64,000 nt of DNA, from NCBI RefSeq assembly GCF_004138485.1, contig NZ_ML142848.1, positions 434,001 through 498,000 of the forward strand, given 5' to 3'. The notes under the pieces are model-generated. The model was not told the origin of the DNA. It saw nothing but the letters and a program-made list of their open reading frames with translations, and searched no databases. This stretch comes from Peristeroidobacter soli. Its GTDB lineage: Bacteria > Pseudomonadota > Gammaproteobacteria > Steroidobacterales > Steroidobacteraceae. The position numbers were made by a program, and so were the translations under genes. Below are positions 1 to 64,000 of this stretch, piece by piece. Within the stretch, counting starts at the first letter, position 1, and every line of letters starts with the position of its first letter.

Positions 1-96
1 GAATGCGCGCAAGGCGTCGAATGGCGGCAGCCCCTTCCGCGACGGCAGCGCGGGCGCTGGCGGATCGATCCGGCGTCGGTCTTCAGCAGACATCAT
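1..96 (-). CDS. LysR-type regulator, N-terminal fragment cut by window edge
   Basis: Only the first 32 codons lie in the window, read leftward from ATG at 96 (a second ATG follows at once). The last visible residues, KGLPPFDALRAF, match the start of GcvA-type LysR regulators, where LPPLNALRAFEAAARH opens the winged-helix DNA-binding domain. No effector domain is visible. About 180 bp without any gene separates it from the small lipoprotein gene to its right. It could be a separate regulator unrelated to the peptide cluster. The family call rests on a dozen residues. Confidence 0.6.
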   Translation of the reverse strand, partial: MMSAEDRRRIDPPAPALPSRKGLPPFDALRAF

Positions 97-276
97 GATC
101 TCTGGCTCGCAGTAGCGTGCTTGGATCCAGCAACCGCTGCCTGTGAGCGGCCGCACCTTGGAACGAGTATGCCTACAGCAAGGCCCCCGGCCAATCCATC
201 CTTACAGAATGGTCCGGGGGCGGCGCTGCATACGATGGTGGCGGCGGTGTACGAGTGGCACCACAGCCTGGAGGGG

Positions 277-591
277 CTACGAACCGGGAGAAGTGCAGGT
301 GCCGATCGCCTGGCCGAAGCGGGTCGGGAACGAGCTCTCGATGGAGGCTTCGTCACTGTGCCCGTTGCGCAAATCCGTCGCCACTTTGCGATCCTGCTCG
401 CTGAGACTCGACCAGACACAATCGCAGACGGCGGCCTCGTTCGAGAGATGATCGGAACGCAGAGTGAATTCGGGCAGCGGGTGCGCGCTACAAACGATCG
501 TCGCAGAGGTGGTTTCAGAAGTGGGAGGTGCGGCTCTCGGGGTACTGCAGCCGGTGCCTGCGAGAGCCAGAATCAGCAGGGAATATTTCAT
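277..591 (-). CDS. Small cysteine-containing lipoprotein downstream of peptide precursor copy A
   Basis: The 104-residue product starts with a lipoprotein signal peptide and lipobox (LALAGTGC, Cys at residue 15), so it should be lipidated and held in the envelope. The mature part has further cysteines (VCSAHP, VCDCVW and a C-terminal TC), which suggests disulfides in the periplasm. A CGGAG ribosome site lies about 8 nt before ATG 591. The gene follows precursor copy A in the same direction, separated only by a strong hairpin. It has no counterpart beside copy B. I do not recognise the family. Its position is typical of an immunity or accessory protein for a secreted peptide, but that is inference. 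Confidence 0.7.
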   Translation of the reverse strand: MKYSLLILALAGTGCSTPRAAPPTSETTSATIVCSAHPLPEFTLRSDHLSNEAAVCDCVWSSLSEQDRKVATDLRNGHSDEASIESSFPTRFGQAIGTCTSPGS

Positions 592-605
592 GGCTTGGCT
601 CCGAA

Positions 606-629
606 GTGGAGGCCCTTGCGGGCCTCCAC
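606..629 (-). terminator. Hairpin after precursor copy A; terminator or attenuator
   Basis: Read on the minus strand, a perfect 10-bp stem (GTGGAGGCCC with its complement) closes on a GCAA tetraloop 10 nt after the precursor stop codon. No clear U-tract follows. The CGGAG ribosome site of the lipoprotein gene comes shortly after it. It may end most transcripts, or stabilise a precursor mRNA while letting some read-through reach the lipoprotein gene. Confidence 0.6.
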
Positions 630-639
630 CAGCGTGCGC

Positions 640-903
640 TTACACGCGGACGAAATGATCCCAGTAGCTGTACTCGGTCTGGGTGCGCGTGCGCTTCCAG
701 CCTTCATAGGTCTGACGGGTCAGATAACCGTCGTGGAACGTCTGGCCGACATAGGAGCTGAACATCTGGGTGTAGCCGCTCCACGAGCCGGTGCTCACGA
801 AGGAGCTGCGCAGGTGCCAGTCGGCGCCGCCGGACAGTTCGGTCATCGACTTGCGATCCAGCGCCTGGGAGAGGTTGAGATCAGCGAGGTTCAACGTGGT
901 CAT
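640..903 (-). CDS. Double-glycine-leader secreted peptide precursor, copy A
   Basis: The 87-residue precursor has a 26-residue leader ending ELSGG, the site cut by C39 peptidases of bacteriocin ABC exporters. The 61-residue predicted mature peptide has no Cys or Pro, and it is rich in aromatics (4 Trp, 6 Tyr, 4 Phe) and Ser/Thr/Gly. The ATG at 903 has a GGAG ribosome site. The protein is identical to copy B at 3800-4063; the two coding sequences differ only at two synonymous sites. A sigma-54-type promoter lies at 970-985. The nearby C39 exporter is the likely export route. No lanthipeptide or radical-SAM enzyme lies nearby, so an unmodified bacteriocin-like or signalling peptide is plausible. 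The target is unknown. Confidence 0.85.
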   Translation of the reverse strand: MTTLNLADLNLSQALDRKSMTELSGGADWHLRSSFVSTGSWSGYTQMFSSYVGQTFHDGYLTRQTYEGWKRTRTQTEYSYWDHFVRV

Positions 904-969
904 GTCAGTATCTCCGAGTGGTTGAGGTTGCTATCGAAGCGCCGTTACGTTTGCGCTTGATCGAGGAAT

Positions 970-985
970 AGCAGGCGCCGTGCCA
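970..985 (-). promoter_or_regulatory. Sigma-54 (RpoN) type promoter of precursor copy A
   Basis: On the minus strand the sequence is TGGCAC-N5-CTGCT, against the consensus TGGCAC-N5-TTGCW. The invariant GG and GC have the required spacing. It lies 67 nt before the start codon, at the same distance as in copy B. A sigma-54 activator gene lies directly upstream at 1144-2418. Confidence 0.7.
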
Positions 986-1143
986 GCCGTGCCAACAGGC
1001 CGAAACTTTCTGGTAAGTGACTGACGGCAGATGAGAAATAGTTGATGGATCAAAAATCGGCGCCACTGCTTGCCGGTTCGAGGACCTGAGTTCGTTGGAG
1101 CAAAGCCAACGAAAATTCAGTGTCGTGTTGGATCGAAACCGAC

Positions 1144-2418
1144 TCAGACCGGGGCTGCGGGAGCTCCGCCAGCGGCGTGCGATTTCGCCGACTGACGCGC
1201 GCTGATGCCGTGCTTCTTGAGCAGCGTCTGCACGTGACTGCGATTCATGCCAATGTTCCTGGCGAGATCCGTCACGCGATAGTTCGCTTTGGCCAGGCAC
1301 TCCAGCAGATAGCTGCGCTCCGCTTCGTCACTGGCCTTGCGCTTGGCGTCGACCAGCGATGTCGCTGGCTCTACTTCGAGCTGTGCGGTCCGCTCCGGCA
1401 CTTTCGCACGCACGTTCTCCGGCAGATGCTCCAGATCCGCCGTCTCGGTCGCCAGGCACGAAATCCGAAAGATGATATTTCTCAGCTCGCGAATGTTTCC
1501 TGGATAGTCGTACGAGCTCAGGAAGCTGGTGAGCCGTCGCGACAGCTTCACGGGCTGGCGATTCAATCTCGACGAGGCTTCGTTCGAGAGATACTCGATC
1601 AGCACCGGAATTTCATCGCGCCGGTCACGCAGCGCCGGCAACGTCACTTGAATGATGCTGAGCCTGTAATAAAGATCCTCTCGGAATGTGCCGGCCTTGC
1701 ACATCTCGAGCAGATTCTTGTTGGTCGCCGCGACGATGCGCGCGTCGACACTGATGACCTGATCCGATCCGACCCGCTGGATCTCGTTGGACTGCAGGAC
1801 CCGTAGCAGCTTCACCTGCCCGATCAGCGGCAGCTCGCCGATCTCATCCAGAAAAATCGTCCCCCCGTTCGCCGCCTCGAACTTGCCGGCGCGATCCGTG
1901 CTCGCGCCGGTGAATGCGCCCCGCTTGTGTCCGAACAGCTCGGACTCGAGCAGGTTCTCTGGAATCGCGCCGCAGTTCACGGTGATGTACGGCCGATCGG
2001 CGCGATTGCCGTTCGCGTGGATGACTTTCGCCATCAACTCCTTACCCGTACCACTTTCGCCATCGACCAGCACTGGCAGGTCCGTGCGTGCAGCCTTCTC
2101 CGCGATCTCCAGCGCCTCGATGAGCCTCGGACTGTCGCCGAACACGCCGTCGAACTGAAAGTCACGTTCCAACAGCGCATGCCGTCGTTGGGCGACGCTC
2201 TGATTACGCGGCGCCGAGGTGCTGGCCTTGACGAAGCGCTCGGTGTGCGACAGGCGCAGCACCTCGTCGCGCATCGTCGTGCACTGATTCAGCAGCTTCT
2301 GGATCTGGGCCCGATCGAGAGTCTGCGCCCAACGCAAGGTCGAGCGCAGAATCTCGATCTTCTCCAGCAAGGCCGCGTACGAGATCGTCGCTTCGAGATT
2401 CGAGTCGACGGTTTTCAT
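1144..2418 (-). CDS. Sigma-54-dependent transcriptional activator (AAA+/Fis-type HTH)
   Basis: The 424-residue protein has a full AAA+ activator core: Walker A GESGTGKE (about 120-127), the GAFTGA loop that contacts sigma-54 (167-172), and Walker B TIFLDEI (about 187-193). A Fis-type helix-turn-helix lies near the C-terminus (VTDLARNIGMNRSHVQTLL). The first 90 or so residues are helical and match no receiver, GAF or PAS domain I can recognise, so the input signal is unclear. It starts 10 nt after the prolyl isomerase gene and probably shares its transcript. It lies between two peptide genes with sigma-54-type promoters, so it is the obvious candidate to switch them on. Confidence 0.9.
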   Translation of the reverse strand: MKTVDSNLEATISYAALLEKIEILRSTLRWAQTLDRAQIQKLLNQCTTMRDEVLRLSHTERFVKASTSAPRNQSVAQRRHALLERDFQFDGVFGDSPRLIEALEIAEKAARTDLPVLVDGESGTGKELMAKVIHANGNRADRPYITVNCGAIPENLLESELFGHKRGAFTGASTDRAGKFEAANGGTIFLDEIGELPLIGQVKLLRVLQSNEIQRVGSDQVISVDARIVAATNKNLLEMCKAGTFREDLYYRLSIIQVTLPALRDRRDEIPVLIEYLSNEASSRLNRQPVKLSRRLTSFLSSYDYPGNIRELRNIIFRISCLATETADLEHLPENVRAKVPERTAQLEVEPATSLVDAKRKASDEAERSYLLECLAKANYRVTDLARNIGMNRSHVQTLLKKHGISARQSAKSHAAGGAPAAPV

Positions 2419-2428
2419 CGTGGCGGCG

Positions 2429-3181
2429 TTACATCACTTCGAGCCGATGTTCGCTGGCCTGGGCCGCCAGCCATTGCTCTTTCAGCACGCGCCGGATCTC
2501 GGCCTTGGTCTCCTCATCCAGCACCGCGGGCCGTTTCTCGTTGACCATGAAGATCTCGAAGCACGTGCCGTCCGGCGAGGCAAAGGGGCCGATGATCTCG
2601 CCCTTCTGCGCATGGAACACCTTGGCTTCCACGTCACCACGCAACGCTCCTCGCAGCACACTGCCGATATGTCCGCCGTGGCCGCGCGTATCGGCGATGG
2701 AGTGCTCGTTCGCGAGCTCGGCGAACCGCTCCGGCTCATCGATCAGAATGGCCATGATCTCCTTGGCCTTGCCCGCCGAGTCCAGCACGATGTGACTCAC
2801 GTCGATAGTGTCGAACTGGGGTGAATTCAGGCGGAAGAACTGCTCGACCTTGTCGTCGGTCACCACGTGCTCCATCATTTTCTCGAAGCACAGGGTTTCG
2901 GTCACGTAGATCTCGTACTCCTCGGGCGTGACTCTCATGCTTTCCAGATAGCGCTTCATTTCCACGGCCCGATGCAATCCATTCACGCGGCGCAGCTGAT
3001 CCGAACGCTGCTGCACCGATTCCGGCGTGATCCGGACGCCGTGTTTCCTCGCCGAATGCACGGCCAGCTTCTCCTGGACGATATCATCGATCAGCCCGTC
3101 GAACCGGCCGCTCAACTTCAGCAGTTTGACGAAGCTGTCGGAGCTGATGATCTCGTCATTGATACGAATCAGATTGGTCAT
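2429..3181 (-). CDS. Parvulin-type (PpiC/SurA-like) peptidyl-prolyl isomerase, no signal peptide
   Basis: The 250-residue protein has a helical SurA/PrsA-like N-terminal part (1-120) and a parvulin domain (about 125-225) with SHIVLDSAGKAKEIM, FAELANEHSIADT, GGHIG and a GEIIGPFASPDG segment. Unlike PrsA or SurA it has no signal peptide or lipobox, so it should act in the cytoplasm, perhaps as a chaperone for precursor peptides. A GAGAGGAG ribosome site precedes ATG 3181. Related PpiC-like proteins are known from peptide-maturation clusters. The predicted mature peptide of copies A and B has no proline, so its client may be the third precursor-like protein, or it may act without isomerisation. 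Confidence 0.85.
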   Translation of the reverse strand: MTNLIRINDEIISSDSFVKLLKLSGRFDGLIDDIVQEKLAVHSARKHGVRITPESVQQRSDQLRRVNGLHRAVEMKRYLESMRVTPEEYEIYVTETLCFEKMMEHVVTDDKVEQFFRLNSPQFDTIDVSHIVLDSAGKAKEIMAILIDEPERFAELANEHSIADTRGHGGHIGSVLRGALRGDVEAKVFHAQKGEIIGPFASPDGTCFEIFMVNEKRPAVLDEETKAEIRRVLKEQWLAAQASEHRLEVM

Positions 3182-3288
3182 GACGAAGACTCCTCTCGAA
3201 ACAAAAGAAACCTCTTTGCTCAGGGAACATCGTTACTGTGATCCGTTCGTCCGCATTCGTCCAGGCTGCCGAAAGGGCATGAGAACTT

Positions 3289-3546
3289 TCATTCGCCCGA
3301 TTTCCAACGCTTGCCGTCCCGATTGATTCGACGTTGCAACGATTCGATCGGCAACGGACGAAGGTGCGCGGACCAGCGACCTGTTGCGGCGCGCAGACCG
3401 GTCGCACTCTTCGCTTGATTCATCAGAAAGAAGGCAGTCGATTGTCTCGGCCACAGGGGACGCGTGCCGAGCCCGACGATGGCGCGCATCGCTTCCCGGT
3501 CGAGCTCGATGCTGTCTTCAAGATCCGCGATGACCAGTTTGCTCAT
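3289..3546 (-). CDS. Third precursor-like peptide with leader related to copies A and B
   Basis: The 85-residue product starts MSKLVIADLEDSIELDREAM. Over the first 26 residues it matches the A/B leader at about 11 positions (M1, L4, A7, D8, L9, S12, L15, D16, R17, M20, G25). The leader ends IVGLG, not SGG, so it is unclear whether C39 can cut it. The rest is basic (many Arg and Lys) with four prolines and a short hydrophobic patch, and is unlike the A/B mature peptide. ATG 3546 has a GGAGAGA ribosome site; a longer upstream start lacks one. It probably heads an operon with the prolyl isomerase and activator genes (gap 107 nt). I see no sigma-54 promoter for it. Confidence 0.65.
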   Translation of the reverse strand: MSKLVIADLEDSIELDREAMRAIVGLGTRPLWPRQSTAFFLMNQAKSATGLRAATGRWSAHLRPLPIESLQRRINRDGKRWKSGE

Positions 3547-3717
3547 CGGTCTCTCCAGTAATGGGTTCGATCCAACATCGCGGCCTTTAATTGTTGGCCG
3601 TGACCCAACGAGCTCAGGCTGCCGAGCTCCTGGCGCGTCGCACCGATTTTTCATGACTCAACTATTTCCCAACTGACTTCAGCCACTTACCAGAAAGTTT
3701 CGGCCTGTTGGCACGGC

Positions 3718-3733
3718 TGGCACGGCGCCTGCT
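3718..3733 (+). promoter_or_regulatory. Sigma-54 (RpoN) type promoter of precursor copy B
   Basis: The sequence TGGCAC-N5-CTGCT has the invariant GG and GC at sigma-54 spacing. It lies 67 nt before ATG 3800, exactly as in copy A. A second TGGCACGG lies directly upstream, making a short direct repeat. The predicted transcript start gives a leader of about 55 nt. Confidence 0.7.
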
Positions 3734-3799
3734 ATTCCTCGATCAAGCGCCAACGCAACGGCGCTTCGATAGCAACCTCAACCACTCGGAGATACTGAC

Positions 3800-4063
3800 A
3801 TGACCACGTTGAACCTCGCCGATCTCAACCTCTCCCAGGCGCTGGATCGCAAGTCGATGACCGAACTGTCCGGCGGCGCCGACTGGCACCTGCGCAGCTC
3901 CTTCGTGAGCACCGGCTCGTGGAGCGGCTACACCCAGATGTTCAGCTCCTATGTCGGCCAGACGTTCCACGACGGTTATCTGACCCGTCAGACCTACGAA
4001 GGCTGGAAGCGCACGCGCACCCAGACCGAGTACAGCTACTGGGATCATTTCGTCCGCGTGTAA
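3800..4063 (+). CDS. Double-glycine-leader secreted peptide precursor, copy B
   Basis: The 87-residue protein is identical to copy A: leader of 26 residues ending ELSGG, then 61 residues without Cys or Pro and rich in Trp, Tyr and Phe, ending FVRV. A GGAG ribosome site lies 8 nt before ATG 3800 and a sigma-54-type promoter at 3718-3733. It converges on the exporter gene, with a strong hairpin between them. The presence of only synonymous changes between copies points to gene conversion or selection on the protein. Export through the C39 ABC transporter next door is very likely by family knowledge. Confidence 0.87.
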   Translation: MTTLNLADLNLSQALDRKSMTELSGGADWHLRSSFVSTGSWSGYTQMFSSYVGQTFHDGYLTRQTYEGWKRTRTQTEYSYWDHFVRV

Positions 4064-4083
4064 TCGCACGTTCTTCCCCCCGC

Positions 4084-4111
4084 AAGAGGAGGCCCGCAAA
4101 GGCCTCCTCTT
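4084..4111. terminator. Bidirectional terminator between precursor B and exporter gene
   Basis: An 11-bp perfect stem (AAGAGGAGGCC with its complement) closes on a CGCAAA loop and is followed by a T-rich stretch on the plus strand. It lies between the ends of two convergent genes and could serve both. It resembles the hairpin after copy A in position but not in sequence. Confidence 0.7.
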
Positions 4112-4121
4112 CTTTACGTCT

Positions 4122-7100
4122 CTAAGCAGCGCTGCTCATCATCTGCTTCTGCACCAGCTGGTGATACATTCCTTTGCGCTCGATCAGCTCACGATGCGCG
4201 CCCTCTTCGACGATGCTGCCGTTGTAGAGCACCAGGATCTTGTCCGCATTCATGATCGTGCTGAGCCGATGCGCGATCACGATCGACGTGCGCCCCCTCA
4301 GCACGTCCTGCATGTTCCGGAGAATGTTGCTCTCTGACTGGCTGTCGAGCGCCGACGTCGCCTCGTCCAGGATCAGGACGCGAGGATCGTGATAGAGCGC
4401 CCGGGCAATGCACAGACGCTGCATCTGTCCACCCGACAGGCCCATGCCTCGCTCACCGACGATCTGCTCGTAACCCAGCGGCATGGCGCTGATGAAGTTG
4501 TGAGCATCCGCCATCTTCGCGACCTCAACGACACGCCGTCGGTCCGGATTCTCTTCACCGGCGGCGATATTCTCAGCGACGGTGCCCGAGAACAGCAGAT
4601 TGTTCTGCATCACGTAGCCGAGCTGAGCGCGGTAGTACTCCTTCTCGACCAGATTCATGTCGTAGCCGTCGACGTAAATGGAACCCTCGGTCGGCGCGTA
4701 GAACCCGGCGACGAGCTTGGCCAGCGTGGTCTTGCCGGAGCCGCTTTGACCGACGATCGCGACCATCTGGCCCGACTCGATGGAGCAACGGATGTTCTCC
4801 AGCACGAAGCGGTTTTCCTTGCCGCCGTAACGGAAGAACACATTGTCGAAGCGAATATCGCCCTTCAGGCTGGGCAGCATGATGCGCGACTCGATGTCCT
4901 GAGGCTTCTGCTCCGGATCCAGATCCAGCACGTCGCCCAGCCGCTCCATCGCAACGCCCGTCTCCTGCAGCTGATCCCACAAGCCGATCAGCCCCATGAC
5001 CGGCGCCAGGGCGCTGCCCATCAACATGGTGAATGCGATCAGCTGACCGATGGTGAGCTGCTCATCCAGCACCAGGCTCGCGCCAATCCACAGAATCACG
5101 ACTGAACTGGCGGCACTGAGCATCTGACCGGTGAACCCCACCAGCAGATCGAAACGCTGCGCCCGATACTGCACATCCAGCGCCTTCGCGTAACGGCTTT
5201 CCCAGCGCATGCGCATCGGGCGTTCGATACCCATCGCCTTCACCGTCTCGGCACCGCTCAACGTCTCCATCAGCACCGACTCGGCATCCGTCGACGTCTC
5301 GAAAGAGCGCCGCGCGTACTGCTTGATTCTCGGCGTCGCCATCACTGTCAGCAGACCTATGGGAATGATGAAGGCTATCAGCAGCAACGACAGCTTGACG
5401 CTATAGAGGAACATGACGATGAAGTAGATGAACGCCATCAACGTATTCAGCAGCGTGCTCACGGTCGACTCGGTGAGGAAGTTGCGCACTTTCATGTTTT
5501 CCTGGAAGCGCGCGAAGATGTCGCCGGTCCGGCGTCGGTTGAAGAAATCGAGCGGCAACGACAGGGTGTGCCGGAAGAACTGCGAGATCATCTCGAAATC
5601 GAGATTGCGCCGGATGAAGTTCGCGAGGAAGCCCCGCATCAACGTGGTGAGACGCGTGAACACGTGCACGATGATCAAGCCGACGATCAGCACGTGCAGC
5701 AGTTGCAGATTCTGGTGAACCACGACCCGATCGAGGATGTTTTGAACGATGATCGGAGGTGCCACCCCCAACAGCTCGATCACCAGCGTCGCCATGGCGA
5801 CATAGCCGATGACGTGCTTGAACGGCGCGAGATAGTTGACGAATCGCATCCACGGCGATTGACCGGCACGCGACTGCGACAGATCGGCGCTGGGCGAGAA
5901 CAACAGACATGTGCCGGTCCAGCCCTTCTCGAAATCCGCCACCGTCATCCTGGCAAAACCTCGCGCCGGATCGGCAACCCACACATGCCGCCTGGATACG
6001 CCGTAGACCACGATGTAGTGGTATCCCTCCCAGTGGGCGATGAAGGGGAGCTCGAAGCCGAGCATCGATTCGAAAGTGCACTTCATGCCGCGAGCCGCAA
6101 AGCCCAGCGATTCACCCACACGCGCGAGGCTATCGAGCGTCGCCCCCTCCGTAGTGACGTTCGCCATCTCGCGCAACTTGCCGAGCGTGATCGCGATCCC
6201 GTAATGCTTGCTGATCATCGCGAGGCAGGCGGCGCCGCAGTCGGCCTCCTCCGCCTGTTCGACCAGCTCGAAGCGCGGGATGACTTTCTCTCCAGCACCA
6301 GTACGACCGGCGATATCGAGCAACAGGCGTCGACCTCTGCGTTCGGCCAACTGCTTCTGCCGCTCCAGCTCGCGCTCCGCCGCCTTGACTCTGCTTTCCA
6401 GAAATTCCTTCATCTGTGGCTTGCGTTCGAGCAACAACCGCAAGGTGTCCGTGGGAATGACCAGCAACAACGCATCCGTTTCCGCAACCACCGAGGCCGG
6501 TTGCTCACCAGGATTGAGTGCGGCGGACTCACCGAAGAACTCACCCTGGCGCGCGAGGCCAATCGGATACTGCGTGCCCTCTTCCTCGCGGGTGATCTTT
6601 ACTTTGCCCTGACGCACGACATAGAGACGCCGGTCGTCCGAAGACCCCTGGGTGAGAATCGTGGCGCCCGCCTCGACACGCTTGACGCCCAGGCTGCGCA
6701 CGAGCTGGGCCAGCTCGGCTTGATCTACTTTGCCCTTGAGCTCGAACAGGCGACTCACCACGCCGCCCGCCATCCGAATCGCGGTGTAACTGGAGAGGAA
6801 GGCCGCAGCCTCCTTGTTGCTGGCAAGCACCGGCGCGATGGCCTCGCGTGACAGGAACAGAATTTCCGTCTTCGTCGACGCGCGCGCCGATGCATCGTGG
6901 ACATGCTCACGCAGGGCGCCGATCTCAGCGAGAACGTCACCCGCCTTGCGCACGCCCTGACTGACCTCCTTGCCGCTCTCTTCGCTGAACAGCCGGACCG
7001 TTCCGGATCGAATCACATACAAGCCGGCATTCTTCTGGCCGGCTTCGAACACCGCTTCGCCGAATTCGTACCAGCGCGAGTCCACAAAGGTCGCGAGCTG

Positions 7101-7202
7101 CTGCAGGTCGGCGGCACTGAATGCGGAGAACATCTCGACCGTGGCGAGAAATTCAACCACCGCATCGTCGGCCAGTGAGCGAAGTTCTTTCATGAGGGTC
7201 AT
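4122..7202 (-). CDS. Peptidase C39-containing ABC exporter with two cNMP-binding-like domains
   Basis: The 1026-residue protein would cut and export double-glycine-leader peptides across the inner membrane. Domains in order: two cyclic-nucleotide-binding-like beta-rolls (about 20-140 and 155-270), a C39 peptidase with Cys322 (EEADCGAACLAM), His395 (WEGYHYIVVYG) and Asp411 (ADPARG), a six-helix membrane domain (about 455-740), and an ATPase with Walker A GQSGSGKTT at 818, LSGGQ at 922 and Walker B LILDEATSALD near 943. The beta-rolls lack the Arg of the usual cAMP phosphate cassette (GESAALNPGEQPAS in the second), so they may sense something else or only make contacts. The start overlaps the HlyD stop by 4 nt (ATGA). 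Confidence 0.95.
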   Translation of the reverse strand: MTLMKELRSLADDAVVEFLATVEMFSAFSAADLQQLATFVDSRWYEFGEAVFEAGQKNAGLYVIRSGTVRLFSEESGKEVSQGVRKAGDVLAEIGALREHVHDASARASTKTEILFLSREAIAPVLASNKEAAAFLSSYTAIRMAGGVVSRLFELKGKVDQAELAQLVRSLGVKRVEAGATILTQGSSDDRRLYVVRQGKVKITREEEGTQYPIGLARQGEFFGESAALNPGEQPASVVAETDALLLVIPTDTLRLLLERKPQMKEFLESRVKAAERELERQKQLAERRGRRLLLDIAGRTGAGEKVIPRFELVEQAEEADCGAACLAMISKHYGIAITLGKLREMANVTTEGATLDSLARVGESLGFAARGMKCTFESMLGFELPFIAHWEGYHYIVVYGVSRRHVWVADPARGFARMTVADFEKGWTGTCLLFSPSADLSQSRAGQSPWMRFVNYLAPFKHVIGYVAMATLVIELLGVAPPIIVQNILDRVVVHQNLQLLHVLIVGLIIVHVFTRLTTLMRGFLANFIRRNLDFEMISQFFRHTLSLPLDFFNRRRTGDIFARFQENMKVRNFLTESTVSTLLNTLMAFIYFIVMFLYSVKLSLLLIAFIIPIGLLTVMATPRIKQYARRSFETSTDAESVLMETLSGAETVKAMGIERPMRMRWESRYAKALDVQYRAQRFDLLVGFTGQMLSAASSVVILWIGASLVLDEQLTIGQLIAFTMLMGSALAPVMGLIGLWDQLQETGVAMERLGDVLDLDPEQKPQDIESRIMLPSLKGDIRFDNVFFRYGGKENRFVLENIRCSIESGQMVAIVGQSGSGKTTLAKLVAGFYAPTEGSIYVDGYDMNLVEKEYYRAQLGYVMQNNLLFSGTVAENIAAGEENPDRRRVVEVAKMADAHNFISAMPLGYEQIVGERGMGLSGGQMQRLCIARALYHDPRVLILDEATSALDSQSESNILRNMQDVLRGRTSIVIAHRLSTIMNADKILVLYNGSIVEEGAHRELIERKGMYHQLVQKQMMSSAA

Positions 7203-8578
7203 CCGACGGAGTTTCTGAAAGGATCGATGGCGAGATCGATCAGGCGCCGGCTGTCGACGACGATCTCGACCTTGGCGGCCATGCCGTAGCGAATCGGCGT
7301 CGCCACGTTATTGATGGTGAAGTGGTCGCTCTGCAGCCCGACCCGCGCCTTGTAGACGATCTGCTTGGTGTCGCGGTTGGGGCTCGAGGCCGGCGAGATA
7401 TGTTCCAGTTCGCCCGTCAGCACACCGTAGCGCTGATACGGAAACGCATTCACTTTGACTCGAACCGGCATGCCGGGCTTCAGGAAGGCCCGGTCGCGTT
7501 CGTTGATCTCGATCTCCAGGACCTTGCGAGCGCCTTTGGGTGCGATCAGGACCACCGGTGTTTTCTCGTCGACCTGCGCGCCAACGTCGGTGAAGGTCAC
7601 GGTGGTAACGACACCGTCCATGGGAGCGCGGATCCGCAGGAAATTATCCTCGTCGATATCCTCGTAGCTGATGCGCGAGGCTGCCTTGGACTTGGCGCGC
7701 GCCAGACGCACATCCGTCTCGGCCTGCTCCTCTTCCTGCGTCACACGCAGCACCATGTTGTCGTACTGGGCCTGAGTCGCGAGCAGGTCTTGGGATTTCT
7801 TTTGCAACTCCTGTTTCTTCTTGTCGTAGTCCTGCATCAACGACACTTCGAACTCGCCCAGCTCGCTTTCCGCCAGCTTGTAGTCGAGGGTCTTTTCGCG
7901 CAGGAAGCCGCGCTTCTCTTCCACTTGATCCCTGGACAGGCCGCCGTTGCCCGACGAATTGAACAAGCGCTCGTGCTGCTCCAACACGCGCTGCGCCTGA
8001 TCGCGCTCGGCGCCGGCCTTGGCGAGCTTGGCGCGAGCCTTCTCCAATTTCAGCTGCTGCTCTTCCGCGAGCTTCTTGACGCTCTCGGCGACGCGCCAGT
8101 CGTTGTCGCGCTCGTCGGCGGCAATCTTCTCCTTGAGTGCCGCGATCTCTTTCTCCATCGCTTTTTTCTTGGTCGGAAACATTTCGTAGCCGCGTTCGGC
8201 GGCCGCGAGATGCACCGATGCCTGCGTCGCTTGCCCCGCCAGCTCGATGGCACTGGGAGAATCGATCCGCGCCACCACGTCGCCCTTCTGGATGGGCATG
8301 CCTTCGGTCACATAGACATTGACCAGCTCGCCCTTGATGGGCAGATACACGCCCTGCTGCTCGAGCTCGGGCTTCACCATGCCCGTGCTTTCCACGACCA
8401 CGTCGGACTTGCCGATGAAAGACCACAGCACGGCCGCGATCAGCAGCCCGAAGAACACCAGGATGGTGCCGCGAATCAGTCGTGACGGCTGATCCGTCAC
8501 GATGGCGACGCCTTCCGGACCGTGCTCCTCGAAGAACCGATTCAGTCCTTTTTTGGATCGGTAGTAGACTGTACCCAT
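7199..8578 (-). CDS. HlyD-family periplasmic adaptor of type I secretion
   Basis: The 459-residue protein has a short cytoplasmic N-terminus, one membrane helix (about 37-55, TILVFFGLLIAAVLWSF), a lipoyl half-motif, a long charged coiled coil (about 110-300), and a C-terminal lipoyl/beta-barrel part with LRIRAPMDGVVTTVTF. It would bridge the C39 ABC exporter and the outer-membrane channel. Its start lies inside the end of the FHA gene (37-nt overlap) and its stop overlaps the ABC start, so translation of the three is coupled. The start sequence MGTVYYRSKKGLNRFF fits a membrane-fusion protein with no signal peptide. Confidence 0.93.
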   Translation of the reverse strand: MGTVYYRSKKGLNRFFEEHGPEGVAIVTDQPSRLIRGTILVFFGLLIAAVLWSFIGKSDVVVESTGMVKPELEQQGVYLPIKGELVNVYVTEGMPIQKGDVVARIDSPSAIELAGQATQASVHLAAAERGYEMFPTKKKAMEKEIAALKEKIAADERDNDWRVAESVKKLAEEQQLKLEKARAKLAKAGAERDQAQRVLEQHERLFNSSGNGGLSRDQVEEKRGFLREKTLDYKLAESELGEFEVSLMQDYDKKKQELQKKSQDLLATQAQYDNMVLRVTQEEEQAETDVRLARAKSKAASRISYEDIDEDNFLRIRAPMDGVVTTVTFTDVGAQVDEKTPVVLIAPKGARKVLEIEINERDRAFLKPGMPVRVKVNAFPYQRYGVLTGELEHISPASSPNRDTKQIVYKARVGLQSDHFTINNVATPIRYGMAAKVEIVVDSRRLIDLAIDPFRNSVG

Positions 8579-11088
8579 AATGATTGCTCCGAGATTTCGG
8601 GCAGCAGCTCCAGTTTGGCGTGCAGGAGCACCGGCTCCAGCACGATGTTCAGATCCTGCAGCCAGCGTCGCTGACGCTGGACTTCATCGACGACATCCTG
8701 CTGCAGCGATTGCCATTCGGGCGGCGGCGTCACTTGCAGGAGTTGATAAGTTCGAGCACCGCTGCTGATCTCGCGATACGCGCTGGAAAGACGTTTCGCC
8801 TGGCCCGAGAACCGCGGCGACACGCGCTCCTCCACTCGAATCACGCCCGGAATGCCGCCGGCACTTTGATATTCGCTCCAGTAAGCGCGCACGCGGGCAA
8901 GCGATTGATCCATTCGCGGCAACACCTTCTCCTTGTGAGCGACGAAGTCCGGCTCGAGCGTCTTGATCAAATGCCCGTCTTCGTCCGGACGCAGCGACGA
9001 CCACACCACCAGCAGACGATCCCAGTACTCATCCTTGCCCTTGGTCATCAGCAAGGCGTCGTAGTCGGCACCGACCTTCTCGTAGCGCGCGATCTGGCGG
9101 GTCGCCACTTCACCCCAAGGGGCGTCTGTCACGGACTGCAGGATCGCGATCGCCTCGTCGTGATTGCCCGTACGCCAGGCTTCGGCCGCCTTCGCATGTT
9201 TGGCGATGACGTCGGGCGGAGGCAGCGCGCTCGCCAGCCAGGTACCGATGTAGTCGGTGAAGATGGGGGTCTGGAACTTCGACGTTTCCTTCAACTCAGC
9301 CAGCTGCAACAGCTCCTTGCGCTGAACCAGCTGCTTGAGCGTGTCATAGCGCGCCAGATCGTCACGCAGGGCATCGATGCCGGAGACGCGGGGATAGTTG
9401 GACGTGAATTCGCTGAGCAGCTTGTCGATGCTCTGTCGTTCATCGCGCTTCAGCGCCGACTGAATCGACGTCTTCAATTCATCGATGGCCTTCACGTAGA
9501 GTGAGTTGTCACCGCGCAAGGTGGTGAGACTGCTGAAGATCCGCGCGTGGATGGGCTCGAACTGCGGGATCTGAGTGACGATCTGGTCCATGATCTGCTG
9601 GCGGCGGAAACTATCGCTGCTCCATTCATCCACCAGGGCGCGGATCGGCGCTTCATCCCGGAACAGAACGATCGGGCCGGATGTGCCGCCGCGCTCCGCC
9701 ATGTGCGCTTCCAGTTTTCCCGCCCACGCGAGGGTGTCGATCATCTGCAGCCCGCGGGGAATGAAGGGATGTGCCTCGCGCTGAGTCTCCAGATATCGAG
9801 CGGCCTCGGGATAGCGGTCGTGATCGATGTGATCCATCCAGGTGGGCACGATGGCCCGGGTCAGGGCCTCTTCGCCCCAGGTGCTTGCTTCGGCGTCGTT
9901 CGGATGGTGTTCGAGATAGCGATTGGCGGCGATCGCACTCTCGCTGTATTGCCCCTCGTCGAGCAGCTCTTTGATCTGATGACGATCCTGGCCCACCAGG
10001 TACGTGATCGCAATAGCCATCACGATCACACCGAGCAACGCGGCCGCGCCCCACATGAAGCGTCGATCGACGGTGCCGCCACCTAGTGCACGCCACACCT
10101 GCCCGACAGTCGCTCCGAGCTTGCGCAGCCCCTTGGGCGGCTCTTTGAGTTGCAGCGTCTCCATCGTCGCGGCGTGGGCGCCGGCGTTGGAGCCTTGCAC
10201 CACTTCGTCGTCCGAGCAGAACACATTGATGAATGAGTCCGCCGAGCTGACGAAGCGCGTGCGATTCGCGCCACCGCGCGACTCGACTGCAGCGGGTTGC
10301 TCCACTATCTCGGGCTGCGTTGCGGGTCTCGATTGCGGTTCCACCTTCGGCTGCTGTGTGGCGCGAGACGGCGGCGCCTGATCCGACCGACCGAACACCG
10401 TCGCGGCAAACTGCGTTGGCTCATGCAGGCTCTCGATGCGCACCCGGTACGAGAACGTCGGGTCGCCGAAAGCAACGACGTCTCCATCGGCCAACGGCCT
10501 CGATCGTTCGTCCAACCTCGCGCCCGAAACAAACGTCCCGTTGGAACTCTCCAGGTCTTCAACATTGACCCGGCCCCCCTTGAGCGCGATCACCGCGTGG
10601 CGACGCGACAGCTTGCGCCATGCACTCGACAGCCGCTCCCGGTATTGATCGAAGCCCGCCTCGTTGCGCGAGATCAGAAACGGAAAGTTCTGGATCGCGA
10701 TGGTCTCCAGACCATTCGTCGGATCTTCCGGCACCAAGGTGACGCGCATCGCCGGGCTCTTGTTCGCAGTCGGCTCGTTGGCTTGCCGGATCTCTACTCG
10801 AAATTCGACAGCGCCACCCAGAGTGATGTGATCGTTGTTGTTCAGCAGAGCGATGTTGTTCTTCAGCTCGCGCTCATTGATGCGAGTGCCGTTGAGGCTA
10901 CCCAGATCGGCGATGAAGAACTTGCCGTCCTCCTGAAACACGCGGGCATGACGCCGCGACAGGCTGGAAGCCTCGACGCCGAGTCTGGATGCGAACGGCT
11001 CCTCGTTGCGGCCGATGGCCAACAGATCGTCGACGATGCTGATATCGCCAAGGTCCGGATGAGAGACGGGCTTCAGAATGGCTTTCAT
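8542..11088 (-). CDS. Membrane protein with two FHA domains and a helical periplasmic region
   Basis: ATG 11088 opens directly on an FHA domain, so I prefer it over a longer reading. FHA 1 (about 5-95) has IGR, SSLSRRHARVF and LGSLNGTRIN. FHA 2 (about 125-230) has ISRNEAG, LSRRHAVI and ESSNGTFVSG. Both keep the Arg, Ser and Asn-Gly residues that bind phosphothreonine. After a Pro/Gln-rich linker comes one membrane helix (FMWGAAALLGVIVMAIAIT) and about 450 helical residues, TPR-like in appearance. It lies 14 nt behind the TolC-type gene and overlaps hlyD. FHA proteins read Thr phosphorylation, and a Ser/Thr kinase is encoded divergently. FHA-kinase pairs are known in type VI secretion; here one sits in a type I exporter operon. 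Confidence 0.88.
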   Translation of the reverse strand: MKAILKPVSHPDLGDISIVDDLLAIGRNEEPFASRLGVEASSLSRRHARVFQEDGKFFIADLGSLNGTRINERELKNNIALLNNNDHITLGGAVEFRVEIRQANEPTANKSPAMRVTLVPEDPTNGLETIAIQNFPFLISRNEAGFDQYRERLSSAWRKLSRRHAVIALKGGRVNVEDLESSNGTFVSGARLDERSRPLADGDVVAFGDPTFSYRVRIESLHEPTQFAATVFGRSDQAPPSRATQQPKVEPQSRPATQPEIVEQPAAVESRGGANRTRFVSSADSFINVFCSDDEVVQGSNAGAHAATMETLQLKEPPKGLRKLGATVGQVWRALGGGTVDRRFMWGAAALLGVIVMAIAITYLVGQDRHQIKELLDEGQYSESAIAANRYLEHHPNDAEASTWGEEALTRAIVPTWMDHIDHDRYPEAARYLETQREAHPFIPRGLQMIDTLAWAGKLEAHMAERGGTSGPIVLFRDEAPIRALVDEWSSDSFRRQQIMDQIVTQIPQFEPIHARIFSSLTTLRGDNSLYVKAIDELKTSIQSALKRDERQSIDKLLSEFTSNYPRVSGIDALRDDLARYDTLKQLVQRKELLQLAELKETSKFQTPIFTDYIGTWLASALPPPDVIAKHAKAAEAWRTGNHDEAIAILQSVTDAPWGEVATRQIARYEKVGADYDALLMTKGKDEYWDRLLVVWSSLRPDEDGHLIKTLEPDFVAHKEKVLPRMDQSLARVRAYWSEYQSAGGIPGVIRVEERVSPRFSGQAKRLSSAYREISSGARTYQLLQVTPPPEWQSLQQDVVDEVQRQRRWLQDLNIVLEPVLLHAKLELLPEISEQSLWVQSTTDPKKD

Positions 11089-11102
11089 AGAAAAAACAGC
11101 GC

Positions 11103-12563
11103 TCACTTCACCGTCTTGGAGTCGGCGACTTCCCGCATGCCCGGCCGCTCGGCCTCCCAACCTCCGCCCAGCGCCTTGTAGAGCGTCACGGTGTCGGTGA
11201 GCAGTTGCTCATAGGTCGAGAGAATCTGCTGCTGAGCGCCGAGCAGACTGCGCTCGGTGTCGAACACTTCCAGCTGCGACACCAGCCCTTCCCGCAAACG
11301 GGCATCCTGGACATTGCGAACGACCTGCAGATCGGCGACCTGCGCTTCGAGCTGCTTGATCTGCTCGCGCCGGGAATTCAGATTGACCATCGCAATCTCC
11401 ACTTCCTCGTACGCGCCCAGGACCGTCTTTCGATATTCCTCGCGCGAGATCGCCAGATCCGCCTCGTTGAGCTTCACATCCATCTTCAGATCGCGATCGA
11501 ACAATCCGGCCCATGATGCCGCCAATCCAAAGGTCCAGGTATTGATCACTGTCGCGGTGAAGCTCTGCCCCGTCTTCGCCGCGCCGGTCAGAGAGAACGT
11601 CGGCAGCCGCGCCAACCTCGCCTTGCCGACCAGATGATGGGCTGCCAGCACGTCGTACTCGGCCTTCAGCACATCGGGACGCCGCGACAGGACGTCGGCG
11701 GGCAATACCTCCGGCACTTCGAGGATGCGCACGCTGTCTCTCAAGTTGCCGACAGGCACGGACAGCTCACCCGCCGGCACACCGACCAGCGTCGCGAGCT
11801 TCAGCTCAGCTTCGGCGCGCCCCCGTTGCAAGTCGAGCAACTGGGTCTGCAGGTTCGCGACCTCCGCCTTCTGCGACCGGATCTTGGTTTCCGGCACCAT
11901 GCCTTCCTTGTGCTGGGCGTAATAGATATCCAGCAACTCTTCGGCCTGCTTCTTCGAATCCAGTTGCTGAACGACCTGTTCGTCGAACTGACGGATCTGG
12001 AAGTAACGTTCCGCGACGCTCGCGATGAGTGTGAGCTGCGCCGCCCGCCAGTCCATTTCGGTGGCCTGATAGCGCGCATCGGCCACCTGCATCTCCTTGC
12101 GAATCTTGCCCCAGAGGTCCAGCTCCCAGGTCAGCGCGGCACCGAGCGATTCGGTCTCGCGCGTGGTCTTGACCGCTGCGTTGTTACTTTTGCCACGAGC
12201 GATCGCATCCGCCGGCGCCAGCGCCACTTTCGGAGTGGCGCTGAGCCTGTCCTTACCGAGCTGTACGCCCGCCTTGTCCAGGCGCAGCGCCGCGATCCGC
12301 ATGTCGAGGCCTTGATCGATGGCCCGCTGAATGAGCTGGATCAGATAAGGATCGCCGAAGCCGTGCCACCAATCGGGCAGAATGACTTCGGAAGCGGTGA
12401 GCTCGCGGCCTTCGAGCTGCGACCATTGTGGTTTGTCGGGAACCTCGGGGCGCTTGTAGTCGGGACCCTGGAGGGTGCTGCAACCCGCGACCAGTATCGT
12501 GATCGCTGCAAGCGTCAGCGCTCGAATCCTTTCGACGCGATTGAGCGGCCCTGGATGGTTCAC
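11103..12563 (-). CDS. Outer-membrane efflux lipoprotein, TolC/NodT family
   Basis: From GTG 12563 the product has a signal peptide and lipobox (ILVAGCS), then PDYKRPEVP, typical of NodT/OprM-like channels, and two long helical repeats (QLTLIASVAERYFQIRQ; SRRPDVLKAEYDVLAAHHLVGKARLARLPTFSLTG). It is about 486 residues, normal for the family. I chose GTG 12563 because a GGGAGA ribosome site lies before it and because upstream ATG codons would bury the signal peptide. It heads the exporter operon: channel, FHA protein, HlyD, ABC. It likely completes the export path through the outer membrane. Confidence 0.92.
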   Translation of the reverse strand: MNHPGPLNRVERIRALTLAAITILVAGCSTLQGPDYKRPEVPDKPQWSQLEGRELTASEVILPDWWHGFGDPYLIQLIQRAIDQGLDMRIAALRLDKAGVQLGKDRLSATPKVALAPADAIARGKSNNAAVKTTRETESLGAALTWELDLWGKIRKEMQVADARYQATEMDWRAAQLTLIASVAERYFQIRQFDEQVVQQLDSKKQAEELLDIYYAQHKEGMVPETKIRSQKAEVANLQTQLLDLQRGRAEAELKLATLVGVPAGELSVPVGNLRDSVRILEVPEVLPADVLSRRPDVLKAEYDVLAAHHLVGKARLARLPTFSLTGAAKTGQSFTATVINTWTFGLAASWAGLFDRDLKMDVKLNEADLAISREEYRKTVLGAYEEVEIAMVNLNSRREQIKQLEAQVADLQVVRNVQDARLREGLVSQLEVFDTERSLLGAQQQILSTYEQLLTDTVTLYKALGGGWEAERPGMREVADSKTVK

Positions 12564-12686
12564 TGGGTTCTCCCACGACCGAATCCATTCGGTTCGTCGT
12601 CGATGTGAGATGCAATGAGCAGGGAGCATAGCAGCCTCGCCGCCCGCCACCACTGTTCGTTCGATCTATTTGGCTCGGCCAGAAGT

Positions 12687-12701
12687 GTGTCAGTGAGACA
12701 C
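12687..12701. promoter_or_regulatory. Inverted repeat between exporter operon and kinase gene
   Basis: GTGTC-N5-GACAC is a 5-bp inverted repeat in the 188-bp gap between the divergent TolC-type and kinase genes. It could be an operator serving both, but the arms are short and chance is possible. Confidence 0.3.
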
Positions 12702-12739
12702 GCACGAATGTTTCATCGCGTCGCACGATTTATCTGAGC

Positions 12740-12745
12740 TACACT
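12740..12745 (+). promoter_or_regulatory. Possible -10 element of a leaderless kinase transcript
   Basis: TACACT lies 6 nt before ATG 12752, and no ribosome site is present in between (GGCCCC only). This spacing would put the transcript start at or near the A of the ATG. No good -35 box is seen. Confidence 0.3.
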
Positions 12746-12751
12746 GGCCCC

Positions 12752-14449
12752 ATGCACGAGCTGAGCAATGAACTCGGACGCTTCATCAGCGGCGCAATCG
12801 ATCTGGATCAGTTGCGCGCCGTGTTTCGTGGCTATCTCAATCAGCATCCGCAAGAGCGGGAATCGATCTCACGCTGGTTGCGAAACACCGTCGAGGAAGG
12901 CCGGCTGTCGGCGACCGTCTGGCTCACCTTGAGAGATCTGTTCGATCCGCCGGCGGCGACGCTGGAATCACCGCGCAGTGCAATGCAATCGAAGGCGACC
13001 GTGCTCGCCCGCGGCCAGGCGCAGCCGCCGCTGTTCGAACCCGATCCGGAAGTGGCGTGCGAAACGCTGGTTCCGAACATGGTCGTGAAAGAACGATTCC
13101 TGCTGGTGGAGCGCCTGGGTCGCGGCGGCATGGGACAAGTGTTCAAGGCACTCGACCGGCGCCGCCAGGAAGCGCACGACCGGCAGCCCTACATCGCGCT
13201 GAAAGTATTGAATCGGGAAGTCAGCGCACATCCCGAGTCGTTTATGGCGTTGCAGCGCGAGGCTCGTCGCGCCAGCACCCTTGCCCATCCGAATGTGGTC
13301 ACGGTTTATGACTTCGACCGCGACGGCTCACGTATCTATATGACGATGGAATATCTGGAGGGCCAGGGCCTCGATGAGTTCATCGACGCGCGCTGTAGCG
13401 ACGGGCTGCCGCTCGCCGAGGTCTTGCCGATCATTCGCGGGGTGGCGATGGCGCTGGAGTACGGCCATCAGAAACGCATCGTCCATTGCGATCTCAAGCC
13501 CGGCAACATCTTCGTCTGCAACGACGGCACGGTGAAGGTGCTCGACTTCGGCATCGCCCGATTGATCCAATCCACCGATACCCGTAGCGATCAGACCCTT
13601 TTCGATCCGGCGTTGGTGCTGCATGGACTGACTCCAGCTTATGCGTCGTTGGAGATGTGGAAACAGGCCGCGCCCGATCCGCGCGACGACATTTACGCGC
13701 TGGCGTGCGTCACCTACGAATTGCTGAGCGGACGCCACCCTTTCGACCGGCAATCCGCCAAGATCGTCAATGAGCGCAAGCTGACGCCGAAGCGCATCCC
13801 ATCGCTCACGCGCGATCAATGGGAGGGCTTGAAACAGGGGCTGGCGCTGAACCGCGAAGATCGAACCCCCAGTGTCGGTGCTTTTCTCGGGGCATTCACG
13901 CCGCAGAGTCGCTTGAAGAAATATGCCCTGCCCGGAGCAGTCGCTGGATTGCTGGTCGCCGTGGGCGCGGTGGCAGTGGGCGCGCGTTACTATCGAGTGG
14001 CAGTGGAAGATTCAACGATGGAAGTCCTGCAATGTGCGCAGATTCCCAAGCCTGCGATCACGAATGCTCAGCAGCCGAGGCCAGCACTGACCGCCGAGCA
14101 GCAGCAGGAGATCGATGACCATATCGCGCTGGCCCGGGATTATATGCTCGACGCGACGCCGGCCACGCGCGTCGAGGATCTCAAATACATTCTCAGTGAC
14201 GGGCCGAACAGCGTGACGGACATTCTGACCGCGGTCCTCAAGATGGATCCGTCACAGCGGGACGCCCTGCAATTGCAAACGGATGTGGCAAACGTCTACG
14301 CAGAACGGGCACGCTCTCTGGCAAACGAGCGCCGCGTGACCGAGGCGCTCGACTTGATCCGCTATGGCCGGCAGGTACTGCCGTCGAGCCAGGAGTTGCT
14401 CCGGCTCGAACAGAGCTTCTGCCGGATGGATGCGCTAGCCCATAACTAG
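12752..14449 (+). CDS. Membrane-anchored Ser/Thr protein kinase (PknB-like)
   Basis: The 565-residue protein has an unrecognised N-terminal helical part (1-110), then a complete Hanks-type kinase: glycine loop GRGGMG (123-128), Lys151, Glu170, catalytic loop HCDLKPGN with Asp247, and DFG at 265-267. One membrane helix follows (391-412), then about 150 residues with PITNAQQPRPALTAEQQQEI and a helical region, probably periplasmic. It is divergent from the exporter operon whose FHA protein could bind its phosphorylated targets. Its end overlaps the convergent barrel gene by 4 nt. The start lacks a ribosome site and the message may be leaderless. Confidence 0.93.
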   Translation: MHELSNELGRFISGAIDLDQLRAVFRGYLNQHPQERESISRWLRNTVEEGRLSATVWLTLRDLFDPPAATLESPRSAMQSKATVLARGQAQPPLFEPDPEVACETLVPNMVVKERFLLVERLGRGGMGQVFKALDRRRQEAHDRQPYIALKVLNREVSAHPESFMALQREARRASTLAHPNVVTVYDFDRDGSRIYMTMEYLEGQGLDEFIDARCSDGLPLAEVLPIIRGVAMALEYGHQKRIVHCDLKPGNIFVCNDGTVKVLDFGIARLIQSTDTRSDQTLFDPALVLHGLTPAYASLEMWKQAAPDPRDDIYALACVTYELLSGRHPFDRQSAKIVNERKLTPKRIPSLTRDQWEGLKQGLALNREDRTPSVGAFLGAFTPQSRLKKYALPGAVAGLLVAVGAVAVGARYYRVAVEDSTMEVLQCAQIPKPAITNAQQPRPALTAEQQQEIDDHIALARDYMLDATPATRVEDLKYILSDGPNSVTDILTAVLKMDPSQRDALQLQTDVANVYAERARSLANERRVTEALDLIRYGRQVLPSSQELLRLEQSFCRMDALAHN

Positions 14450-15894
14450 AACTGTCCGCGCAGACCGGCGGCAATCGAATTGCCGCTGACGTTCGACGTT
14501 CCCAGCAACGCCTCATACACCAGGTAAGCCTGCAGACGCCGCGGGAACACCGCTGACAGTCCGATGCTGGCAACGCCGAAATCCGCGTCGACCTGGTCGG
14601 TCAGCATGCTGAAGCACGAGATGCTGCAGGAAAAGTTCTTCGGGTCCGACGCACCCAGTGCCAACGAATCCTCGAGTACGTACTTGGCTCGAATCGTACG
14701 CGCACTGTCCTCGAACTCGTGGTGCCACTCGGCCCGCAGGCTCGGCACCAGGACACCGAAGTCGCGACTGATGGGCCGGGACAGAGCAAGGCCGACGATG
14801 GACCGCGTCGACTTGATGGTCTGGTCGTCGTAGCGCAAAGCCAGGCCGCCGCCGGCTTGATCCGTTTCGCTATAGCCATCGACGTCGACATCGCGATAGC
14901 TGCCGCTCAGCGAAGGCGTGAGATCCCAACCGCCGAGGTGAAAGTCATAACCGACCGTGAGGCCCAGCGCGATGTAGCTACCGTCGGGGCTGCCGGTCAT
15001 CGTCCGCACGGCGCCACAACTCGGGTTACAAGCCGCATTGGCCGAATCGTAGACGACGCGTCGAGAAACATCCGACGACAGCGAGCCATAGGTACCAATG
15101 CCGCTCACCGTCCATCGTTCGCCGAAGTAGCCGCCGAACACCGAGCCGCTGACTCCCTTGACTTCCACGTCGCCGCCACTGACGAACACCGCATGATCGA
15201 AGTCGGCCTTATAGTTGTCGTAGCCGAGGGAGAAGCCGAGAACGCCGGAGCCGAAGTTGTAGTCGGCACCCGTCGTCACACTCACCGAATCGTAGTCAAA
15301 GGCGTCGACGGCGACCGTCTGGTCCTGATCGCCGAAGCCATAACTGCTCTCGACGAACCAGCCCCATTTCTTGCTCTCGGCCGACAGCGCTTGCTCATCG
15401 GACGAGGCGCCTCCGCCGAAGCGCTGCCTGGCGGTGCCCATTCGCAACGCGGTCAATCGACCGCCGATGTTCGAGAACTGCCCCGACGATACTTGAGTGG
15501 ACATGGTGCCTTGTGCGGCAAGCTCCTCGCCGGACACCTGTTGAACGGCCGCCAGCAGCTGACTGCGGTCGCTGTATCCCAGGTTACGACCGGTACCGGC
15601 CGGAATGCCTTGAAAAACGCGAGCCGTCTCCACCATTTCGTTACAACGGGCGAACAGATCCTGCTTGGCGCCTGTCAGTCGCAATCCCCCCTCCGCCGCC
15701 AACGATGTGCACATGCCTTGCACGGCATAGCCCGCCTGCTGCTGCAAGCCGGTCGCGGCACTGCGCGGGTCATTGACGAATAACGAGAGCGCACCGGTTT
15801 GACTCGCTGTCTGTGCCTGCGTGACGGTCGCGCAAGCGCCGGCGGCAGCGATCGCACAGCACGCCATCGTTCTCGTTGCCAGTTTTGTATTCAT
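14446..15894 (-). CDS. Secreted protein with C-terminal autotransporter-type beta-barrel
   Basis: The 482-residue protein has a signal peptide ending TVTQAQ and a small N-terminal part (about 30-180) with two Cys. The rest is alternating beta-strand with many Gly and aromatics (WGWFVESSYGFGDQ, GADYNFGSGVLGFSLGYDNY) and ends in Phe (GLRGQF), the outer-membrane insertion signal. The barrel resembles autotransporter domains, but the passenger is very short, so it may be a plain porin-like barrel. It lies 30 nt behind the caspase-like gene on the same strand and is probably co-transcribed. A link to the peptide exporter is inferred from position only. Confidence 0.8.
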   Translation of the reverse strand: MNTKLATRTMACCAIAAAGACATVTQAQTASQTGALSLFVNDPRSAATGLQQQAGYAVQGMCTSLAAEGGLRLTGAKQDLFARCNEMVETARVFQGIPAGTGRNLGYSDRSQLLAAVQQVSGEELAAQGTMSTQVSSGQFSNIGGRLTALRMGTARQRFGGGASSDEQALSAESKKWGWFVESSYGFGDQDQTVAVDAFDYDSVSVTTGADYNFGSGVLGFSLGYDNYKADFDHAVFVSGGDVEVKGVSGSVFGGYFGERWTVSGIGTYGSLSSDVSRRVVYDSANAACNPSCGAVRTMTGSPDGSYIALGLTVGYDFHLGGWDLTPSLSGSYRDVDVDGYSETDQAGGGLALRYDDQTIKSTRSIVGLALSRPISRDFGVLVPSLRAEWHHEFEDSARTIRAKYVLEDSLALGASDPKNFSCSISCFSMLTDQVDADFGVASIGLSAVFPRRLQAYLVYEALLGTSNVSGNSIAAGLRGQF

Positions 15895-15924
15895 CGTCGG
15901 CGTCTCCCTGGTCTTGTAGGATGG

Positions 15925-18699
15925 TCAATAATTCAGTGCGGCGACTTTCACCGGCTCGGCCACCGGCACAAAAAAGAAATCGCCGATATCGTGATTGGCG
16001 TCTTGCAAGGTCGAATACGTCGGCCGCTGTCGCTGGCCGTTCTGTCCGACCTGGACGGGTTGCGCGAGCATCCGACCGCTGAGCTCATGCGACAGCATCT
16101 CGCCGCTCATGACGTTGTCGTTCTGGCGCAGCACCTGGATGAAATAACGGGCGAACACGGAATGATTGCCATCGCCCGAGCTGTCCGCGACCGGTGTGAC
16201 TTCGCCTGAAGTCAGCACCATGCGCGCCCGACGATTCCATTGAACGCGCAGCCGGGTTTCGTTCAGGCCACGGCCGATCGTCGTGGTCTTCGGATGAGTG
16301 ATGGCGCCGGAGAAGCACGAGTCCGCCACCAGCAGCACGTGCTTGGCGTTCATTTCCTTGATCTTGGCGCGAATGTGATCCGCTTCGAGCCAGCCCGCAT
16401 GCGTGTCGCGGTCGGCTTCGACCCCCAGCCAGAACGCCCGACCCGACGTGGCGTCTACATCGCCATGGCCGGCGTAATAGATAAGTAGGTTGTCCTGGGG
16501 CGTCAGCGTACGTTTGGCGTCATGTAACGCCACCATGATCTGTTCGCGCGTGGCATCGAGCAGCAATTGCACCTGGAAGCCATAGCGCTCCTTCAACAGC
16601 TGCGCGATCTCCTTCGCGTCATTTGCCGGCGTGTCCAGCGACTCCATGTAGTGATAGAGGCTGTTGCCAATGACGATGGCGTGATAGTTCCCACTACTGC
16701 TATTGCGCAGCTCGCCCAGCGACAACTGCACCGATGCCGGCCGACTGTCGACCGAGCGCATCTTGCCCATGGCCTGCGTCGGTGGAACCTGAGCGCTCGC
16801 CAGGACCGTGCCTTTATCGGCGGGTTTGCCGGTCGACAGCGTCTGGGCCACCAGCGCATCGAAGCGCTTCGACTGTTCCTGCAAGCGCTCATTGAGGCTG
16901 GCGATCTGGCCGTCCTTCGCCCTCAAATCCTGTTGACGCGCTTCCAGGTCCTTTCTCAGGAAGGCGATCTGCATCTCGCTGGCCTGGCGGTTGGTCGACA
17001 GCTGACGCTGCAGCTCATCGCGTGCCTGGGCCAGCTGTGCCATGTCGGTGGCTTTCTCCGTCTGCAGCTGGTCGAGCCGTTCGCGCTGCTCGTTGAGCTT
17101 CTGCTGTGCCATTCGTAACGACGCGCGTGCTCGCGCCGCTTCATCGGCCGCGCCGCCCAGATCCTTGTCGCGCTGTTGACTCAGCCGTTGCACTTCCGAG
17201 CGCAACGAATCAGTTTCGGAGCTCAACGCGGTCAACCGCCGCTGCTTCTCCTGGAGCTCACCGTTACGGGCCGCCATTTGCCCTTCGAACTCGCGCATGA
17301 GCGCGGCTTTATCCTGCTTCGCCAGCGTGCGCAGCGATGCAATTTCCTGCTCCCGCTGTTTGATCTGCTTCTGCTGATCGTCCAGCTGCGAACGTAAGGA
17401 ATTCACGCTCGCCTGCTTGTCCGTGTCCGCCGACTTCGCGGCGGCCTTGGCGGCATCGACCTGCGCCCGGCTCGCTTCCGCCAGCGCCTTTTCGAGCGAG
17501 GCCGCGCGTAGTTTTTGACGATCCAAGTCTCGCTCGCGAGCCGCGAGCATCGCAGTCGCCTGATCCTTCGATTTCTCGGCGGCGCGCTCGACCTCCTCCC
17601 GCTCGGTCACCAACTGGTCCACCTCGGCGCGGTACTGAGTGCGCAAGTCGGCGAGCTCTTGCTCCGACCTGAACAGCCGCTGGTCAGCTTGCGACAGACG
17701 AGCCGTCAGTTCCTGGTTCTTCGCGCGCTCGCCGGTCAGCAGCTCATTGAGCTCCATACTGGACGCCTGTGACTGCGCCATGCGATTCGACAGTTGCGTC
17801 TGCTGCTGCGTGAGCTGAGTGTTGAGCGCATTCATCTTGTCACGCGCCGCGCTCAACTCACTTTCCTTGGCGGTCAATGCGTTGCGCAACTCCGCAACCT
17901 TCGATCCATCCCCTTGACCTTGCCTGGCCGCGGCCAACTGCTCACGCAGATCGAGCGCAGCGGATTCGGATTTCGCGAGTTGGGCTCGCGCCTGAAAGGC
18001 GGCATTCGTCGTGTCCGACAGCTGTGCTCGTAATGTCTGCAGCTCGGCATTGGAGGCGTCGAGTTGCTCACTCAAAGCGGCCACTTGTCTGGCGCCTTCC
18101 TCTTCCGCTTCAGAGATCTTCCAGGCGTAGTCGAGCTCGTCGCCCAGGCCCGCGGCCTTGCGCTGCAGGTTGAGTGCGAGCATGGGATCTCTCTTGACGC
18201 CCAGACCCTGCTCGTACAGATAGCCAAGCTCCTGGATCGCCGGTGAATAATTCTGATCGGCCGCGCGCTGATACCAAGTCGCCGCGACGGCGGGATCGCT
18301 CTCTACGCCGCCCATGCCGTTCGCATAGATTCGGGCGACATAGTATTGAGCTTCCGGTTCGCCCGCCTTCGCGAGCGGCATCCAGCGCTCGATGGACAGT
18401 GTGCCGCTCGAGAGATCGCCGATGGTGTACTCGCCACCGCGGGCGCGACAGTCGACTGCCGACAATCTCACCAGGCGACCGGGCGTTAGATAAGAGCGCA
18501 TGCCGCCGAGCTTCTGCAGCTTTCCAGGCAGCTGACAGTCGACGACGATCGCATCTTCCAGATTGGCCGCGGCAATGCGGCTGCGTTCTTCTGTTTCCGA
18601 ATTTTTTTCGGCCGCGAGTGGTGCCCCACTTGCTACCACGAGAGTACCGACACCGAGTGCGAGGAACGCGCGCCGAACGCGCACAGCGAATGTTGTCAT
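15925..18699 (-). CDS. Exported caspase-like (peptidase C14) protein with Sel1 repeats and long coiled coil
   Basis: From ATG 18699 (GGGGAG ribosome site 8 nt upstream) the 924-residue protein has a signal peptide (LALGVGTLVVASGAPLAA), Sel1-like repeats (about 100-190: GEPEAQYYVARIYANG, SPAIQELGYLYEQG), a coiled coil of about 400 residues rich in Gln, Glu and Arg, and a C-terminal caspase domain. The catalytic pair is present: His745 in YYAGHGD and Cys795 in ADSCFSG. Caspase-like proteases of this type cut after basic residues in known family members, and the A/B mature peptide carries a KRTR stretch; any link is speculation. It lies upstream of the barrel gene, in an apparent two-gene operon. 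Confidence 0.9.
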   Translation of the reverse strand: MTTFAVRVRRAFLALGVGTLVVASGAPLAAEKNSETEERSRIAAANLEDAIVVDCQLPGKLQKLGGMRSYLTPGRLVRLSAVDCRARGGEYTIGDLSSGTLSIERWMPLAKAGEPEAQYYVARIYANGMGGVESDPAVAATWYQRAADQNYSPAIQELGYLYEQGLGVKRDPMLALNLQRKAAGLGDELDYAWKISEAEEEGARQVAALSEQLDASNAELQTLRAQLSDTTNAAFQARAQLAKSESAALDLREQLAAARQGQGDGSKVAELRNALTAKESELSAARDKMNALNTQLTQQQTQLSNRMAQSQASSMELNELLTGERAKNQELTARLSQADQRLFRSEQELADLRTQYRAEVDQLVTEREEVERAAEKSKDQATAMLAARERDLDRQKLRAASLEKALAEASRAQVDAAKAAAKSADTDKQASVNSLRSQLDDQQKQIKQREQEIASLRTLAKQDKAALMREFEGQMAARNGELQEKQRRLTALSSETDSLRSEVQRLSQQRDKDLGGAADEAARARASLRMAQQKLNEQRERLDQLQTEKATDMAQLAQARDELQRQLSTNRQASEMQIAFLRKDLEARQQDLRAKDGQIASLNERLQEQSKRFDALVAQTLSTGKPADKGTVLASAQVPPTQAMGKMRSVDSRPASVQLSLGELRNSSSGNYHAIVIGNSLYHYMESLDTPANDAKEIAQLLKERYGFQVQLLLDATREQIMVALHDAKRTLTPQDNLLIYYAGHGDVDATSGRAFWLGVEADRDTHAGWLEADHIRAKIKEMNAKHVLLVADSCFSGAITHPKTTTIGRGLNETRLRVQWNRRARMVLTSGEVTPVADSSGDGNHSVFARYFIQVLRQNDNVMSGEMLSHELSGRMLAQPVQVGQNGQRQRPTYSTLQDANHDIGDFFFVPVAEPVKVAALNY

Positions 18700-18714
18700 C
18701 GCGGCACTCCCCAA

Positions 18715-19006
18715 GAAACGTCACAGCCATCGCTCGCGCGGGCGGGCGGCAACGTCGAGGCTGCTACCGCAGCACGAGAAATAAGAAACAAACCACTGCG
18801 AGTGAGCGCGACCCGTTCGCAGTCGGATCGCTGCAGGATATACCCCTCGATACAGCAACATTCAAGACGATCAACCACTGCTCGACTCCGATTGCCGAGG
18901 CGCATTTATTCGCCGCAGCGCGTGAGCGTGCAATGGAACTCAAGTTCATCAGTGGATTGATCGCAATCGCAAGGCAACACGCCGCGACATCGCGTCGCAG
19001 CGTGCA
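18715..19006. other. Gene-free stretch upstream of the caspase-like gene
   Basis: I find no convincing coding sequence here: the open frames are Arg-rich and have no ribosome site. It holds a likely promoter for the caspase-like gene and ends at the MITE-like element. Confidence 0.5.
18837..18865 (-). promoter_or_regulatory. Sigma-70-type promoter for the caspase-like gene
   Basis: On the minus strand TTGAAT and TATATC are separated by exactly 17 nt. The predicted transcript would start near 18830 and have a leader of about 130 nt before ATG 18699. Confidence 0.45.
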
Positions 19007-19310
19007 CTAGGGCCTGTGAACACTCATTGGATGGACTGCGTTGCGCCTCCAATCGCCTGCAGCAAGGCGCAAAGCGCAGCCCTCGCGTAGCGAGGGCAAG
19101 CTTTGTAACGCAGCGGCAGGCCCATGTTTCATGAGAATCGGGAGGCGCAACCCGTCTAATGAATAAATATCCTTGGATGGGACGAGCTATTGGGGTTCAG
19201 GACGTCGTTGCTCCTCCCTTATGTGCAGAGAGCACACGGCGCTCGTCCCGCCTAGCCCTGAACCGCAATAGCTCGTCGCAGCCCATCCAATGAGTGTTAA
19301 CAGGCCCTAG
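19007..19310. mobile_element. MITE-like element with nested inverted repeats, no transposase
   Basis: The ends are inverted repeats of about 36 bp (CTAGGGCCTGTGAACACTCA at the left; the right end reads CTAGGGCCTGTTAACACTCA in reverse), with few mismatches and CTAG at both tips. Inside are two more inverted pairs: about 19028-19053 with 19129-19160 (around GTTGCGCCTCC), and about 19173-19204 with 19256-19290 (around GACGAGCTATTG). No gene fits within 304 bp. It lies just past the stop codon of the GH31 gene. The transposase family is unknown; a TA or CTAG target is possible. Confidence 0.7.
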
Positions 19311-19312
19311 GA

Positions 19313-21634
19313 CTATCGAACGATCTTGATCAGCTCGCGAACGGAACGACTGACTCCTTTGTCTCCCTCGGCGGAGAGTTGTCCGAGCTTGTCGTCCCAT
19401 TTCATTCGGGTCGTGCGCCCGATTCCTTTTTCATAGTCGTACGACACGCCGTCGTCGTCATAGAGCGTGAACTCGGCGTTCCTTCCTGGATAGACGCGAA
19501 TCTCCTCGAGCGGCTGAGGTGTCGCGGTGCTGGAGATATCCGCGCCCATCGGCACGATGGAACCCGCCCGAACGAACAGCGGAATCACATCGATCGGGGC
19601 TGCGACCGTGACCGTTTGCCCACCGGCCAACTTCTGGTTCGTCCAGTAGTTGTACCAATCGCTGCCCGCCGGCAAATAAACCTCGCGACTCTCTCTGCCC
19701 TGCTCGGTGACCGGCGCAACCAGGAACGCGGGGCCGAACATGTATTGATCGCCGATGCTCAAAGCCTTGGGATCGTTCGGGAAATCCATGAACAATGCGC
19801 GCATGAACGGCGCGCCCGTGTCGTAGGTACGTTTTCCCAGCGAATACAAATACGGCATCAACGTGTAACGCAGTTTCAGATATCGACTGATGATGGCTTC
19901 CGCTTCCTTGCCGTACGACCACACCTCCGTTTCCTTGCGCAGGCCATGCGCGCGCATGGTCGGCAGGAACGTTCCGTACTGATACCAACGAACAGCCAGC
20001 TCCGGATAGTCGTCGTAGTTTCCAACGACACTGCGTGCGTCGGATGGATCGACCAGCGGTTTGCGCTCCGGCCCATGAGGCGGCACATGCCACTGCCAAC
20101 CACCGATGTCGTTACCCCAATAGGCAAGCCCCGACGCGGTGAAGTTCAAACCGGTCGTGACTTGCTGCTTCAGTGCTTCCCAGGTCGGATGAATGTCGGA
20201 GGACCAGAACAGATTGCCGTAACGCTGCGAGCCAAGGTACGCCGCGCGCGCCAGGATCAAGTTACGTTTATTTGGCCGATCTCGTCGCGCCCCTTCGGCG
20301 ACACCCTGCGTATGGACCAGCGGATACAGATTTCGATAACGGTCGCCGCTGCCCACGCTATAGAAGTAACCCTCGGGCACCAGATCCGGCTCGGTCTCGT
20401 CCAGCCAGAACCAATCGAAGCCTTGCGAAGCGATGTTGTCCCGGATCTTGCCCCAGAACCATTCGCGCGCTTCGGGATTGGTGCTATCGAGCAAAGCTCC
20501 CGCCCGATCGCTGCGGATCGGCAGACCATCGACAGGCCGGCCGTCGGCGTGCTTCAACAACCACCCTTTCGATGCGAGCAGATCGAAGTAGCGCGACTCG
20601 AGCTCGAAGCGCGGCCATACGCTGATCATGGACCGCACGCCCTGATCATTGAGTGTTTTGTTCATCGCCGCCGGCGACGGGAAGTCCACCGGATTGATGT
20701 CGAGCTGCCCCATGCGCGTCCAGTAGAACCAGTCGACGACCATGATGTCGAGCGGATAGCCGCGCTGACGATAGCCCGCCGCGACATCGAGCACCTGCTG
20801 CTGGTTCTCGTAACGTGCCTTGCTCTGGATGTAACCGAACGCAGCCTTTGGCGGCAACGGTGTAACACCTGTGAGCTTGCGATAACCCGCGTACAGATCG
20901 TCAGCGGTATCGCCCACGATTACGAAGTACGAGACCCGCTCGCCGACTCTGGATTGCCAAGAGGTGCGACCTTGCAGCCCGGCCGAGATCGTCGTGCTGG
21001 ACGGATTGTCCCAAAGGATGCCGTAGCCTTTGTTCGTTACCAGGAACGGCACGCACACCGTTTCACCGGCGGGCGCATCGTAGTTGTGCTTGCAGTCGAT
21101 GGTTCGGCCGCGATGATCGAGGATGCCTTCCTGATTCTGACCCAGCCCGTAGTAATGCTCCTCAGGTGGTGCGACGAAGCTCGCCCCGACCCGGAATGTT
21201 TTCTCGCCGTTCACCGTGTGCGGCGCCAGCTCCCAGCCGCTCATCTCAACGACAGTTTCGCCGTTCGGCTTGCGTACCCTCAGTGACACGGGCGGCAGCG
21301 ACGGCGCGAAGTAGCGCTGCATCTGATTCGGTGGCCCTGGGTTCGGTTGAGCCTTCACTTCGACAGACAGCGCCGGCGAGGAAAAAGTATCACCCGCCGC
21401 GGCGACCTCATGCTTCCATCCCTTGGCATCGGGATTGGCCACGAAGCCGTAGCCCGCGGACGCAACCACCCGCTCCTTCTCCAAGCTCAACGTAACGCGC
21501 ACGATGTTGGGCGCGTACGGCTCGATCGCGACAAAGCTGCCGTTGCGATCGAGCAAGCCCAACGGCTCAGCCATAACGGCGCCGCTGCAACACAGCGCCA
21601 ACGCAACCATCGCCGAGCGATTCATCGGAGTCAT
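19313..21634 (-). CDS. Glycoside hydrolase family 31 (alpha-glucosidase/alpha-xylosidase type)
   Basis: The 773-residue secreted enzyme has a signal peptide (VALALCCSGAVMA), an N-terminal beta-sandwich, and a GH31 barrel with IMVVDWFYWTRMGQLDINP, the nucleophile region FDWFWLDETEPD and the acid/base region FWSSDIHPTWE, followed by C-terminal beta domains. It would release alpha-linked glucose or xylose from oligosaccharides in the periplasm or at the surface. It is the last gene of an operon with a TonB receptor and a halogenase-like protein (24-nt gap). Nearby GH5 and GH43 genes suggest a plant glucan or xyloglucan diet, so alpha-xylosidase is a fair guess. Confidence 0.9.
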   Translation of the reverse strand: MTPMNRSAMVALALCCSGAVMAEPLGLLDRNGSFVAIEPYAPNIVRVTLSLEKERVVASAGYGFVANPDAKGWKHEVAAAGDTFSSPALSVEVKAQPNPGPPNQMQRYFAPSLPPVSLRVRKPNGETVVEMSGWELAPHTVNGEKTFRVGASFVAPPEEHYYGLGQNQEGILDHRGRTIDCKHNYDAPAGETVCVPFLVTNKGYGILWDNPSSTTISAGLQGRTSWQSRVGERVSYFVIVGDTADDLYAGYRKLTGVTPLPPKAAFGYIQSKARYENQQQVLDVAAGYRQRGYPLDIMVVDWFYWTRMGQLDINPVDFPSPAAMNKTLNDQGVRSMISVWPRFELESRYFDLLASKGWLLKHADGRPVDGLPIRSDRAGALLDSTNPEAREWFWGKIRDNIASQGFDWFWLDETEPDLVPEGYFYSVGSGDRYRNLYPLVHTQGVAEGARRDRPNKRNLILARAAYLGSQRYGNLFWSSDIHPTWEALKQQVTTGLNFTASGLAYWGNDIGGWQWHVPPHGPERKPLVDPSDARSVVGNYDDYPELAVRWYQYGTFLPTMRAHGLRKETEVWSYGKEAEAIISRYLKLRYTLMPYLYSLGKRTYDTGAPFMRALFMDFPNDPKALSIGDQYMFGPAFLVAPVTEQGRESREVYLPAGSDWYNYWTNQKLAGGQTVTVAAPIDVIPLFVRAGSIVPMGADISSTATPQPLEEIRVYPGRNAEFTLYDDDGVSYDYEKGIGRTTRMKWDDKLGQLSAEGDKGVSRSVRELIKIVR

Positions 21635-21658
21635 GCATTTATTCCCTGGAGGTTCGGA

Positions 21659-23143
21659 TCACGCCGCTTTGCAGTTGTTCTCGATGAACTGCCGATGGCT
21701 GGGCATATGCGCGACAGCGGCATGTAGGTTGTTTCGCAGTCCTTCGGCCTTCTGCTCCAACTCAGCGAGCGACATGATATCGGCCAGCGGATCCCAGCGC
21801 TGCGGCTCGATCCCCTGGCCCAACATGACCGCGACCCAGCTTGCGTCGGCGAACAGCTGCCCGTCATGCCGGGCGACTTTGGCTCGCGAGCGAAACAGCT
21901 CCAGCCGATGCGCGAGCGTGTCGGGCATGGCCATGTGCCGACAGTCACGCCAGAACGGCTCGTCGCGCCGATTGGCGACGTAGTGCAGGATGATGAAGTC
22001 GCGAATCTGCTCGTACTCCGCGATGCTGAGCCGGTTGAACTCATCCTCTGCGGCCGGATCGATCGACCCGGACGGCAACAAGGACAGGAAACGAAACACC
22101 GCCGCTTGCACCAGATGCAGGCTGGTCGATTCGAGCGGTTCCATGAAACCGCCGGCCAATCCCAACGCCACGCAGTTGCCATTCCAGAATTTCTTCCGCC
22201 GCCCGGTCGTGAAACGCAACAGCCGCGGCTCGGCGAGAGGCCTGGCGTCCAGGTTCGCGAGCAAAACACGCGCTGCTTCGTCATCGGTGATGTAGTTCGA
22301 ACAGTAGACATGTCCGTTGCCAGTTCGATGCTGGAGCGGGATGCGCCACTGCCAGCCCGCCTGATGTGCCGTCGAACGCGTGTACGGCACCAGGCCCTCT
22401 TCGTTTCTTTCGCAGGGAACGGCCAGTGCGCGATTGCATGGCAGCCAGTGTGACCAGTCTTCAAAGCCGGTCTCGAGCGTACGCTCGATCAGCAGGCCCT
22501 GAAACCCGGAGCAGTCCATAAAGAAGTCGCCGGAGAGCGTTCGACCATCGTGAAGCCGCAGCCCTGCAATCAAACCGCTCTCGCCATGGCGATCGACCTG
22601 AACGATGCGGCCCTCGTGACGCACGACGCCCCGCTGTTCGGCGTAGCCTCGAAGGAATCGAGCGTAGAGCCCGGCATCGAAGTGATAGGCATAGGCCAGT
22701 TGCGGCATGTCTTTGGGCATCGTCGGAAACGGCGGCAGGAATCGCCCTTGCTGAGCGGCGATCGCGGCCGGCGAGTAATCGCTCAGCGGATGAGGATGGC
22801 CGTTCGCTTTCAGACGCAGCCAGAACTGATGAAACGAAATGCCGTCGATGTTGGCGCCGAACTCGCCAAACTGATGAAAGTAGCGCTGCCCGGTACGGCC
22901 CCAGTGACGAAACTCGATGCCCAGTTTGAAGCTGGCCTGCGTCGCCCGAACAAACTCCCGCTCGTTGATCCCGAGAACCTTGTTGAAGAATTGCAGCGGC
23001 GGAATCGTCGCCTCGCCAACACCGACCGTGCCGATCTCCTCGGACTCGATCAGACTGATCCGATGAACGCCCTTGAGCGCATGAGCCAGCGCGGCGGCAG
23101 CCATCCAACCTGCGGAGCCGCCGCCGACGATCACGAAATTCAT
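21659..23143 (-). CDS. Flavin-dependent tryptophan halogenase family protein
   Basis: The 494-residue protein has the FAD motif GGGSAGW at residues 7-13 and the halogenase motif WQWRIP with the following PLQHRTGNGHVYCS. GVGEATIPPLQFF also matches the family. ATG 23143 lies one nucleotide after the receptor stop codon. In many Xanthomonas- and Caulobacter-like bacteria such proteins sit with TonB receptors for carbohydrates, and their substrate is unknown; free tryptophan chlorination should not be assumed. It has no signal peptide, so it works in the cytoplasm. Confidence 0.92.
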   Translation of the reverse strand: MNFVIVGGGSAGWMAAAALAHALKGVHRISLIESEEIGTVGVGEATIPPLQFFNKVLGINEREFVRATQASFKLGIEFRHWGRTGQRYFHQFGEFGANIDGISFHQFWLRLKANGHPHPLSDYSPAAIAAQQGRFLPPFPTMPKDMPQLAYAYHFDAGLYARFLRGYAEQRGVVRHEGRIVQVDRHGESGLIAGLRLHDGRTLSGDFFMDCSGFQGLLIERTLETGFEDWSHWLPCNRALAVPCERNEEGLVPYTRSTAHQAGWQWRIPLQHRTGNGHVYCSNYITDDEAARVLLANLDARPLAEPRLLRFTTGRRKKFWNGNCVALGLAGGFMEPLESTSLHLVQAAVFRFLSLLPSGSIDPAAEDEFNRLSIAEYEQIRDFIILHYVANRRDEPFWRDCRHMAMPDTLAHRLELFRSRAKVARHDGQLFADASWVAVMLGQGIEPQRWDPLADIMSLAELEQKAEGLRNNLHAAVAHMPSHRQFIENNCKAA

Positions 23144-23144
23144 G

Positions 23145-26072
23145 TCAGAAGGTGCACCTTACAAATACGCTGTAACGCCGGTCCGCGCTCACCCAGTTGT
23201 GATAAGTCAGACCGGTGTGGTCGACGAAGTTGTCGACCAGAATACGATACGGCGCGTCCGTGAGGTTGACCGCTTGCAGGCCGACCTTGAGCTTCTGGGT
23301 CGCATTCCACACCACGGAACCGTCGAGCTGGCCGTAGTCGTCGGCCCAGGCAGGAATGTTCAGATTGGCGGCCGCCATCGTCAGCACATATTTCTCACGC
23401 CAGTTGTAGGCCAGCCGCGCTTCGAACCGTTGCGCGCTGTAATACAGCTCGGCGTTGTAGCTGGTCTTACTCAAGCCCTCCAAGGGATAGTTGTCGAGCG
23501 CTGAGTTGTCCCGCTGGTTCTGATCATATGGGTTTGCCGCGACGTTGCGCGTGCCGCCACTCTCCACATAAGTGAACGCCGCTCGCGCGCCGAAGTTCTT
23601 CCAGAACCCCGGCAGGAAATCGAAGAAGCTGTTGTACGCAACCTCGAAGCCCTGCACATATCCGTTGCCTTGATTCTCCGGCCGCAACACCCGAACCGTG
23701 CGCGTCTGACCGTTGTTGGTGTACTCCACGGAGGAGTTCAACGATGTTTCCATGAAGCCTTCGAGCTGCTTGTAGAAGATCGCGCCGGTCAGGGAGTTGG
23801 TGGGATTGATATACCACTCCGCCGCCACATCGTATTGCCACGAGCGCATCGGCTCCAGGTCGGGATTGCCGGAGAAGCCGTTGTACTGGGACACGCAGTT
23901 GCCCACGCCCGCCCCGTCAGGCAGCTCGCTGCAAGTACCATTGACCATCAATCCAAGCTTGGCCTGAATGTTGATCGCAGGTAACAACAATGGGAAATCC
24001 GGCCTCGCCAGCGAACGCGCCACCGCCAGGCGCAGGAACACGTTGTCCTGCACCTTGAAACGCAGGTTCAAACTGGGCAGCACATCGGTATAGCTGTTCT
24101 CGTCGGTCCCTTCGATCGACGCGCCATTGGCGAACGCCGATTCGTCCGGCGCACCGACCAGATTGGCACCGCTGAAGGTGAGCAATCCCGTGCCGGAGTT
24201 TTCGGTCCGCACCACGCGCACGCCCAGATTGCCGTCGAGCTTGCCCTTGCCGAAATGCGCGTTCACGTAACCGGCCAACGTCTTCTGATTCTGGGTGTTG
24301 ATGCCGAGACCGTCGTTGCCGGGCGTCGTATCGGCGAAATCGCCGTTCCACGGCGTCCAATCACAACAGTTCGTGCCCAGCGTTTCGACACTGTGGATCG
24401 TGCTCTCGAAGGCAGCGCGACTGTTGAACGCTGAAGATCGCGGGAACAGATACACACTCGGCGCCCGCCCGCCGTGGAACCAATCCGAGAAGCCCTGCTG
24501 GATATAGGGCACGCCGCCGTCACCGAACGTCGTGGCACCGCCGCCCCATGACTGAGCGACCGTTCCCCAGCGATAACCCGTTTCCCGCGTCGTCGAGCTG
24601 TAGTCTTCGTGACGAATGCCAAAGCGGATACGATCGAGCCAGTCGCTATTGTCGAACGTGTACTCGCCATCGGCACGATACGCCCAGGCGTCGGCATCGT
24701 TCTTTTCGTAATGATCCATGGCCCAGCCGTAGTAATACTGCTCGGCATCGGTCATCACGCTGTTCGGCCTGACTCTGATGCTGGGTTCGTTGCTGCCATT
24801 CAGGCGCAGCTCGACCGCCAGCGCATTGGGATCGCTCTGTGCGAAGGTCGGCGATCCGATCGTCAGGTCGGCTGCATCCGTATCCGCGAGCGCCCGTTGC
24901 ACGTCCATGTCGAAGCGCCATCGATCGCCCGGATGCCAGGTCAGATGCAGAGCCGCGTCGTGGTTCTTGCTTTCGCGCTCGTTGTAGCGCGCCGAGCCGT
25001 TGAAATAGTTGTTGGTGATGTCGCCACTCACCAGATAGCCATTCGACACTTGCAGATTGCTGCCGGTCAGGGCGTTGCCCTGTTCGGTCCACAGAGCATT
25101 CTCATTCTGCTCGAACGTGGCGTCCGCGATGAAATATTGCAGCGACACGTCGACGGTATCGCCGGGCCGCCATTGCAGAGCCAGCGAACCGCCGAGACGA
25201 TCGCGATCCACAGTGAGCTCTCGCCAGCCGACACCGCCAGGTGCAAACACCGTCTGGCCTTCGTAGCCAGGCAAGTTGCTGCGGGCGTAGTACTTGTCGA
25301 TGTGCAGCGTGTGCGTCTGACTGGTGAGCCGAGACGCGCTGCCCGAGATCAGGAAGCCGAGCTCGCCGATGCCGGTATTCCAGCGATCGCTGAACAGGAA
25401 CGAGCCCGAAGGACGCTCCTTGTTGGCGAGATCGCCCATCGCATATTCCGCCGACACGCCCACCGTTCGATCGGGGCTGTCGAACGGCAACCGGGTACGC
25501 AGGTCCACGACACCCGACAGACCGCCTTCGATCATGGCCGCCGATGGGTTTTTATAAACGTCGACGGCGGCCATCAGCTCGGGCGGAATATCCTCGAAGC
25601 CGAGCGTGCGACTCTTTTTCGCGGAGAATGCCGATCGACCGTTCAACTCGCTTCGCACCCAGGTCAAGCCACGGACCGTGGCCCCCGCGCCTTCCACGGC
25701 AATGCGATCAGCATCGCGCGCTTCGGGCACTCGGCCGATCGCCACGCCGGGAATGCGTTGAAGCACTTCAGTGACGCTGCGATCGGGCAAGGCGCCGATG
25801 TCGGCCGCGGTGATCGAATCGAGGATTTCTTCCGCCTCGGCTTTGCGAGCCTGCGATGTTTTCAATTGCTCGCGAATGCCGGTGACCACAACCTCTTCCA
25901 CTTCGGAGGATGCCCCGGAAGCATTCTGCGCGTACGCTTGTGTTGTCGATAACGCCAGCAGAATCGCGAGTGCCGGTACTGTCGGTGCCGCGTTACGAAG
26001 ATGCAGCGCGCGGCGCACGGCGATAGTCACGGCCGTTCCGTGCTCCGCCCGATTAGAACTCACCTCAGCCAT
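23145..26072 (-). CDS. TonB-dependent receptor, carbohydrate type
   Basis: From ATG 26072 the product is 975 residues. The signal region ends AILLALSTTQAYAQ, followed by the TonB box EEVVVTGIREQL, the plug (about 55-190: ITAADIGALPDRSVTEVLQR), and a 22-strand barrel ending in aromatic FVRCTF. The upstream reading (MGDGDD...) lacks a ribosome site, whereas GGGGGA precedes ATG 26072. It heads the operon with the halogenase-like and GH31 genes, so it likely imports oligosaccharides made by the secreted GH5 and GH43 enzymes. The length and the LKTSQARKAEAEEILDSI linker fit the CarA/IroN-type carbohydrate receptors of related bacteria. Confidence 0.93.
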   Translation of the reverse strand: MAEVSSNRAEHGTAVTIAVRRALHLRNAAPTVPALAILLALSTTQAYAQNASGASSEVEEVVVTGIREQLKTSQARKAEAEEILDSITAADIGALPDRSVTEVLQRIPGVAIGRVPEARDADRIAVEGAGATVRGLTWVRSELNGRSAFSAKKSRTLGFEDIPPELMAAVDVYKNPSAAMIEGGLSGVVDLRTRLPFDSPDRTVGVSAEYAMGDLANKERPSGSFLFSDRWNTGIGELGFLISGSASRLTSQTHTLHIDKYYARSNLPGYEGQTVFAPGGVGWRELTVDRDRLGGSLALQWRPGDTVDVSLQYFIADATFEQNENALWTEQGNALTGSNLQVSNGYLVSGDITNNYFNGSARYNERESKNHDAALHLTWHPGDRWRFDMDVQRALADTDAADLTIGSPTFAQSDPNALAVELRLNGSNEPSIRVRPNSVMTDAEQYYYGWAMDHYEKNDADAWAYRADGEYTFDNSDWLDRIRFGIRHEDYSSTTRETGYRWGTVAQSWGGGATTFGDGGVPYIQQGFSDWFHGGRAPSVYLFPRSSAFNSRAAFESTIHSVETLGTNCCDWTPWNGDFADTTPGNDGLGINTQNQKTLAGYVNAHFGKGKLDGNLGVRVVRTENSGTGLLTFSGANLVGAPDESAFANGASIEGTDENSYTDVLPSLNLRFKVQDNVFLRLAVARSLARPDFPLLLPAINIQAKLGLMVNGTCSELPDGAGVGNCVSQYNGFSGNPDLEPMRSWQYDVAAEWYINPTNSLTGAIFYKQLEGFMETSLNSSVEYTNNGQTRTVRVLRPENQGNGYVQGFEVAYNSFFDFLPGFWKNFGARAAFTYVESGGTRNVAANPYDQNQRDNSALDNYPLEGLSKTSYNAELYYSAQRFEARLAYNWREKYVLTMAAANLNIPAWADDYGQLDGSVVWNATQKLKVGLQAVNLTDAPYRILVDNFVDHTGLTYHNWVSADRRYSVFVRCTF

Positions 26073-26246
26073 AACAACGTATCCCCCATTGCTTGACCTG
26101 TCGTGCCAATCGTTGAGGGAGACCCAAGCGCGACGCCGCGCTTGTTTCACGCGATCGTCACCGTCCCCCACTCGTCATCGTCGCCGGCCCGGGGCAACCG
26201 GATCGGCAATGAAATATTATTCACTAATGATCATACGCCTTAGCTC

Positions 26247-26258
26247 GGACAAATGTCC
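26247..26258. promoter_or_regulatory. Inverted repeat in the 299-bp gap between receptor and GH5 genes
   Basis: GGACAAATGTCC is a 5-bp inverted repeat with a 2-bp centre. A further GGACA follows 6 nt later. It lies about 175 bp before the receptor start and could be an operator. The rest of the gap (26073-26371) is AT-rich near 26205-26235 and holds no gene. Confidence 0.3.
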
Positions 26259-26371
26259 ATCGCTGGACAGAATTTCTGCGGCAGCCATTGAAATTCGTTT
26301 TCCAGTCCGCGGCATTTGTAGAACTTCGCTACACACGAACCGGTGTCGTCCGCTCGACATTCATGTCACGG

Positions 26372-28246
26372 TTACCAGGCGTAAAGACTCGCCCACGAAT
26401 ACGTGCCACCAGTGACGGAGAAGTAGTAATAGCCGTCCGCCGATCGGGTGAGCGGCAGCTGGCCGCAGGTTCGAGCCTGGCCGCCTACCGTCAAGGTGCG
26501 GCCGTCGAAGTTCGAACAGCCCCAGCCGTTGATGGTCTGGCTGGTTCGATAGCAAACCGCGCCCGTGGTGTTGAAGTTGCCGGTGTTGTTGGTGAACGAG
26601 ATCGGATTGGAACAAGTGCCGCCCGTTCCGCTCGTGTTGAATGTCGCGGTCACATTGCGAGCCGCGGTCATGGATAGCGTGCAGGTGCTCGTGCCCGTGC
26701 ATGCCCCACTCCATCCTGCGAAAGCTGAGCCACTCGCTGCCGCGGCGGTCAGCGTTACGGAAGTGCCGCTCGCATAGTTCGCTGTACAAGTGCTGCCGCA
26801 GTTGATTCCGGAGGGCGACGCCGTCACCGTGCCGCTGCCAGTGCCGGCCTTAGTCACTGCAAGAGGAAAAGTCGTCGCAGTGCTGCTGAAGGTCGCGGTA
26901 ACTGCGCGCGCTACCGTCATTGAAACAGTGCACGCACTGGTGCCTGAACATGCACCACTCCAACCTGAGAATGTGGAACCGCTCGCCGCCGTCGCGGTCA
27001 GCGTGACGGATGTACCGGTTGAATAGCTGGCACTACAAGTAGCGCCGCAGTTGATTCCCGACGGCGTCGAAGTGACCGTGCCGCTGCCCGCTCCGGCCTT
27101 CGTAACAGTAAGCGCGTAGTTCACCGGAGTACCGATGCCAGCGCCGCGTTTGACCGCGTCCAGCACGCCCTGGTCGACAACCGCTCCGCTGTTGCGATCG
27201 AAGATTGCGAAGCCGTTCGTCTGGCTCGGCTGCACCCCGTTATCCCAATAGAATGTCTTGATCCCGTTGCTGGCCGCCGCTCGATTGACGTACTCGAGAT
27301 AGTACTGACGTGCGGGCAAACTGAGATTCGGACGCGTGGCCACGCCGTACTCGCCAATGATCACTGGAATGTTCTGACTGACCCACTTGGCTTTGACCTG
27401 GGCGAACAGATCGTCGTGATAGGCCTCCTGTGCCCAAGTGCACGCGCTTTGGCTCGGATACGGTGCGCCCCAATACAAACAGCTGCCGCTCTGATTCAGC
27501 GTGAAGTCATACGGATCGTAGTGATGAATCTCGACGATCAGCCGGTTGGCGGCCGTGTCGGTCGGCATCGAGAAATAATTCAGTCCGTGCCAGGCATTGG
27601 TGTTGTAGGTCTGCACGACCAGCGTGCGCGAGGCATTGTTGCCACCGGTAGCACGCACTGCATTTACAAACGTCTGGTTATAGGACTGTTGAACCGCGAT
27701 GTGCTCGGCGGTCGGCGTGCCATAGTCGGCATGCACTTCATTGGTTCCAGCGAACAGCAAGCGCTCGTTGTAATCACGGAACGTGGTCGCGATCTGCGTC
27801 CAATAGGCGTTCTGTTTCTGATTGACCGCCGTCTGGTACGAGTACAGCGGATGTTCCTCGAGCCAACCGCCGTCCCAATGAATGTTCAGGATGACGACCA
27901 TGCCCTGACCGTGCGCGTAGTCGACGACTTGTTTGACGCGCGCCATCCAGGTCGCATCGAGCGTCATCGTCGATTGATTCGCGTGACAATCCCAAGCAGC
28001 GGGAATGCGAATGGCGTTGAAACCCGCGGCCTTCACCGAGTTGATGAATTGCTGAGTCACGGCCGGATTGCCCCATGCAGTCTCGCCGCATTGAGCTTCG
28101 AGCGTGTTGCCCAGGTTCCAGCCGAGTTGAATCTGTGCCGCAACCTGCGTCGCCGTCGGCAAAGTCTGCGACCAGACTGTCATGGGCAGCAGCAGTAACG
28201 TCCAAAGCATGTGCCGTGGCAGCGGAGACCACTTGAATCCGTTCAT
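26372..28246 (-). CDS. Secreted GH5 endoglucanase with two repeat domains and a C-terminal binding module
   Basis: The 624-residue enzyme has a signal peptide (LWTLLLLPMTVWS), then a GH5 domain (about 30-370) with LGWNLGNTLEA, the acid/base Glu in FAGTNEVH and the nucleophile Glu in VIIGEYG. Two tandem repeats of about 75 residues follow (ALTVTKAGAGSGTVTSTPSG and a near copy), each with paired Cys and GWSGAC. The last 80 residues (INGWGCSNFDGRTLTVGG, ending WASLYAW) look like a carbohydrate-binding module seen on Cellvibrio-like cellulases. It would cut beta-1,4-glucan outside the cell. It is divergent from the GH43 gene and may share its control. Confidence 0.9.
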   Translation of the reverse strand: MNGFKWSPLPRHMLWTLLLLPMTVWSQTLPTATQVAAQIQLGWNLGNTLEAQCGETAWGNPAVTQQFINSVKAAGFNAIRIPAAWDCHANQSTMTLDATWMARVKQVVDYAHGQGMVVILNIHWDGGWLEEHPLYSYQTAVNQKQNAYWTQIATTFRDYNERLLFAGTNEVHADYGTPTAEHIAVQQSYNQTFVNAVRATGGNNASRTLVVQTYNTNAWHGLNYFSMPTDTAANRLIVEIHHYDPYDFTLNQSGSCLYWGAPYPSQSACTWAQEAYHDDLFAQVKAKWVSQNIPVIIGEYGVATRPNLSLPARQYYLEYVNRAAASNGIKTFYWDNGVQPSQTNGFAIFDRNSGAVVDQGVLDAVKRGAGIGTPVNYALTVTKAGAGSGTVTSTPSGINCGATCSASYSTGTSVTLTATAASGSTFSGWSGACSGTSACTVSMTVARAVTATFSSTATTFPLAVTKAGTGSGTVTASPSGINCGSTCTANYASGTSVTLTAAAASGSAFAGWSGACTGTSTCTLSMTAARNVTATFNTSGTGGTCSNPISFTNNTGNFNTTGAVCYRTSQTINGWGCSNFDGRTLTVGGQARTCGQLPLTRSADGYYYFSVTGGTYSWASLYAW

Positions 28247-28430
28247 GTGTCACCCCCGGATGGACCAGCGTTGCGCGCGCGGTGTTGACCCCGCTCAAGC
28301 TGCAACGACGTTGTTCGTTCCTTTCGACCGGCGCCACCGTGAACCTCATTGGCCACCGTTGTCAACAGGGTTTTCTGCGCTCCCGCGCTGTCTCCCGAGC
28401 CATTCCGCAGCCGGCGCGTGGACAGCGTCA

Positions 28431-28444
28431 ACAAGAATTCTTGT
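28431..28444. promoter_or_regulatory. Perfect 14-bp palindrome between GH5 and GH43 genes
   Basis: ACAAGAATTCTTGT lies in the 306-bp gap between divergent genes (28247-28552), which holds no other gene. Its position between two secreted hydrolase genes suits a shared operator. Confidence 0.4.
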
Positions 28445-28552
28445 GGCGTTCTGGCGTTAGCGGCCGCGCCCGGGACATTTCTGATACCGCTACCAGCGGC
28501 ATTCAAATGGTGCTACCTTCCGGCGCCACCGATCTCAAAGTCAGGGGAACTC

Positions 28553-29662
28553 ATGAATCGTCCGCCGTTGAACCTGCTTGCATGCGCCGTGCTCGTCGTG
28601 CTGGCCGCCTGCTCTTCCAAAGAACAGCCCGCCGCGGACCAGGCAAGCGCGGATCAGCAGACACCTGCCAAAGCAAAACGTGAGTATCTCTCGCAGCCGC
28701 TGGTCTCCGAGATCTACACCGCCGACCCGTCGGCCCACATTTGGGACGGCAAGATTTATGTTTATCCCAGTCACGACATCGACGGCACGACGCCGGAAGA
28801 CGACCTCGGCGCGCACTTCGAGATGCGTGACTATCGCATCCTGAGCATGGACAAGATCGGCGGACCGGTCACACTGCATCCGGTCGCGCTCGACGTGAGT
28901 CAGGTCCCTTGGGCCGACAAGCAAATGTGGGCGCCGGACGCCGCGAAGAAGAACGACACCTATTTCCTGTATTTCCCGGCCAAGGATAGACAAGGCGCGT
29001 TTCGCATCGGTGTCGCGACCTCCAAGTCGCCGACGGGTCCGTTCGAGCCCCGCCCCGAACCGATCAAGGGCAGTTTCTCGATCGATCCGGCGGTGTTCAC
29101 CGATAACGACGGTCGCACGTACATGTACTTCGGCGGCATCTGGGGCGGCCAGCTGCAGCGGAACACCACGGGCACTTACGATCCGAACGGTTCCAAGACC
29201 GATCTGCAAGCGGACGATCAGCCGGCATTGACCGCGAAGGTCGCGGCGCTCGGCGACGACATGCTGGAGTTCTCGGAAAAGCCGCGAGATGTAGTGATCC
29301 TGGACGAGAACGGCAAGCCGCTGCTCGGCGGCGACCACGACCGCCGCTTCTTCGAAGCGTCCTGGATGCACAAGTACAACGGCAAGTACTACTTCAGCTA
29401 CTCGACCGGTGACACGCACTACATCGTTTATGCCATCGGCGATTCGCCGTACGGACCGTTCAAATACACCGGCCGCATTCTCGAGCCGGTGGAAGGCTGG
29501 ACCACGCACCACTCCATCGTCGAGTCGGAGGGCCGCTGGTGGTTGTTCTATGCCGATTCGCAACTGTCGGGGCAGACCCGTCTGCGCAACGTGAAAGTGA
29601 CCGAGCTGTTCTACAACCCGGACGGCACGATCAAGACCATCAACCCGTTCGTGAGTCCCTGA
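28553..29662 (+). CDS. GH43-family lipoprotein (xylosidase/arabinofuranosidase type)
   Basis: From ATG 28553 (AGGGGA ribosome site) the 369-residue product has a lipobox (VVLAACS) and a five-bladed GH43 propeller. The base Asp is in TADPSAHIWDGKIYVYPS, the pKa-tuning Asp in SIDPAVFTDNDG, and the acid Glu in FFEASWMHKYNGKYYFSYS. An earlier in-frame ATG at 28349 would precede the lipobox by over 80 residues and is unlikely. Held on the outer membrane, it would trim xylose or arabinose side chains. Its end overlaps the convergent isochorismatase-like gene by 23 nt. Confidence 0.92.
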   Translation: MNRPPLNLLACAVLVVLAACSSKEQPAADQASADQQTPAKAKREYLSQPLVSEIYTADPSAHIWDGKIYVYPSHDIDGTTPEDDLGAHFEMRDYRILSMDKIGGPVTLHPVALDVSQVPWADKQMWAPDAAKKNDTYFLYFPAKDRQGAFRIGVATSKSPTGPFEPRPEPIKGSFSIDPAVFTDNDGRTYMYFGGIWGGQLQRNTTGTYDPNGSKTDLQADDQPALTAKVAALGDDMLEFSEKPRDVVILDENGKPLLGGDHDRRFFEASWMHKYNGKYYFSYSTGDTHYIVYAIGDSPYGPFKYTGRILEPVEGWTTHHSIVESEGRWWLFYADSQLSGQTRLRNVKVTELFYNPDGTIKTINPFVSP

Positions 29663-30296
29663 AGCGGGTCGTGTCGCTCACCCAGCCGAACGTGTGACCC
29701 TCGCTGAAAATCACGCGTAGCGTCGCTTCGTGATCCGCTGGATCATAGGCGGCGCATGCGTCCTGCAGCAGCACGCAGCAGTAACCGAGGTCGACGGCCG
29801 ATCGCAATGTCGAAGCCACACAACATTGTGTGGTGACGCCTGTCAGCAGCAATGTATCGATGCCTCGCTCGCGCAGAATGTCGTCGAGCGAAGTTCGATG
29901 AAACGCGCTGAAGCCCGCCTTATCGATTACCGGCTCATCGGCGTGCGGCCGCATCTCGTCGACGATCTCGCTGCCCTGCTCGCCACGAACAAGAAATCTG
30001 CCGAGCGGCCCGGCGGCGCCAATGACGGTATCGAACTGTCGGCGATAGCGATTGAGATCCGACAGGTCCGGCGCATAGACCTCTCGCGTGTGAGCTACGA
30101 ACATGTGCAGCTCACGAGCAATGTCCAACGCAACGCGAGCCGCGGCTGTTGCCGAAAGCAGTTGCTCAACGGGCGCGCCACGAGCGGCAGCCATCCCATC
30201 GAGAGATACGAAGTCCCGTTGGAAATCGATGCAGACCAGCGCGGTCGTGTCGGGACTCAACGAGATCGAGCGGCCGCGTTCACAACTCAGATTCAC
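29640..30296 (-). CDS. Isochorismatase-like cysteine hydrolase
   Basis: From GTG 30296 the 218-residue protein shows the family triad: Asp in ALVCIDFQRDF, Lys in VIDKAGFSAFHRTSLD, and Cys in GVTTQCCVAST. The family cuts C-N or C-O bonds in small molecules, such as carbamoyl compounds, nicotinamide or isochorismate. GTG 30296 is chosen because AAGAGG lies upstream and it starts 5 nt after the RpiR stop codon. It is the last gene of the permease, RpiR and hydrolase operon, which suggests a small nitrogen compound as substrate. Confidence 0.88.
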   Translation of the reverse strand: MNLSCERGRSISLSPDTTALVCIDFQRDFVSLDGMAAARGAPVEQLLSATAAARVALDIARELHMFVAHTREVYAPDLSDLNRYRRQFDTVIGAAGPLGRFLVRGEQGSEIVDEMRPHADEPVIDKAGFSAFHRTSLDDILRERGIDTLLLTGVTTQCCVASTLRSAVDLGYCCVLLQDACAAYDPADHEATLRVIFSEGHTFGWVSDTTRFRDSRTG

Positions 30297-30300
30297 AATC

Positions 30301-31284
30301 TCAACGCCTCTTGGTGCTCGCGCCGTTCCTGGTCGTGCCGCGCTGTCCCGCCTTGCGCGACGGCTTTCCATCCTCCCCGCGCTGCCGATGCACACGGTCG
30401 AAGCCGACGAACGTCGTGCCGAATTCGGTGGCCGCATCCAGATGCTCGTACACCGAATCGCCCAACTGCTCGATCACATCTTCGAGCAGCAGGTTCAACA
30501 TGCTGGTGATGGGGGCGTTGTTGTCCCAGAAGCGCCCCGAGTCGGTCCGCACTTGCAAGGCATGCGGAGTGACTTCGCTCGCCCAACGACAGTACGCGTC
30601 CGTGGCCAGCACGAGCGGCACTTTGAGACTGTTCGCCTTCTGCGCCAGTAAACGAAACCACCGCGAGTAGCGACGGCAATCGATCATCAACAGGCAGCTG
30701 CGAGAGCTCGCCTCCGTTTTCAGATCAGCGAAGGCACGACTGTCGACCGACAAGTAACGTACGCTCGGCCGTACATAGGCAAGCTGATCGGCAAACGCCA
30801 TGGCCGCGCCACGCTCGGTTTGAAAGCCCGCGACGAACACCTTGTCGGCGGCGGCAATGACCTTGACCACGTCGCGCCACATCGGCGTTTCAGCGAGCGC
30901 ATGCACCGACTCGACCGCTTCCAGCTCGGCACGCATGGCTCTCGCCCGCTCCAGATTTTTTGGAGCCGGTGCCGTGGCACCACGCTTGTCCCAGGGCGCG
31001 CGAGTCGCATCCGACACCTCCGAACGCATCTCTGCCCGCAACTCTCCCAGGCCCCGATAGCCCAGCGCCTTGAGCGTGCGACCGACGGTCATGGAGCTGA
31101 TGCCCAATCGTTTGGCGATCGAATCGGCCGTCTCGAACGGCAACTGCTCGGGATGCGCGGCCAGATGTGCCGCGACCGCCTGTTCCGCCGTGCTCAACTC
31201 CCCCGAACGCGACTGTATGAGCGATTGATAGCGGTGCGTGTGCCGGGCTTGTGTGGAGCTGTCTTTATCCATTGCCGCTATCAT
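30301..31284 (-). CDS. MurR/RpiR-family regulator with SIS domain
   Basis: The 327-residue protein has an N-terminal RpiR helix-turn-helix (about 25-95: TADSIAKRLGISSMTVGRTLKALGY) and a C-terminal SIS sugar-isomerase-like domain (about 130-270: IAAADKVFVAGFQTERGAA), then a basic tail. RpiR proteins usually sense phosphorylated sugars, but here the neighbours are an amino-acid permease and an isochorismatase-like hydrolase, so the ligand may be different. It starts 19 nt after the permease stop and likely controls its own operon. Confidence 0.9.
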   Translation of the reverse strand: MIAAMDKDSSTQARHTHRYQSLIQSRSGELSTAEQAVAAHLAAHPEQLPFETADSIAKRLGISSMTVGRTLKALGYRGLGELRAEMRSEVSDATRAPWDKRGATAPAPKNLERARAMRAELEAVESVHALAETPMWRDVVKVIAAADKVFVAGFQTERGAAMAFADQLAYVRPSVRYLSVDSRAFADLKTEASSRSCLLMIDCRRYSRWFRLLAQKANSLKVPLVLATDAYCRWASEVTPHALQVRTDSGRFWDNNAPITSMLNLLLEDVIEQLGDSVYEHLDAATEFGTTFVGFDRVHRQRGEDGKPSRKAGQRGTTRNGASTKRR

Positions 31285-31303
31285 GCACCTCGGCGCCGAT
31301 GAT

Positions 31304-32806
31304 TCAAGAGCGCCTCAAAGTCGAGTGCTTCAGTCCATACGCCGCATACAGTGCAGCGCCGATGAGCAGCCACAACGCGAGCCGCACCCAGGTGTCATGC
31401 GGCAAGCTCGCCATCAATGCCACACACACCAGGATGCCGGCGATGGGCACCAGCGGATAGCCGGGAACCCGGAAAGGACGCGGCAGATCGGGCCGCCGCC
31501 GACGCAGAACGATCACGCCGAGACACACGATAGCGAACGCGAGCAGTGTGCCGATCGAAATCAATTCCCCCAGCAATTGCAATGGAAATGCGCCAGCGAT
31601 GAGGGCCGCGCTCACGCCAGTGACGAGCGTGCCAATGTGCGGGGTACGCCATCGTGGATGGACCGCCACGAACGCCGGCGGCAACAAACCATCGCGCGCC
31701 ATGCCGTAGAAGATTCGGACCTGGCCGAGCAATGTGACCAGCAGCGCCGAAATGAGACCGACCACGACGACCGCGCCGATGAGTGGTTTCGCCCACGCAA
31801 GTGCGGGCCCCGCCGCGGCCAGTGCAACGTAGACCGGATCGGCGACGCCCAACTCGCGATAGTCCGCCAAACCCGTCACCATCAGCGAGACCAGCACGTA
31901 CAGCACGGTGCAAATCACGAGCGATGCAATGAGGGCCCACGGCACGACCCGTTGCGCTTCACGCGTTTCCTGTGACATCGCCGAAACGGCATCGAAGCCG
32001 ATGTAAGAATAGAAGACGATGGCCGCGCCGGTCGCCACGCCGCTGAGGCCGAACGCACCGAACTCCCCGGTGTTCGCGGGCAGGAAGGGCGTCCAATGAT
32101 CGGCTTGCACGAACATCAGACCGGCGACGCCGACGATCAGGATCGCCACGACTTTCGCGACCACGATGAGATCGTTGACGCGCGCCGACAGCTGCGTGCC
32201 CGCGAGCAGCAATCCCGTGCACAACATGACGACCGCCGCCGCCGGCACATTGAACAGACCACCCGTCGCAACCAATCCTTGCGCAGTGACATCCAATGGT
32301 GCCTGCGTCAGTGCCGCCGGCAGCACCAATCCAAAGTCCGCCGCCAGCGACGTCGCGTATCCCGCCCAGCCGATCGCGATCAACGAGCTCGCAAATAAAT
32401 ACTCGAGCACCAGACACCAGCCGATGGTCCAGGCGACCGCCTCCCCCAACGTCGCATAGGCGTAGGTGTAGGCACTGCCGGCAACGGGCACCATCGACGC
32501 GAACTCCGCGTAACACAGTCCCGCCAATGCGCACGCAATGCTCGCGAGCACGAATGAGAGCACGACCGCCGGCCCCGCATGCTCGGCGGCGACCGTGCCC
32601 GTCAGCACGAAAATGCCGGCGCCGATGGTGCTGCCAACGCCGAAGCAAGTCAGGCTGAAGAAACTCAAGGTCCGCGGCAAGGCCGACGACGCCGGCGCCT
32701 GCGCGACCAGCGACTCGATCGACTTGCGTTCGAACAACCGCGACAGGCCAGCCACTAGCGCAGCCCCGCCAGCAACCAGCAGCTCGATCGCATCGTCATG
32801 GGTCAC
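31304..32806 (-). CDS. APC-superfamily amino acid permease (cationic amino acid transporter type)
   Basis: The 500-residue protein has 12 or more membrane helices. FSLTCFGVGSTIGAGIFVLTG in the first helix is the APC substrate-binding motif, and IVFYSYIGFDAVSAMSQET is typical of the CAT/YhdG group. It would bring an amino acid or related amine into the cell. I use GTG 32806, in frame with the helices; the ribosome site there is poor, so the start is uncertain. It heads an operon with the RpiR regulator and hydrolase. Confidence 0.9.
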   Translation of the reverse strand: MTHDDAIELLVAGGAALVAGLSRLFERKSIESLVAQAPASSALPRTLSFFSLTCFGVGSTIGAGIFVLTGTVAAEHAGPAVVLSFVLASIACALAGLCYAEFASMVPVAGSAYTYAYATLGEAVAWTIGWCLVLEYLFASSLIAIGWAGYATSLAADFGLVLPAALTQAPLDVTAQGLVATGGLFNVPAAAVVMLCTGLLLAGTQLSARVNDLIVVAKVVAILIVGVAGLMFVQADHWTPFLPANTGEFGAFGLSGVATGAAIVFYSYIGFDAVSAMSQETREAQRVVPWALIASLVICTVLYVLVSLMVTGLADYRELGVADPVYVALAAAGPALAWAKPLIGAVVVVGLISALLVTLLGQVRIFYGMARDGLLPPAFVAVHPRWRTPHIGTLVTGVSAALIAGAFPLQLLGELISIGTLLAFAIVCLGVIVLRRRRPDLPRPFRVPGYPLVPIAGILVCVALMASLPHDTWVRLALWLLIGAALYAAYGLKHSTLRRS

Positions 32807-32824
32807 TCCCCGGCGTCATGTGTC

Positions 32825-32844
32825 TTTGTTATATAACTAACAAA
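32825..32844. promoter_or_regulatory. 20-bp dyad upstream of the permease operon
   Basis: TTTGTTA-N6-TAACAAA is a perfect 7-bp inverted repeat in an AT-rich patch, 18 bp before the permease start. It is a good operator candidate, perhaps for the RpiR protein of the same operon. Confidence 0.5.
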
Positions 32845-33024
32845 TCTTGTTTTCGTTGTCTAACCCACATAGCCTACGGGATAGGGGAATGACATGGGCT
32901 AATTCGGCCGAAAGACCCGCGGCGCAGCTCAGGCATGTCCTGAAAAGACCCCGCGCCCGCTCAGGTCCGGGCGGCCCGGGCCGAAATAACCCAGCAATCA
33001 TTGGCAGCTGAAGAAGCCACAACC

Positions 33025-34680
33025 ATGAGAACGCTCGGGCCCCTCAAGGATGCGGAATATGTGCTCCCCGATGGCGAAGTCATCATCACGCACACCGATC
33101 CTTCCAGTCGCATCACCTACGCCAACACGGCCTTCCTGACCAGCAGCGGGTACACGCTCGAAGAGTGCCTCGGTCAGCCTCAGAACATCGTTCGTCATCC
33201 CGATATGCCCAAAGAGGCGTTCGCCGATCTGTGGCGGACCATTCGCGCAGGCAAATCGTGGACCGGTCTGGTGAAGAATCGCCGCAAGAACGGCGGCTTC
33301 TACTGGGTGCGCGCCAACGTCACGCCGATGGTCGATTCACAGCGCGGCGAAATCGTTGGTTACATGTCGGTTCGGGTCAAACCGACGCTCGCCGAGATTC
33401 AACAAGCCGAGCAGGTTTATGCCGCGATCCGCGGCGGTCGCGCCGGCAGCCTGTGCATTCGCGAAGGCCGTGTATTCGACGCTTCCTGGTTGGGCGGCCT
33501 GAAGCGCGCATTGAATCCTTCGCTGCGCATCGGCACCTGGGCGGTCATCGGCTTTCTGAGCGCACTGCTGCTCGCGATGGGTGCCATCAGTGCAGCCACC
33601 GTCGGAGCCGGCTGGATGACCTATCTCAGTTTCCTTGGCGCCGCCATCGCGCTCGCCAACATGTTTTATATCCAATCGAACGTCGTTCGGCCGCTCATCC
33701 GGCTGCAGCGTGCGACTTTCGATCTGCTCAGCGGCGACACTCGCACGCGCATTCCGACCGCCGGCGTATCGTGCATCGTCTCCGTCGCGGGAACGCTCGA
33801 GCAAGTGCGAGTGAAACTGGACGGCGTGCTGAAAGACAACATGGCCGCCGCCTCACGCGTGCAATCCGGCGTGGTGCAGGTCGTGGACTCCAACGCCGAC
33901 CTTTCCAATCGCACCGGAGAGCATGCCGCCAGCCTCCAGGAGACCGCAGCATCGCTGGAAGAACTGACCGCAACTGTCACGCGCAATCGCGACAACGCGC
34001 ATGAAGCGGTGTCGCTGGCAACGAAGTCGTTCGACGTGACGACGCGCGGCCGCGACGTGGTGGGCCAGCTGTTCTCGACGATGAGCGAGATCTCGGGCTC
34101 CTCGACACGGATCGGCGAGATCGTCGGCATCATCGACGGCATCGCGTTCCAGACCAACCTGCTCGCGCTCAACGCCGCTGTCGAAGCGGCACGCGCTGGC
34201 GATCAAGGCCGCGGCTTCGCGGTCGTCGCTCAGGAAGTACGCAGCCTCGCGCAGCGCTCGGCCGCGGCGGCCAAGGAAGTGAAGACTCTGATCCAGGCGT
34301 CCGAGCAGACCGTCACTCGCGGCTCCGAGCTGGCCAGCCAGGCCGAGCGGGCCATGACGCAGGTCGTGGACTCGGTTCAACAGGTCACCGGCGTCATCCA
34401 GGAAATCGAGGCCGCGACCCGCGAGCAGGCCGAAGGCATCGATCAGATCAACAAGGCCGTCACTCAGATGGACAACATCACCCAGCAGGATGCGCACATG
34501 GCCCAGCAGCTCAGCGAAACCGCCCGGTCGCTGCAGGATGAGTCGACGCAAATGCTGGCCGCGATCTCCGCCTTCTCGATGCAGCAGGAGCAGGGCGGCG
34601 CATCCGCTGCCACTCGACGAACGCCGGCCCACCGACCGACTCACGCCGTCGAACGGATTCAGACTCGACGCGTGGCGTAA
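33025..34680 (+). CDS. PAS-containing methyl-accepting chemotaxis protein (Aer-like)
   Basis: The 551-residue protein starts with an Aer-type PAS domain (about 15-125: [52 protein letters not shown]), which in Aer carries FAD for redox sensing. Two close membrane helices (about 170-215) follow with no periplasmic domain, then a HAMP-like part and the signalling hairpin with the conserved tip [27 protein letters not shown] 33025 is used; a TTG 24 nt earlier is possible. A paralogue lies at 42415-44058. No cheA or cheW gene is in the window. Confidence 0.93.
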
Positions 34681-34691
34681 GCGAGACTTCA

Positions 34692-34720
34692 GCGCCGCCG
34701 CCCTTCCCCGGGCGCGGCGC
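34692..34720. terminator. GC-rich hairpin after the chemoreceptor gene
   Basis: GCGCCGC pairs with GCGGCGC, with a further CGCCC/GGGC stem inside separated by a bulge. No U-tract follows, so termination is possible but not certain. Confidence 0.35.
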
Positions 34721-34785
34721 ATTCGCTATCGTGACGCGACCTTCCTCACTTCAATGTCGCTCACCGGCGACCGACGCTGCTCACG

Positions 34786-35826
34786 ATGGAGATACCGACG
34801 CCGGCTGCCGAGCCTCAGGCCGACGAAGTCGAGCCCGCGGGAAAACTGACTCGCATCGCGCGCTTCCTCGAGCGCGTTCCCTGGCTCATTCCGACCATCA
34901 GCTTCATCACGGGCGTCATCGGCTTCGTGATGGTCAAACGCGGCGCGGACCTCGCGCGCGTCATCGCCATTGCCGCGTTGGCAGGTTGGGTGTGGCTGCT
35001 CATCGAACCCCTCGTCCGTCGCTTCCTGGAGCAGCGCCGCTCGGGCATCGGCAAGTTTGTATCGAACTTCCTGACACAGTCGTTGCAACAGGAAGTGCTG
35101 TTCTTCTCCCTGCCGTTTCTGTTCGGCGCGTTACAGCGCGATGTCGGTCAGATCATCTTCATCGCCATCGCTGCCGCGGCTGCCCTGCTCACCGCACTGG
35201 ATCCCCTCTACGAACGCTGGATCGCAGCTCGCGCGGCGACGAGGCTGCTGTTTCACGCCTATTGCAGCTTGATTGTCGCAGTCGTTGTCGTGCCGATGGT
35301 CGTGCATCTGTCGCTGGAGCAGGCGCTGCCACTGGCTCTCGGCGCTGTCGTCGTGTGGCTGCTGCTCACGGCACCGATGTCGCTGCGGTCCTTGCGATCG
35401 ACCCGTCACAAGCTGATCTGGGTCACCTGTTCCATGCTCGCACCGCTGCTGGTGTGGGTATTGCGCGCCCACGTTCCACCGGCGGGACTGGCAGTGACAC
35501 AAGCTGTCATCACGCAGTCCATCGTCGATCGAACCCCCGGCCCCGCCGTGCGCTCACTGACGAGCGCCGAACTGAGCGCCGGCGTCGTCGCCTTCGCCGC
35601 GATCCGTGCGCCGAGCGGCGTCGCTCAATCCATCATCTTCGAATGGCGCCACGCCGGCGAAGTCGAACGCATCACCGCCGAAATCCACGGCGGCAACGAC
35701 AGCGGCTGGCGCACCTACTCGCGCAAGTCACTCTTCCCTGCCAATGCGCTCGGCCGCTGGACCGTCGACGTGAGAACGCCGCAAGGTCAGCTGCTCAAGC
35801 GCATGCAATTCACAGTGCAGGACTGA
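34786..35826 (+). CDS. Membrane protein of the DUF5924/DUF2914 type
   Basis: The 346-residue protein has about seven membrane helices (35-240) starting WLIPTISFITGVIGFVMV, with a cytoplasmic N-terminus. The last 100 residues form a soluble beta domain (SIIFEWRHAGEVERITAEIH, GRWTVDVRTPQGQLLKRMQF) that matches my recollection of DUF2914. The function of the family is not known to me. It stands alone between the chemoreceptor and the convergent propeller gene, with 2 nt between stop codons. Confidence 0.75.
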   Translation: MEIPTPAAEPQADEVEPAGKLTRIARFLERVPWLIPTISFITGVIGFVMVKRGADLARVIAIAALAGWVWLLIEPLVRRFLEQRRSGIGKFVSNFLTQSLQQEVLFFSLPFLFGALQRDVGQIIFIAIAAAAALLTALDPLYERWIAARAATRLLFHAYCSLIVAVVVVPMVVHLSLEQALPLALGAVVVWLLLTAPMSLRSLRSTRHKLIWVTCSMLAPLLVWVLRAHVPPAGLAVTQAVITQSIVDRTPGPAVRSLTSAELSAGVVAFAAIRAPSGVAQSIIFEWRHAGEVERITAEIHGGNDSGWRTYSRKSLFPANALGRWTVDVRTPQGQLLKRMQFTVQD

Positions 35827-35828
35827 CG

Positions 35829-37283
35829 CTATCGCGCCGGTTTCCGCTGGTAGTTGAGCACCGCGCCCCACGTCGTCGTCTCGGTGGCGTACGTGCGTGC
35901 GCCGAGCGAGAAATATCGACCGCTCCATGACAACGCGAGTGAATTCGCGAATCCCGTGGACACAGGAACGGTGGCCGGCGATTCGAACACCGCGGTCTGC
36001 CGCCACTTGTTCTGCGTCTGATCGAACGCAACGACATACGGAATGCCATAAGCACCGTCGTCCTGGTCCGCGAATGCGACCAGCGATTTGCCGTGTGCGC
36101 TCAACGTCACCCGCGTGCCAAACGAGCGACGCTCCGGCAGGTTCGGTCTGAGCACTGTGCGCGTCGGCAGCCATTGGTGGGCTGGCCGTCGATACATCCG
36201 GATCACCCCTGTCGAGCCATCCGAGGCGGCGGCGAATGGCGAGCCGATCGCCAGCGCGCGACCGTCCGCGCTCAAATCGAAACCCTCGGTCTGTCCTTCG
36301 GGCTCGTAGGCGGTGCCGCCGAAATGCGGTTCGCTGGCCGAACCCTCGAGCTCGGCGGCGAGATTCCAGCTGCCATCGTCATGTTTGTGAAACAGGTAGA
36401 CGGTGTTGGCCCGATTCGGCCAACCGCCGAGGTCGAAATCTTCGGTATCGGGATTCTGCTCGGCCGCGAGCACGCCCAGTGCGCGGCCATCTTCGCTCAG
36501 ACGCAGCCCCCAACCGAACCAATCGTTGCTCTGTGGCGCCGGAGCAGTCAAAGCTTCCTGCTCGCTCCAGGCACCCGCCTGTTTCGCGAACACATACACC
36601 GCACCGGCATCAGACTGAGTGACGCCGTCCGAATCGATCGATTCATACGGCGCACCGACGGCGACTACATCGCCCGCCGCGCTGATCTCGACGGTGCGTC
36701 CAAACGACGCCGAGTCCTGCGGACGGCTGGCTCGCAGCATCGTCTCTTCCGTCCACACACCGTGGCGACGCTTATAAACAAACGCCGAACCCGGCCCGGC
36801 GTCCTGGCTCGGTGCGTCGTAGCCTTCGTACTGCGCACCCACCACGAGCACGTTGCCGGCCATGCTGAGCGCCACATCCGAGCCGAAGAAATCGTAGCCT
36901 CGAGCCGTCGGCGGCTCGAGTTTGGTTTCCAATTTCCAGCCATCGCGCGCGCGTCGATACACGTAGACCGCGCCCGACCCGTACCAGGGCCACTCGCTGC
37001 CACCGTAGTACCAAACGTCGGAAACTGCGAGGGTGCTACCGTCGCCGCTCAACGCAACTTGAATGCCGTATTGCTGATTCTTCGACTGATTGGTCGGCTC
37101 GTGATACTCGTAGTCGGAAGTCAGGAGCTTCGCGGTCCGGTTCCACGGTTGCTGACGCGACGCGTTATCGACTTTGTTCGCCGCCGGCACCGGTCGACTG
37201 AGGGGCCCTGCGGACGCGGCCCCCGTGACCATTGCCAACGCAACGCTAGCCGCCAGGAAAACCCCTGAAATTCTCGTGCGCAC
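35829..37283 (-). CDS. Exported FG-GAP/integrin-alpha-like beta-propeller protein
   Basis: From GTG 37283 (GGGAGGGG ribosome site) the 484-residue product has a signal peptide (FLAASVALAMVTGAASA) and about seven repeats of the form LSGDGSTLAVSD... GAVYVYRR, FGSDVALSMAGNVLVVGA, SFGRTVEISAAGDVVAVGAP. These are FG-GAP-like blades of a propeller. Such proteins are often surface or secreted and bind other proteins or glycans; the target is unknown. No metal-binding loop is obvious. It lies 84 nt from the GH114-like gene on the same strand. Confidence 0.8.
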   Translation of the reverse strand: MRTRISGVFLAASVALAMVTGAASAGPLSRPVPAANKVDNASRQQPWNRTAKLLTSDYEYHEPTNQSKNQQYGIQVALSGDGSTLAVSDVWYYGGSEWPWYGSGAVYVYRRARDGWKLETKLEPPTARGYDFFGSDVALSMAGNVLVVGAQYEGYDAPSQDAGPGSAFVYKRRHGVWTEETMLRASRPQDSASFGRTVEISAAGDVVAVGAPYESIDSDGVTQSDAGAVYVFAKQAGAWSEQEALTAPAPQSNDWFGWGLRLSEDGRALGVLAAEQNPDTEDFDLGGWPNRANTVYLFHKHDDGSWNLAAELEGSASEPHFGGTAYEPEGQTEGFDLSADGRALAIGSPFAAASDGSTGVIRMYRRPAHQWLPTRTVLRPNLPERRSFGTRVTLSAHGKSLVAFADQDDGAYGIPYVVAFDQTQNKWRQTAVFESPATVPVSTGFANSLALSWSGRYFSLGARTYATETTTWGAVLNYQRKPAR

Positions 37284-37367
37284 GCCCCCTCCCCATGATC
37301 GACACTGTGGTGGGCGATGCGCCCCCTTTGCAATGTTTGACCATGGTGGAGGGTTCCTTTGCCGACG

Positions 37368-38255
37368 CTAGCGATCGGTCAAGCGCTGAAACGACACCGC
37401 CGGCACATTCGGATTCTTGTATTGCGCCGATGTTTGATCGGACACGTGCGTGACCCCCGGCACTTTCGCCCAAGCCTGCGCTTCCGATCTGCTGTTCGCG
37501 ATCACCAGCACGCGTCGATGGCCGAGATTGCCGAAAGGCTTCTTCACGTAGTTCACATGCCACGGCGACAGCGGCTTCGGATGCTCGATCACGACCCCAT
37601 CGAGATAGCGCTCGGCCGAGGTGAAGTTCATCGTGCCCGCTTCCCAGACATTGTTCGAGACGATGATGAAGTCCGGATTGATGGCGCGACGCTTCGCGTC
37701 CAGACGCCGCACCAGATCCAGGTTGCCGTTGGCGAACGCGTTCTTTTCCGACTGCGGCCAGGAGTTCCACTCGGCGAGGCTGGACCACGGCCGGACACCC
37801 ACTGCATCCAGGAACACGCCATCGACCTTCTTCTCCCGCATCAAGCGCTCGACGTAGCTCACCACCCAATCGGACCAGTCCGAACCGGCGCGAATATCCG
37901 TCATGCGTGTGTTCGGCCACGGGCTGCGCTGGCCGTACGTCGGGTGCGGCCACAGCGGCACCTGGCCAATGTCGTTCATGTAGTACTGGGTGTCGAGCGC
38001 ACACACGTAATGATCCGGGCGAGCAACCGGATTGACGTAGGCGAGCACTTCGGCGCCCTTCTGGCGAGCTTCCTGAAACGCGGGGTCGTTGCGATTGCAG
38101 CGTCCGGCGATGAGCATCGCGGTGGGTTTACCGTACAGCGGTACATTGGTGACGGTCTTGAAAGCGATTCCGAGCGGGTTGGCAGCGTCGGCGTTGCCCG
38201 CGACAAAAGCGAGCGACAGCGAGACCGCTGCAGCGAATGCATGCGTCCGTAACAT
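37368..38255 (-). CDS. Exported TIM-barrel protein, putative GH114-like hydrolase
   Basis: The 295-residue product has a signal peptide (AVSLSLAFVAGNADA). The body shows a barrel pattern: EVLAYVNPVA, DWVVSYVERLMREKKVDGVFLDAVGV, PDFIIVSNNVWEAG, LDGVVIEHPKP. The FLDAVG strand with its Asp and the layout resemble endo-galactosaminidase-type (GH114) barrels and related putative hydrolases. Substrate is unknown. ATG 38255 has GGGGA upstream. The gene is followed by the FG-GAP gene and may share its transcript. Confidence 0.55.
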   Translation of the reverse strand: MLRTHAFAAAVSLSLAFVAGNADAANPLGIAFKTVTNVPLYGKPTAMLIAGRCNRNDPAFQEARQKGAEVLAYVNPVARPDHYVCALDTQYYMNDIGQVPLWPHPTYGQRSPWPNTRMTDIRAGSDWSDWVVSYVERLMREKKVDGVFLDAVGVRPWSSLAEWNSWPQSEKNAFANGNLDLVRRLDAKRRAINPDFIIVSNNVWEAGTMNFTSAERYLDGVVIEHPKPLSPWHVNYVKKPFGNLGHRRVLVIANSRSEAQAWAKVPGVTHVSDQTSAQYKNPNVPAVSFQRLTDR

Positions 38256-38445
38256 GGGTCGAGTCCCCTAGGCAGATTGTTTGTAGAAACCGCTGAGCCC
38301 GGACTACGCAAACTCTTTCTGGGAATTGGCGCGTGCCCGGTGATTCATTGGGCGTGCGCGGGGAACTTATTCGCGCGCGCCAGCGTTATGCAAACTGTCG
38401 CCGCGGTTCTACGCTGAATTTTTTCTACGAATAAATTTCAAACAT

Positions 38446-40104
38446 TCAGCGCTGCGACTCCGAACGTTCCCGAATCGCGTGAAATTCAGAGTCCGAGCGC
38501 CATTGCGGCCAGCGTCGTGAGTTGGCGAGATCGCCTGCGATGGTGTGAAACAATTCGACATCCTGAGCAGCGCCGCGCAAATCCCAGCTCGCCTCCCAGG
38601 TATCGCAAGTCTGGTGATAGCAGCGCATGTAGTCGGTCAGCCACTTTTCGCCGGCCGCTCGACCGCCCTCGCGCAGATCTGGCGCACCACTGAGCGCCAT
38701 CAACAACAGCACTGGCACGCCTTGTCTTGCCAGCGAGAAATGATCGGCGCGATAAAACAAGCCGCGCTCCGGCAGCGTCTCCGGCGTGATGGTTCTATCC
38801 TGTTTCGCGGCCGCTCGCGCGAGGTCGTCTTCGAGTTCGCTCTGCCCCGCGCCCACCAGCAACACGTCGCGCGACAGCCCCGCGGTCTGCAGGACATCGA
38901 GCGTCAGATTCGCCACAGTCTTCGGCAACGGATACACCGGATTCGACGCGTAGGCCTGCGATCCGATGAGACCGCGCTCCTCGGCCGTCCAAGCCGCGAA
39001 CACCATCGTGCGCTTCGGGCGAGACTCAGTCTTGAAGAGGCGAGCCAACTCCATCACGCCGGCAGTACCGAGCGCGTCGTCGTTCGCACCCGGCCGAACC
39101 TTTCGTCCTTGCGCATCCGGCGCGCCGAGGCCGTACGCATCCCAATGCGCCGACATCATCACGACCTCGTCGGGATGTTCACTACCCGTGATCTTCGCCA
39201 GTACGTTGTGGCTGATGCTCTTGGTGGTCGCCACCGGCACGTCCGCAGTGAACGTCGCGCCCTTCAATTCCACGGGTTTGAAATCCGCGCTGCGTGCTTT
39301 CCGGCGCAACTCGCTCAGATCCAGGCCGGCGCTACGAAACAACTCTGTCGCCGCTTCGCCTTCCAGCCATCCCTGCAATTTCACGGTCGGCGGCGCCTTC
39401 GAAGCATCCGGATACACCAGCGCATAGTTCTCGCCGCCCGGCGCGGTGACTGTCGACCAGCCGTAGCCGGCGCCGTCGGTGTCGTGAACGATGAGCGCCG
39501 CGACTGCGCCCCGCCTCGCCGCTTCTTCGTACTTGTAGGACCAGCGACCGTAGTAGGTCATACGACGCGAGCCGAACTTTCCAGCGACGGTCTCGCCCGG
39601 CTGCGCGGAGAAGTCCGGATCGTTGACCAGACACACCAGGACCTTGCCGCGCAGATCGACGCCTTTGAAGTCGTCCCATCGACGCTCCGGCGCGGTCACG
39701 CCGTAGCCCACGAACACCATTGGCGCGCCTTCGATCGTCAGCTTCTGTGAATCCCGGACGGTGCTGAAATAGATGTTCTTGGCCTGGGTCAGGGGCTGCG
39801 CCTTGCCGTCGATGGTCACCTGCAAAGTCCGCGGCGTTTCGATCTGAGTTCGCAGCAGCGGCACTTCCTGCGTCCAGGAGCCCTTGGCGCCGCCTGGCTC
39901 CAGGCCGTAACTACGAAATGCCTCGACCAGATAATTGACCGTTTTGGTCTCGCCCGCCGTCCCCGGCGCGCGTCCCTCGAACTCATCCGAAGCGAGCACG
40001 CGAACCACATCCGACATGCGTTTTGCATCGACGGCTTCGGCGGAGACGGCGCTGAACGGAACGCAGCCGATCAGCACCGCGAAGCCAGCAAGATGGGTCT
40101 TCAT
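38446..40104 (-). CDS. Exported M28-family zinc aminopeptidase with PA domain
   Basis: From ATG 40104 (MKTHLAGFAVLIG) the 552-residue product has a signal peptide ending AVSAEA, a PA insert (about 130-260) and an M28 domain. Metal ligands are visible: His in MSAHWDAYG, Asp in GANDDALGTAG, Glu pair in TAEERGLIG and His in YHQTCD. It would remove N-terminal residues from peptides in the periplasm or medium. In-frame ATGs also exist at 40113 and 40131; none has a strong ribosome site. It is divergent from a TonB receptor, so peptide or metallophore use could be linked. Confidence 0.92.
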   Translation of the reverse strand: MKTHLAGFAVLIGCVPFSAVSAEAVDAKRMSDVVRVLASDEFEGRAPGTAGETKTVNYLVEAFRSYGLEPGGAKGSWTQEVPLLRTQIETPRTLQVTIDGKAQPLTQAKNIYFSTVRDSQKLTIEGAPMVFVGYGVTAPERRWDDFKGVDLRGKVLVCLVNDPDFSAQPGETVAGKFGSRRMTYYGRWSYKYEEAARRGAVAALIVHDTDGAGYGWSTVTAPGGENYALVYPDASKAPPTVKLQGWLEGEAATELFRSAGLDLSELRRKARSADFKPVELKGATFTADVPVATTKSISHNVLAKITGSEHPDEVVMMSAHWDAYGLGAPDAQGRKVRPGANDDALGTAGVMELARLFKTESRPKRTMVFAAWTAEERGLIGSQAYASNPVYPLPKTVANLTLDVLQTAGLSRDVLLVGAGQSELEDDLARAAAKQDRTITPETLPERGLFYRADHFSLARQGVPVLLLMALSGAPDLREGGRAAGEKWLTDYMRCYHQTCDTWEASWDLRGAAQDVELFHTIAGDLANSRRWPQWRSDSEFHAIRERSESQR

Positions 40105-40247
40105 AATTTGCATGTCAGTCGAGAATCGCAATCATTGCGCCGCTGCCCAAGTTATCACACAGGGCATGCCGCCAGCTCCTGCGACCCGCTTCGGGTTCGC
40201 ATATCGCCAGCCCGTCGCTGCACGATCAATCAACAAGAGCTGGCCTC

Positions 40248-42377
40248 ATGAATAAATTTCGCTCCGCCGTCCCGGCATGTACGTTTGCGCTCGCCGCCCT
40301 GCCCTTCGTCGCGATGTCTCAGGAAGCGTCGAAGGAACAGACCCTGTCCACGATCAAGGTGCAGGCAGCAGAAGCCACCGATGCATCGACTGAAGGCACG
40401 GGTTACGCCGCGCCCGCCACCACGCTGGGCAAGGACACGCGGCCGCTGCGAGAGCTGCCTCACTCGGTGACCATCATCACGCGCGAGCAACTCACCGATC
40501 AGAACCTCACCACGGTCGAGTCGGCGCTGAAGAACGTCACCGGCGTCACCATCCAACGCTACGACGCCACGGGCACCTATACGCAGTTCATGGCGCGTGG
40601 CTATGCCGCCGACACCTATCAGCTCGACGGTCTGACGGTGCAGACCGATACCAACGGCATCTACTTCGATCTCGCGGCTTACGATCGTGTCGAAGTACAA
40701 CGTGGCGCCGCCGGCCTGTTCAGTGGCGCGGGTGAACCGGGTGTCACGGTAAACATGGCCCGCAAACGCGCCTGGTCGGACTTCCGACTCGATGGCGGAC
40801 TGACCGTCGGCTCCTGGAACGAGCGTCGTCTCGATCTGGATCTCAACGCCCCACTGAACGACGACGGCTCGGTGCGAGGCCGCGTCGTCGGCGTGGTGCA
40901 GAACTTCGACACCTTCATGGACGGCATCGACGACAACAAGAAACGTCTGATCTACGGCACGCTGGAAACCGATCTCGGCGAGCAGACCACGCTGTCGCTG
41001 GGAGTGACCTGGCAAAACGTCGACACCGTGTTGTCGCGCGGCCTGCCGACCTTCGCGAACGCTCAACTCATCGATATGCCGCGTTCGACCATGCCGGTGA
41101 TGGATTGGAACTATCAGGAGCTGGATTCGAAGAGCGCCTTCGTCGAGCTGGAACATCGAGGTGATGACGACGCGCTGTTCAAAGTGGCCCTGCGCCACCT
41201 GCAGCGTAAGAACGAGGCCGCGTATCTGGATCCGTCCATTCCCACCGCCGACGGCACGATGAACGCGCTGTCCGTGTCGGCGTTCGAACGCGACGACGCC
41301 GACAGCAGCTTCGACGTTTACTACAGCAAGCCGCTGACCTGGGGCGGCCAAACCCACAACCTGCTCATCGGCGCCGACTATCGTCGTTCGAAGAACGAGA
41401 CCGACTACGCCCCGTACAGCGGGCTCATCAACGGCTCGATCAATTTGTTCGACGTCGATCATCGCGCCATCCCGAAACCGGACTTCGACTTGAGCGTGAA
41501 CGTCACGGATACCGAGGTCACGTCCTACGGCACGTATGCCCAGCTGCGCTACAAAGTTGCCTCGGCCTGGACGCTGATCGGTGGCGGTCGTTTGAGCTGG
41601 TGGGAATCCGAGACCGTGACCAACGCCGTGCCGAGCGGCTTCGACGCGGACGCGGAATTCACGCCATATGTCGCCGCCATCGTCGATGTCACGCCGTCCA
41701 TCGCCCTGTACACGAGCTACAACGAGATCTTCAAACCCCAGAATGCCCGCACGGTTTCTGGAGAGCAGATCGAGCCGCGCACCGGCCGCCAGGTGGAGCT
41801 GGGCTTGAAGGGTGAAGCCATCGAAGGTCAGTTGCTGTACACGGCCGCGATCTATCGACTCATCGATGAGAACCGCGCCATCGCCGATCCCGCGAACCTC
41901 ACTTTCTCCATCCCGTCCGGTAAAGCCCGCGCGCAAGGCTTCGAGGTCGACACTCGCGGCGAGATCACTCCGCAATGGTCAGTCAGCGCCGGCTACGCGT
42001 ACACCGAAACAAAATATCTGCGCAGCACTCCAGCCCAGCAAGGTCAGCCGATCAGCTCCTTCACGCCGAAGCACAGCGGCAATCTGTGGGTTCATCACGC
42101 ACTGAGTGAAAGCATCGTGCGCGGCGTGGAGATCGGCTTTGGGTTGAGATCGGTCAGCGACTTCTATAACGGCACCGGTGCCCAGCTAATCCGGGGACCG
42201 GGTTACACCGTGTTCCAGCTCGGCGCCAGCTACGACATCACGCCGAAGTATCGACTGTCCTTCAACGTGGACAATCTGTTCGACAAGAGCTACTGGGAAA
42301 AAGTCAGCGGGCCCACTCGACAGAACTTCTTCGGTGAGCCGCGCCGCATCTCGGTATCGCTGCGAGGATCGCTGTAA
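40248..42377 (+). CDS. TonB-dependent siderophore-type receptor
   Basis: The 709-residue protein has a signal peptide (FALAALPFVAMSQ), a TonB box (LSTIKVQAA), and a plug with LRELPHSVTIITREQLTDQN, a pattern typical of FpvA/FhuE-like ferric-siderophore receptors. The barrel ends with NVDNLFDKSYWEKVSG and a C-terminal strand. There is no extra N-terminal signalling domain. It would bring a ferric siderophore into the periplasm. It is divergent from the M28 peptidase gene across a gap of about 140 bp; I see no clear Fur box. Confidence 0.92.
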   Translation: MNKFRSAVPACTFALAALPFVAMSQEASKEQTLSTIKVQAAEATDASTEGTGYAAPATTLGKDTRPLRELPHSVTIITREQLTDQNLTTVESALKNVTGVTIQRYDATGTYTQFMARGYAADTYQLDGLTVQTDTNGIYFDLAAYDRVEVQRGAAGLFSGAGEPGVTVNMARKRAWSDFRLDGGLTVGSWNERRLDLDLNAPLNDDGSVRGRVVGVVQNFDTFMDGIDDNKKRLIYGTLETDLGEQTTLSLGVTWQNVDTVLSRGLPTFANAQLIDMPRSTMPVMDWNYQELDSKSAFVELEHRGDDDALFKVALRHLQRKNEAAYLDPSIPTADGTMNALSVSAFERDDADSSFDVYYSKPLTWGGQTHNLLIGADYRRSKNETDYAPYSGLINGSINLFDVDHRAIPKPDFDLSVNVTDTEVTSYGTYAQLRYKVASAWTLIGGGRLSWWESETVTNAVPSGFDADAEFTPYVAAIVDVTPSIALYTSYNEIFKPQNARTVSGEQIEPRTGRQVELGLKGEAIEGQLLYTAAIYRLIDENRAIADPANLTFSIPSGKARAQGFEVDTRGEITPQWSVSAGYAYTETKYLRSTPAQQGQPISSFTPKHSGNLWVHHALSESIVRGVEIGFGLRSVSDFYNGTGAQLIRGPGYTVFQLGASYDITPKYRLSFNVDNLFDKSYWEKVSGPTRQNFFGEPRRISVSLRGSL

Positions 42378-42414
42378 CGGTCAGCGCGCTGCCCGCCGTG
42401 CCGCTCGACGCAAC

Positions 42415-44058
42415 TCAAGCGGCGCGCCGGTTCCCGCTACGAAACGCCACAACCGACCGGCCGCCGGACGATCCGAGCGACTTCGAGGCCGCATCAACCC
42501 CTCGCTGCAGAGTGAATGCGGAGATGGCGCCCATCATGATCCGCGACTGTTGCTGCAACTCCTCGGCAGTCTCGGCCAGTTCCTGGATCATCTGCGCGTC
42601 GCGTTGAGTCACTTCGTCCATTTGGCGAACCGCGGCGTTGATTTGCTCGATGCCGGCCGACTGCTGCTGGCCGGCACTGTCGATCTCCTCGATCACCTCC
42701 GCCACCTGTCGAACCGCGGCGACGACCTGCCGCATTGCTTCGTCCGCCTGCCCCGCCAATTCACCGCCGTGTTCGACCGTCAAGCTCGCGGCGCCGATCA
42801 ACTCGCGAATCTCCTTCGCCGATGCCGCCGAGCGTTGCGCGAGATTGCGCACTTCCTGCGCCACGACCGCGAATCCTCGTCCCTGCTCGCCGGCCCGAGC
42901 GGCCTCCACCGCTGCATTCAGCGCCAGCAGATTGGTTTGAAATGCGATGCCGTCGATGATGCCCACGATCTCACCGATCCGCTGCGATGAGCGCGCGATA
43001 GCGCTCATCGTTTCATGCATCTGCGTCACGACCTCCCGGCCGCGCCCGGTTTTGATCGAACATTCCTGCGCGAGCTGTGCCGCCTGCTGCGTGCTCGCAG
43101 CGTTGCGAGCCACCGTCGCGGAGAGTTGTTCGAGCGAGGCCGCCGTTTCTTCCAGGCTCGCCGCGTTCTCCGTAGCGCGCTCGGAAATCTCGTCGATGGA
43201 GTCGCTGACCGTACCGACTCCGCCGCTGAGCCCGGTCGCGGCGGTCAGGTTGTCCTTGAGCACGCCGTCGAGCTTCACTCTCAATTGTTCGAATGCCAGC
43301 GCGACCCGCGCGATGCAGATCGGTCCGAGTTCTTCGATACGGCTGCGGGTATCTCCCGCAACGAGCCGGAAAGCGGTGGCTTGCAATGCCAGCAGCGCTC
43401 CGACCACGCTGACCTGCGTATAGATGAGCGCGCCCACGGCGATCAGCGTGCCGAGCACGCTCGCCAACGCGGCGACGCCCCAACCTTCCATCGCCACGCT
43501 GCGTAAGCCGACAAAGCCTTGCAGGAGAATGAGTGCCCCCATGACCACCCAGGCGCTGGCCCGAAGCGATGGACTCAGCATGCGTTGGAATGCGCCCTGC
43601 AACGACGCATCCACCACGCGACCTTCCCGGATCCGCAGGCTGCGGGCCGAGCCGGAGCGAAACTTTGCATAGATCCGTTCCGCCGCGGCTATCTCATCGC
43701 GTGTCGGTTTCACGCGTACCGACATATAACCGATGGTCCTTCCCTCCTGCATCATGGGCGTGACGTTGGCGCGCACCCAGTAGAAACCGCCATCCTTGCG
43801 TCGGTTCTTCACGATGCCGGTCCAGCTCCTGCCGGCCCGGATGGTGCGCCACAGATCGGCGAATGCTTCGCGCGGCATGTCCGGATGCCGGACGATATTC
43901 TGAGGCTGCCCCATGCACTCCTCCAGCGTGTACTGGCTGCTGGTCAGGAACGCGGGGTTGGCGTAAGTGATACGACTGTCCGGATCGGTGTGCGTAATGA
44001 TCACCTCATCCTCGGGCAGGACGTATTCCGTCGGCGTCGCATTGTGGTTCGAATACAT
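42415..44058 (-). CDS. PAS-containing methyl-accepting chemotaxis protein, paralogue of the one at 33025
   Basis: From ATG 44058 (AGAGGAA ribosome site) the 547-residue product has an Aer-type PAS domain ([55 protein letters not shown]), two close membrane helices (about 165-210) and a signalling hairpin with [27 protein letters not shown]. It is strongly similar to the 33025 protein across PAS and signalling parts but differs in the middle, so the two may sense different states. It converges on the TonB receptor gene. Confidence 0.93.
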
Positions 44059-44280
44059 GTGATGTTCCTCTTCACCGGAGCGCAGCGGTGTCAATCCGAT
44101 GCGTGCTGAGGAAATTTTCGTCCTCCGGCAGCGACGATTGAGCAACGCGGCCAGGCATCGTCTGCAATTGCGACCAGTAACGCAGATTCCGGGGCGGCGC
44201 GGCGGCGGGTTCGCAAAGTTGATTGAGCATTACAACCAGTTGTGGCCGGCGACGCCGGCTGCCGAAGCGCGCCGTGACGC

Positions 44281-45267
44281 CTAGAATGCAACGTCGATGA
44301 TGAGCACGTCCTGATAAGTACCGGCCGGCGGCGTCGGCTGATCCGGATAGATGCGAGCTTCGTAGGTGAACGACTCGGGCACGTTGCCCAGCGCGGGTAC
44401 GGCTTGCAGCGCCCGATGCGAGAGCGCATCCCAGGGCTGGCCGCCTGGGCGGAACACATCATATTCCAGCCGGTTTGTGCCCGAGCCCATGCGCCTGCGG
44501 CCGCCGCTGAAATAGTTGCCGTTGCTCAACCCCACGCTGTAGGTCGTGCCCTTGGTGCACCTCACGCGTAATGCGCCGCTCACCGGCGCAAAACTATCCG
44601 CGAACGGCGCGCCGCCAAAATCGATGTCATCGGCGTCGAATCGGCAATCGCGAGTCACATTCAATGTGACTGTCACCTGGACGGCCTCGCCCGCGCCAGG
44701 CAGCGACGACTGCGTCAACGTGCATAGTCCCAGCAGGCAGCTTTGCGTGATGCCGGCGCTGCGCGTCCAACCGCCAATGCAGATGCCGACGGCGCTGATG
44801 TTCGTGCACACAGCGTAGTGCCAGCGCAAGGTGATCGTTCCGGTGTAAGTGCCGCTTGCGACGTTGCCGGCCGCGCCCAGATTGAGGAAGAGTTGCACCT
44901 CGCCGCTGGAGCCCCCCAGGCTCAGCAGGCTCGCGCCGGCGAGATTGCCCGAGGTCGAGCCGGCGGTGAGCGGCACACCGGCAGGCACTGTAGTTACATC
45001 GAAAGGAATGCTGTCGCCGCTGACCGCGTTCACCAGGCCCGCGCTCTTGCTATCCACCGAGATGAATATGTATTGACTGGACAGCAACCCGAGAATGCCG
45101 CTGCACGTCAGACCGCTGTTGCCGGAGCCGGCGCCGGTCACCGCGGTGGTCGCGTCAAACGAGCTTTTGCTGCCGAGATCGATCGAGGCCGTGCTCGTGG
45201 TCGAACAGGCGGAGACATCCAACGGGATGACGATCCAGGCCAGCAGCAAGAGGCACAACCGGCTCAT
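44281..45267 (-). CDS. Spore coat U-domain protein, probable Csu pilus tip subunit
   Basis: From ATG 45267 the 328-residue product has a signal peptide (LCLLLLAWIVIPLDVSA) and two spore-coat-U-like beta domains; the second (about 215-328) has CRFDADDIDFGG and the end GTYQDVLIIDVAF. The two-domain layout matches CsuE-type tip adhesins of archaic chaperone-usher pili. Its ATG overlaps the usher stop codon (ATGA). The longer upstream frame has no signal peptide at its start and was rejected. It is the last gene of the pilus operon. Confidence 0.85.
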   Translation of the reverse strand: MSRLCLLLLAWIVIPLDVSACSTTSTASIDLGSKSSFDATTAVTGAGSGNSGLTCSGILGLLSSQYIFISVDSKSAGLVNAVSGDSIPFDVTTVPAGVPLTAGSTSGNLAGASLLSLGGSSGEVQLFLNLGAAGNVASGTYTGTITLRWHYAVCTNISAVGICIGGWTRSAGITQSCLLGLCTLTQSSLPGAGEAVQVTVTLNVTRDCRFDADDIDFGGAPFADSFAPVSGALRVRCTKGTTYSVGLSNGNYFSGGRRRMGSGTNRLEYDVFRPGGQPWDALSHRALQAVPALGNVPESFTYEARIYPDQPTPPAGTYQDVLIIDVAF

Positions 45268-47660
45268 GGCGCGTTCTCGCACGTCAGCGGACCCAGTTGC
45301 GTGAGCGCGGTCGCGGGCTGTGACAAAACCGCCTCGACGCGACAGCTGCTGCCATCGGGCCGCTGACCGTGGATTTCGAGTTGCGGCGGCAGGTCTTCGA
45401 AATAAACCAGCCCGTCGTAGCCCACGGTCCCCGCCTGACCGGAATGGTTCTCCAGCACCTGGCTGCCCACCGGCAGCACGCGGCCATCGCGGTCCACCAG
45501 TTTGATGAGTGCAGCGGTCACGCGTCGCACGTCGAAGCTCAATAACGCACCGCTGTTCCGTTTCACCGCGAGGCGCCGCTCCGTGTCGGCGACCGAGATC
45601 TCGGGCGGCAGGTCGATGGGATCGATGCTGAATTTCGCGGCGTAATGCGAGGTGACCCACGGAACGAGCAGCCGGCCGCGCTCGTTGGTGTAGCCGACCA
45701 ACTGGTTCTCGTAGCGAACCGGCACGCCGGCGATCCCGTCCGTGGACACGACGACGAAGGCATCGCTGACCTGCCGGGCAGCGAACATTTCATTCCCCAT
45801 CGCCAGCAGCGACCCTCGCAGGTCGGCCCAGCGAGCCTGTCGCCCCTCATAGGTGGCCATGCCAGTCTCGGCACGAGCGTAGCGACCGCTCCACGCCACG
45901 CTGGCATCGGTGAACGAATCGTCGGCCGTGCCGCTCGCATGCCCGAGATTCCAGCCGATACCGCCCTGGGACGGCACGCCGCGGGAGTACTGGATGTATT
46001 CGTTCGAAGCCGAATCCTGCTGCGTGCCGATCGAGAGATTGCCGCCCCGGCCGAACGAAGCGAGCAGTTGCGCCGTGAATGTCCCTTCACCCAGTCGCAG
46101 ATCGCGGCTGGCGCCAATCCTCAGACTGAGCGCCCCGGGCAAGGACCTCACATAAGAAACATTCAACAGCCGCAGCGCCGAGCCGCCCGCCGGCTGCACC
46201 CGAATGTGACTGAGTGCCACGCTGCCGATGCGAGCCAGCGACCAGCCGGCCGTCAGGATGTCGCTGCTACTGGCGCCGGACCAGGCGGCGCCGGCATCGG
46301 CGTTCGCGAGCGTGTAGAAATCCGCCGAGCTGCGCGTGCCCTGGTAGCCGACATTGAAACCGCGATTCGCGTACCGATAGCCGAAAGAATATTGCCAGCC
46401 CTGAGTGCCGTAGTTGGCGCTGCGGCTCAACGAACCGTTCAACACGCCGAGCGTGCCCGCGGTCGCCACGGCGCCCAGCCCCAGCAAGCCGAAGTTACCC
46501 ACCGCCGTGGTCGCAATCTCGGCCTGGCTTTCGAGCGTGACGGCGTCGGTCAGGCCATAGCGCAACGATCCGGCGCCGGCGAAGCGTCCATAGGAAAAGT
46601 TCTCGAAGCCGTAATCACGCCGCATCGCCCCGAGACTCAGCGAGTAGTCGGACAGCCCCCGCCGCAACAACTCGCTGCTCGCGTAGAACGGCAGCGTGGT
46701 CGTGACCTGTCTGCCGAGGATGTCCGTGGTAACCAGCGTCGCCTCGCCCGCTCCAGTGACCAGCGGCATGCTCGATATCGTGTAAGGACCCGGGCGCAAG
46801 TTTTCCGAGCGCGCCCGCTGGCCGTTGATGAACAGATCGAGCGTGGATGGAATCGCGGCCTGGCCGGAGAACTGCGGCAGCGGATAAGTGATCAAGTCGG
46901 GCCGCAGCCGGAAGTCACGCGACAGCTTGACGCCCGCGATGCGCGCCGGCGCACTCCAGGTCTGCGCCGAGGTGATGAGATCGCCCACCGTCCAACTCTG
47001 CAGTTGCTGCTCGTTCGAATTGGACCAGGCCGTGTCGAACCGGACATAGCCGCGCTGACCAGCGCCGACTTGCGGCCACTCCCCCGCGGCGTCCGAATAG
47101 CGATGCAAGCCAGTGTTCTTGACCACTCCGTAACCACCGAACAACCGCTGCTCCGACCAGAGCGACGCGGACATCGGCTGATCTTCGCCATCGACGACGT
47201 GCATGCCGTAGTTCAGTGCGAATCCGGCGCTGCTGCTTGCCGCTGGCGTGCCGCGCGACGTCTCATCCAGATGTTGTACGGCGAGCCACTCCGGCGGCAC
47301 GGTGAGTTCCAGCAGCAGAGCGTTGGCGTCGTAACGGTGCCGGATGCCGGGTGCCCAGTCGAGCGACAACCACTGCTCGGTCTCGCCACCGAGCCTGGAA
47401 ACATTCACGCCGGCGGCACGCAAGTCGCCGATGCGCACCCGCAGGTCCGCACCGGCCTGCTGTACCGGAACGACGCTCCCCGCCGCAACGCCGTTGATCC
47501 GCAAATCTAGATACAAAGTCGTTGGGATGGCCGAGGCCGCGTCGCCGGAAATGGGCAGCGGCGGCGGCAACGCCGCGTCGCCGAGTGCGGCCTGGCATAG
47601 AAGCAACCAGCTTCCGCAACTCCATCGAGAGGCCCACGCCCGGCAACCGCGACAGCGCAT
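45264..47660 (-). CDS. Outer-membrane usher of archaic (Csu-type) chaperone-usher pili
   Basis: The product is about 798 residues: signal peptide (WLLLCQAALGDA), usher N-terminal domain (LYLDLRINGVAAGSVVPVQQ), a 24-strand barrel with DFRLRPDLITYPLPQFSGQA and a plug-like NGQRARSENLRPGPYTISSM, and C-terminal domains. It would assemble pilus subunits across the outer membrane. ATG 47660 has GGTGAG at good spacing; a GTG 6 nt earlier overlaps the chaperone stop codon. It lies between the chaperone gene and the tip-subunit gene. Confidence 0.93.
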   Translation of the reverse strand: MRCRGCRAWASRWSCGSWLLLCQAALGDAALPPPLPISGDAASAIPTTLYLDLRINGVAAGSVVPVQQAGADLRVRIGDLRAAGVNVSRLGGETEQWLSLDWAPGIRHRYDANALLLELTVPPEWLAVQHLDETSRGTPAASSSAGFALNYGMHVVDGEDQPMSASLWSEQRLFGGYGVVKNTGLHRYSDAAGEWPQVGAGQRGYVRFDTAWSNSNEQQLQSWTVGDLITSAQTWSAPARIAGVKLSRDFRLRPDLITYPLPQFSGQAAIPSTLDLFINGQRARSENLRPGPYTISSMPLVTGAGEATLVTTDILGRQVTTTLPFYASSELLRRGLSDYSLSLGAMRRDYGFENFSYGRFAGAGSLRYGLTDAVTLESQAEIATTAVGNFGLLGLGAVATAGTLGVLNGSLSRSANYGTQGWQYSFGYRYANRGFNVGYQGTRSSADFYTLANADAGAAWSGASSSDILTAGWSLARIGSVALSHIRVQPAGGSALRLLNVSYVRSLPGALSLRIGASRDLRLGEGTFTAQLLASFGRGGNLSIGTQQDSASNEYIQYSRGVPSQGGIGWNLGHASGTADDSFTDASVAWSGRYARAETGMATYEGRQARWADLRGSLLAMGNEMFAARQVSDAFVVVSTDGIAGVPVRYENQLVGYTNERGRLLVPWVTSHYAAKFSIDPIDLPPEISVADTERRLAVKRNSGALLSFDVRRVTAALIKLVDRDGRVLPVGSQVLENHSGQAGTVGYDGLVYFEDLPPQLEIHGQRPDGSSCRVEAVLSQPATALTQLGPLTCENAP

Positions 47661-47662
47661 GG

Positions 47663-48445
47663 TCACTCACCGGGCAACGTCACCGGCGGTGCATTTGTTT
47701 CCAGCTGCGCCTGCAGTTGCCGGCCGGACGGCACTCCTGCCGGCAACGGCCAGCGCATCGTTCGTCCCGGCAGCACGTAGCCGAGCAACCCGGTCGCGAC
47801 ATCGATGGACCCGTCGTCGGCAGCGAGTGCCATGCGCGCCGCATTGACGAACCGCACCTGGCTCAGCCGTGCATGGCCCGAACCGGAATTGCGAACCTGC
47901 ATGTACCTCGTGCCGCCGTCTTCGACCAGCCGCCAGCTCAGCGCAGGCTGCGCGCGGGTAGCGCTCGGGCGCCCCCCTGCCTGCTTGCGCCACAGCCCTT
48001 CTCCGTAAGCGAACAAGGGCAGCGAGTAGCGCATCTGCAATCTCAAGCCGGAGCCGCCGGCCGGCTGCGCCGTCGGAATCTCATCGACCAGGATGCGAAA
48101 CGCGCGTTCCTCGGCAGCGACCAGCGGCGCGGTCAATGTGAGCCGCACCAGTTGTTTCTTGCCGGGAGCGATGGTGGTGAAGGGCGGCGTGCCGACGATC
48201 AGGTTCTGCGCGGTGTAGTCGTCCTGGAAGTTCTGCTGATCCCAGGCGAGCACGCGGATCTGCAAGGTAACGGGCGTGCTGCCGACATTCTCCAGCCACA
48301 GCGCGCCGGCCCTGCGTCCGGCTTCGATGGTCGGATCGAGCGGCCAGATGAGCAACGTCGTACTGGCGAACGCAGCGGCCGGGGACATCGCCAGTGCCAG
48401 AACGACGGCAACCGCCCGGAGCATTTGTCGAAGTGTCGCGCGCAT
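47663..48445 (-). CDS. Periplasmic pilus chaperone (Csu type)
   Basis: From ATG 48445 (MRATLRQML) the 260-residue product has a signal peptide ending AAAFAS, then an immunoglobulin-like fold with LLIWPLDPTIEAGRRAGALW, IRVLAWDQQNFQDDY and the chaperone motif FTTIAPGKKQLVRLTL. It holds subunits until the usher takes them. Its ATG overlaps the stop codon of the upstream subunit gene (TGATG) and its stop abuts the usher start, so the genes are translationally coupled. Confidence 0.92.
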   Translation of the reverse strand: MRATLRQMLRAVAVVLALAMSPAAAFASTTLLIWPLDPTIEAGRRAGALWLENVGSTPVTLQIRVLAWDQQNFQDDYTAQNLIVGTPPFTTIAPGKKQLVRLTLTAPLVAAEERAFRILVDEIPTAQPAGGSGLRLQMRYSLPLFAYGEGLWRKQAGGRPSATRAQPALSWRLVEDGGTRYMQVRNSGSGHARLSQVRFVNAARMALAADDGSIDVATGLLGYVLPGRTMRWPLPAGVPSGRQLQAQLETNAPPVTLPGE

Positions 48446-49002
48446 CACCAACTCACCGTCACTTGCACGCTGTCCTGGTAACTGCCCGGCCAATATGCGC
48501 CGGGCGCCGGCGGCACTCGCCCGAATACAGGCAGGTCTAGCACGGCCAACGCGCCGGTTGCCGAGATCGCCACGGCTCGCGGCGTGCTGCCGACGAAGGG
48601 CTCCAGTCCCGTGCTGTCGGCATACAGGTCGTATGGAACATAGTGCGCGCCACTGGATAACCGTCGCTGATTGCCGGCGGCATGCAGGCCCACGTCAATG
48701 ACGACGCTGGCGGAGGTGACCCCCACACACTGCAATTGCAGCGTCCCCATCGAGAGCTGCGATTGCGCGGTCAACGGCCGCTGGAACAAGGACGGCTGAG
48801 TCGAAAAATCCAGCGTGCCGAAGTCGACACCGCTCGCCTGCGATTGCCCGGCGACACGGCAGCCGCTTTCCAAGCGCGCCGATACTTGCAGCACGCCCGT
48901 GGTGGGCGCGGTCTGCGCCGTCACGACGCTTGGCCCGATGAGTGCGCAGCCAAGCATCGCCATCGCACTCGCCTGCAACAGATTGCCAACTTCCCGGCGC
49001 AT
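48445..49002 (-). CDS. Spore coat U-domain pilus subunit (second subunit)
   Basis: The 185-residue product has a signal peptide (MLGCALIGPSVVTAQ) and one spore-coat-U domain: SARLESGCRV, VDFGTLDFS, LQCVG, and the end GSYQDSVQVTVSW. The frame extends far upstream, but MRREVG at 49002 gives the proper signal peptide and spacing (11 nt after the first subunit gene). It is probably a minor subunit, like CsuA or CsuB. Confidence 0.88.
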   Translation of the reverse strand: MRREVGNLLQASAMAMLGCALIGPSVVTAQTAPTTGVLQVSARLESGCRVAGQSQASGVDFGTLDFSTQPSLFQRPLTAQSQLSMGTLQLQCVGVTSASVVIDVGLHAAGNQRRLSSGAHYVPYDLYADSTGLEPFVGSTPRAVAISATGALAVLDLPVFGRVPPAPGAYWPGSYQDSVQVTVSW

Positions 49003-49013
49003 CGCTCTCAACC

Positions 49014-49553
49014 TCAGAAAGTCAGGGTGATGCTCACCAGGTCGCTGTAATTGCCGGCGGCCAGACCCGCCTGCGGAGCGACCACTCCATGAACAGGCAG
49101 ATCGAAAGTGCCGCCGGCGCCCGGCACCGTAGCGGATAGATTCAGCGCGCCGCCGCCAACGCTGTATTCGACGCCGCCTCCATTGGGCTGCGTGAACAGA
49201 CGGTACTGCACGAAGTTGCCGCCCGCGGCCATGCGACGGACACCTCCGGATGCATTCTGGCCACTGCCGACGAGAATATTCAGCGCAGCGCCTGCCGAGC
49301 ATTCCAGCTGCACGGTGCTGCCGCTGATCATGGCCTGCGCGTGGAGGTTCTCCGTAAAAATAGTGGGCGCGGCGCCGAAATCCATCGTGCCGAAGTCCAC
49401 CGCCGAGAGCGGGTCGGTCGAACCGGAAACGATGCAGCCATTCTCCAGCTGCAGCTGCACGCCCATGCTGCCCGAGACACTGGCCTGTGCGGCCGAACCT
49501 GCGATCAGCGCGACCGCGGCCCCCATACCCAACCATCGATTGCAATGTTTCAT
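49014..49553 (-). CDS. Spore coat U-domain pilus subunit, first gene of the Csu-type operon
   Basis: The 179-residue product has a signal peptide (GAAVALIAGSAAQA) and one spore-coat-U domain with LENGCIVSG, VDFGTMDFG, LECSAG and the end GNYSDLVSITLTF. Position at the head of the operon fits the major subunit (CsuA/B). ATG 49553 has GGAGAGG upstream. The paired Cys should form the usual subunit disulfide. Confidence 0.9.
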   Translation of the reverse strand: MKHCNRWLGMGAAVALIAGSAAQASVSGSMGVQLQLENGCIVSGSTDPLSAVDFGTMDFGAAPTIFTENLHAQAMISGSTVQLECSAGAALNILVGSGQNASGGVRRMAAGGNFVQYRLFTQPNGGGVEYSVGGGALNLSATVPGAGGTFDLPVHGVVAPQAGLAAGNYSDLVSITLTF

Positions 49554-49764
49554 GCCGGCCTCTCCGTTGTTGACTACGTTCCCGGTAACTCGCGGCCGAT
49601 TCGCCCGCCGCTTGAGATTGAAGGCAGACGCCAGGCCGAATCCGTGACTCATTCTTCGGTGCGGCCCCGGGCGGCAGCCTCGTGTCCCGGTCGATGGTTG
49701 GTATTTCCAGCAAGATGTGCGGCGCACACTGCACGGCGCGCCGTGGGTTGTGACGTCATCAGCA

Positions 49765-49795
49765 GGATAGCCGGGAAGGTCCGTGGCAATGTCAA
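49765..49795 (-). promoter_or_regulatory. Possible promoter of the pilus operon
   Basis: A perfect TTGACA lies on the minus strand (49790-49795), with CTATCC 19 nt on. The -10 box is poor. An 8-bp palindrome TGACGTCA lies at 49751-49758. The rest of the gap 49554-49850 shows no gene. Confidence 0.25.
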
Positions 49796-49850
49796 CCGTA
49801 TCGGCGCAACCCGCGCCGTTGCTTACATCGATATATGGGCTGGACGTGAG

Positions 49851-50912
49851 ATGTGGAAGGCGAGAAGACTCAAGGTCATACAATACTACGGACTGTTGTC
49901 ACTGCTGGGACTGATGTTTCTAGTGCAGCTATGGGCGCTGGCAGTGGTTCTGCTGGATGAGACAATTCATAGTCAGCATGTAGCCATCATGATCGCGGAC
50001 GTGCTGGTCATGCTCATCGGTGCTGCCCTGACTTCGGCGGTGTGGCATGCACGGCCACGGATTGCACGCCGACCTCCGGCGGATCGGCCGGTCCGCCCTG
50101 CCGCCGCGAACGTCAGATCGCCCGCGAAGCAGCCCGGCTCCGTTCCGCTACGCAAACAACCGTTACCTGTCAGGCCCGCCGCCGCGCCAGCGAAGCCCGT
50201 GCCTGACGCGCAATCGCACGGCGACTCGAACAACGTGACAGCGATGCTTCACCAGTTGGCGCACAAGGCACAGCACGACAGCTTGACGGGCTTGCCGAAT
50301 CGTTCGCTGGCGCTGGATCGCTTGCAACAATTGATCACGCGCGCCGAACGTCATCAATACTCGCTGGCCGTGATGTTCATCGACCTCAATGGCTTCAAAC
50401 CGCTGAACGATACCTACGGCCACGACTTCGGCGACAAGGTGCTGCGCAAGACTGCTGAGCGGCTGAAGCGCTCGATACGCGGACTGGACACAGTGGCGCG
50501 CCTCGGCGGCGACGAATTCCTGATCATCATGGATCAGGTCGATGAGCACAAAGCGCTGGAGGCGGCGCAGACCTTGTCGACCATCGTGGGTCAACCCGTG
50601 GCCGCGAAGCGGGGACCGGTGTGCGTCGGCATGAGCACGGGCATCGCCATCTACCCGAAACACGGCACGGCCGCCCGCCCACTGCTGCGAGCGGCGGACT
50701 CGGCGATGTATCAATCGAAACGCCAGGGCGGACATCCGGTGCTCGCCGCCGCGCTCGCGGAACCCGCTTGCCCGATGTCGCGCACGGGAAGATTCAACGA
50801 CACGACCAGCATCAATCCGAAACTACTCGATACCTGGGACGGCACTCTGCGCGGCTTGCGCGCTCTGTCGGAAACTCCCGCAACGACACGGCCGAAGCGG
50901 ACCGGCGAATAG
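49851..50912 (+). CDS. Diguanylate cyclase with two membrane helices (GGDEF)
   Basis: The 353-residue product has two N-terminal membrane helices (about 15-35 and 45-65), a Pro/Arg-rich linker, and a GGDEF domain (about 145-300) with HDSLTGLPNRSLALDRL, FIDLNGFKPLNDTYGHDFGD and the active site RLGGDEF. It should make cyclic-di-GMP. ATG 49851 gives the first helix directly; the long upstream frame is a shadow of the pilus region. It is divergent from the pilus operon, and c-di-GMP commonly controls attachment. I see no RxxD inhibitory site directly before GGDEF. Confidence 0.9.
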   Translation: MWKARRLKVIQYYGLLSLLGLMFLVQLWALAVVLLDETIHSQHVAIMIADVLVMLIGAALTSAVWHARPRIARRPPADRPVRPAAANVRSPAKQPGSVPLRKQPLPVRPAAAPAKPVPDAQSHGDSNNVTAMLHQLAHKAQHDSLTGLPNRSLALDRLQQLITRAERHQYSLAVMFIDLNGFKPLNDTYGHDFGDKVLRKTAERLKRSIRGLDTVARLGGDEFLIIMDQVDEHKALEAAQTLSTIVGQPVAAKRGPVCVGMSTGIAIYPKHGTAARPLLRAADSAMYQSKRQGGHPVLAAALAEPACPMSRTGRFNDTTSINPKLLDTWDGTLRGLRALSETPATTRPKRTGE

Positions 50913-50963
50913 AAAATCCATGGTAGGTACATTCGACGATATCTCTGAGCGGGGGGCGCGTCG

Positions 50964-52868
50964 ATGATCGCTGTCGGAAAAATTCCTATATCTACCGGGC
51001 GAGATGCACTGACTAGCGTGTTAGCGGATGACTCCTTCGTGCAGCATTTGGCCTTGCAGTATGCAGAGCCTGTCGCTGTCACCAGCCTTGCCGGCTCCCT
51101 CATGTTCATCAATCCCGCCTTCGCCGCGTTGTGCGATGAGCCTGCGGACGCACCTTTGGTCGGTACCAACGTGGTCACAGCCAGTGGCAGACGAATCGAA
51201 TCGTCGCTATTGGACGCAGCACTGAAGTCCGACGTCCACCAACAGATCCACTGGCCCTCCGCGCGTCGAACATCGCGAGACTTCGTCTGCACGGTTCGCT
51301 GTGTCCGCGAAGACGACGTTCCGTTGTGCCTCGTAGTGACATTGCACGACATCGACGCTCTGGTAGCCGACCGCAGCCGCGAGCGGGTCGATCTCGACAG
51401 CCTGTGCGAGGCGAGCGGGCTCATCGCCGCGTGCTCATGGCAACTGCGCCTGGATGAACCGTCGGCGAAGATCTGTTGGTCGCCGCAGGCCGGAGCGGTA
51501 CTCGGCATCGGCACGGCGTCGCCACCGACAGACCTTGCCGCGTTTCTGCGCTTGATTCCGCCCGAAGACCGCGTCCATGTAAATCATGCGATCGCCGGCG
51601 CTATCGAGCAGTCCGGCGGCTACGAGGTGCAATACCGCCTGCGCTCGATGGACGGCTCGTTACATACGATGATCGGTTTGGGCAAAGTGGTCGAGGCGGC
51701 GGACGGCTCGCGGCGTCTCATCGCGCTGGAGCTCGACACAGCCCGCAGTAACATCGCCGGCGGCGGCAGCGTTTTTCAGGAGCGTCTGTTGTCGGCTGTG
51801 CTCGCCGGCACCGACCAGCCGATCTGTGTGCTCGATCGCCAGCTGCGCTATAGCCATTTCAATGCCGCCTATGCCGCACTCATCTCGGCCACGCAAGGCA
51901 TCGCGGTGACCAACGGCATGCCCTCGCTCGACTCGATCCAGGACGTGGCGCGTCGCCGCCGGCTCGGCGCGACCTTGAGCCGCACGCTGAAGGGCGAGCG
52001 GCTGATCGAAACCATGGAGTTCGAATATCCCGAATCGCACGCGCGCCAATGGATCGATTTCTCCTTCAGTCCGCTGCTGAGCGCCGATGGCCGCGTCGAC
52101 GGGATCGTCGCCTGCGGCCAGGATGTGTCGGCCGCCAGGAACGCGGAACGCCGCCGGCGCCGCTTCAACGAAGAGTTGCAGCGACAGGTGAAATTGCAGA
52201 CGGAGAAGCTCGACAACGCGGCGTGGGGATTGAACGCGGTGCTCGCCCCGGCGGTCGACGCATTCGACACGCCACTGCAACGGCTGGGAACCGCGATCGA
52301 GATCCTGCAACAGCCGATGAACGAAATCGTTTCGCGGCCCGCCGAACCGGTTCTGCGCGACGCCGCGCGGGCCACGGACGAGATCGCGGATCTGGTCCGC
52401 GGACTGTCGGACCTGCCACTGGTCGCGACTTGTGAATTGAAAATGGAGCAGATCGACATGAACCGACTGTTTCAGGAGTGCCTGCAAGCGGAGCTCGAGC
52501 GGACCGCCGGCCGGCAGGTCGAGCTCGATATCGCAGCGTTGCCGCCGCTGCGCACCGATCGGAAGCTGATACAACTGGTCGTGCGCCATCTCCTCGGCGC
52601 TGTCATCAAGGCGACGCCGGCTCGCGTCGGCGTGCTCGCCGCGGCTACAGGAGACGAACTGGTGTGGACGATTACCAACGGCACCGGTTTCACGCAGCCG
52701 CCGGCCCGATCTTCCGAGGATGGGCTGGAAACCTTTGGAGAAAATCCGGCTGACAGGCTGTCGCTCGCGATCGTCCGCGGCGCCGTGCGCTGTCTCGGTG
52801 GCCGGGTGTGGGCCGAGGGCGACGCCGATCGCAGCGTTGCACTCCACTTCGTCATCGCCGGGGAGTAG
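50964..52868 (+). CDS. PAS-domain histidine-kinase-like protein lacking phospho-acceptor His
   Basis: The 634-residue soluble protein has PAS-like domains at about 30-130, 150-265 (EVQYRLRSMDGSLHTMIG) and 275-395 (QPICVLDRQLRYSHFNAAYA), then a kinase-like helix pair and ATPase-like domain. Where active kinases have SHDLRTPL, this one reads VDAFDTPL, so His is replaced by Asp. In the N-box HLLGAVIKAT replaces LLGNAIKFT, so the Asn is also gone. It may be a pseudokinase that senses or scaffolds. The MarR gene follows after 5 nt. Confidence 0.8.
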   Translation: MIAVGKIPISTGRDALTSVLADDSFVQHLALQYAEPVAVTSLAGSLMFINPAFAALCDEPADAPLVGTNVVTASGRRIESSLLDAALKSDVHQQIHWPSARRTSRDFVCTVRCVREDDVPLCLVVTLHDIDALVADRSRERVDLDSLCEASGLIAACSWQLRLDEPSAKICWSPQAGAVLGIGTASPPTDLAAFLRLIPPEDRVHVNHAIAGAIEQSGGYEVQYRLRSMDGSLHTMIGLGKVVEAADGSRRLIALELDTARSNIAGGGSVFQERLLSAVLAGTDQPICVLDRQLRYSHFNAAYAALISATQGIAVTNGMPSLDSIQDVARRRRLGATLSRTLKGERLIETMEFEYPESHARQWIDFSFSPLLSADGRVDGIVACGQDVSAARNAERRRRRFNEELQRQVKLQTEKLDNAAWGLNAVLAPAVDAFDTPLQRLGTAIEILQQPMNEIVSRPAEPVLRDAARATDEIADLVRGLSDLPLVATCELKMEQIDMNRLFQECLQAELERTAGRQVELDIAALPPLRTDRKLIQLVVRHLLGAVIKATPARVGVLAAATGDELVWTITNGTGFTQPPARSSEDGLETFGENPADRLSLAIVRGAVRCLGGRVWAEGDADRSVALHFVIAGE

Positions 52869-52873
52869 CGATC

Positions 52874-53356
52874 ATGGATGCGTCCGGCACAATGTCTGCC
52901 GACTTGTCATCGGATTGCGAGAGGTTGGCCGCCGACGCCCTGGATACCGACATTCTCGGCACCAGTCTCGACTTCGCCATGCATGGTGCGATGGCCGTAC
53001 TGCGTCGTGACCTGCTGGCGCAGCTCGGTGCGGTACGACCGGTGGTCTTCAACCTGCTGGCGCTGGTCGGCGCCAATCCCGGCATCTTGCAGACACAACT
53101 GGCCGACGCACTGCTGCTCGATCGCGGCTCGGCGGCGAGCCTGGTCAAGAAGCTGCAGCAGTGGCGATGGGTGGAGCACCGGGTGCGCGAAGCCGATCGG
53201 CGCTGCAAAGGACTGTATCTGTCCGTGACCGGCGCACGCACGCTGCGACACCTGAAAAGTCAGTTCCAGAAACATACAGCGCGTTTCCATTCGCGGTTCA
53301 CTCCGGACGAACACCGGCAGTTGCTGGAATTCCTTCAGCGGATCGCGCGGCAATGA
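52874..53356 (+). CDS. MarR-family transcriptional regulator
   Basis: The 160-residue product has the MarR winged helix: LLALVGANPGILQTQLADAL, RGSAASLVKKLQQWRWVEHR and a wing READRRCKGLYLSVTGAR, flanked by dimer helices. GGGGAG before ATG 52874 serves as ribosome site, within the end of the kinase-like gene. The two are probably co-transcribed. The ligand is unknown. It converges on selD with a 4-nt gap. Confidence 0.9.
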   Translation: MDASGTMSADLSSDCERLAADALDTDILGTSLDFAMHGAMAVLRRDLLAQLGAVRPVVFNLLALVGANPGILQTQLADALLLDRGSAASLVKKLQQWRWVEHRVREADRRCKGLYLSVTGARTLRHLKSQFQKHTARFHSRFTPDEHRQLLEFLQRIARQ

Positions 53357-53360
53357 ACGA

Positions 53361-54416
53361 CTAACCGACGGTCAGCGTCGGCCGGGCACGGTCCGCCGCG
53401 ACCGAGCCGATCTTCGCTGCGTGCTCGAAACCATGGCGTCGAAACACGTCGAGCACTTCTTCCACAGCGGCAGGCAGGCACGCCACCAGCAGTCCGCCGC
53501 TGGTTTGCGGATCGCTGAGCAACGCTTGGTCTTCAGCTGCAAATGTCGGGGGAAGCGCAACTTCGGCGCCATAGCCCGACCAGTTGCGGCCAGACGCGCC
53601 CGTGACAAAACCTTGCGTCGCCAGCGCACGCACGCCCTTGAGCAAAGGCACCGCCGACCACTCAATCTGTACGTCGCACCGCGCGCCTCGTGCCAACTCC
53701 AGCGTATGACCGGCGAGGCCAAACCCCGTTACGTCAGTCAGTGCATGCACGCCCGCGAGCGCCGCGAGATCCGGGCCCGGCGTATTCAGCTTGGTCGTGG
53801 TTGCCATCATTTGCTCATATCCCGCCGCATCCAGCGCTCCCTTCTTGAGCGCAGCCGACAACACACCGACACCGAGCGGCTTGCCGAGCACCAGCACATC
53901 GCCGGGCCGAGCATCGGCGTTTCGTTTGATGCGATCGGGGTGCGCGATTCCCAGCGCCACCAATCCGTAGATGGGCTCGACAGAATCGATGCTATGCCCG
54001 CCGGCAATCGGAATGCCGGCGTCCCGGCACACCGACGCACCGCCCTCGAGAATTCGCCCGATCGTGGCTGGCGACAGCACATTGATCGGCATGCCTACGA
54101 TGGCCAGCGCCAGAATGGGCCGCCCGCCCATCGCATAAACGTCGCTGATCGCATTGGTCGCGGCGATCCGGCCGAAGTCGTGCGGATCGTCGACGATGGG
54201 CATGAAGAAATCGGTCGTCGCGATCAGCGCCTGCTGGTCGTTGAGTCGATAGACGGCGGCATCGTCGGAGGTTTCCATGCCGACCATCAGCTCCGGCGGA
54301 ATCGGCAGCGCCGACGTGCCTTTGAGAATCTGCGACAACAGTCCCGGTGCGATCTTGCAGCCACAGCCGCCACCGTGAGACAAAGAACTGAGGCGGGGTT
54401 CAGCGGATTGATTCAT
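53361..54416 (-). CDS. selD: Selenide, water dikinase (selenophosphate synthetase)
   Basis: The 351-residue enzyme makes selenophosphate from selenide and ATP. The active-site motif GGGCGCK is present near residues 15-21 (Cys18, Lys21), with Cys, not Sec. TSDDAAVYRL, IATTDFFMPIVDDPHDFGRIA and GGHSIDS also match SelD. ATG 54416 is used; a GTG 9 nt earlier overlaps the selA stop. It follows selA on the same strand. As selB is broken here, its product may now serve only tRNA selenouridine or another selenium route, encoded elsewhere if at all. Confidence 0.93.
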   Translation of the reverse strand: MNQSAEPRLSSLSHGGGCGCKIAPGLLSQILKGTSALPIPPELMVGMETSDDAAVYRLNDQQALIATTDFFMPIVDDPHDFGRIAATNAISDVYAMGGRPILALAIVGMPINVLSPATIGRILEGGASVCRDAGIPIAGGHSIDSVEPIYGLVALGIAHPDRIKRNADARPGDVLVLGKPLGVGVLSAALKKGALDAAGYEQMMATTTKLNTPGPDLAALAGVHALTDVTGFGLAGHTLELARGARCDVQIEWSAVPLLKGVRALATQGFVTGASGRNWSGYGAEVALPPTFAAEDQALLSDPQTSGGLLVACLPAAVEEVLDVFRRHGFEHAAKIGSVAADRARPTLTVG

Positions 54417-54421
54417 GAGGA

Positions 54422-55819
54422 TCACTTCGCGGCAAGCCGATCGAGTTGTGCGAGGAAGCCCGGCTCGTCTTCCAGACAGCGCAGATCGAGCACCAGCGCG
54501 TCATCTGCGATTCGTCCGATGACCGGCGTCGGCAACTTGCGTAACGCGGCAGCCAGACGCCGCAATGCCGAACCGGCTTTGGCGCTGGTGGGACGACATG
54601 TCAGCGCCATGCTCGGAATGATTTCGACGGGCAATGAACCGCTGCCCACCTGGCTCGCAACCGGCGCCACAGTCACTTGCCATTGATCTCCGAGTGCGGC
54701 GGCAAGATGTGGCAACAGTCGATTCGCAAGCGCTTCGATGTCGGTGACCGGACGCGTCAACAAGCGCAGCGTTGGCAGCTCCTTAGCCAACAGATCAGGC
54801 GTGCGATACGCAAGCAAGGTTCCTTCGAGCGCGGCCAGGACCGGCTTCGACACACGCAGCGCACGCTTCAATGGATGACGTTTGATCTTGTCGATCAACG
54901 CCTTCTTACCCACGATCAGCCCCGCCTGCGGCCCACCGAGCAGTTTGTCGCCACTGAATGTCACAACGTCGGCGCCACTGGCGATCGTCTCACGCACCAC
55001 AGGCTCCTTCGGCAGACCGTACGCAGCCAGGTCGATCAGACTGCCGGCACCGAGATCCATGATGAAGGGCAACTGGTGCTCGTGCGCGATGCGCGCGACC
55101 TCGGGCTCCGCAACATCGGCAACAAATCCACTGATCTTGTAGTTGCTCGTGTGGACTTTCATGAGTGCCGCCGTTTTCGGACCGATGGCCTTCTGGTAAT
55201 CGGCGGCGTGCGTTCGATTGGTCGTGCCGACCTCGATCAGTCGAGTATTGGCACTGCGCATGACATCGGGAATCCGGAACGCCCCTCCGATCTCGACCAA
55301 CTCGCCACGAGACAGGATGACCTCGCGCTTCTGCGCCAGTGTCGCGAGCACGAGCAACACCGCCGCCGCATTGTTGTTCACGACCGTCGCCGCTTCGGCC
55401 CCGGTCAACTCGATGAGAATATCCTCGACCAGGTTGTCACGTTCGCCGCGACCGCCGCTGTCGAGATCGAACTCCAGATTGCAGGCTTCACGCATGGCCA
55501 TGGAAGCATGCTCGATGGCTCGCGACGACAGCTGCGTGCGACCCAGGTTCGTGTGAAGCACGGTGCCGGTCAGGTTGAACACGCGGCGCAATCGCGGCGT
55601 GGCGCGCACCATCAACCGATCCTCGACTCGTCGCGATAACTCCTTGTCACTTGGCGACAGATATTCCGACTCGTGCATACGTGCGCGATAATCGTCGAGC
55701 ACCGCTCGGATCGCATCGACCACCGCGCCGCGACCGTAGATTTCGCACAGGGGAGCTACGGTGTCGAAACGCACGACGCGATCGACAGAGGGGAAAGGAC
55801 TGGTCGGCTGACTGGCCAT
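54422..55819 (-). CDS. selA: L-seryl-tRNA(Sec) selenium transferase
   Basis: The 465-residue protein is full length for SelA and shows the PLP lysine in DVVTFSGDKLLGGPQAG, plus LNLGRTQLSSRAIEHA-like and NNNAAAVLLVL family segments. It turns Ser-tRNA(Sec) into Sec-tRNA(Sec). The reading frame is intact. Its start is 45 nt from the divergent selB remnant. selD follows within a few nucleotides, giving a selA-selD operon. Confidence 0.94.
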   Translation of the reverse strand: MASQPTSPFPSVDRVVRFDTVAPLCEIYGRGAVVDAIRAVLDDYRARMHESEYLSPSDKELSRRVEDRLMVRATPRLRRVFNLTGTVLHTNLGRTQLSSRAIEHASMAMREACNLEFDLDSGGRGERDNLVEDILIELTGAEAATVVNNNAAAVLLVLATLAQKREVILSRGELVEIGGAFRIPDVMRSANTRLIEVGTTNRTHAADYQKAIGPKTAALMKVHTSNYKISGFVADVAEPEVARIAHEHQLPFIMDLGAGSLIDLAAYGLPKEPVVRETIASGADVVTFSGDKLLGGPQAGLIVGKKALIDKIKRHPLKRALRVSKPVLAALEGTLLAYRTPDLLAKELPTLRLLTRPVTDIEALANRLLPHLAAALGDQWQVTVAPVASQVGSGSLPVEIIPSMALTCRPTSAKAGSALRRLAAALRKLPTPVIGRIADDALVLDLRCLEDEPGFLAQLDRLAAK

Positions 55820-55864
55820 GGATCGGGGTCCGCGTTGCCCTGGTCCCTATCATATCGAGACCGC

Positions 55865-56323
55865 ATGCTCGTAGCGACCGCAGGTCACATCGATCACGGC
55901 AAAAACTTCGCTGATCCGCGCGCTCACCGGCGTTGAGACGGATCGGCTGCCGGAAGAGCGCGCACGGGGCATTTCCATCGACCTGGGCTTTGCCTACTGG
56001 CGGCCCGACGACGCTCCGATCACCGGCGTCGTGGCAGCGGCGATGTCTGGCGCATCGACGACGAGCGTTTCATGTTGCGCGATCAGGTCGCCGCGCTGGC
56101 TGAACGCGCCGCTGCGCTGGCCCGGGACGTGGGGGGCAAGGGCTTCACCGCTGCCCAATATCGGGATGCAATCGGCATCGGCCGCAATCAAGTGATCCGC
56201 ATTCTCGAATTCTTCGACAGCATCGGCGTCATGCGTCGTGACGGTGACCGCCGCAAAGTGCGGCCCGATTATTTTCTGGTGGTCGGCCAACTGGACAATG
56301 CAGCCCACCCAAATGCACCATAG
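55865..56323 (+). pseudogene. selB: selB remnant: frameshift in the GTPase motif and about 1.4 kb internal deletion
   Basis: The start [13 protein letters not shown] is the SelB GTPase P-loop. Five A's at 55901-55905, one more than needed, shift the frame; on the other side [19 protein letters not shown] and [18 protein letters not shown] continue SelB. Near 56015-56032 it jumps to the SelB C-terminus in another frame ([11 protein letters not shown], then [20 protein letters not shown], stop at 56323), which is the winged-helix part that binds SECIS RNA. SelB is normally about 630 residues, so about 480 are missing. The product cannot deliver Sec-tRNA. An assembly error should be excluded. 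Confidence 0.9.
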
Positions 56324-56327
56324 CCGC

Positions 56328-56421
56328 GGAAGAGAAACATCCCCGGCGGGGTGCCCGGACTTCAAACTCGGAGGAAGGTGCCATGCATCTTCGGCAGGTT
56401 CGACTCCTGCCTCTTCCGCCA
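56328..56421 (+). tRNA. selC: tRNA-Sec (anticodon TCA), with CCA encoded
   Basis: The 94-nt gene has GGAAGAG at the 5' end pairing with CTCTTCC, a 6-bp D stem (CATCCC/GGGGTG), anticodon loop CTTCAAA, a 7-bp extra arm (GAAGGTG with CATCTTC), a T arm GCAGG-TTCGACT-CCTGC and 3' GCCA. The long extra arm and D stem are typical of bacterial tRNA-Sec. The acceptor plus T arm gives only 12 clear pairs, against 13 in Escherichia coli, and the anticodon stem has a mismatch and a G-T pair next to the loop. It may be decaying like selB. Confidence 0.88.
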
Positions 56422-56448
56422 CGTCTTCTCGCCCCTAGGGACGTACTC

Positions 56449-57564
56449 ATGCATCGCCTCGCCCGTCTCGATGAAATTATCGACTCGACTCTCGCGCCGC
56501 TCGCTCAGCGCACCGACGAGGAAGGCCGTTTCCCCCGCGAAGTAATTCATGCACTCGGTGAAGCCGGGCTGCTCGGCCTCACCTTGCCGACGCGTGTACG
56601 CGGCATGGGCCTGGGGCTGCGCGAAGCCACTGAAGTTGTGTCGCGCATCGCGCAAACCTGCCCTTCCACCGCCATGGTGGTATGCATGCATTATTGCGCC
56701 ACCGCCGTAGTGAATCAGTTCGGTACCGACGAACTGCGGGAAGCCATTGCATTGGGCAGACATCTGTCGACGCTCGCGTTCTCCGAAGCTGAGTCGCGCA
56801 GCCACTTCTGGGCACCGGTGAGCACGGCGCGGGCTGAAGGCAACGATGTGGTACTGGATGCGCGCAAGAGCTGGGTCACCTCGGCATTCGAAGCCGACAG
56901 CTATGTCTGGTCGAGCAAACCGTTGGCGGCCGAAGGCGCGAGCACGCTCTGGTTGGTCGATGCGAAGCTGTCTGGTTTGAGTCAGCCTGGCGCATTTGAC
57001 GGTCTCGGCCTGCGCGGCAACGCGTCCACGCCGATTGCTGCTCGAGGCGTGCGCATTCGGACAATCGATCGACTGGGCGACGACGGCAAAGGCTTCGACA
57101 TCATGATGGGCGTCGTGCTGCCGTGGTTTTCAACACTGAGTGCCGCGTGCTCCGTCGGCTTGATGGAGGGCGCGCTCACTCGAGCCATCGCTCACGTCGC
57201 CGGGACCAAACATCAGCATATCGGTACCTCGCTGGCCGATTTGCCGACCATTCGTGCTTACCTCGCACGCGCCCGCATTCGCACTGATTCCGTCAACGCG
57301 TTACTCAGCGATACCGTCGCCGCGATTACCGACAATCGCAGCGATACCATACTTCGCGTTCTGGAAGTCAAAGCGGCCGCTGGCGAAGCCGCACTCGAAG
57401 TTACGGACACGGCAATGCGCGTCTGCGGTGGCGCCGCGTTTCGTGGCGAGGCCGGCATCGAACGATTGTTCCGTGACGCCCGCGCTGCAAGCGTGATGGC
57501 TCCGACGTCCGACGTGCTCTACGATTTCATCGGCAAAGCGATCACCGGCCTGCCGCTGTTCTGA
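56449..57564 (+). CDS. Acyl-CoA dehydrogenase-like flavoprotein
   Basis: The 371-residue product has the acyl-CoA dehydrogenase fold: helical N-terminus with HALGEAGLLGLTLPTRVRGMG, a central beta domain with LAFSEAESRSHFWAPVS, and C-terminal helices with MRVCGGAAFRGEAGIERLFRDARAASVMAPTSDVLYDFIG. The last part is the FAD-binding region. It could be a true dehydrogenase or a monooxygenase of the DszC/SfnC type that shares the fold. ATG 56449 has AGGGACG upstream and begins 27 nt after tRNA-Sec. It opens a tight trio with the next two genes. Confidence 0.85.
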   Translation: MHRLARLDEIIDSTLAPLAQRTDEEGRFPREVIHALGEAGLLGLTLPTRVRGMGLGLREATEVVSRIAQTCPSTAMVVCMHYCATAVVNQFGTDELREAIALGRHLSTLAFSEAESRSHFWAPVSTARAEGNDVVLDARKSWVTSAFEADSYVWSSKPLAAEGASTLWLVDAKLSGLSQPGAFDGLGLRGNASTPIAARGVRIRTIDRLGDDGKGFDIMMGVVLPWFSTLSAACSVGLMEGALTRAIAHVAGTKHQHIGTSLADLPTIRAYLARARIRTDSVNALLSDTVAAITDNRSDTILRVLEVKAAAGEAALEVTDTAMRVCGGAAFRGEAGIERLFRDARAASVMAPTSDVLYDFIGKAITGLPLF

Positions 57565-57573
57565 GGCTCAGCT

Positions 57574-58434
57574 ATGAATCAACCCGATCTCATCATGGGC
57601 GCGGTGGCGTACGCCCCCAAAGTCGTCACCATCTGGGAAGGCTTCAAGACCTGGTTCCAGAAACGCGGCTTGCAGTTCGATTATGTGTTGTATTCGAACT
57701 ATGAAGCGCAGGTCGAAGCGCAGTTCAATGGCTCGATTCATCTGGCCTGGAACTCACCGCTTGCGTGGGTACGTGCGGATCGTATCGCCCGCAGTCTCGG
57801 ACAGTCCGTGCAAGCAGTGGCGATGCGCGATACCGACCGCGACCTTCGCTCAGTGATCGTCACGAGAGCCGACAGTCCCGTGCAGAGCATCGCCGACCTG
57901 CAGGACCGGACGCTCGGTGTCGGCGCGATCGATTCGCCGCAAGCCACGTTGATTCCTTTACATCACTTGCGCTCGGCCGAGGTCGTCGATGGTCGCGATT
58001 TCCAAGTCCGTCGTTTCGACGCGCTGGGCGGCAAGCACGGCGACCACATCGGCGGCGAACGCGACGCCGCCCTCGCATTGTTGCGAGGTGAGATCGACGC
58101 GGCCTGCATGATCGACGGCAACCTCCTCGCCTTCGGGCTCGACGGCACCCTGCCCGCCGGCAGCACGCGCGTGATCTCACAGACCAGGCCTTACGATCAT
58201 TGCAACTTCACCACCAGCCCCGACGCCCCGGCCTACGCGATCTCACAGTTCGTCGATCTGCTGCTGTCGATGCGTTGGGACGATCCAAAGGTGCGCCCGC
58301 TGCTCGAACTGGAAGGTTTGAAACAATGGCTGCCGGGACGAACCAGCGGCTACGCCGCGCTCGAGCGCGCAGTCGACGAAGACAACTTCTATGGACCCGA
58401 CGGCAGCATCCGCAACGCCGAGTATCGATACTGA
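57574..58434 (+). CDS. PhnD/SsuA-like substrate-binding protein without signal peptide
   Basis: The 286-residue product resembles phosphonate/sulfonate periplasmic binding proteins: FDYVLYSNYEAQVEAQFNGSIHLAWNSPLAWV, SPVQSIADLQDRTLGVGAIDSPQATLIPL, and LRGEIDAACMIDGNLL. It has no signal peptide and no ABC permease or ATPase nearby, so a cytoplasmic sensor or enzyme-partner role is more likely than transport. It starts 9 nt after the flavoprotein gene and overlaps the next gene by 44 nt. Confidence 0.75.
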   Translation: MNQPDLIMGAVAYAPKVVTIWEGFKTWFQKRGLQFDYVLYSNYEAQVEAQFNGSIHLAWNSPLAWVRADRIARSLGQSVQAVAMRDTDRDLRSVIVTRADSPVQSIADLQDRTLGVGAIDSPQATLIPLHHLRSAEVVDGRDFQVRRFDALGGKHGDHIGGERDAALALLRGEIDAACMIDGNLLAFGLDGTLPAGSTRVISQTRPYDHCNFTTSPDAPAYAISQFVDLLLSMRWDDPKVRPLLELEGLKQWLPGRTSGYAALERAVDEDNFYGPDGSIRNAEYRY

Positions 58435-59602
58435 AGCGCTCGGCCTGGACGAAGGCGCCCTGCTCCTCGTCCGCCGCGCTTTGGCGCAAGTGCCGGTTGG
58501 TGGCAATCTGCTCGCTCGCGGTCGCGCGCCGAATTGGGAATTGCATCTGACCGCGTGGTGTCGTCAGCAAGGCCATGCGATCCAGACATCGGCGCTATCC
58601 GATGGAGTTTGTGAGGCGATCGTCACACGCGGCCCGTGGGCGGAAGGCCGCTGGCGCGACGCGCTGACTGCAGGTCAGAGCCAATTGCCCGCGCCATCGG
58701 CCAAGCCCGAGTGGGGGCTGGCGGCACGCGGCGCCACGGTTGAAGCCGGCAGTCCGGCATTCAACTTCACCCTGAGCAATCGCGACGAACTGTGGGCCAC
58801 GACGGCCGATGAGATCTACGCCCAAGGCGTCGCGGCTCAATGGGATCCGCAAACCGCCATCGATTGGGATACGCCGTTCGAAATCGATCCCGAGATCGAA
58901 GCCGCCGTCGTTCAAGTCATGACATTCCTGGTCGAGAACGAGAATGCGGCGCTCATCGTGCCTGCGCGGCATCTCGGTCAGCTCCATCCGCACTATCGCG
59001 AAGTACAGCAGGTGCTCGCGCTCCAATGTGCCGACGAAGCACGACACGTTGAAGTCTTCACGCGCCGTCTCGGCATGCGCGGACGGCAGCCGATGCTGTC
59101 GACAGCCGGCGGTCAGGCCTCACTGCGCACGTTGTTACAGGCGCCCGACTTTTCCTCCGCGACCTTTCTGCTGTCGGTGCTCGGCGAAGGCACGTTCGTG
59201 AACCTGCTCAGCTTCCTCCATGAGTACGGGCCCGACCCAGTGACGCGTCAGATCTGCCGGCTCGCCGCGCGCGACGAAGCGCGTCACGTCGCCTTCGGCA
59301 TGGCGCATTTGAAGTATCGACTCTCGGTCGAACCCGACTATCTGGCCCGGCTGCAGAACGCCATCGAACAGCGCCACGAAGCGCTGGCGCCTACGTCGGG
59401 CTTGAATGAAGAAGTCTTCGACGCCTTGATTCTGATCGCCGCCGGCTCCCTCACGCCAGCCGCAATCGCACGCGGATACGCAGCCGTTCAACGACTCAAA
59501 CTCGACATGGCCGCGGGCCGCAAATCCCGGTTGTTACATCTGGGATTTCCGGCCGATCAGGCCCAACGCCTCGCGGACCTGCACACCCGCAATTTCATGT
59601 GA
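58391..59602 (+). CDS. Ferritin-like diiron protein with a TusA-like N-terminal part
   Basis: The 403-residue product has an N-terminal segment (about 15-75) that looks like a TusA-type domain but lacks the Cys-Pro motif, then a ferritin-like four-helix region (about 150-340) with two iron-ligand motifs, CADEARHVEVF and ARDEARHVAFGMAH, and Glu residues in FLVENENAAL and VLGEGTFVNLLSF. Such diiron proteins act as oxygenases or oxidases. Its start overlaps the previous gene by 44 nt, so the trio is co-translated. The reaction is unknown. Confidence 0.7.
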   Translation: MDPTAASATPSIDTEALGLDEGALLLVRRALAQVPVGGNLLARGRAPNWELHLTAWCRQQGHAIQTSALSDGVCEAIVTRGPWAEGRWRDALTAGQSQLPAPSAKPEWGLAARGATVEAGSPAFNFTLSNRDELWATTADEIYAQGVAAQWDPQTAIDWDTPFEIDPEIEAAVVQVMTFLVENENAALIVPARHLGQLHPHYREVQQVLALQCADEARHVEVFTRRLGMRGRQPMLSTAGGQASLRTLLQAPDFSSATFLLSVLGEGTFVNLLSFLHEYGPDPVTRQICRLAARDEARHVAFGMAHLKYRLSVEPDYLARLQNAIEQRHEALAPTSGLNEEVFDALILIAAGSLTPAAIARGYAAVQRLKLDMAAGRKSRLLHLGFPADQAQRLADLHTRNFM

Positions 59603-60905
59603 GCGTCGAGCCGCTGACGCTCTCGTAGCGCTTGCCCAAGGTGTACGCGATCGGGAACCAGATCAGACACACCACGGCACCGAAGATCGCCAGCCCCGTC
59701 ACGCCGAACGGCAGGATGAACGAGCTGACCCACGCCGAGCTCACGTCGCCGAAGCGGTACACCACCGTGTCGATGACGTTCTTCGCTTTGTATTTGCTTT
59801 CCTGATCGACGACCGTGAACAGCATTTCACGCGTGGGCTTGGCTACGGCGTATTCGGCGACGCGCCGGGTGATCTGAATGCTGGCCAGCACGAGCAGCAC
59901 CGGCGACAGAATCGCCGCGAAGAACGCGATCACCATGATGATCGGATTGACCAGCAGCCCCGTCGTCACGCCGAAGCGCGAAATGATACGCCCGGTGCCG
60001 AACAGCTGAATGAAGACGGCGGTGCTGTTCACGATCAGATCGATGGTCGCATACGCCTGGGTGCGCGCCTCGCGGCTTTCGAACGATTTGGTGATCAGGT
60101 CGCCGAGCTGGATATAGACGACCGTGGAAATCCAGGTCATCAGCAACAGGAACGCGGCGAGCAGCAACAGGTAACGCGATTTCATCAACAGCTTGAAGCC
60201 GTCCAGCGGATTGCCGGCGAGCTTGTGATCGAGCGTGGTCCGCTGCGCCTCGACCCCGGCGGCGATCATGCGACTCTTCTCCACCGAGAGCATGTGCACC
60301 AGCATCGCGGTCAGGGCGAAACCCGCGGCCGAGATCAACATTAAATTCTCGTTACCTAGCGACTTCACCAGCAAAGTCGCGGTCGCCGGCCCGACGATGC
60401 CGCCGATGGTGCCGCCGGCGGCGACGAAACCGAACAGCCGTTTCGCCTGGGTGCGCGAGAACAGATCGGCCATGAACGTCCAGAATACGGAAATGATGAG
60501 CATGTTGAAGGTGCTCACCCAGATGTAGAACGCGGCCGCCACCCAGCGGTCTTCTTCAGCGCCAAATTCGAAGGCGGCATAGAAGCCGACGATCGATAGC
60601 GCGACCACGCCGTAGATCCAGGGCAGGAACGTCGACAGCTTCACGCGCGACGCCATCCACGAGTACAGCGGCGCGACCAGGAAGCTCACGATGAACGTGC
60701 CGGTGAACAGCTGCTGGATGTTGTCCATGCCGTACACCGTGCCCATGGCGTCGCGCACCGGCTTGATGACGGAATAGCTGCCGAACAACAGAAAGAAAAA
60801 CGTCATGCTGAGCACGACGGCCCGCATCTCATACGCTTCGATGACCGAGGCCGATTTGAAGAACCGGGCCACTCCGGAGGTCGGGCTGTCGTTTACTACT
60901 TGCAT
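59595..60905 (-). CDS. Nucleotide carrier (NTT/TLC ATP-ADP translocase) family transporter
   Basis: The product is about 436 residues with 12 membrane helices. FGSYSVIKPVRDAMGTVYGMDNIQQLFTGTF and FWTFMADLFSRTQAKRLFGFVAAGGTIGGIVGP are typical of the NTP/NDP exchange-like group found in free-living Proteobacteria. True ATP/ADP exchange is known from intracellular parasites; the substrate in free-living species is not clear. ATG 60905 is used; a GTG lies 6 nt earlier. It overlaps the convergent ferritin-like gene by 8 nt and is divergent from the Lrp gene. Confidence 0.85.
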   Translation of the reverse strand: MQVVNDSPTSGVARFFKSASVIEAYEMRAVVLSMTFFFLLFGSYSVIKPVRDAMGTVYGMDNIQQLFTGTFIVSFLVAPLYSWMASRVKLSTFLPWIYGVVALSIVGFYAAFEFGAEEDRWVAAAFYIWVSTFNMLIISVFWTFMADLFSRTQAKRLFGFVAAGGTIGGIVGPATATLLVKSLGNENLMLISAAGFALTAMLVHMLSVEKSRMIAAGVEAQRTTLDHKLAGNPLDGFKLLMKSRYLLLLAAFLLLMTWISTVVYIQLGDLITKSFESREARTQAYATIDLIVNSTAVFIQLFGTGRIISRFGVTTGLLVNPIIMVIAFFAAILSPVLLVLASIQITRRVAEYAVAKPTREMLFTVVDQESKYKAKNVIDTVVYRFGDVSSAWVSSFILPFGVTGLAIFGAVVCLIWFPIAYTLGKRYESVSGSTLT

Positions 60906-61051
60906 TGTCACTCGCAGTTACGCGCTTTACGCGGACGGGCAACCAAGTAAGACCCCACGAATCCACCGGGAGCCCCCATGTGGCGCGCCTGGGGGGCCAC
61001 CCCCTAAGGTCCTGCCGGGATTGACTGTAATCGGCTAATCTATGCCGCGTC

Positions 61052-61519
61052 ATGCAGAGCGACCCCAAGCCGACCAACGATAAGAATGCAGCGCTGGATG
61101 CGCTCGACCAGCAACTGCTGGGGCTGTTGCGTGTGAATGCCCGTACCCCGACTGCGACGCTGGCGAGAAAGCTGGGCGTTTCCCGGGGCACCATCTCGAA
61201 CCGGCTGGCCCGGCTGGAAGCCAATGGTGTGATCGCCGGCTATTCGGTGCAGGTCCGTGCCCACTCGCAGCCGACGGGCATCAGGGCCTGGATCAGTATC
61301 GCAGTGGACGGAGACAAGACCCGCGACGTGGTGCAACGTCTATTGGGCGAGCCCTCGGTGAGCTCGCTTCACGATACCAACGGTCGATGGGATCTGCTGG
61401 CCGAGGTGCACGCCGCTTCGATCGCCGAGCTGTCCGAGGTGCTGGAGCGCATCCGGAAGATCAAAGGCGTCGGTAACACCGAGACCAGCATCCACCTGCA
61501 AACATTCAGGCTGACTTAG
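61052..61519 (+). CDS. Lrp/AsnC-family regulator
   Basis: The 155-residue product has the Lrp helix-turn-helix (about 10-65: LDALDQQLLGLLRVNARTPT, ARKLGVSRGTISNRLARLEANGVI) and a RAM ligand domain (about 70-150). Its end overlaps the ornithine cyclodeaminase gene by 4 nt in convergent layout. Lrp-type regulators often control neighbouring amino-acid genes, so it may sense ornithine, arginine or proline; this is inferred. Confidence 0.92.
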   Translation: MQSDPKPTNDKNAALDALDQQLLGLLRVNARTPTATLARKLGVSRGTISNRLARLEANGVIAGYSVQVRAHSQPTGIRAWISIAVDGDKTRDVVQRLLGEPSVSSLHDTNGRWDLLAEVHAASIAELSEVLERIRKIKGVGNTETSIHLQTFRLT

Positions 61520-62583
61520 GCCGCCCGTCGCATCCGGCCGCGCTTGCCGGCGCCGAGCGTGCCGCCGAACAGATCTTTCGGATCGTCCAGATCCGGCACC
61601 AGATCGATCTGACGACAGAACTCCGGACGCTCGCGGGTCAGCTCGTTGAGGAACTTCAGTGCCGAGTAGTCCTCGAGCGCGAAGCCCACCGAATCGAACA
61701 CCGTGATTTCACCGTCGGCGCCGCGCCCCGGCCGTACGCCATTGACGACATCGGCAAACTCGGTGACGGAGAATTCCGCCGGCATCTGTTGAATCTCGCC
61801 TTCGATGCGCGACTGAGGTTCGTACTCCACGATGACGCGAGCATCGGGCCGCCGCAGAATGTCCGCGTGCAGCTCGGTCTTGCCGGGGCAGTCGCCGCCG
61901 ACGGCGTTCAAATGCATTCCAGGGGCGACCATGGACGGCGTCACGATCACAGCGTTGCGCTTGTCGGCGGTGACGGTCGTGATGATGTCGGCGCCCAACG
62001 CCGCTTCCGCGCTGGAAGTCGCATGAACCAACGAAACGCCTCGGAACTCCGGCATGCCACGCAGATTTTGCGCGAGCTTCGCGGTCGCTTGCGGATCGAC
62101 GTCGTACATGCGCAGTTCGGTGATACCCAGCATGCGCTGGAACGCGATGGCCTGAAACTCGCTCTGAGCGCCGTTGCCGATCAACGCCATCTTCCTGCTG
62201 TTGGGCCGTGCCATCCACTTCGCCGCCAGCGCCGACATGGCGGCGGTGCGAAGCGCGGTGGTTATCGTGAGCTCGGACAGCAACACCGGATAGCCCGTGG
62301 AAACTTCCGCCAGCACGCCGAACGCGGTGACGGTCAGCAGGCCGAGGCTGGTGTTCTTGGGATGACCGTTCACATATTTGAATGAGTACAGATCGCCGTC
62401 GCTGATCGGCATCAACTCGATGACGCCGACATCCGAATGACTGGCGAGCCGCGCCGACTTCTCGAACTGACCCCAGCGCCGATAGTCCGACTCGATCTGA
62501 GCGGCCAGCCGCTCCATGAATTCACCCGGTCCGATCTGGTTCACCAGGTGCTGAATGTCCGCGATGCCGACGTAGTCGACCAT
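61516..62583 (-). CDS. Ornithine cyclodeaminase
   Basis: The 355-residue product (ATG 62583, GAGGG upstream) has the ornithine cyclodeaminase/mu-crystallin fold. MALIGNGAQSEFQAIAFQ is the NAD-binding loop, and NAVGGDCPGKTELHADIL carries the catalytic Asp of true ornithine cyclodeaminases. It turns ornithine into proline and ammonia. MPISDGDLYSFKYVNGHPKN near residue 60 binds substrate. An upstream ATG at 62616 is possible. It converges on the Lrp gene. Confidence 0.9.
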   Translation of the reverse strand: MVDYVGIADIQHLVNQIGPGEFMERLAAQIESDYRRWGQFEKSARLASHSDVGVIELMPISDGDLYSFKYVNGHPKNTSLGLLTVTAFGVLAEVSTGYPVLLSELTITTALRTAAMSALAAKWMARPNSRKMALIGNGAQSEFQAIAFQRMLGITELRMYDVDPQATAKLAQNLRGMPEFRGVSLVHATSSAEAALGADIITTVTADKRNAVIVTPSMVAPGMHLNAVGGDCPGKTELHADILRRPDARVIVEYEPQSRIEGEIQQMPAEFSVTEFADVVNGVRPGRGADGEITVFDSVGFALEDYSALKFLNELTRERPEFCRQIDLVPDLDDPKDLFGGTLGAGKRGRMRRAA

Positions 62584-62679
62584 GCTGCTGCCCTCGCCCA
62601 AATGCTTGTTATGCAAGTGGTTATGGTAGGAAGGCCGCGCGTCATCCAGAAGCAGGCAGGCTGCCCGGTCGGGCCGGGT

Positions 62680-63135
62680 TTATTGACGAAACGACAGCAC
62701 TTTTTGACGTTCCGGCAGCGGCGGGTAGCGATGCCACAGATCGTTCACCGCCGCCGCGACCCGGGTCTCCAATGCCTCGCTGACACAGATCGTGGTCATC
62801 GCCGAGCGGATTTCGCCATCCCAATACGGATCCAGCGACTCTTGCTCCGGATCCTGACGGAGCACGATCACGGGCGTGAAACGGGTGCGTGGATCGATGC
62901 GCATTCGGGCGATGACGCCGGCGGCAGGAATCAGTGGCAGCTCTTCCGCCAGCAACACCAGATCCGGCACGGGCGGATCGACGGTCAACAAGCCGCGATG
63001 AAACAGGAAGCGCACCGCTTGCTCGCCATCTTTTACACGGAGCACCGACGCCTCTGGGAGATGTCGTCTGATGCCCTTCGCGATCACGGCCCAGTCAGCG
63101 CCGCAGGGTTCCGCTACGAGTACATTGATATTCAT
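62680..63135 (-). CDS. Receiver-like protein lacking the phospho-acceptor Asp
   Basis: The 151-residue product has the shape of a stand-alone receiver of the Rcp1-like type: NVLVAEPCGADW, VKDGEQAVRFLFHRG, DLVLLAEELPLIPAAGVIARMRIDPRTRFTPVIVL. The site that is Asp in active receivers (DLVLLDLNLP) is Ala here, and the acidic pair after strand 1 is reduced to one Glu. It likely cannot be phosphorylated in the normal way and may act as a dominant partner or non-phosphorylated switch. Downstream ornithine cyclodeaminase is 96 nt away. Confidence 0.75.
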   Translation of the reverse strand: MNINVLVAEPCGADWAVIAKGIRRHLPEASVLRVKDGEQAVRFLFHRGLLTVDPPVPDLVLLAEELPLIPAAGVIARMRIDPRTRFTPVIVLRQDPEQESLDPYWDGEIRSAMTTICVSEALETRVAAAVNDLWHRYPPLPERQKVLSFRQ

Positions 63136-63301
63136 AATCGCTCATCGGTGTCCCACTCATTCATGAACACGAATTGGCGATGCCACTGGTTGCACCCGAG
63201 GCACTCCGTACCCTGCGTCGGTATTTGCGGGATGCAACCAACCCTCGACGCCAACTCGTCGCGATAAAACTCCGGTGCGCCGTGGTTGTTCCGTATCCGC
63301 C

Positions 63302-64000
63302 TCACGCATGGGCCGGCAGCACATTGGCGTTCAGGCGGAACAGATTCGTCGGATCGTATTTGGTCTTCAACGCCACCAGCTTCTTGTAGTTGCCGCGATA
63401 GTTGGCGTTGATGTCGCTCGCGGTCGCCTCTCGTGGCATGTCATTGATGTAGAACCCGCGAGTGAACTTCTCGAGCGTCGACCAATACTGTTTGGTCGCG
63501 GCGATGTGATCGGTTGGATCGTCGCCATGACGCCAACCGCTCATGGTCATCATGTTGGCAATCGCATACCGGTTTGCGAAGGCCGTTGCGTCCTCGGGCA
63601 CGCGACCGCAGGCGCCGCCGCAATGCTGGAAGAACACCGCCGTCGTCCGGCGCGGGTCGCCTTTGAGTCCATCGACCAATGCCGAGATCAATTCTCCCGG
63701 CACCGTCGAGATGAATCCGCCTTTGATGTAGGTGCCCAGCATGCGCGCATCGGCCCAATCGCCGGATCGTTGCAGTTCGACGTAGTCCATCGACTTGAGC
63801 GTGTCGCTGGTCGGTGTACCGATCTTTCGCAGCGGCGCCAGCGCACGGTCCGCGTCCTTCGCCGGGCCGCTGTAGCAAACATCCAATTGCGCCGCGCCCG
63901 GCCCGCCACCCGGCGGCAGCACGATGACGGGATCGAAGTACAAATCGTCCGGGGCCTTCGGCGCGTAGTCCGCGTACATCGTGAGCAGATCGCGTGCCTT
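63302..64000 (-). CDS. FAD-linked oxidoreductase, berberine bridge type, C-terminal part
   Basis: The frame is open to the window edge, so only the C-terminal 232 or so residues are seen. The end, LKTKYDPTNLFRLNANVLPA, is the BBE domain signature of FAD-linked (PCMH) oxidoreductases, and YRGNYKKLVALK also fits. The N-terminal FAD domain lies outside. These enzymes oxidise sugars, alkaloids or other alcohols; the substrate is unknown. Confidence 0.85.
   Translation of the reverse strand, partial: KARDLLTMYADYAPKAPDDLYFDPVIVLPPGGGPGAAQLDVCYSGPAKDADRALAPLRKIGTPTSDTLKSMDYVELQRSGDWADARMLGTYIKGGFISTVPGELISALVDGLKGDPRRTTAVFFQHCGGACGRVPEDATAFANRYAIANMMTMSGWRHGDDPTDHIAATKQYWSTLEKFTRGFYINDMPREATASDINANYRGNYKKLVALKTKYDPTNLFRLNANVLPAHA

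Follow-up and report, generated by a model that had tools for sequence, protein, structure and literature searches.

Several described systems resemble parts of the locus analysed here, and we compared them with it by way of excerpts of the papers cited. The long-type C39/HlyD/SurA clusters of cyanobacteria (groups I, II, and VI) share with it a CAP_ED-type N terminus, a C39 peptidase, and an ABC domain in the exporter, together with HlyD, the rotamase SurA, and double-glycine (GG) precursors (PMC3140520). The present system differs in having two cNMP-type domains, genes for an FHA protein and an activator, and proteobacterial hosts; the text of PMC3140520 on these clusters does not mention FHA. 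In Synechococcus elongatus, small GG proteins require the C39 exporter PteB to be exported efficiently (PMC4997328), and EbfG1 to EbfG3 show signs of amyloid and are tied to biofilm (PMC9981879). The likeness here is that of a C39 exporter with small GG cargo, compared by description and not by cargo sequence; the text of PMC4997328 mentions neither HlyD nor an isomerase. HetC has the same order of cNMP, C39, and ABC domains but a single cNMP domain. Binding of ppGpp to that domain was shown in vitro, and the domain is required in vivo; according to the same source, the substrate of HetC is unknown and no GG precursor is encoded near hetC (PMC10986499). In the type VI threonine phosphorylation pathway PpkA/Fha, a kinase and an FHA reader control the secretion machine (PMC3953482). 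A PP2C phosphatase, PppA, also belongs to this pathway. In our case the FHA and kinase parts adjoin a type I exporter, and the FHA protein falls below the cut-off for its type VI counterpart TagH (TIGR03354; 58.3 bits against 120.25), an assignment that we rejected. Finally, the Pseudomonas Fap system needs a C39 peptidase for export of an Asn/Gln (N/Q)-containing amyloid, but this peptidase, FapD, is periplasmic and free-standing, and the outer membrane exporter is FapF (PMC5557850).

The window, by which we mean the whole 64-kb stretch of DNA that was analysed, comes from a relative of Steroidobacter and encodes such parts side by side. On the minus strand lie the genes for a TolC/NodT outer membrane channel with a lipoprotein-like start (positions 11103 to 12563; TIGR01845, 265.7 bits against a cut-off of 210.05), a double-FHA membrane protein (8542 to 11088), an HlyD-type periplasmic adaptor recognized by its domain match (7199 to 8578), the C39 peptidase ABC exporter with its two N-terminal cNMP-type domains (4122 to 7202; C39 match, 7e-39), a PpiC/SurA-like protein (2429 to 3181; PF00639, 6e-11), and a sigma-54 activator with an AAA+ domain carrying GAFTGA and an HTH (1144 to 2418; PF00158, 2e-70). 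Beyond them are a membrane Ser/Thr kinase gene (12752 to 14449, plus strand) and, on the minus strand, genes for an autotransporter-type outer membrane barrel (14446 to 15894; PF03797, 3.5e-41) and a Sel1-coiled-coil-caspase protein with a His/Cys pair and a hydrophobic N terminus (15925 to 18699). The gene order in S. gossypii is identical. Every part named in the preliminary description is present where that description had put it; its membrane kinase is present with a TM-like stretch, with the correction that the gene lies on the strand opposite to that of its neighbours. Our best reading, held with moderate confidence and drawn from sequence, is that this is a long-type C39 exporter that carries, in addition, a phospho-switch resembling that of type VI secretion and has its cargo under a sigma-54 switch. 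We found no description of this combination of exporter and phospho-signalling parts in the open-access literature, among the matches listed, in agreement with the earlier statement that it is not known from any described system.

The exporter has the features of a peptidase-containing ABC transporter (PCAT). The C39 domain is fused to the ABC transporter and carries the residues C322, H395, and D411; the Cys and His are conserved in 82 of 83 alignment rows and the Asp in all 83. Substrates with double-glycine leaders are encoded nearby, and the HlyD adaptor and TolC-type channel accompany the exporter at 68 and 67, respectively, of 75 related loci. The TolC protein is 82% identical to that of S. 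gossypii, and its count of 67 loci was the same by tblastn and by profile. The models for the NHLP bacteriocin export transporter (TIGR03796; 574 bits against a cut-off of 853.3) and the peptide maturation PpiC family (TIGR04500; 62.6 against 180) were tried and rejected. In a hand alignment of the cNMP-type domains, we did not see, at what we take to be the position of the motif, the phosphate-binding Arg that a cAMP-type pocket should have; columns 102 and 103 are mostly His and Glu, and column 234 is Gln in 75 of 83 rows. The preliminary description had suggested that a nucleotide-like ligand might gate export; the comparable domain of HetC does bind ppGpp (PMC10986499). The PpiC-like protein was described as cytoplasmic, and a search for a TM-like stretch in it found none.

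The double-FHA membrane protein that had been described has two FHA stretches and a single TM-like stretch (348 to 366). Its phosphothreonine-binding residues are largely conserved, as judged from the alignment: His in 63, Asn in 50, and Ser in 57 of 66 rows for the first domain, and each of the three in all 66 rows for the second. AlphaFold, run on an alignment of 30 sequences (the window and 29 relatives), modelled the part beyond the TM stretch as an all-helical domain with a pLDDT of 91.8; a Foldseek search of this domain against PDB gave no match at an E value of 0.001 or below, the best being 0.08 with a TM score of 0.15. In the kinase, HCD replaces HRD and the TM-like stretch is at 393. 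A PP2C phosphatase gene is present at 46 of the 75 loci, which makes phospho-regulation more likely, and was not found at the other 29. The window locus is among those where no PP2C gene was found. For comparison with the 46 loci, the whole 9.37-Mb genome to which the window belongs has five PP2C matches.

Scanning a single genome for each species gave these 75 close loci (90 loci confirmed, 80 kept, and the five distant loci L120 to L124 left out). FHA, TolC, PpiC, and the activator are each found at 67 of them and HlyD at 68, the C39 gene being present in all 75 by construction of the query; the FHA, PpiC, and activator counts argue for a conserved set and not a chance neighbourhood. The usual order is TolC-FHA-HlyD-PpiC-C39-activator. 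Since 35 of the 75 loci are Caballeronia-like or from Paraburkholderia, we also give counts for 34 groups, assigned by hand from record names and including the window as well as at least one group (L047, a contig of G123) from the window's own genus: TolC 29, FHA 29, HlyD 30, PpiC 27, and activator 27. Flanks extend 10 kb at most and some contigs end early, so absences may reflect contig ends. FHA and TolC are missing from eight loci (five from Massilia/Noviherbaspirillum, L048, and the short contigs L102 and L107), and the activator and PpiC are missing from six, four of which end about 0.7 kb or less from the C39 gene while L049 and L050 do not. By these sequence matches, the set is patchily distributed and recurs in many beta- and gammaproteobacteria. 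An annotated plasmid record has no features at the locus.

The preliminary description had tied its view of a single system to conservation of the FHA, kinase, and caspase genes next to the exporter in relatives. The FHA gene shows this conservation; the kinase and caspase genes do so in part, as they recur but are lineage-dependent and not universal. The view of a single system thus holds for the most part. It could be argued that the kinase, barrel, and caspase have nothing to do with the genes beside them, and that the system consists only of the exporter, FHA, PpiC, activator, and cargo. The kinase occurs at 20 of 75 loci and in 8 of 34 groups (it was not found at 55 loci), the caspase at 25 loci and in 5 groups, with 20 of these 25 being of the Caballeronia type, and the barrel family at only 5 loci. 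However, relatives of the kinase, with best segments 48 to 57% identical, adjoin the system in Paraburkholderia, Trinickia, and Massilia, a Sel1-caspase gene recurs in a Thiotrichales MAG, and the window's own genome has just five caspase-domain matches. We regard this explanation as unlikely, although it is the strongest of the alternatives. From their distribution among loci, we infer that the barrel and the caspase, a protein that is probably exported, are lineage-specific accessories. The small lipoprotein encoded at 277 to 591 probably does not belong to the system and was dropped, since tblastn gave no match to it in S. gossypii, in the other Steroidobacter-group stretches examined, or in 80 related loci.

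The cargo was described as duplicated double-glycine precursors plus a third related leader. Precursor A (640 to 903, minus strand) has 87 amino acids, with a leader ending in ELSGG and a mature part of 61 residues. Precursor B is the same protein, its gene differing at two third positions, and has to be placed on the plus strand (3800 to 4063). The third leader is also there (3289 to 3549, minus strand; 7e-10 with the leader profile), but its junction is GLG and not GG; the part after the junction has a pI of 12.0, and this basic companion is 76% identical in S. gossypii. The leader profile, trained on the same loci on which it was then run, gave 192 matches in 64 of 82 related records and none in 118 kb of unrelated loci, in positions 26.5 to 64 kb of the window, or in shuffled segments, so these leaders exceed chance. 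They end in GG (177), GA (12), GL (2), or GS (1). Loci encode up to eight cargo genes, with 29 to 86 residues after the junction. A third near-identical precursor with the same -24/-12 element lies elsewhere in the window's own genome; its codons differ by 14 synonymous changes and 1 nonsynonymous change (pS, 0.243; pN, 0.005; pN/pS, about 0.02), a pattern of strong purifying selection on the copies at the codon level. No other gene of the set was found in 19 kb around it.

The sigma-54 control that had been proposed is backed by promoter elements at the cargo genes. Precursors A and B have -24/-12 elements at 970 to 986 (minus strand; CTGGCACGGCGCCTGCT) and 3717 to 3733 (plus strand), each scoring 12 of 13, and these are the two best of three strong sites in the window. 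Among 189 scored cargo genes (3 of 192 had too little upstream DNA), 97 have a strong element within 250 nt upstream, compared with 25 of 840 non-cargo genes of at least 150 amino acids from the same loci and 30 of 2,490 random 250-nt stretches. Outside Caballeronia and Paraburkholderia, the fraction is 32 of 88. The strong elements lie 55 to 115 nt from the leader start in 96 of 97 cases and come from 17 of 21 groups; some of the 92 genes that have none may follow another gene of the same operon. As read from sequence, the sites are those of the cargo and only rarely (4 of 66 loci) those of the leading TolC or FHA gene. At the whole-genome scale, a strict pattern gave 42 hits in four genus-level genomes and 42 in the reversed control, that is, no excess. 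The GAFTGA motif of the activator is present in 43 of 48 alignment rows. At the sequence level, the -24/-12 elements of the cargo are accompanied by this AAA+ activator of the sigma-54 type, which has no receiver domain among its Pfam matches. Gene neighbourhood suggests that the activator encoded with the exporter most likely drives the cargo promoters.

Taken together, we lean towards a type I export system dedicated to small double-glycine proteins. The cargo genes, including the third genomic copy, would be transcribed from the sigma-54 promoters, most likely through the exporter-encoded activator, and the PpiC-like protein may hold the precursors export competent in the cytoplasm. The C39 domain would cut after GG and the ABC domain would pump the remaining mature peptide out by way of HlyD and TolC/NodT, as predicted from the domains and catalytic residues. 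The double-FHA protein may read phosphothreonine inside the cell and use its helical outer domain to contact the channel. Phosphorylation gating of export would come from the kinase and, in relatives, PP2C, which might switch assembly or export as PpkA/Fha does in type VI secretion. The cargo itself may build or coat the cell surface or a biofilm matrix, as amyloid-like material in many relatives and as an aromatic-rich variant in the window; PteB/EbfG export (PMC4997328) and the amyloid-forming EbfG proteins (PMC9981879) are precedents. In most relatives, the predicted mature cargo is Asn/Gln rich and charge poor, as in amyloid matrix proteins: the median N+Q fraction is 0.19 versus 0.069, 144 of 185 distinct mature peptides exceed 0.15, and Asn is enriched 4.1-fold while Glu is at 0.22-fold. 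This argument does not cover the window's own peptide, which has only 4 N+Q among 61 residues and is 23% aromatic, and whose AlphaFold model, at a pLDDT of 54, is too poor for any conclusion.

C39/HlyD/TolC exporters and GG leaders are typical features of class II microcins, and proteobacterial GG peptides are usually classed as bacteriocins. A microcin-like system, with peptides that kill competitors and signalling parts that set the moment of attack, would also agree with the short basic companion peptides, and one Desulfatirhabdium cargo peptide matched RiPP and bacteriocin leader models, but below their cut-offs; ten cargo peptides compared with NCBIfam and Pfam gave no score above any cut-off. 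We consider such a function improbable, as most relatives' cargo has the composition described above, the near-identical copies are under strong purifying selection, and no conserved immunity candidate was seen with the cargo among the lipoprotein, the large genes beside the third copy (rhomboid, pseudouridine synthase, and TonB receptor), and part of the small ORFs. Still less probable is HetC-like developmental or cell-cell signalling with exported peptides as signals and a ppGpp-like ligand gating the cNMP-type domains: the domain order and the ppGpp binding of HetC (in excerpts of PMC10986499) speak for it, but up to eight cargo genes of this size per locus is much for a signal, and no receptor gene was noticed in passing.

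If the dedicated export system holds, threonine phosphorylation control would be a portable switch whose use extends beyond type VI secretion. More tentatively, and at somewhat below an even chance, it may stand for an undescribed class of type I secretion in beta- and gammaproteobacteria that places the type VI regulatory kit and a sigma-54 cargo switch on a cNMP-C39 exporter, so that small matrix or amyloid proteins can be laid down in bursts when a cue arrives. The analysis also supplies some 190 small proteins as candidates for secretion, along with their exporter, promoter elements, and regulators, and suggests that double-glycine export in proteobacteria may serve matrix or amyloid proteins. 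Many candidates occur in soil bacteria that are named and in culture, which makes gating directly testable.

No tandem repeats were found in positions 1 to 19000 of the window. Terminator-like hairpins, read by eye, lie 3' of precursors A (603 to 634) and B (4081 to 4112), and the two promoter-precursor units form the arms of a 434-nt inverted repeat (633 to 1066 and 3637 to 4070; 96% complementary), which may act as an invertible switch.

The locus probably encodes a dedicated type I exporter of small double-glycine proteins with a sigma-54 switch on the cargo and control by phospho-signalling, a reading that we hold with somewhat better than even confidence. We do not place it higher because the share of cargo genes with a predicted promoter falls to 32/88 once Caballeronia-like and Paraburkholderia loci are left out. 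The preliminary description had proposed a sigma-54-controlled secreted-peptide system with FHA, Ser/Thr kinase and caspase-like parts, and ORF, Pfam and NCBIfam searches bear out the presence of the parts that it named. Read leftwards on the minus strand from 12563 to 4122, the exporter genes are TolC/NodT, FHA, HlyD and C39-ABC, and the next gene past C39-ABC is precursor B (3800-4063, plus strand), convergent with them. Further left come the genes for the basic leader peptide and the PpiC-like protein, and after these the sigma-54 activator gene and precursor A. On the strand opposite the exporter lies the kinase gene, with the barrel gene and then the Sel1-coil-caspase gene after it. The protein products of precursors A and B are identical, and each precursor gene lies with its promoter element in one arm of a 434-nt inverted repeat (633-1066 and 3637-4070, 96% alike) that encloses the activator, PpiC and third leader and might permit inversion or gene conversion.

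The cargo switch is proposed from the sigma-54 elements. We scored 13 positions, with GG and GC obligatory, and counted a site at a score of at least 11 within 250 nt. Such sites precede 97/189 cargo genes, compared to 30/2490 random stretches from the same loci and 25/840 non-cargo genes at least 150 aa long. The distance from site to leader start, as set by the leader profile, is 55 to 115 nt in 96 of the 97, and at least one cargo site occurs in 17/21 groups and 54/63 loci. The promoter elements support the proposed sigma-54 control, but at the cargo genes: the 500 nt upstream of the first TolC or FHA gene hold a site in only 4/66 loci. Three sites in the window score at least 11, and the two at 12 are those of precursors A and B. 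In four genomes of the genus the strict pattern occurred just as often as its reversed control (42 versus 42); single genomic matches therefore mean little, and it is position that carries the evidence.

A 26-residue leader profile matched 192 peptides in 64/82 records; unrelated loci, the remainder of the window and shuffled segments gave no match. Read by eye, the leader is M..L.I.DL....ELDR.AM..V.GG; the junction is GG in 177, GA in 12, GL in 2 (the third leaders of the window and S. gossypii) and GS in 1. The 185 distinct mature parts have a median of 66 residues, are enriched 4.1-fold in Asn and depleted in Glu, Arg, Lys, Leu and Cys, and 144 of them exceed 15% N+Q. Steroidobacter and Competibacter cargo can be aligned and share W-S-G, Tyr, His, Arg and Gln as invariant positions; sequence clustering nonetheless separated them. 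A second kind of cargo, short and basic, occurs in several groups and includes the window third leader; none of the 21 such peptides caught by motif has a strong sigma-54 element (scores 5-9). The window precursor recurs nearly unchanged as a third copy on another contig of the same genome (G000:C4:781511-781771; L149:9512-9772), far from the exporter and flanked by rhomboid and pseudouridine synthase genes; its sigma-54 element is the same. This copy differs from precursor A by 14 synonymous codons and 1 nonsynonymous codon, indicating that the precursor sequence is strongly constrained. Two Cys/Tyr-rich double-glycine peptides are encoded in a Desulfatirhabdium MAG (L102:6671-7048); the one scanned resembles RiPP and bacteriocin leader models, below cut-off.

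The system is rare and patchy: the cNMP-C39 protein was found in 5/150 family genomes (E 4e-117 or better, next match 8e-24) and 3/369 genomes spread across the class, own included in both, and in 4/14 genomes of the genus. A second C39 ABC exporter lies 4 kb past the window end (L044:4065-7279; 32% identity, the match running from the C39 domain onward, and HlyD matched weakly), and Halioglobus has a second C39-family match near its locus edge (L051:108-2384). S. gossypii retains the entire set, with identities of 87% (activator), 82% (PpiC), 76% (third leader), 53% (precursor), 89% (C39), 84% (HlyD), 65-70% (FHA), 77% (kinase), 73% (barrel), 81% (caspase) and 82% (TolC), and has an additional, second precursor past the caspase gene. 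By these identities, the precursor diverges faster than the exporter.

The cNMP-C39 alignment, run against a single genome from each species, gave 80 loci, 75 of them close and, judged by record title, nearly all beta- or gammaproteobacterial, with Desulfonema and Desulfatirhabdium in addition. The preliminary description had expected the parts to co-occur among relatives, and this holds for FHA and PpiC (each 67/75) and only in part for the kinase (20/75) and the caspase (25/75, separate profile). Family profiles also found TolC in 67, HlyD in 68, the activator in 67, PP2C in 46, the barrel in 5 and cargo in 60. By group (n = 34), the counts are TolC 29, FHA 29, HlyD 30, PpiC 27, activator 27, PP2C 13, kinase 8, caspase 5 and cargo 19. 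The commonest order, on a single strand, is TolC-FHA-HlyD-PpiC-C39-activator. The set is not universal, as FHA and TolC were not found in 8/75 loci (the five from Massilia and Noviherbaspirillum are all among these), and 21/75 have no kinase, PP2C or caspase within the locus DNA examined. A Noviherbaspirillum kinase with MORN repeats (L119:14359-17364) adjoins PP2C and cargo, with FHA, HlyD and TolC missing nearby.

Caballeronia-like loci account for 20/25 caspases, and the caspase His and Cys are kept in 30/30 alignment rows (four seeds entered twice, one short match omitted). The only caspase of the Caballeronia type scanned with Pfam (L061:2-1600, near the exporter) is fused to a formylglycine-generating-enzyme domain. 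Pfam showed the window's Sel1-caspase architecture in a Thiotrichales MAG (L089). At L071 a caspase was found whose gene start lies beyond the locus DNA examined, the Halioglobus match (L051) is partial, and in Parahaliea (L117) the Sel1 part is seen and the gene end lies beyond the locus DNA examined.

The pThr-binding residues are kept in most alignment rows of both FHA domains, and the kinase has its catalytic residues, with HCD replacing HRD in 17/20 rows. In 66 loci the FHA protein has a hydrophobic stretch whose hydropathy peaks at 1.55-3.03, with 265-504 residues after it; in the window the part after the stretch is predicted to be all-helical (pLDDT 91.8). Hand alignment of the cNMP-type domains did not reveal the cAMP-pocket Arg. 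For the cNMP-type domain of HetC, PMC10986499 describes ppGpp binding and no significant protection by cAMP. The cyanobacterial long type, as portrayed in PMC3140520, likewise combines an exporter, a rotamase protein and an N-terminal nucleotide-type domain, and the control layer is similar to type VI secretion regulation as outlined in PMC3953482. Among the open-access papers listed by our searches none joins the two, and we therefore read the window system as a variant of the long-type C39 exporter with type-VI-like control. Elsewhere in the window, consecutive GH31 glycosidase, tryptophan-halogenase-like and TonB receptor genes (19313-26171) perhaps form a sugar-use locus, and a tRNA-Sec gene lies at 56328-56421.
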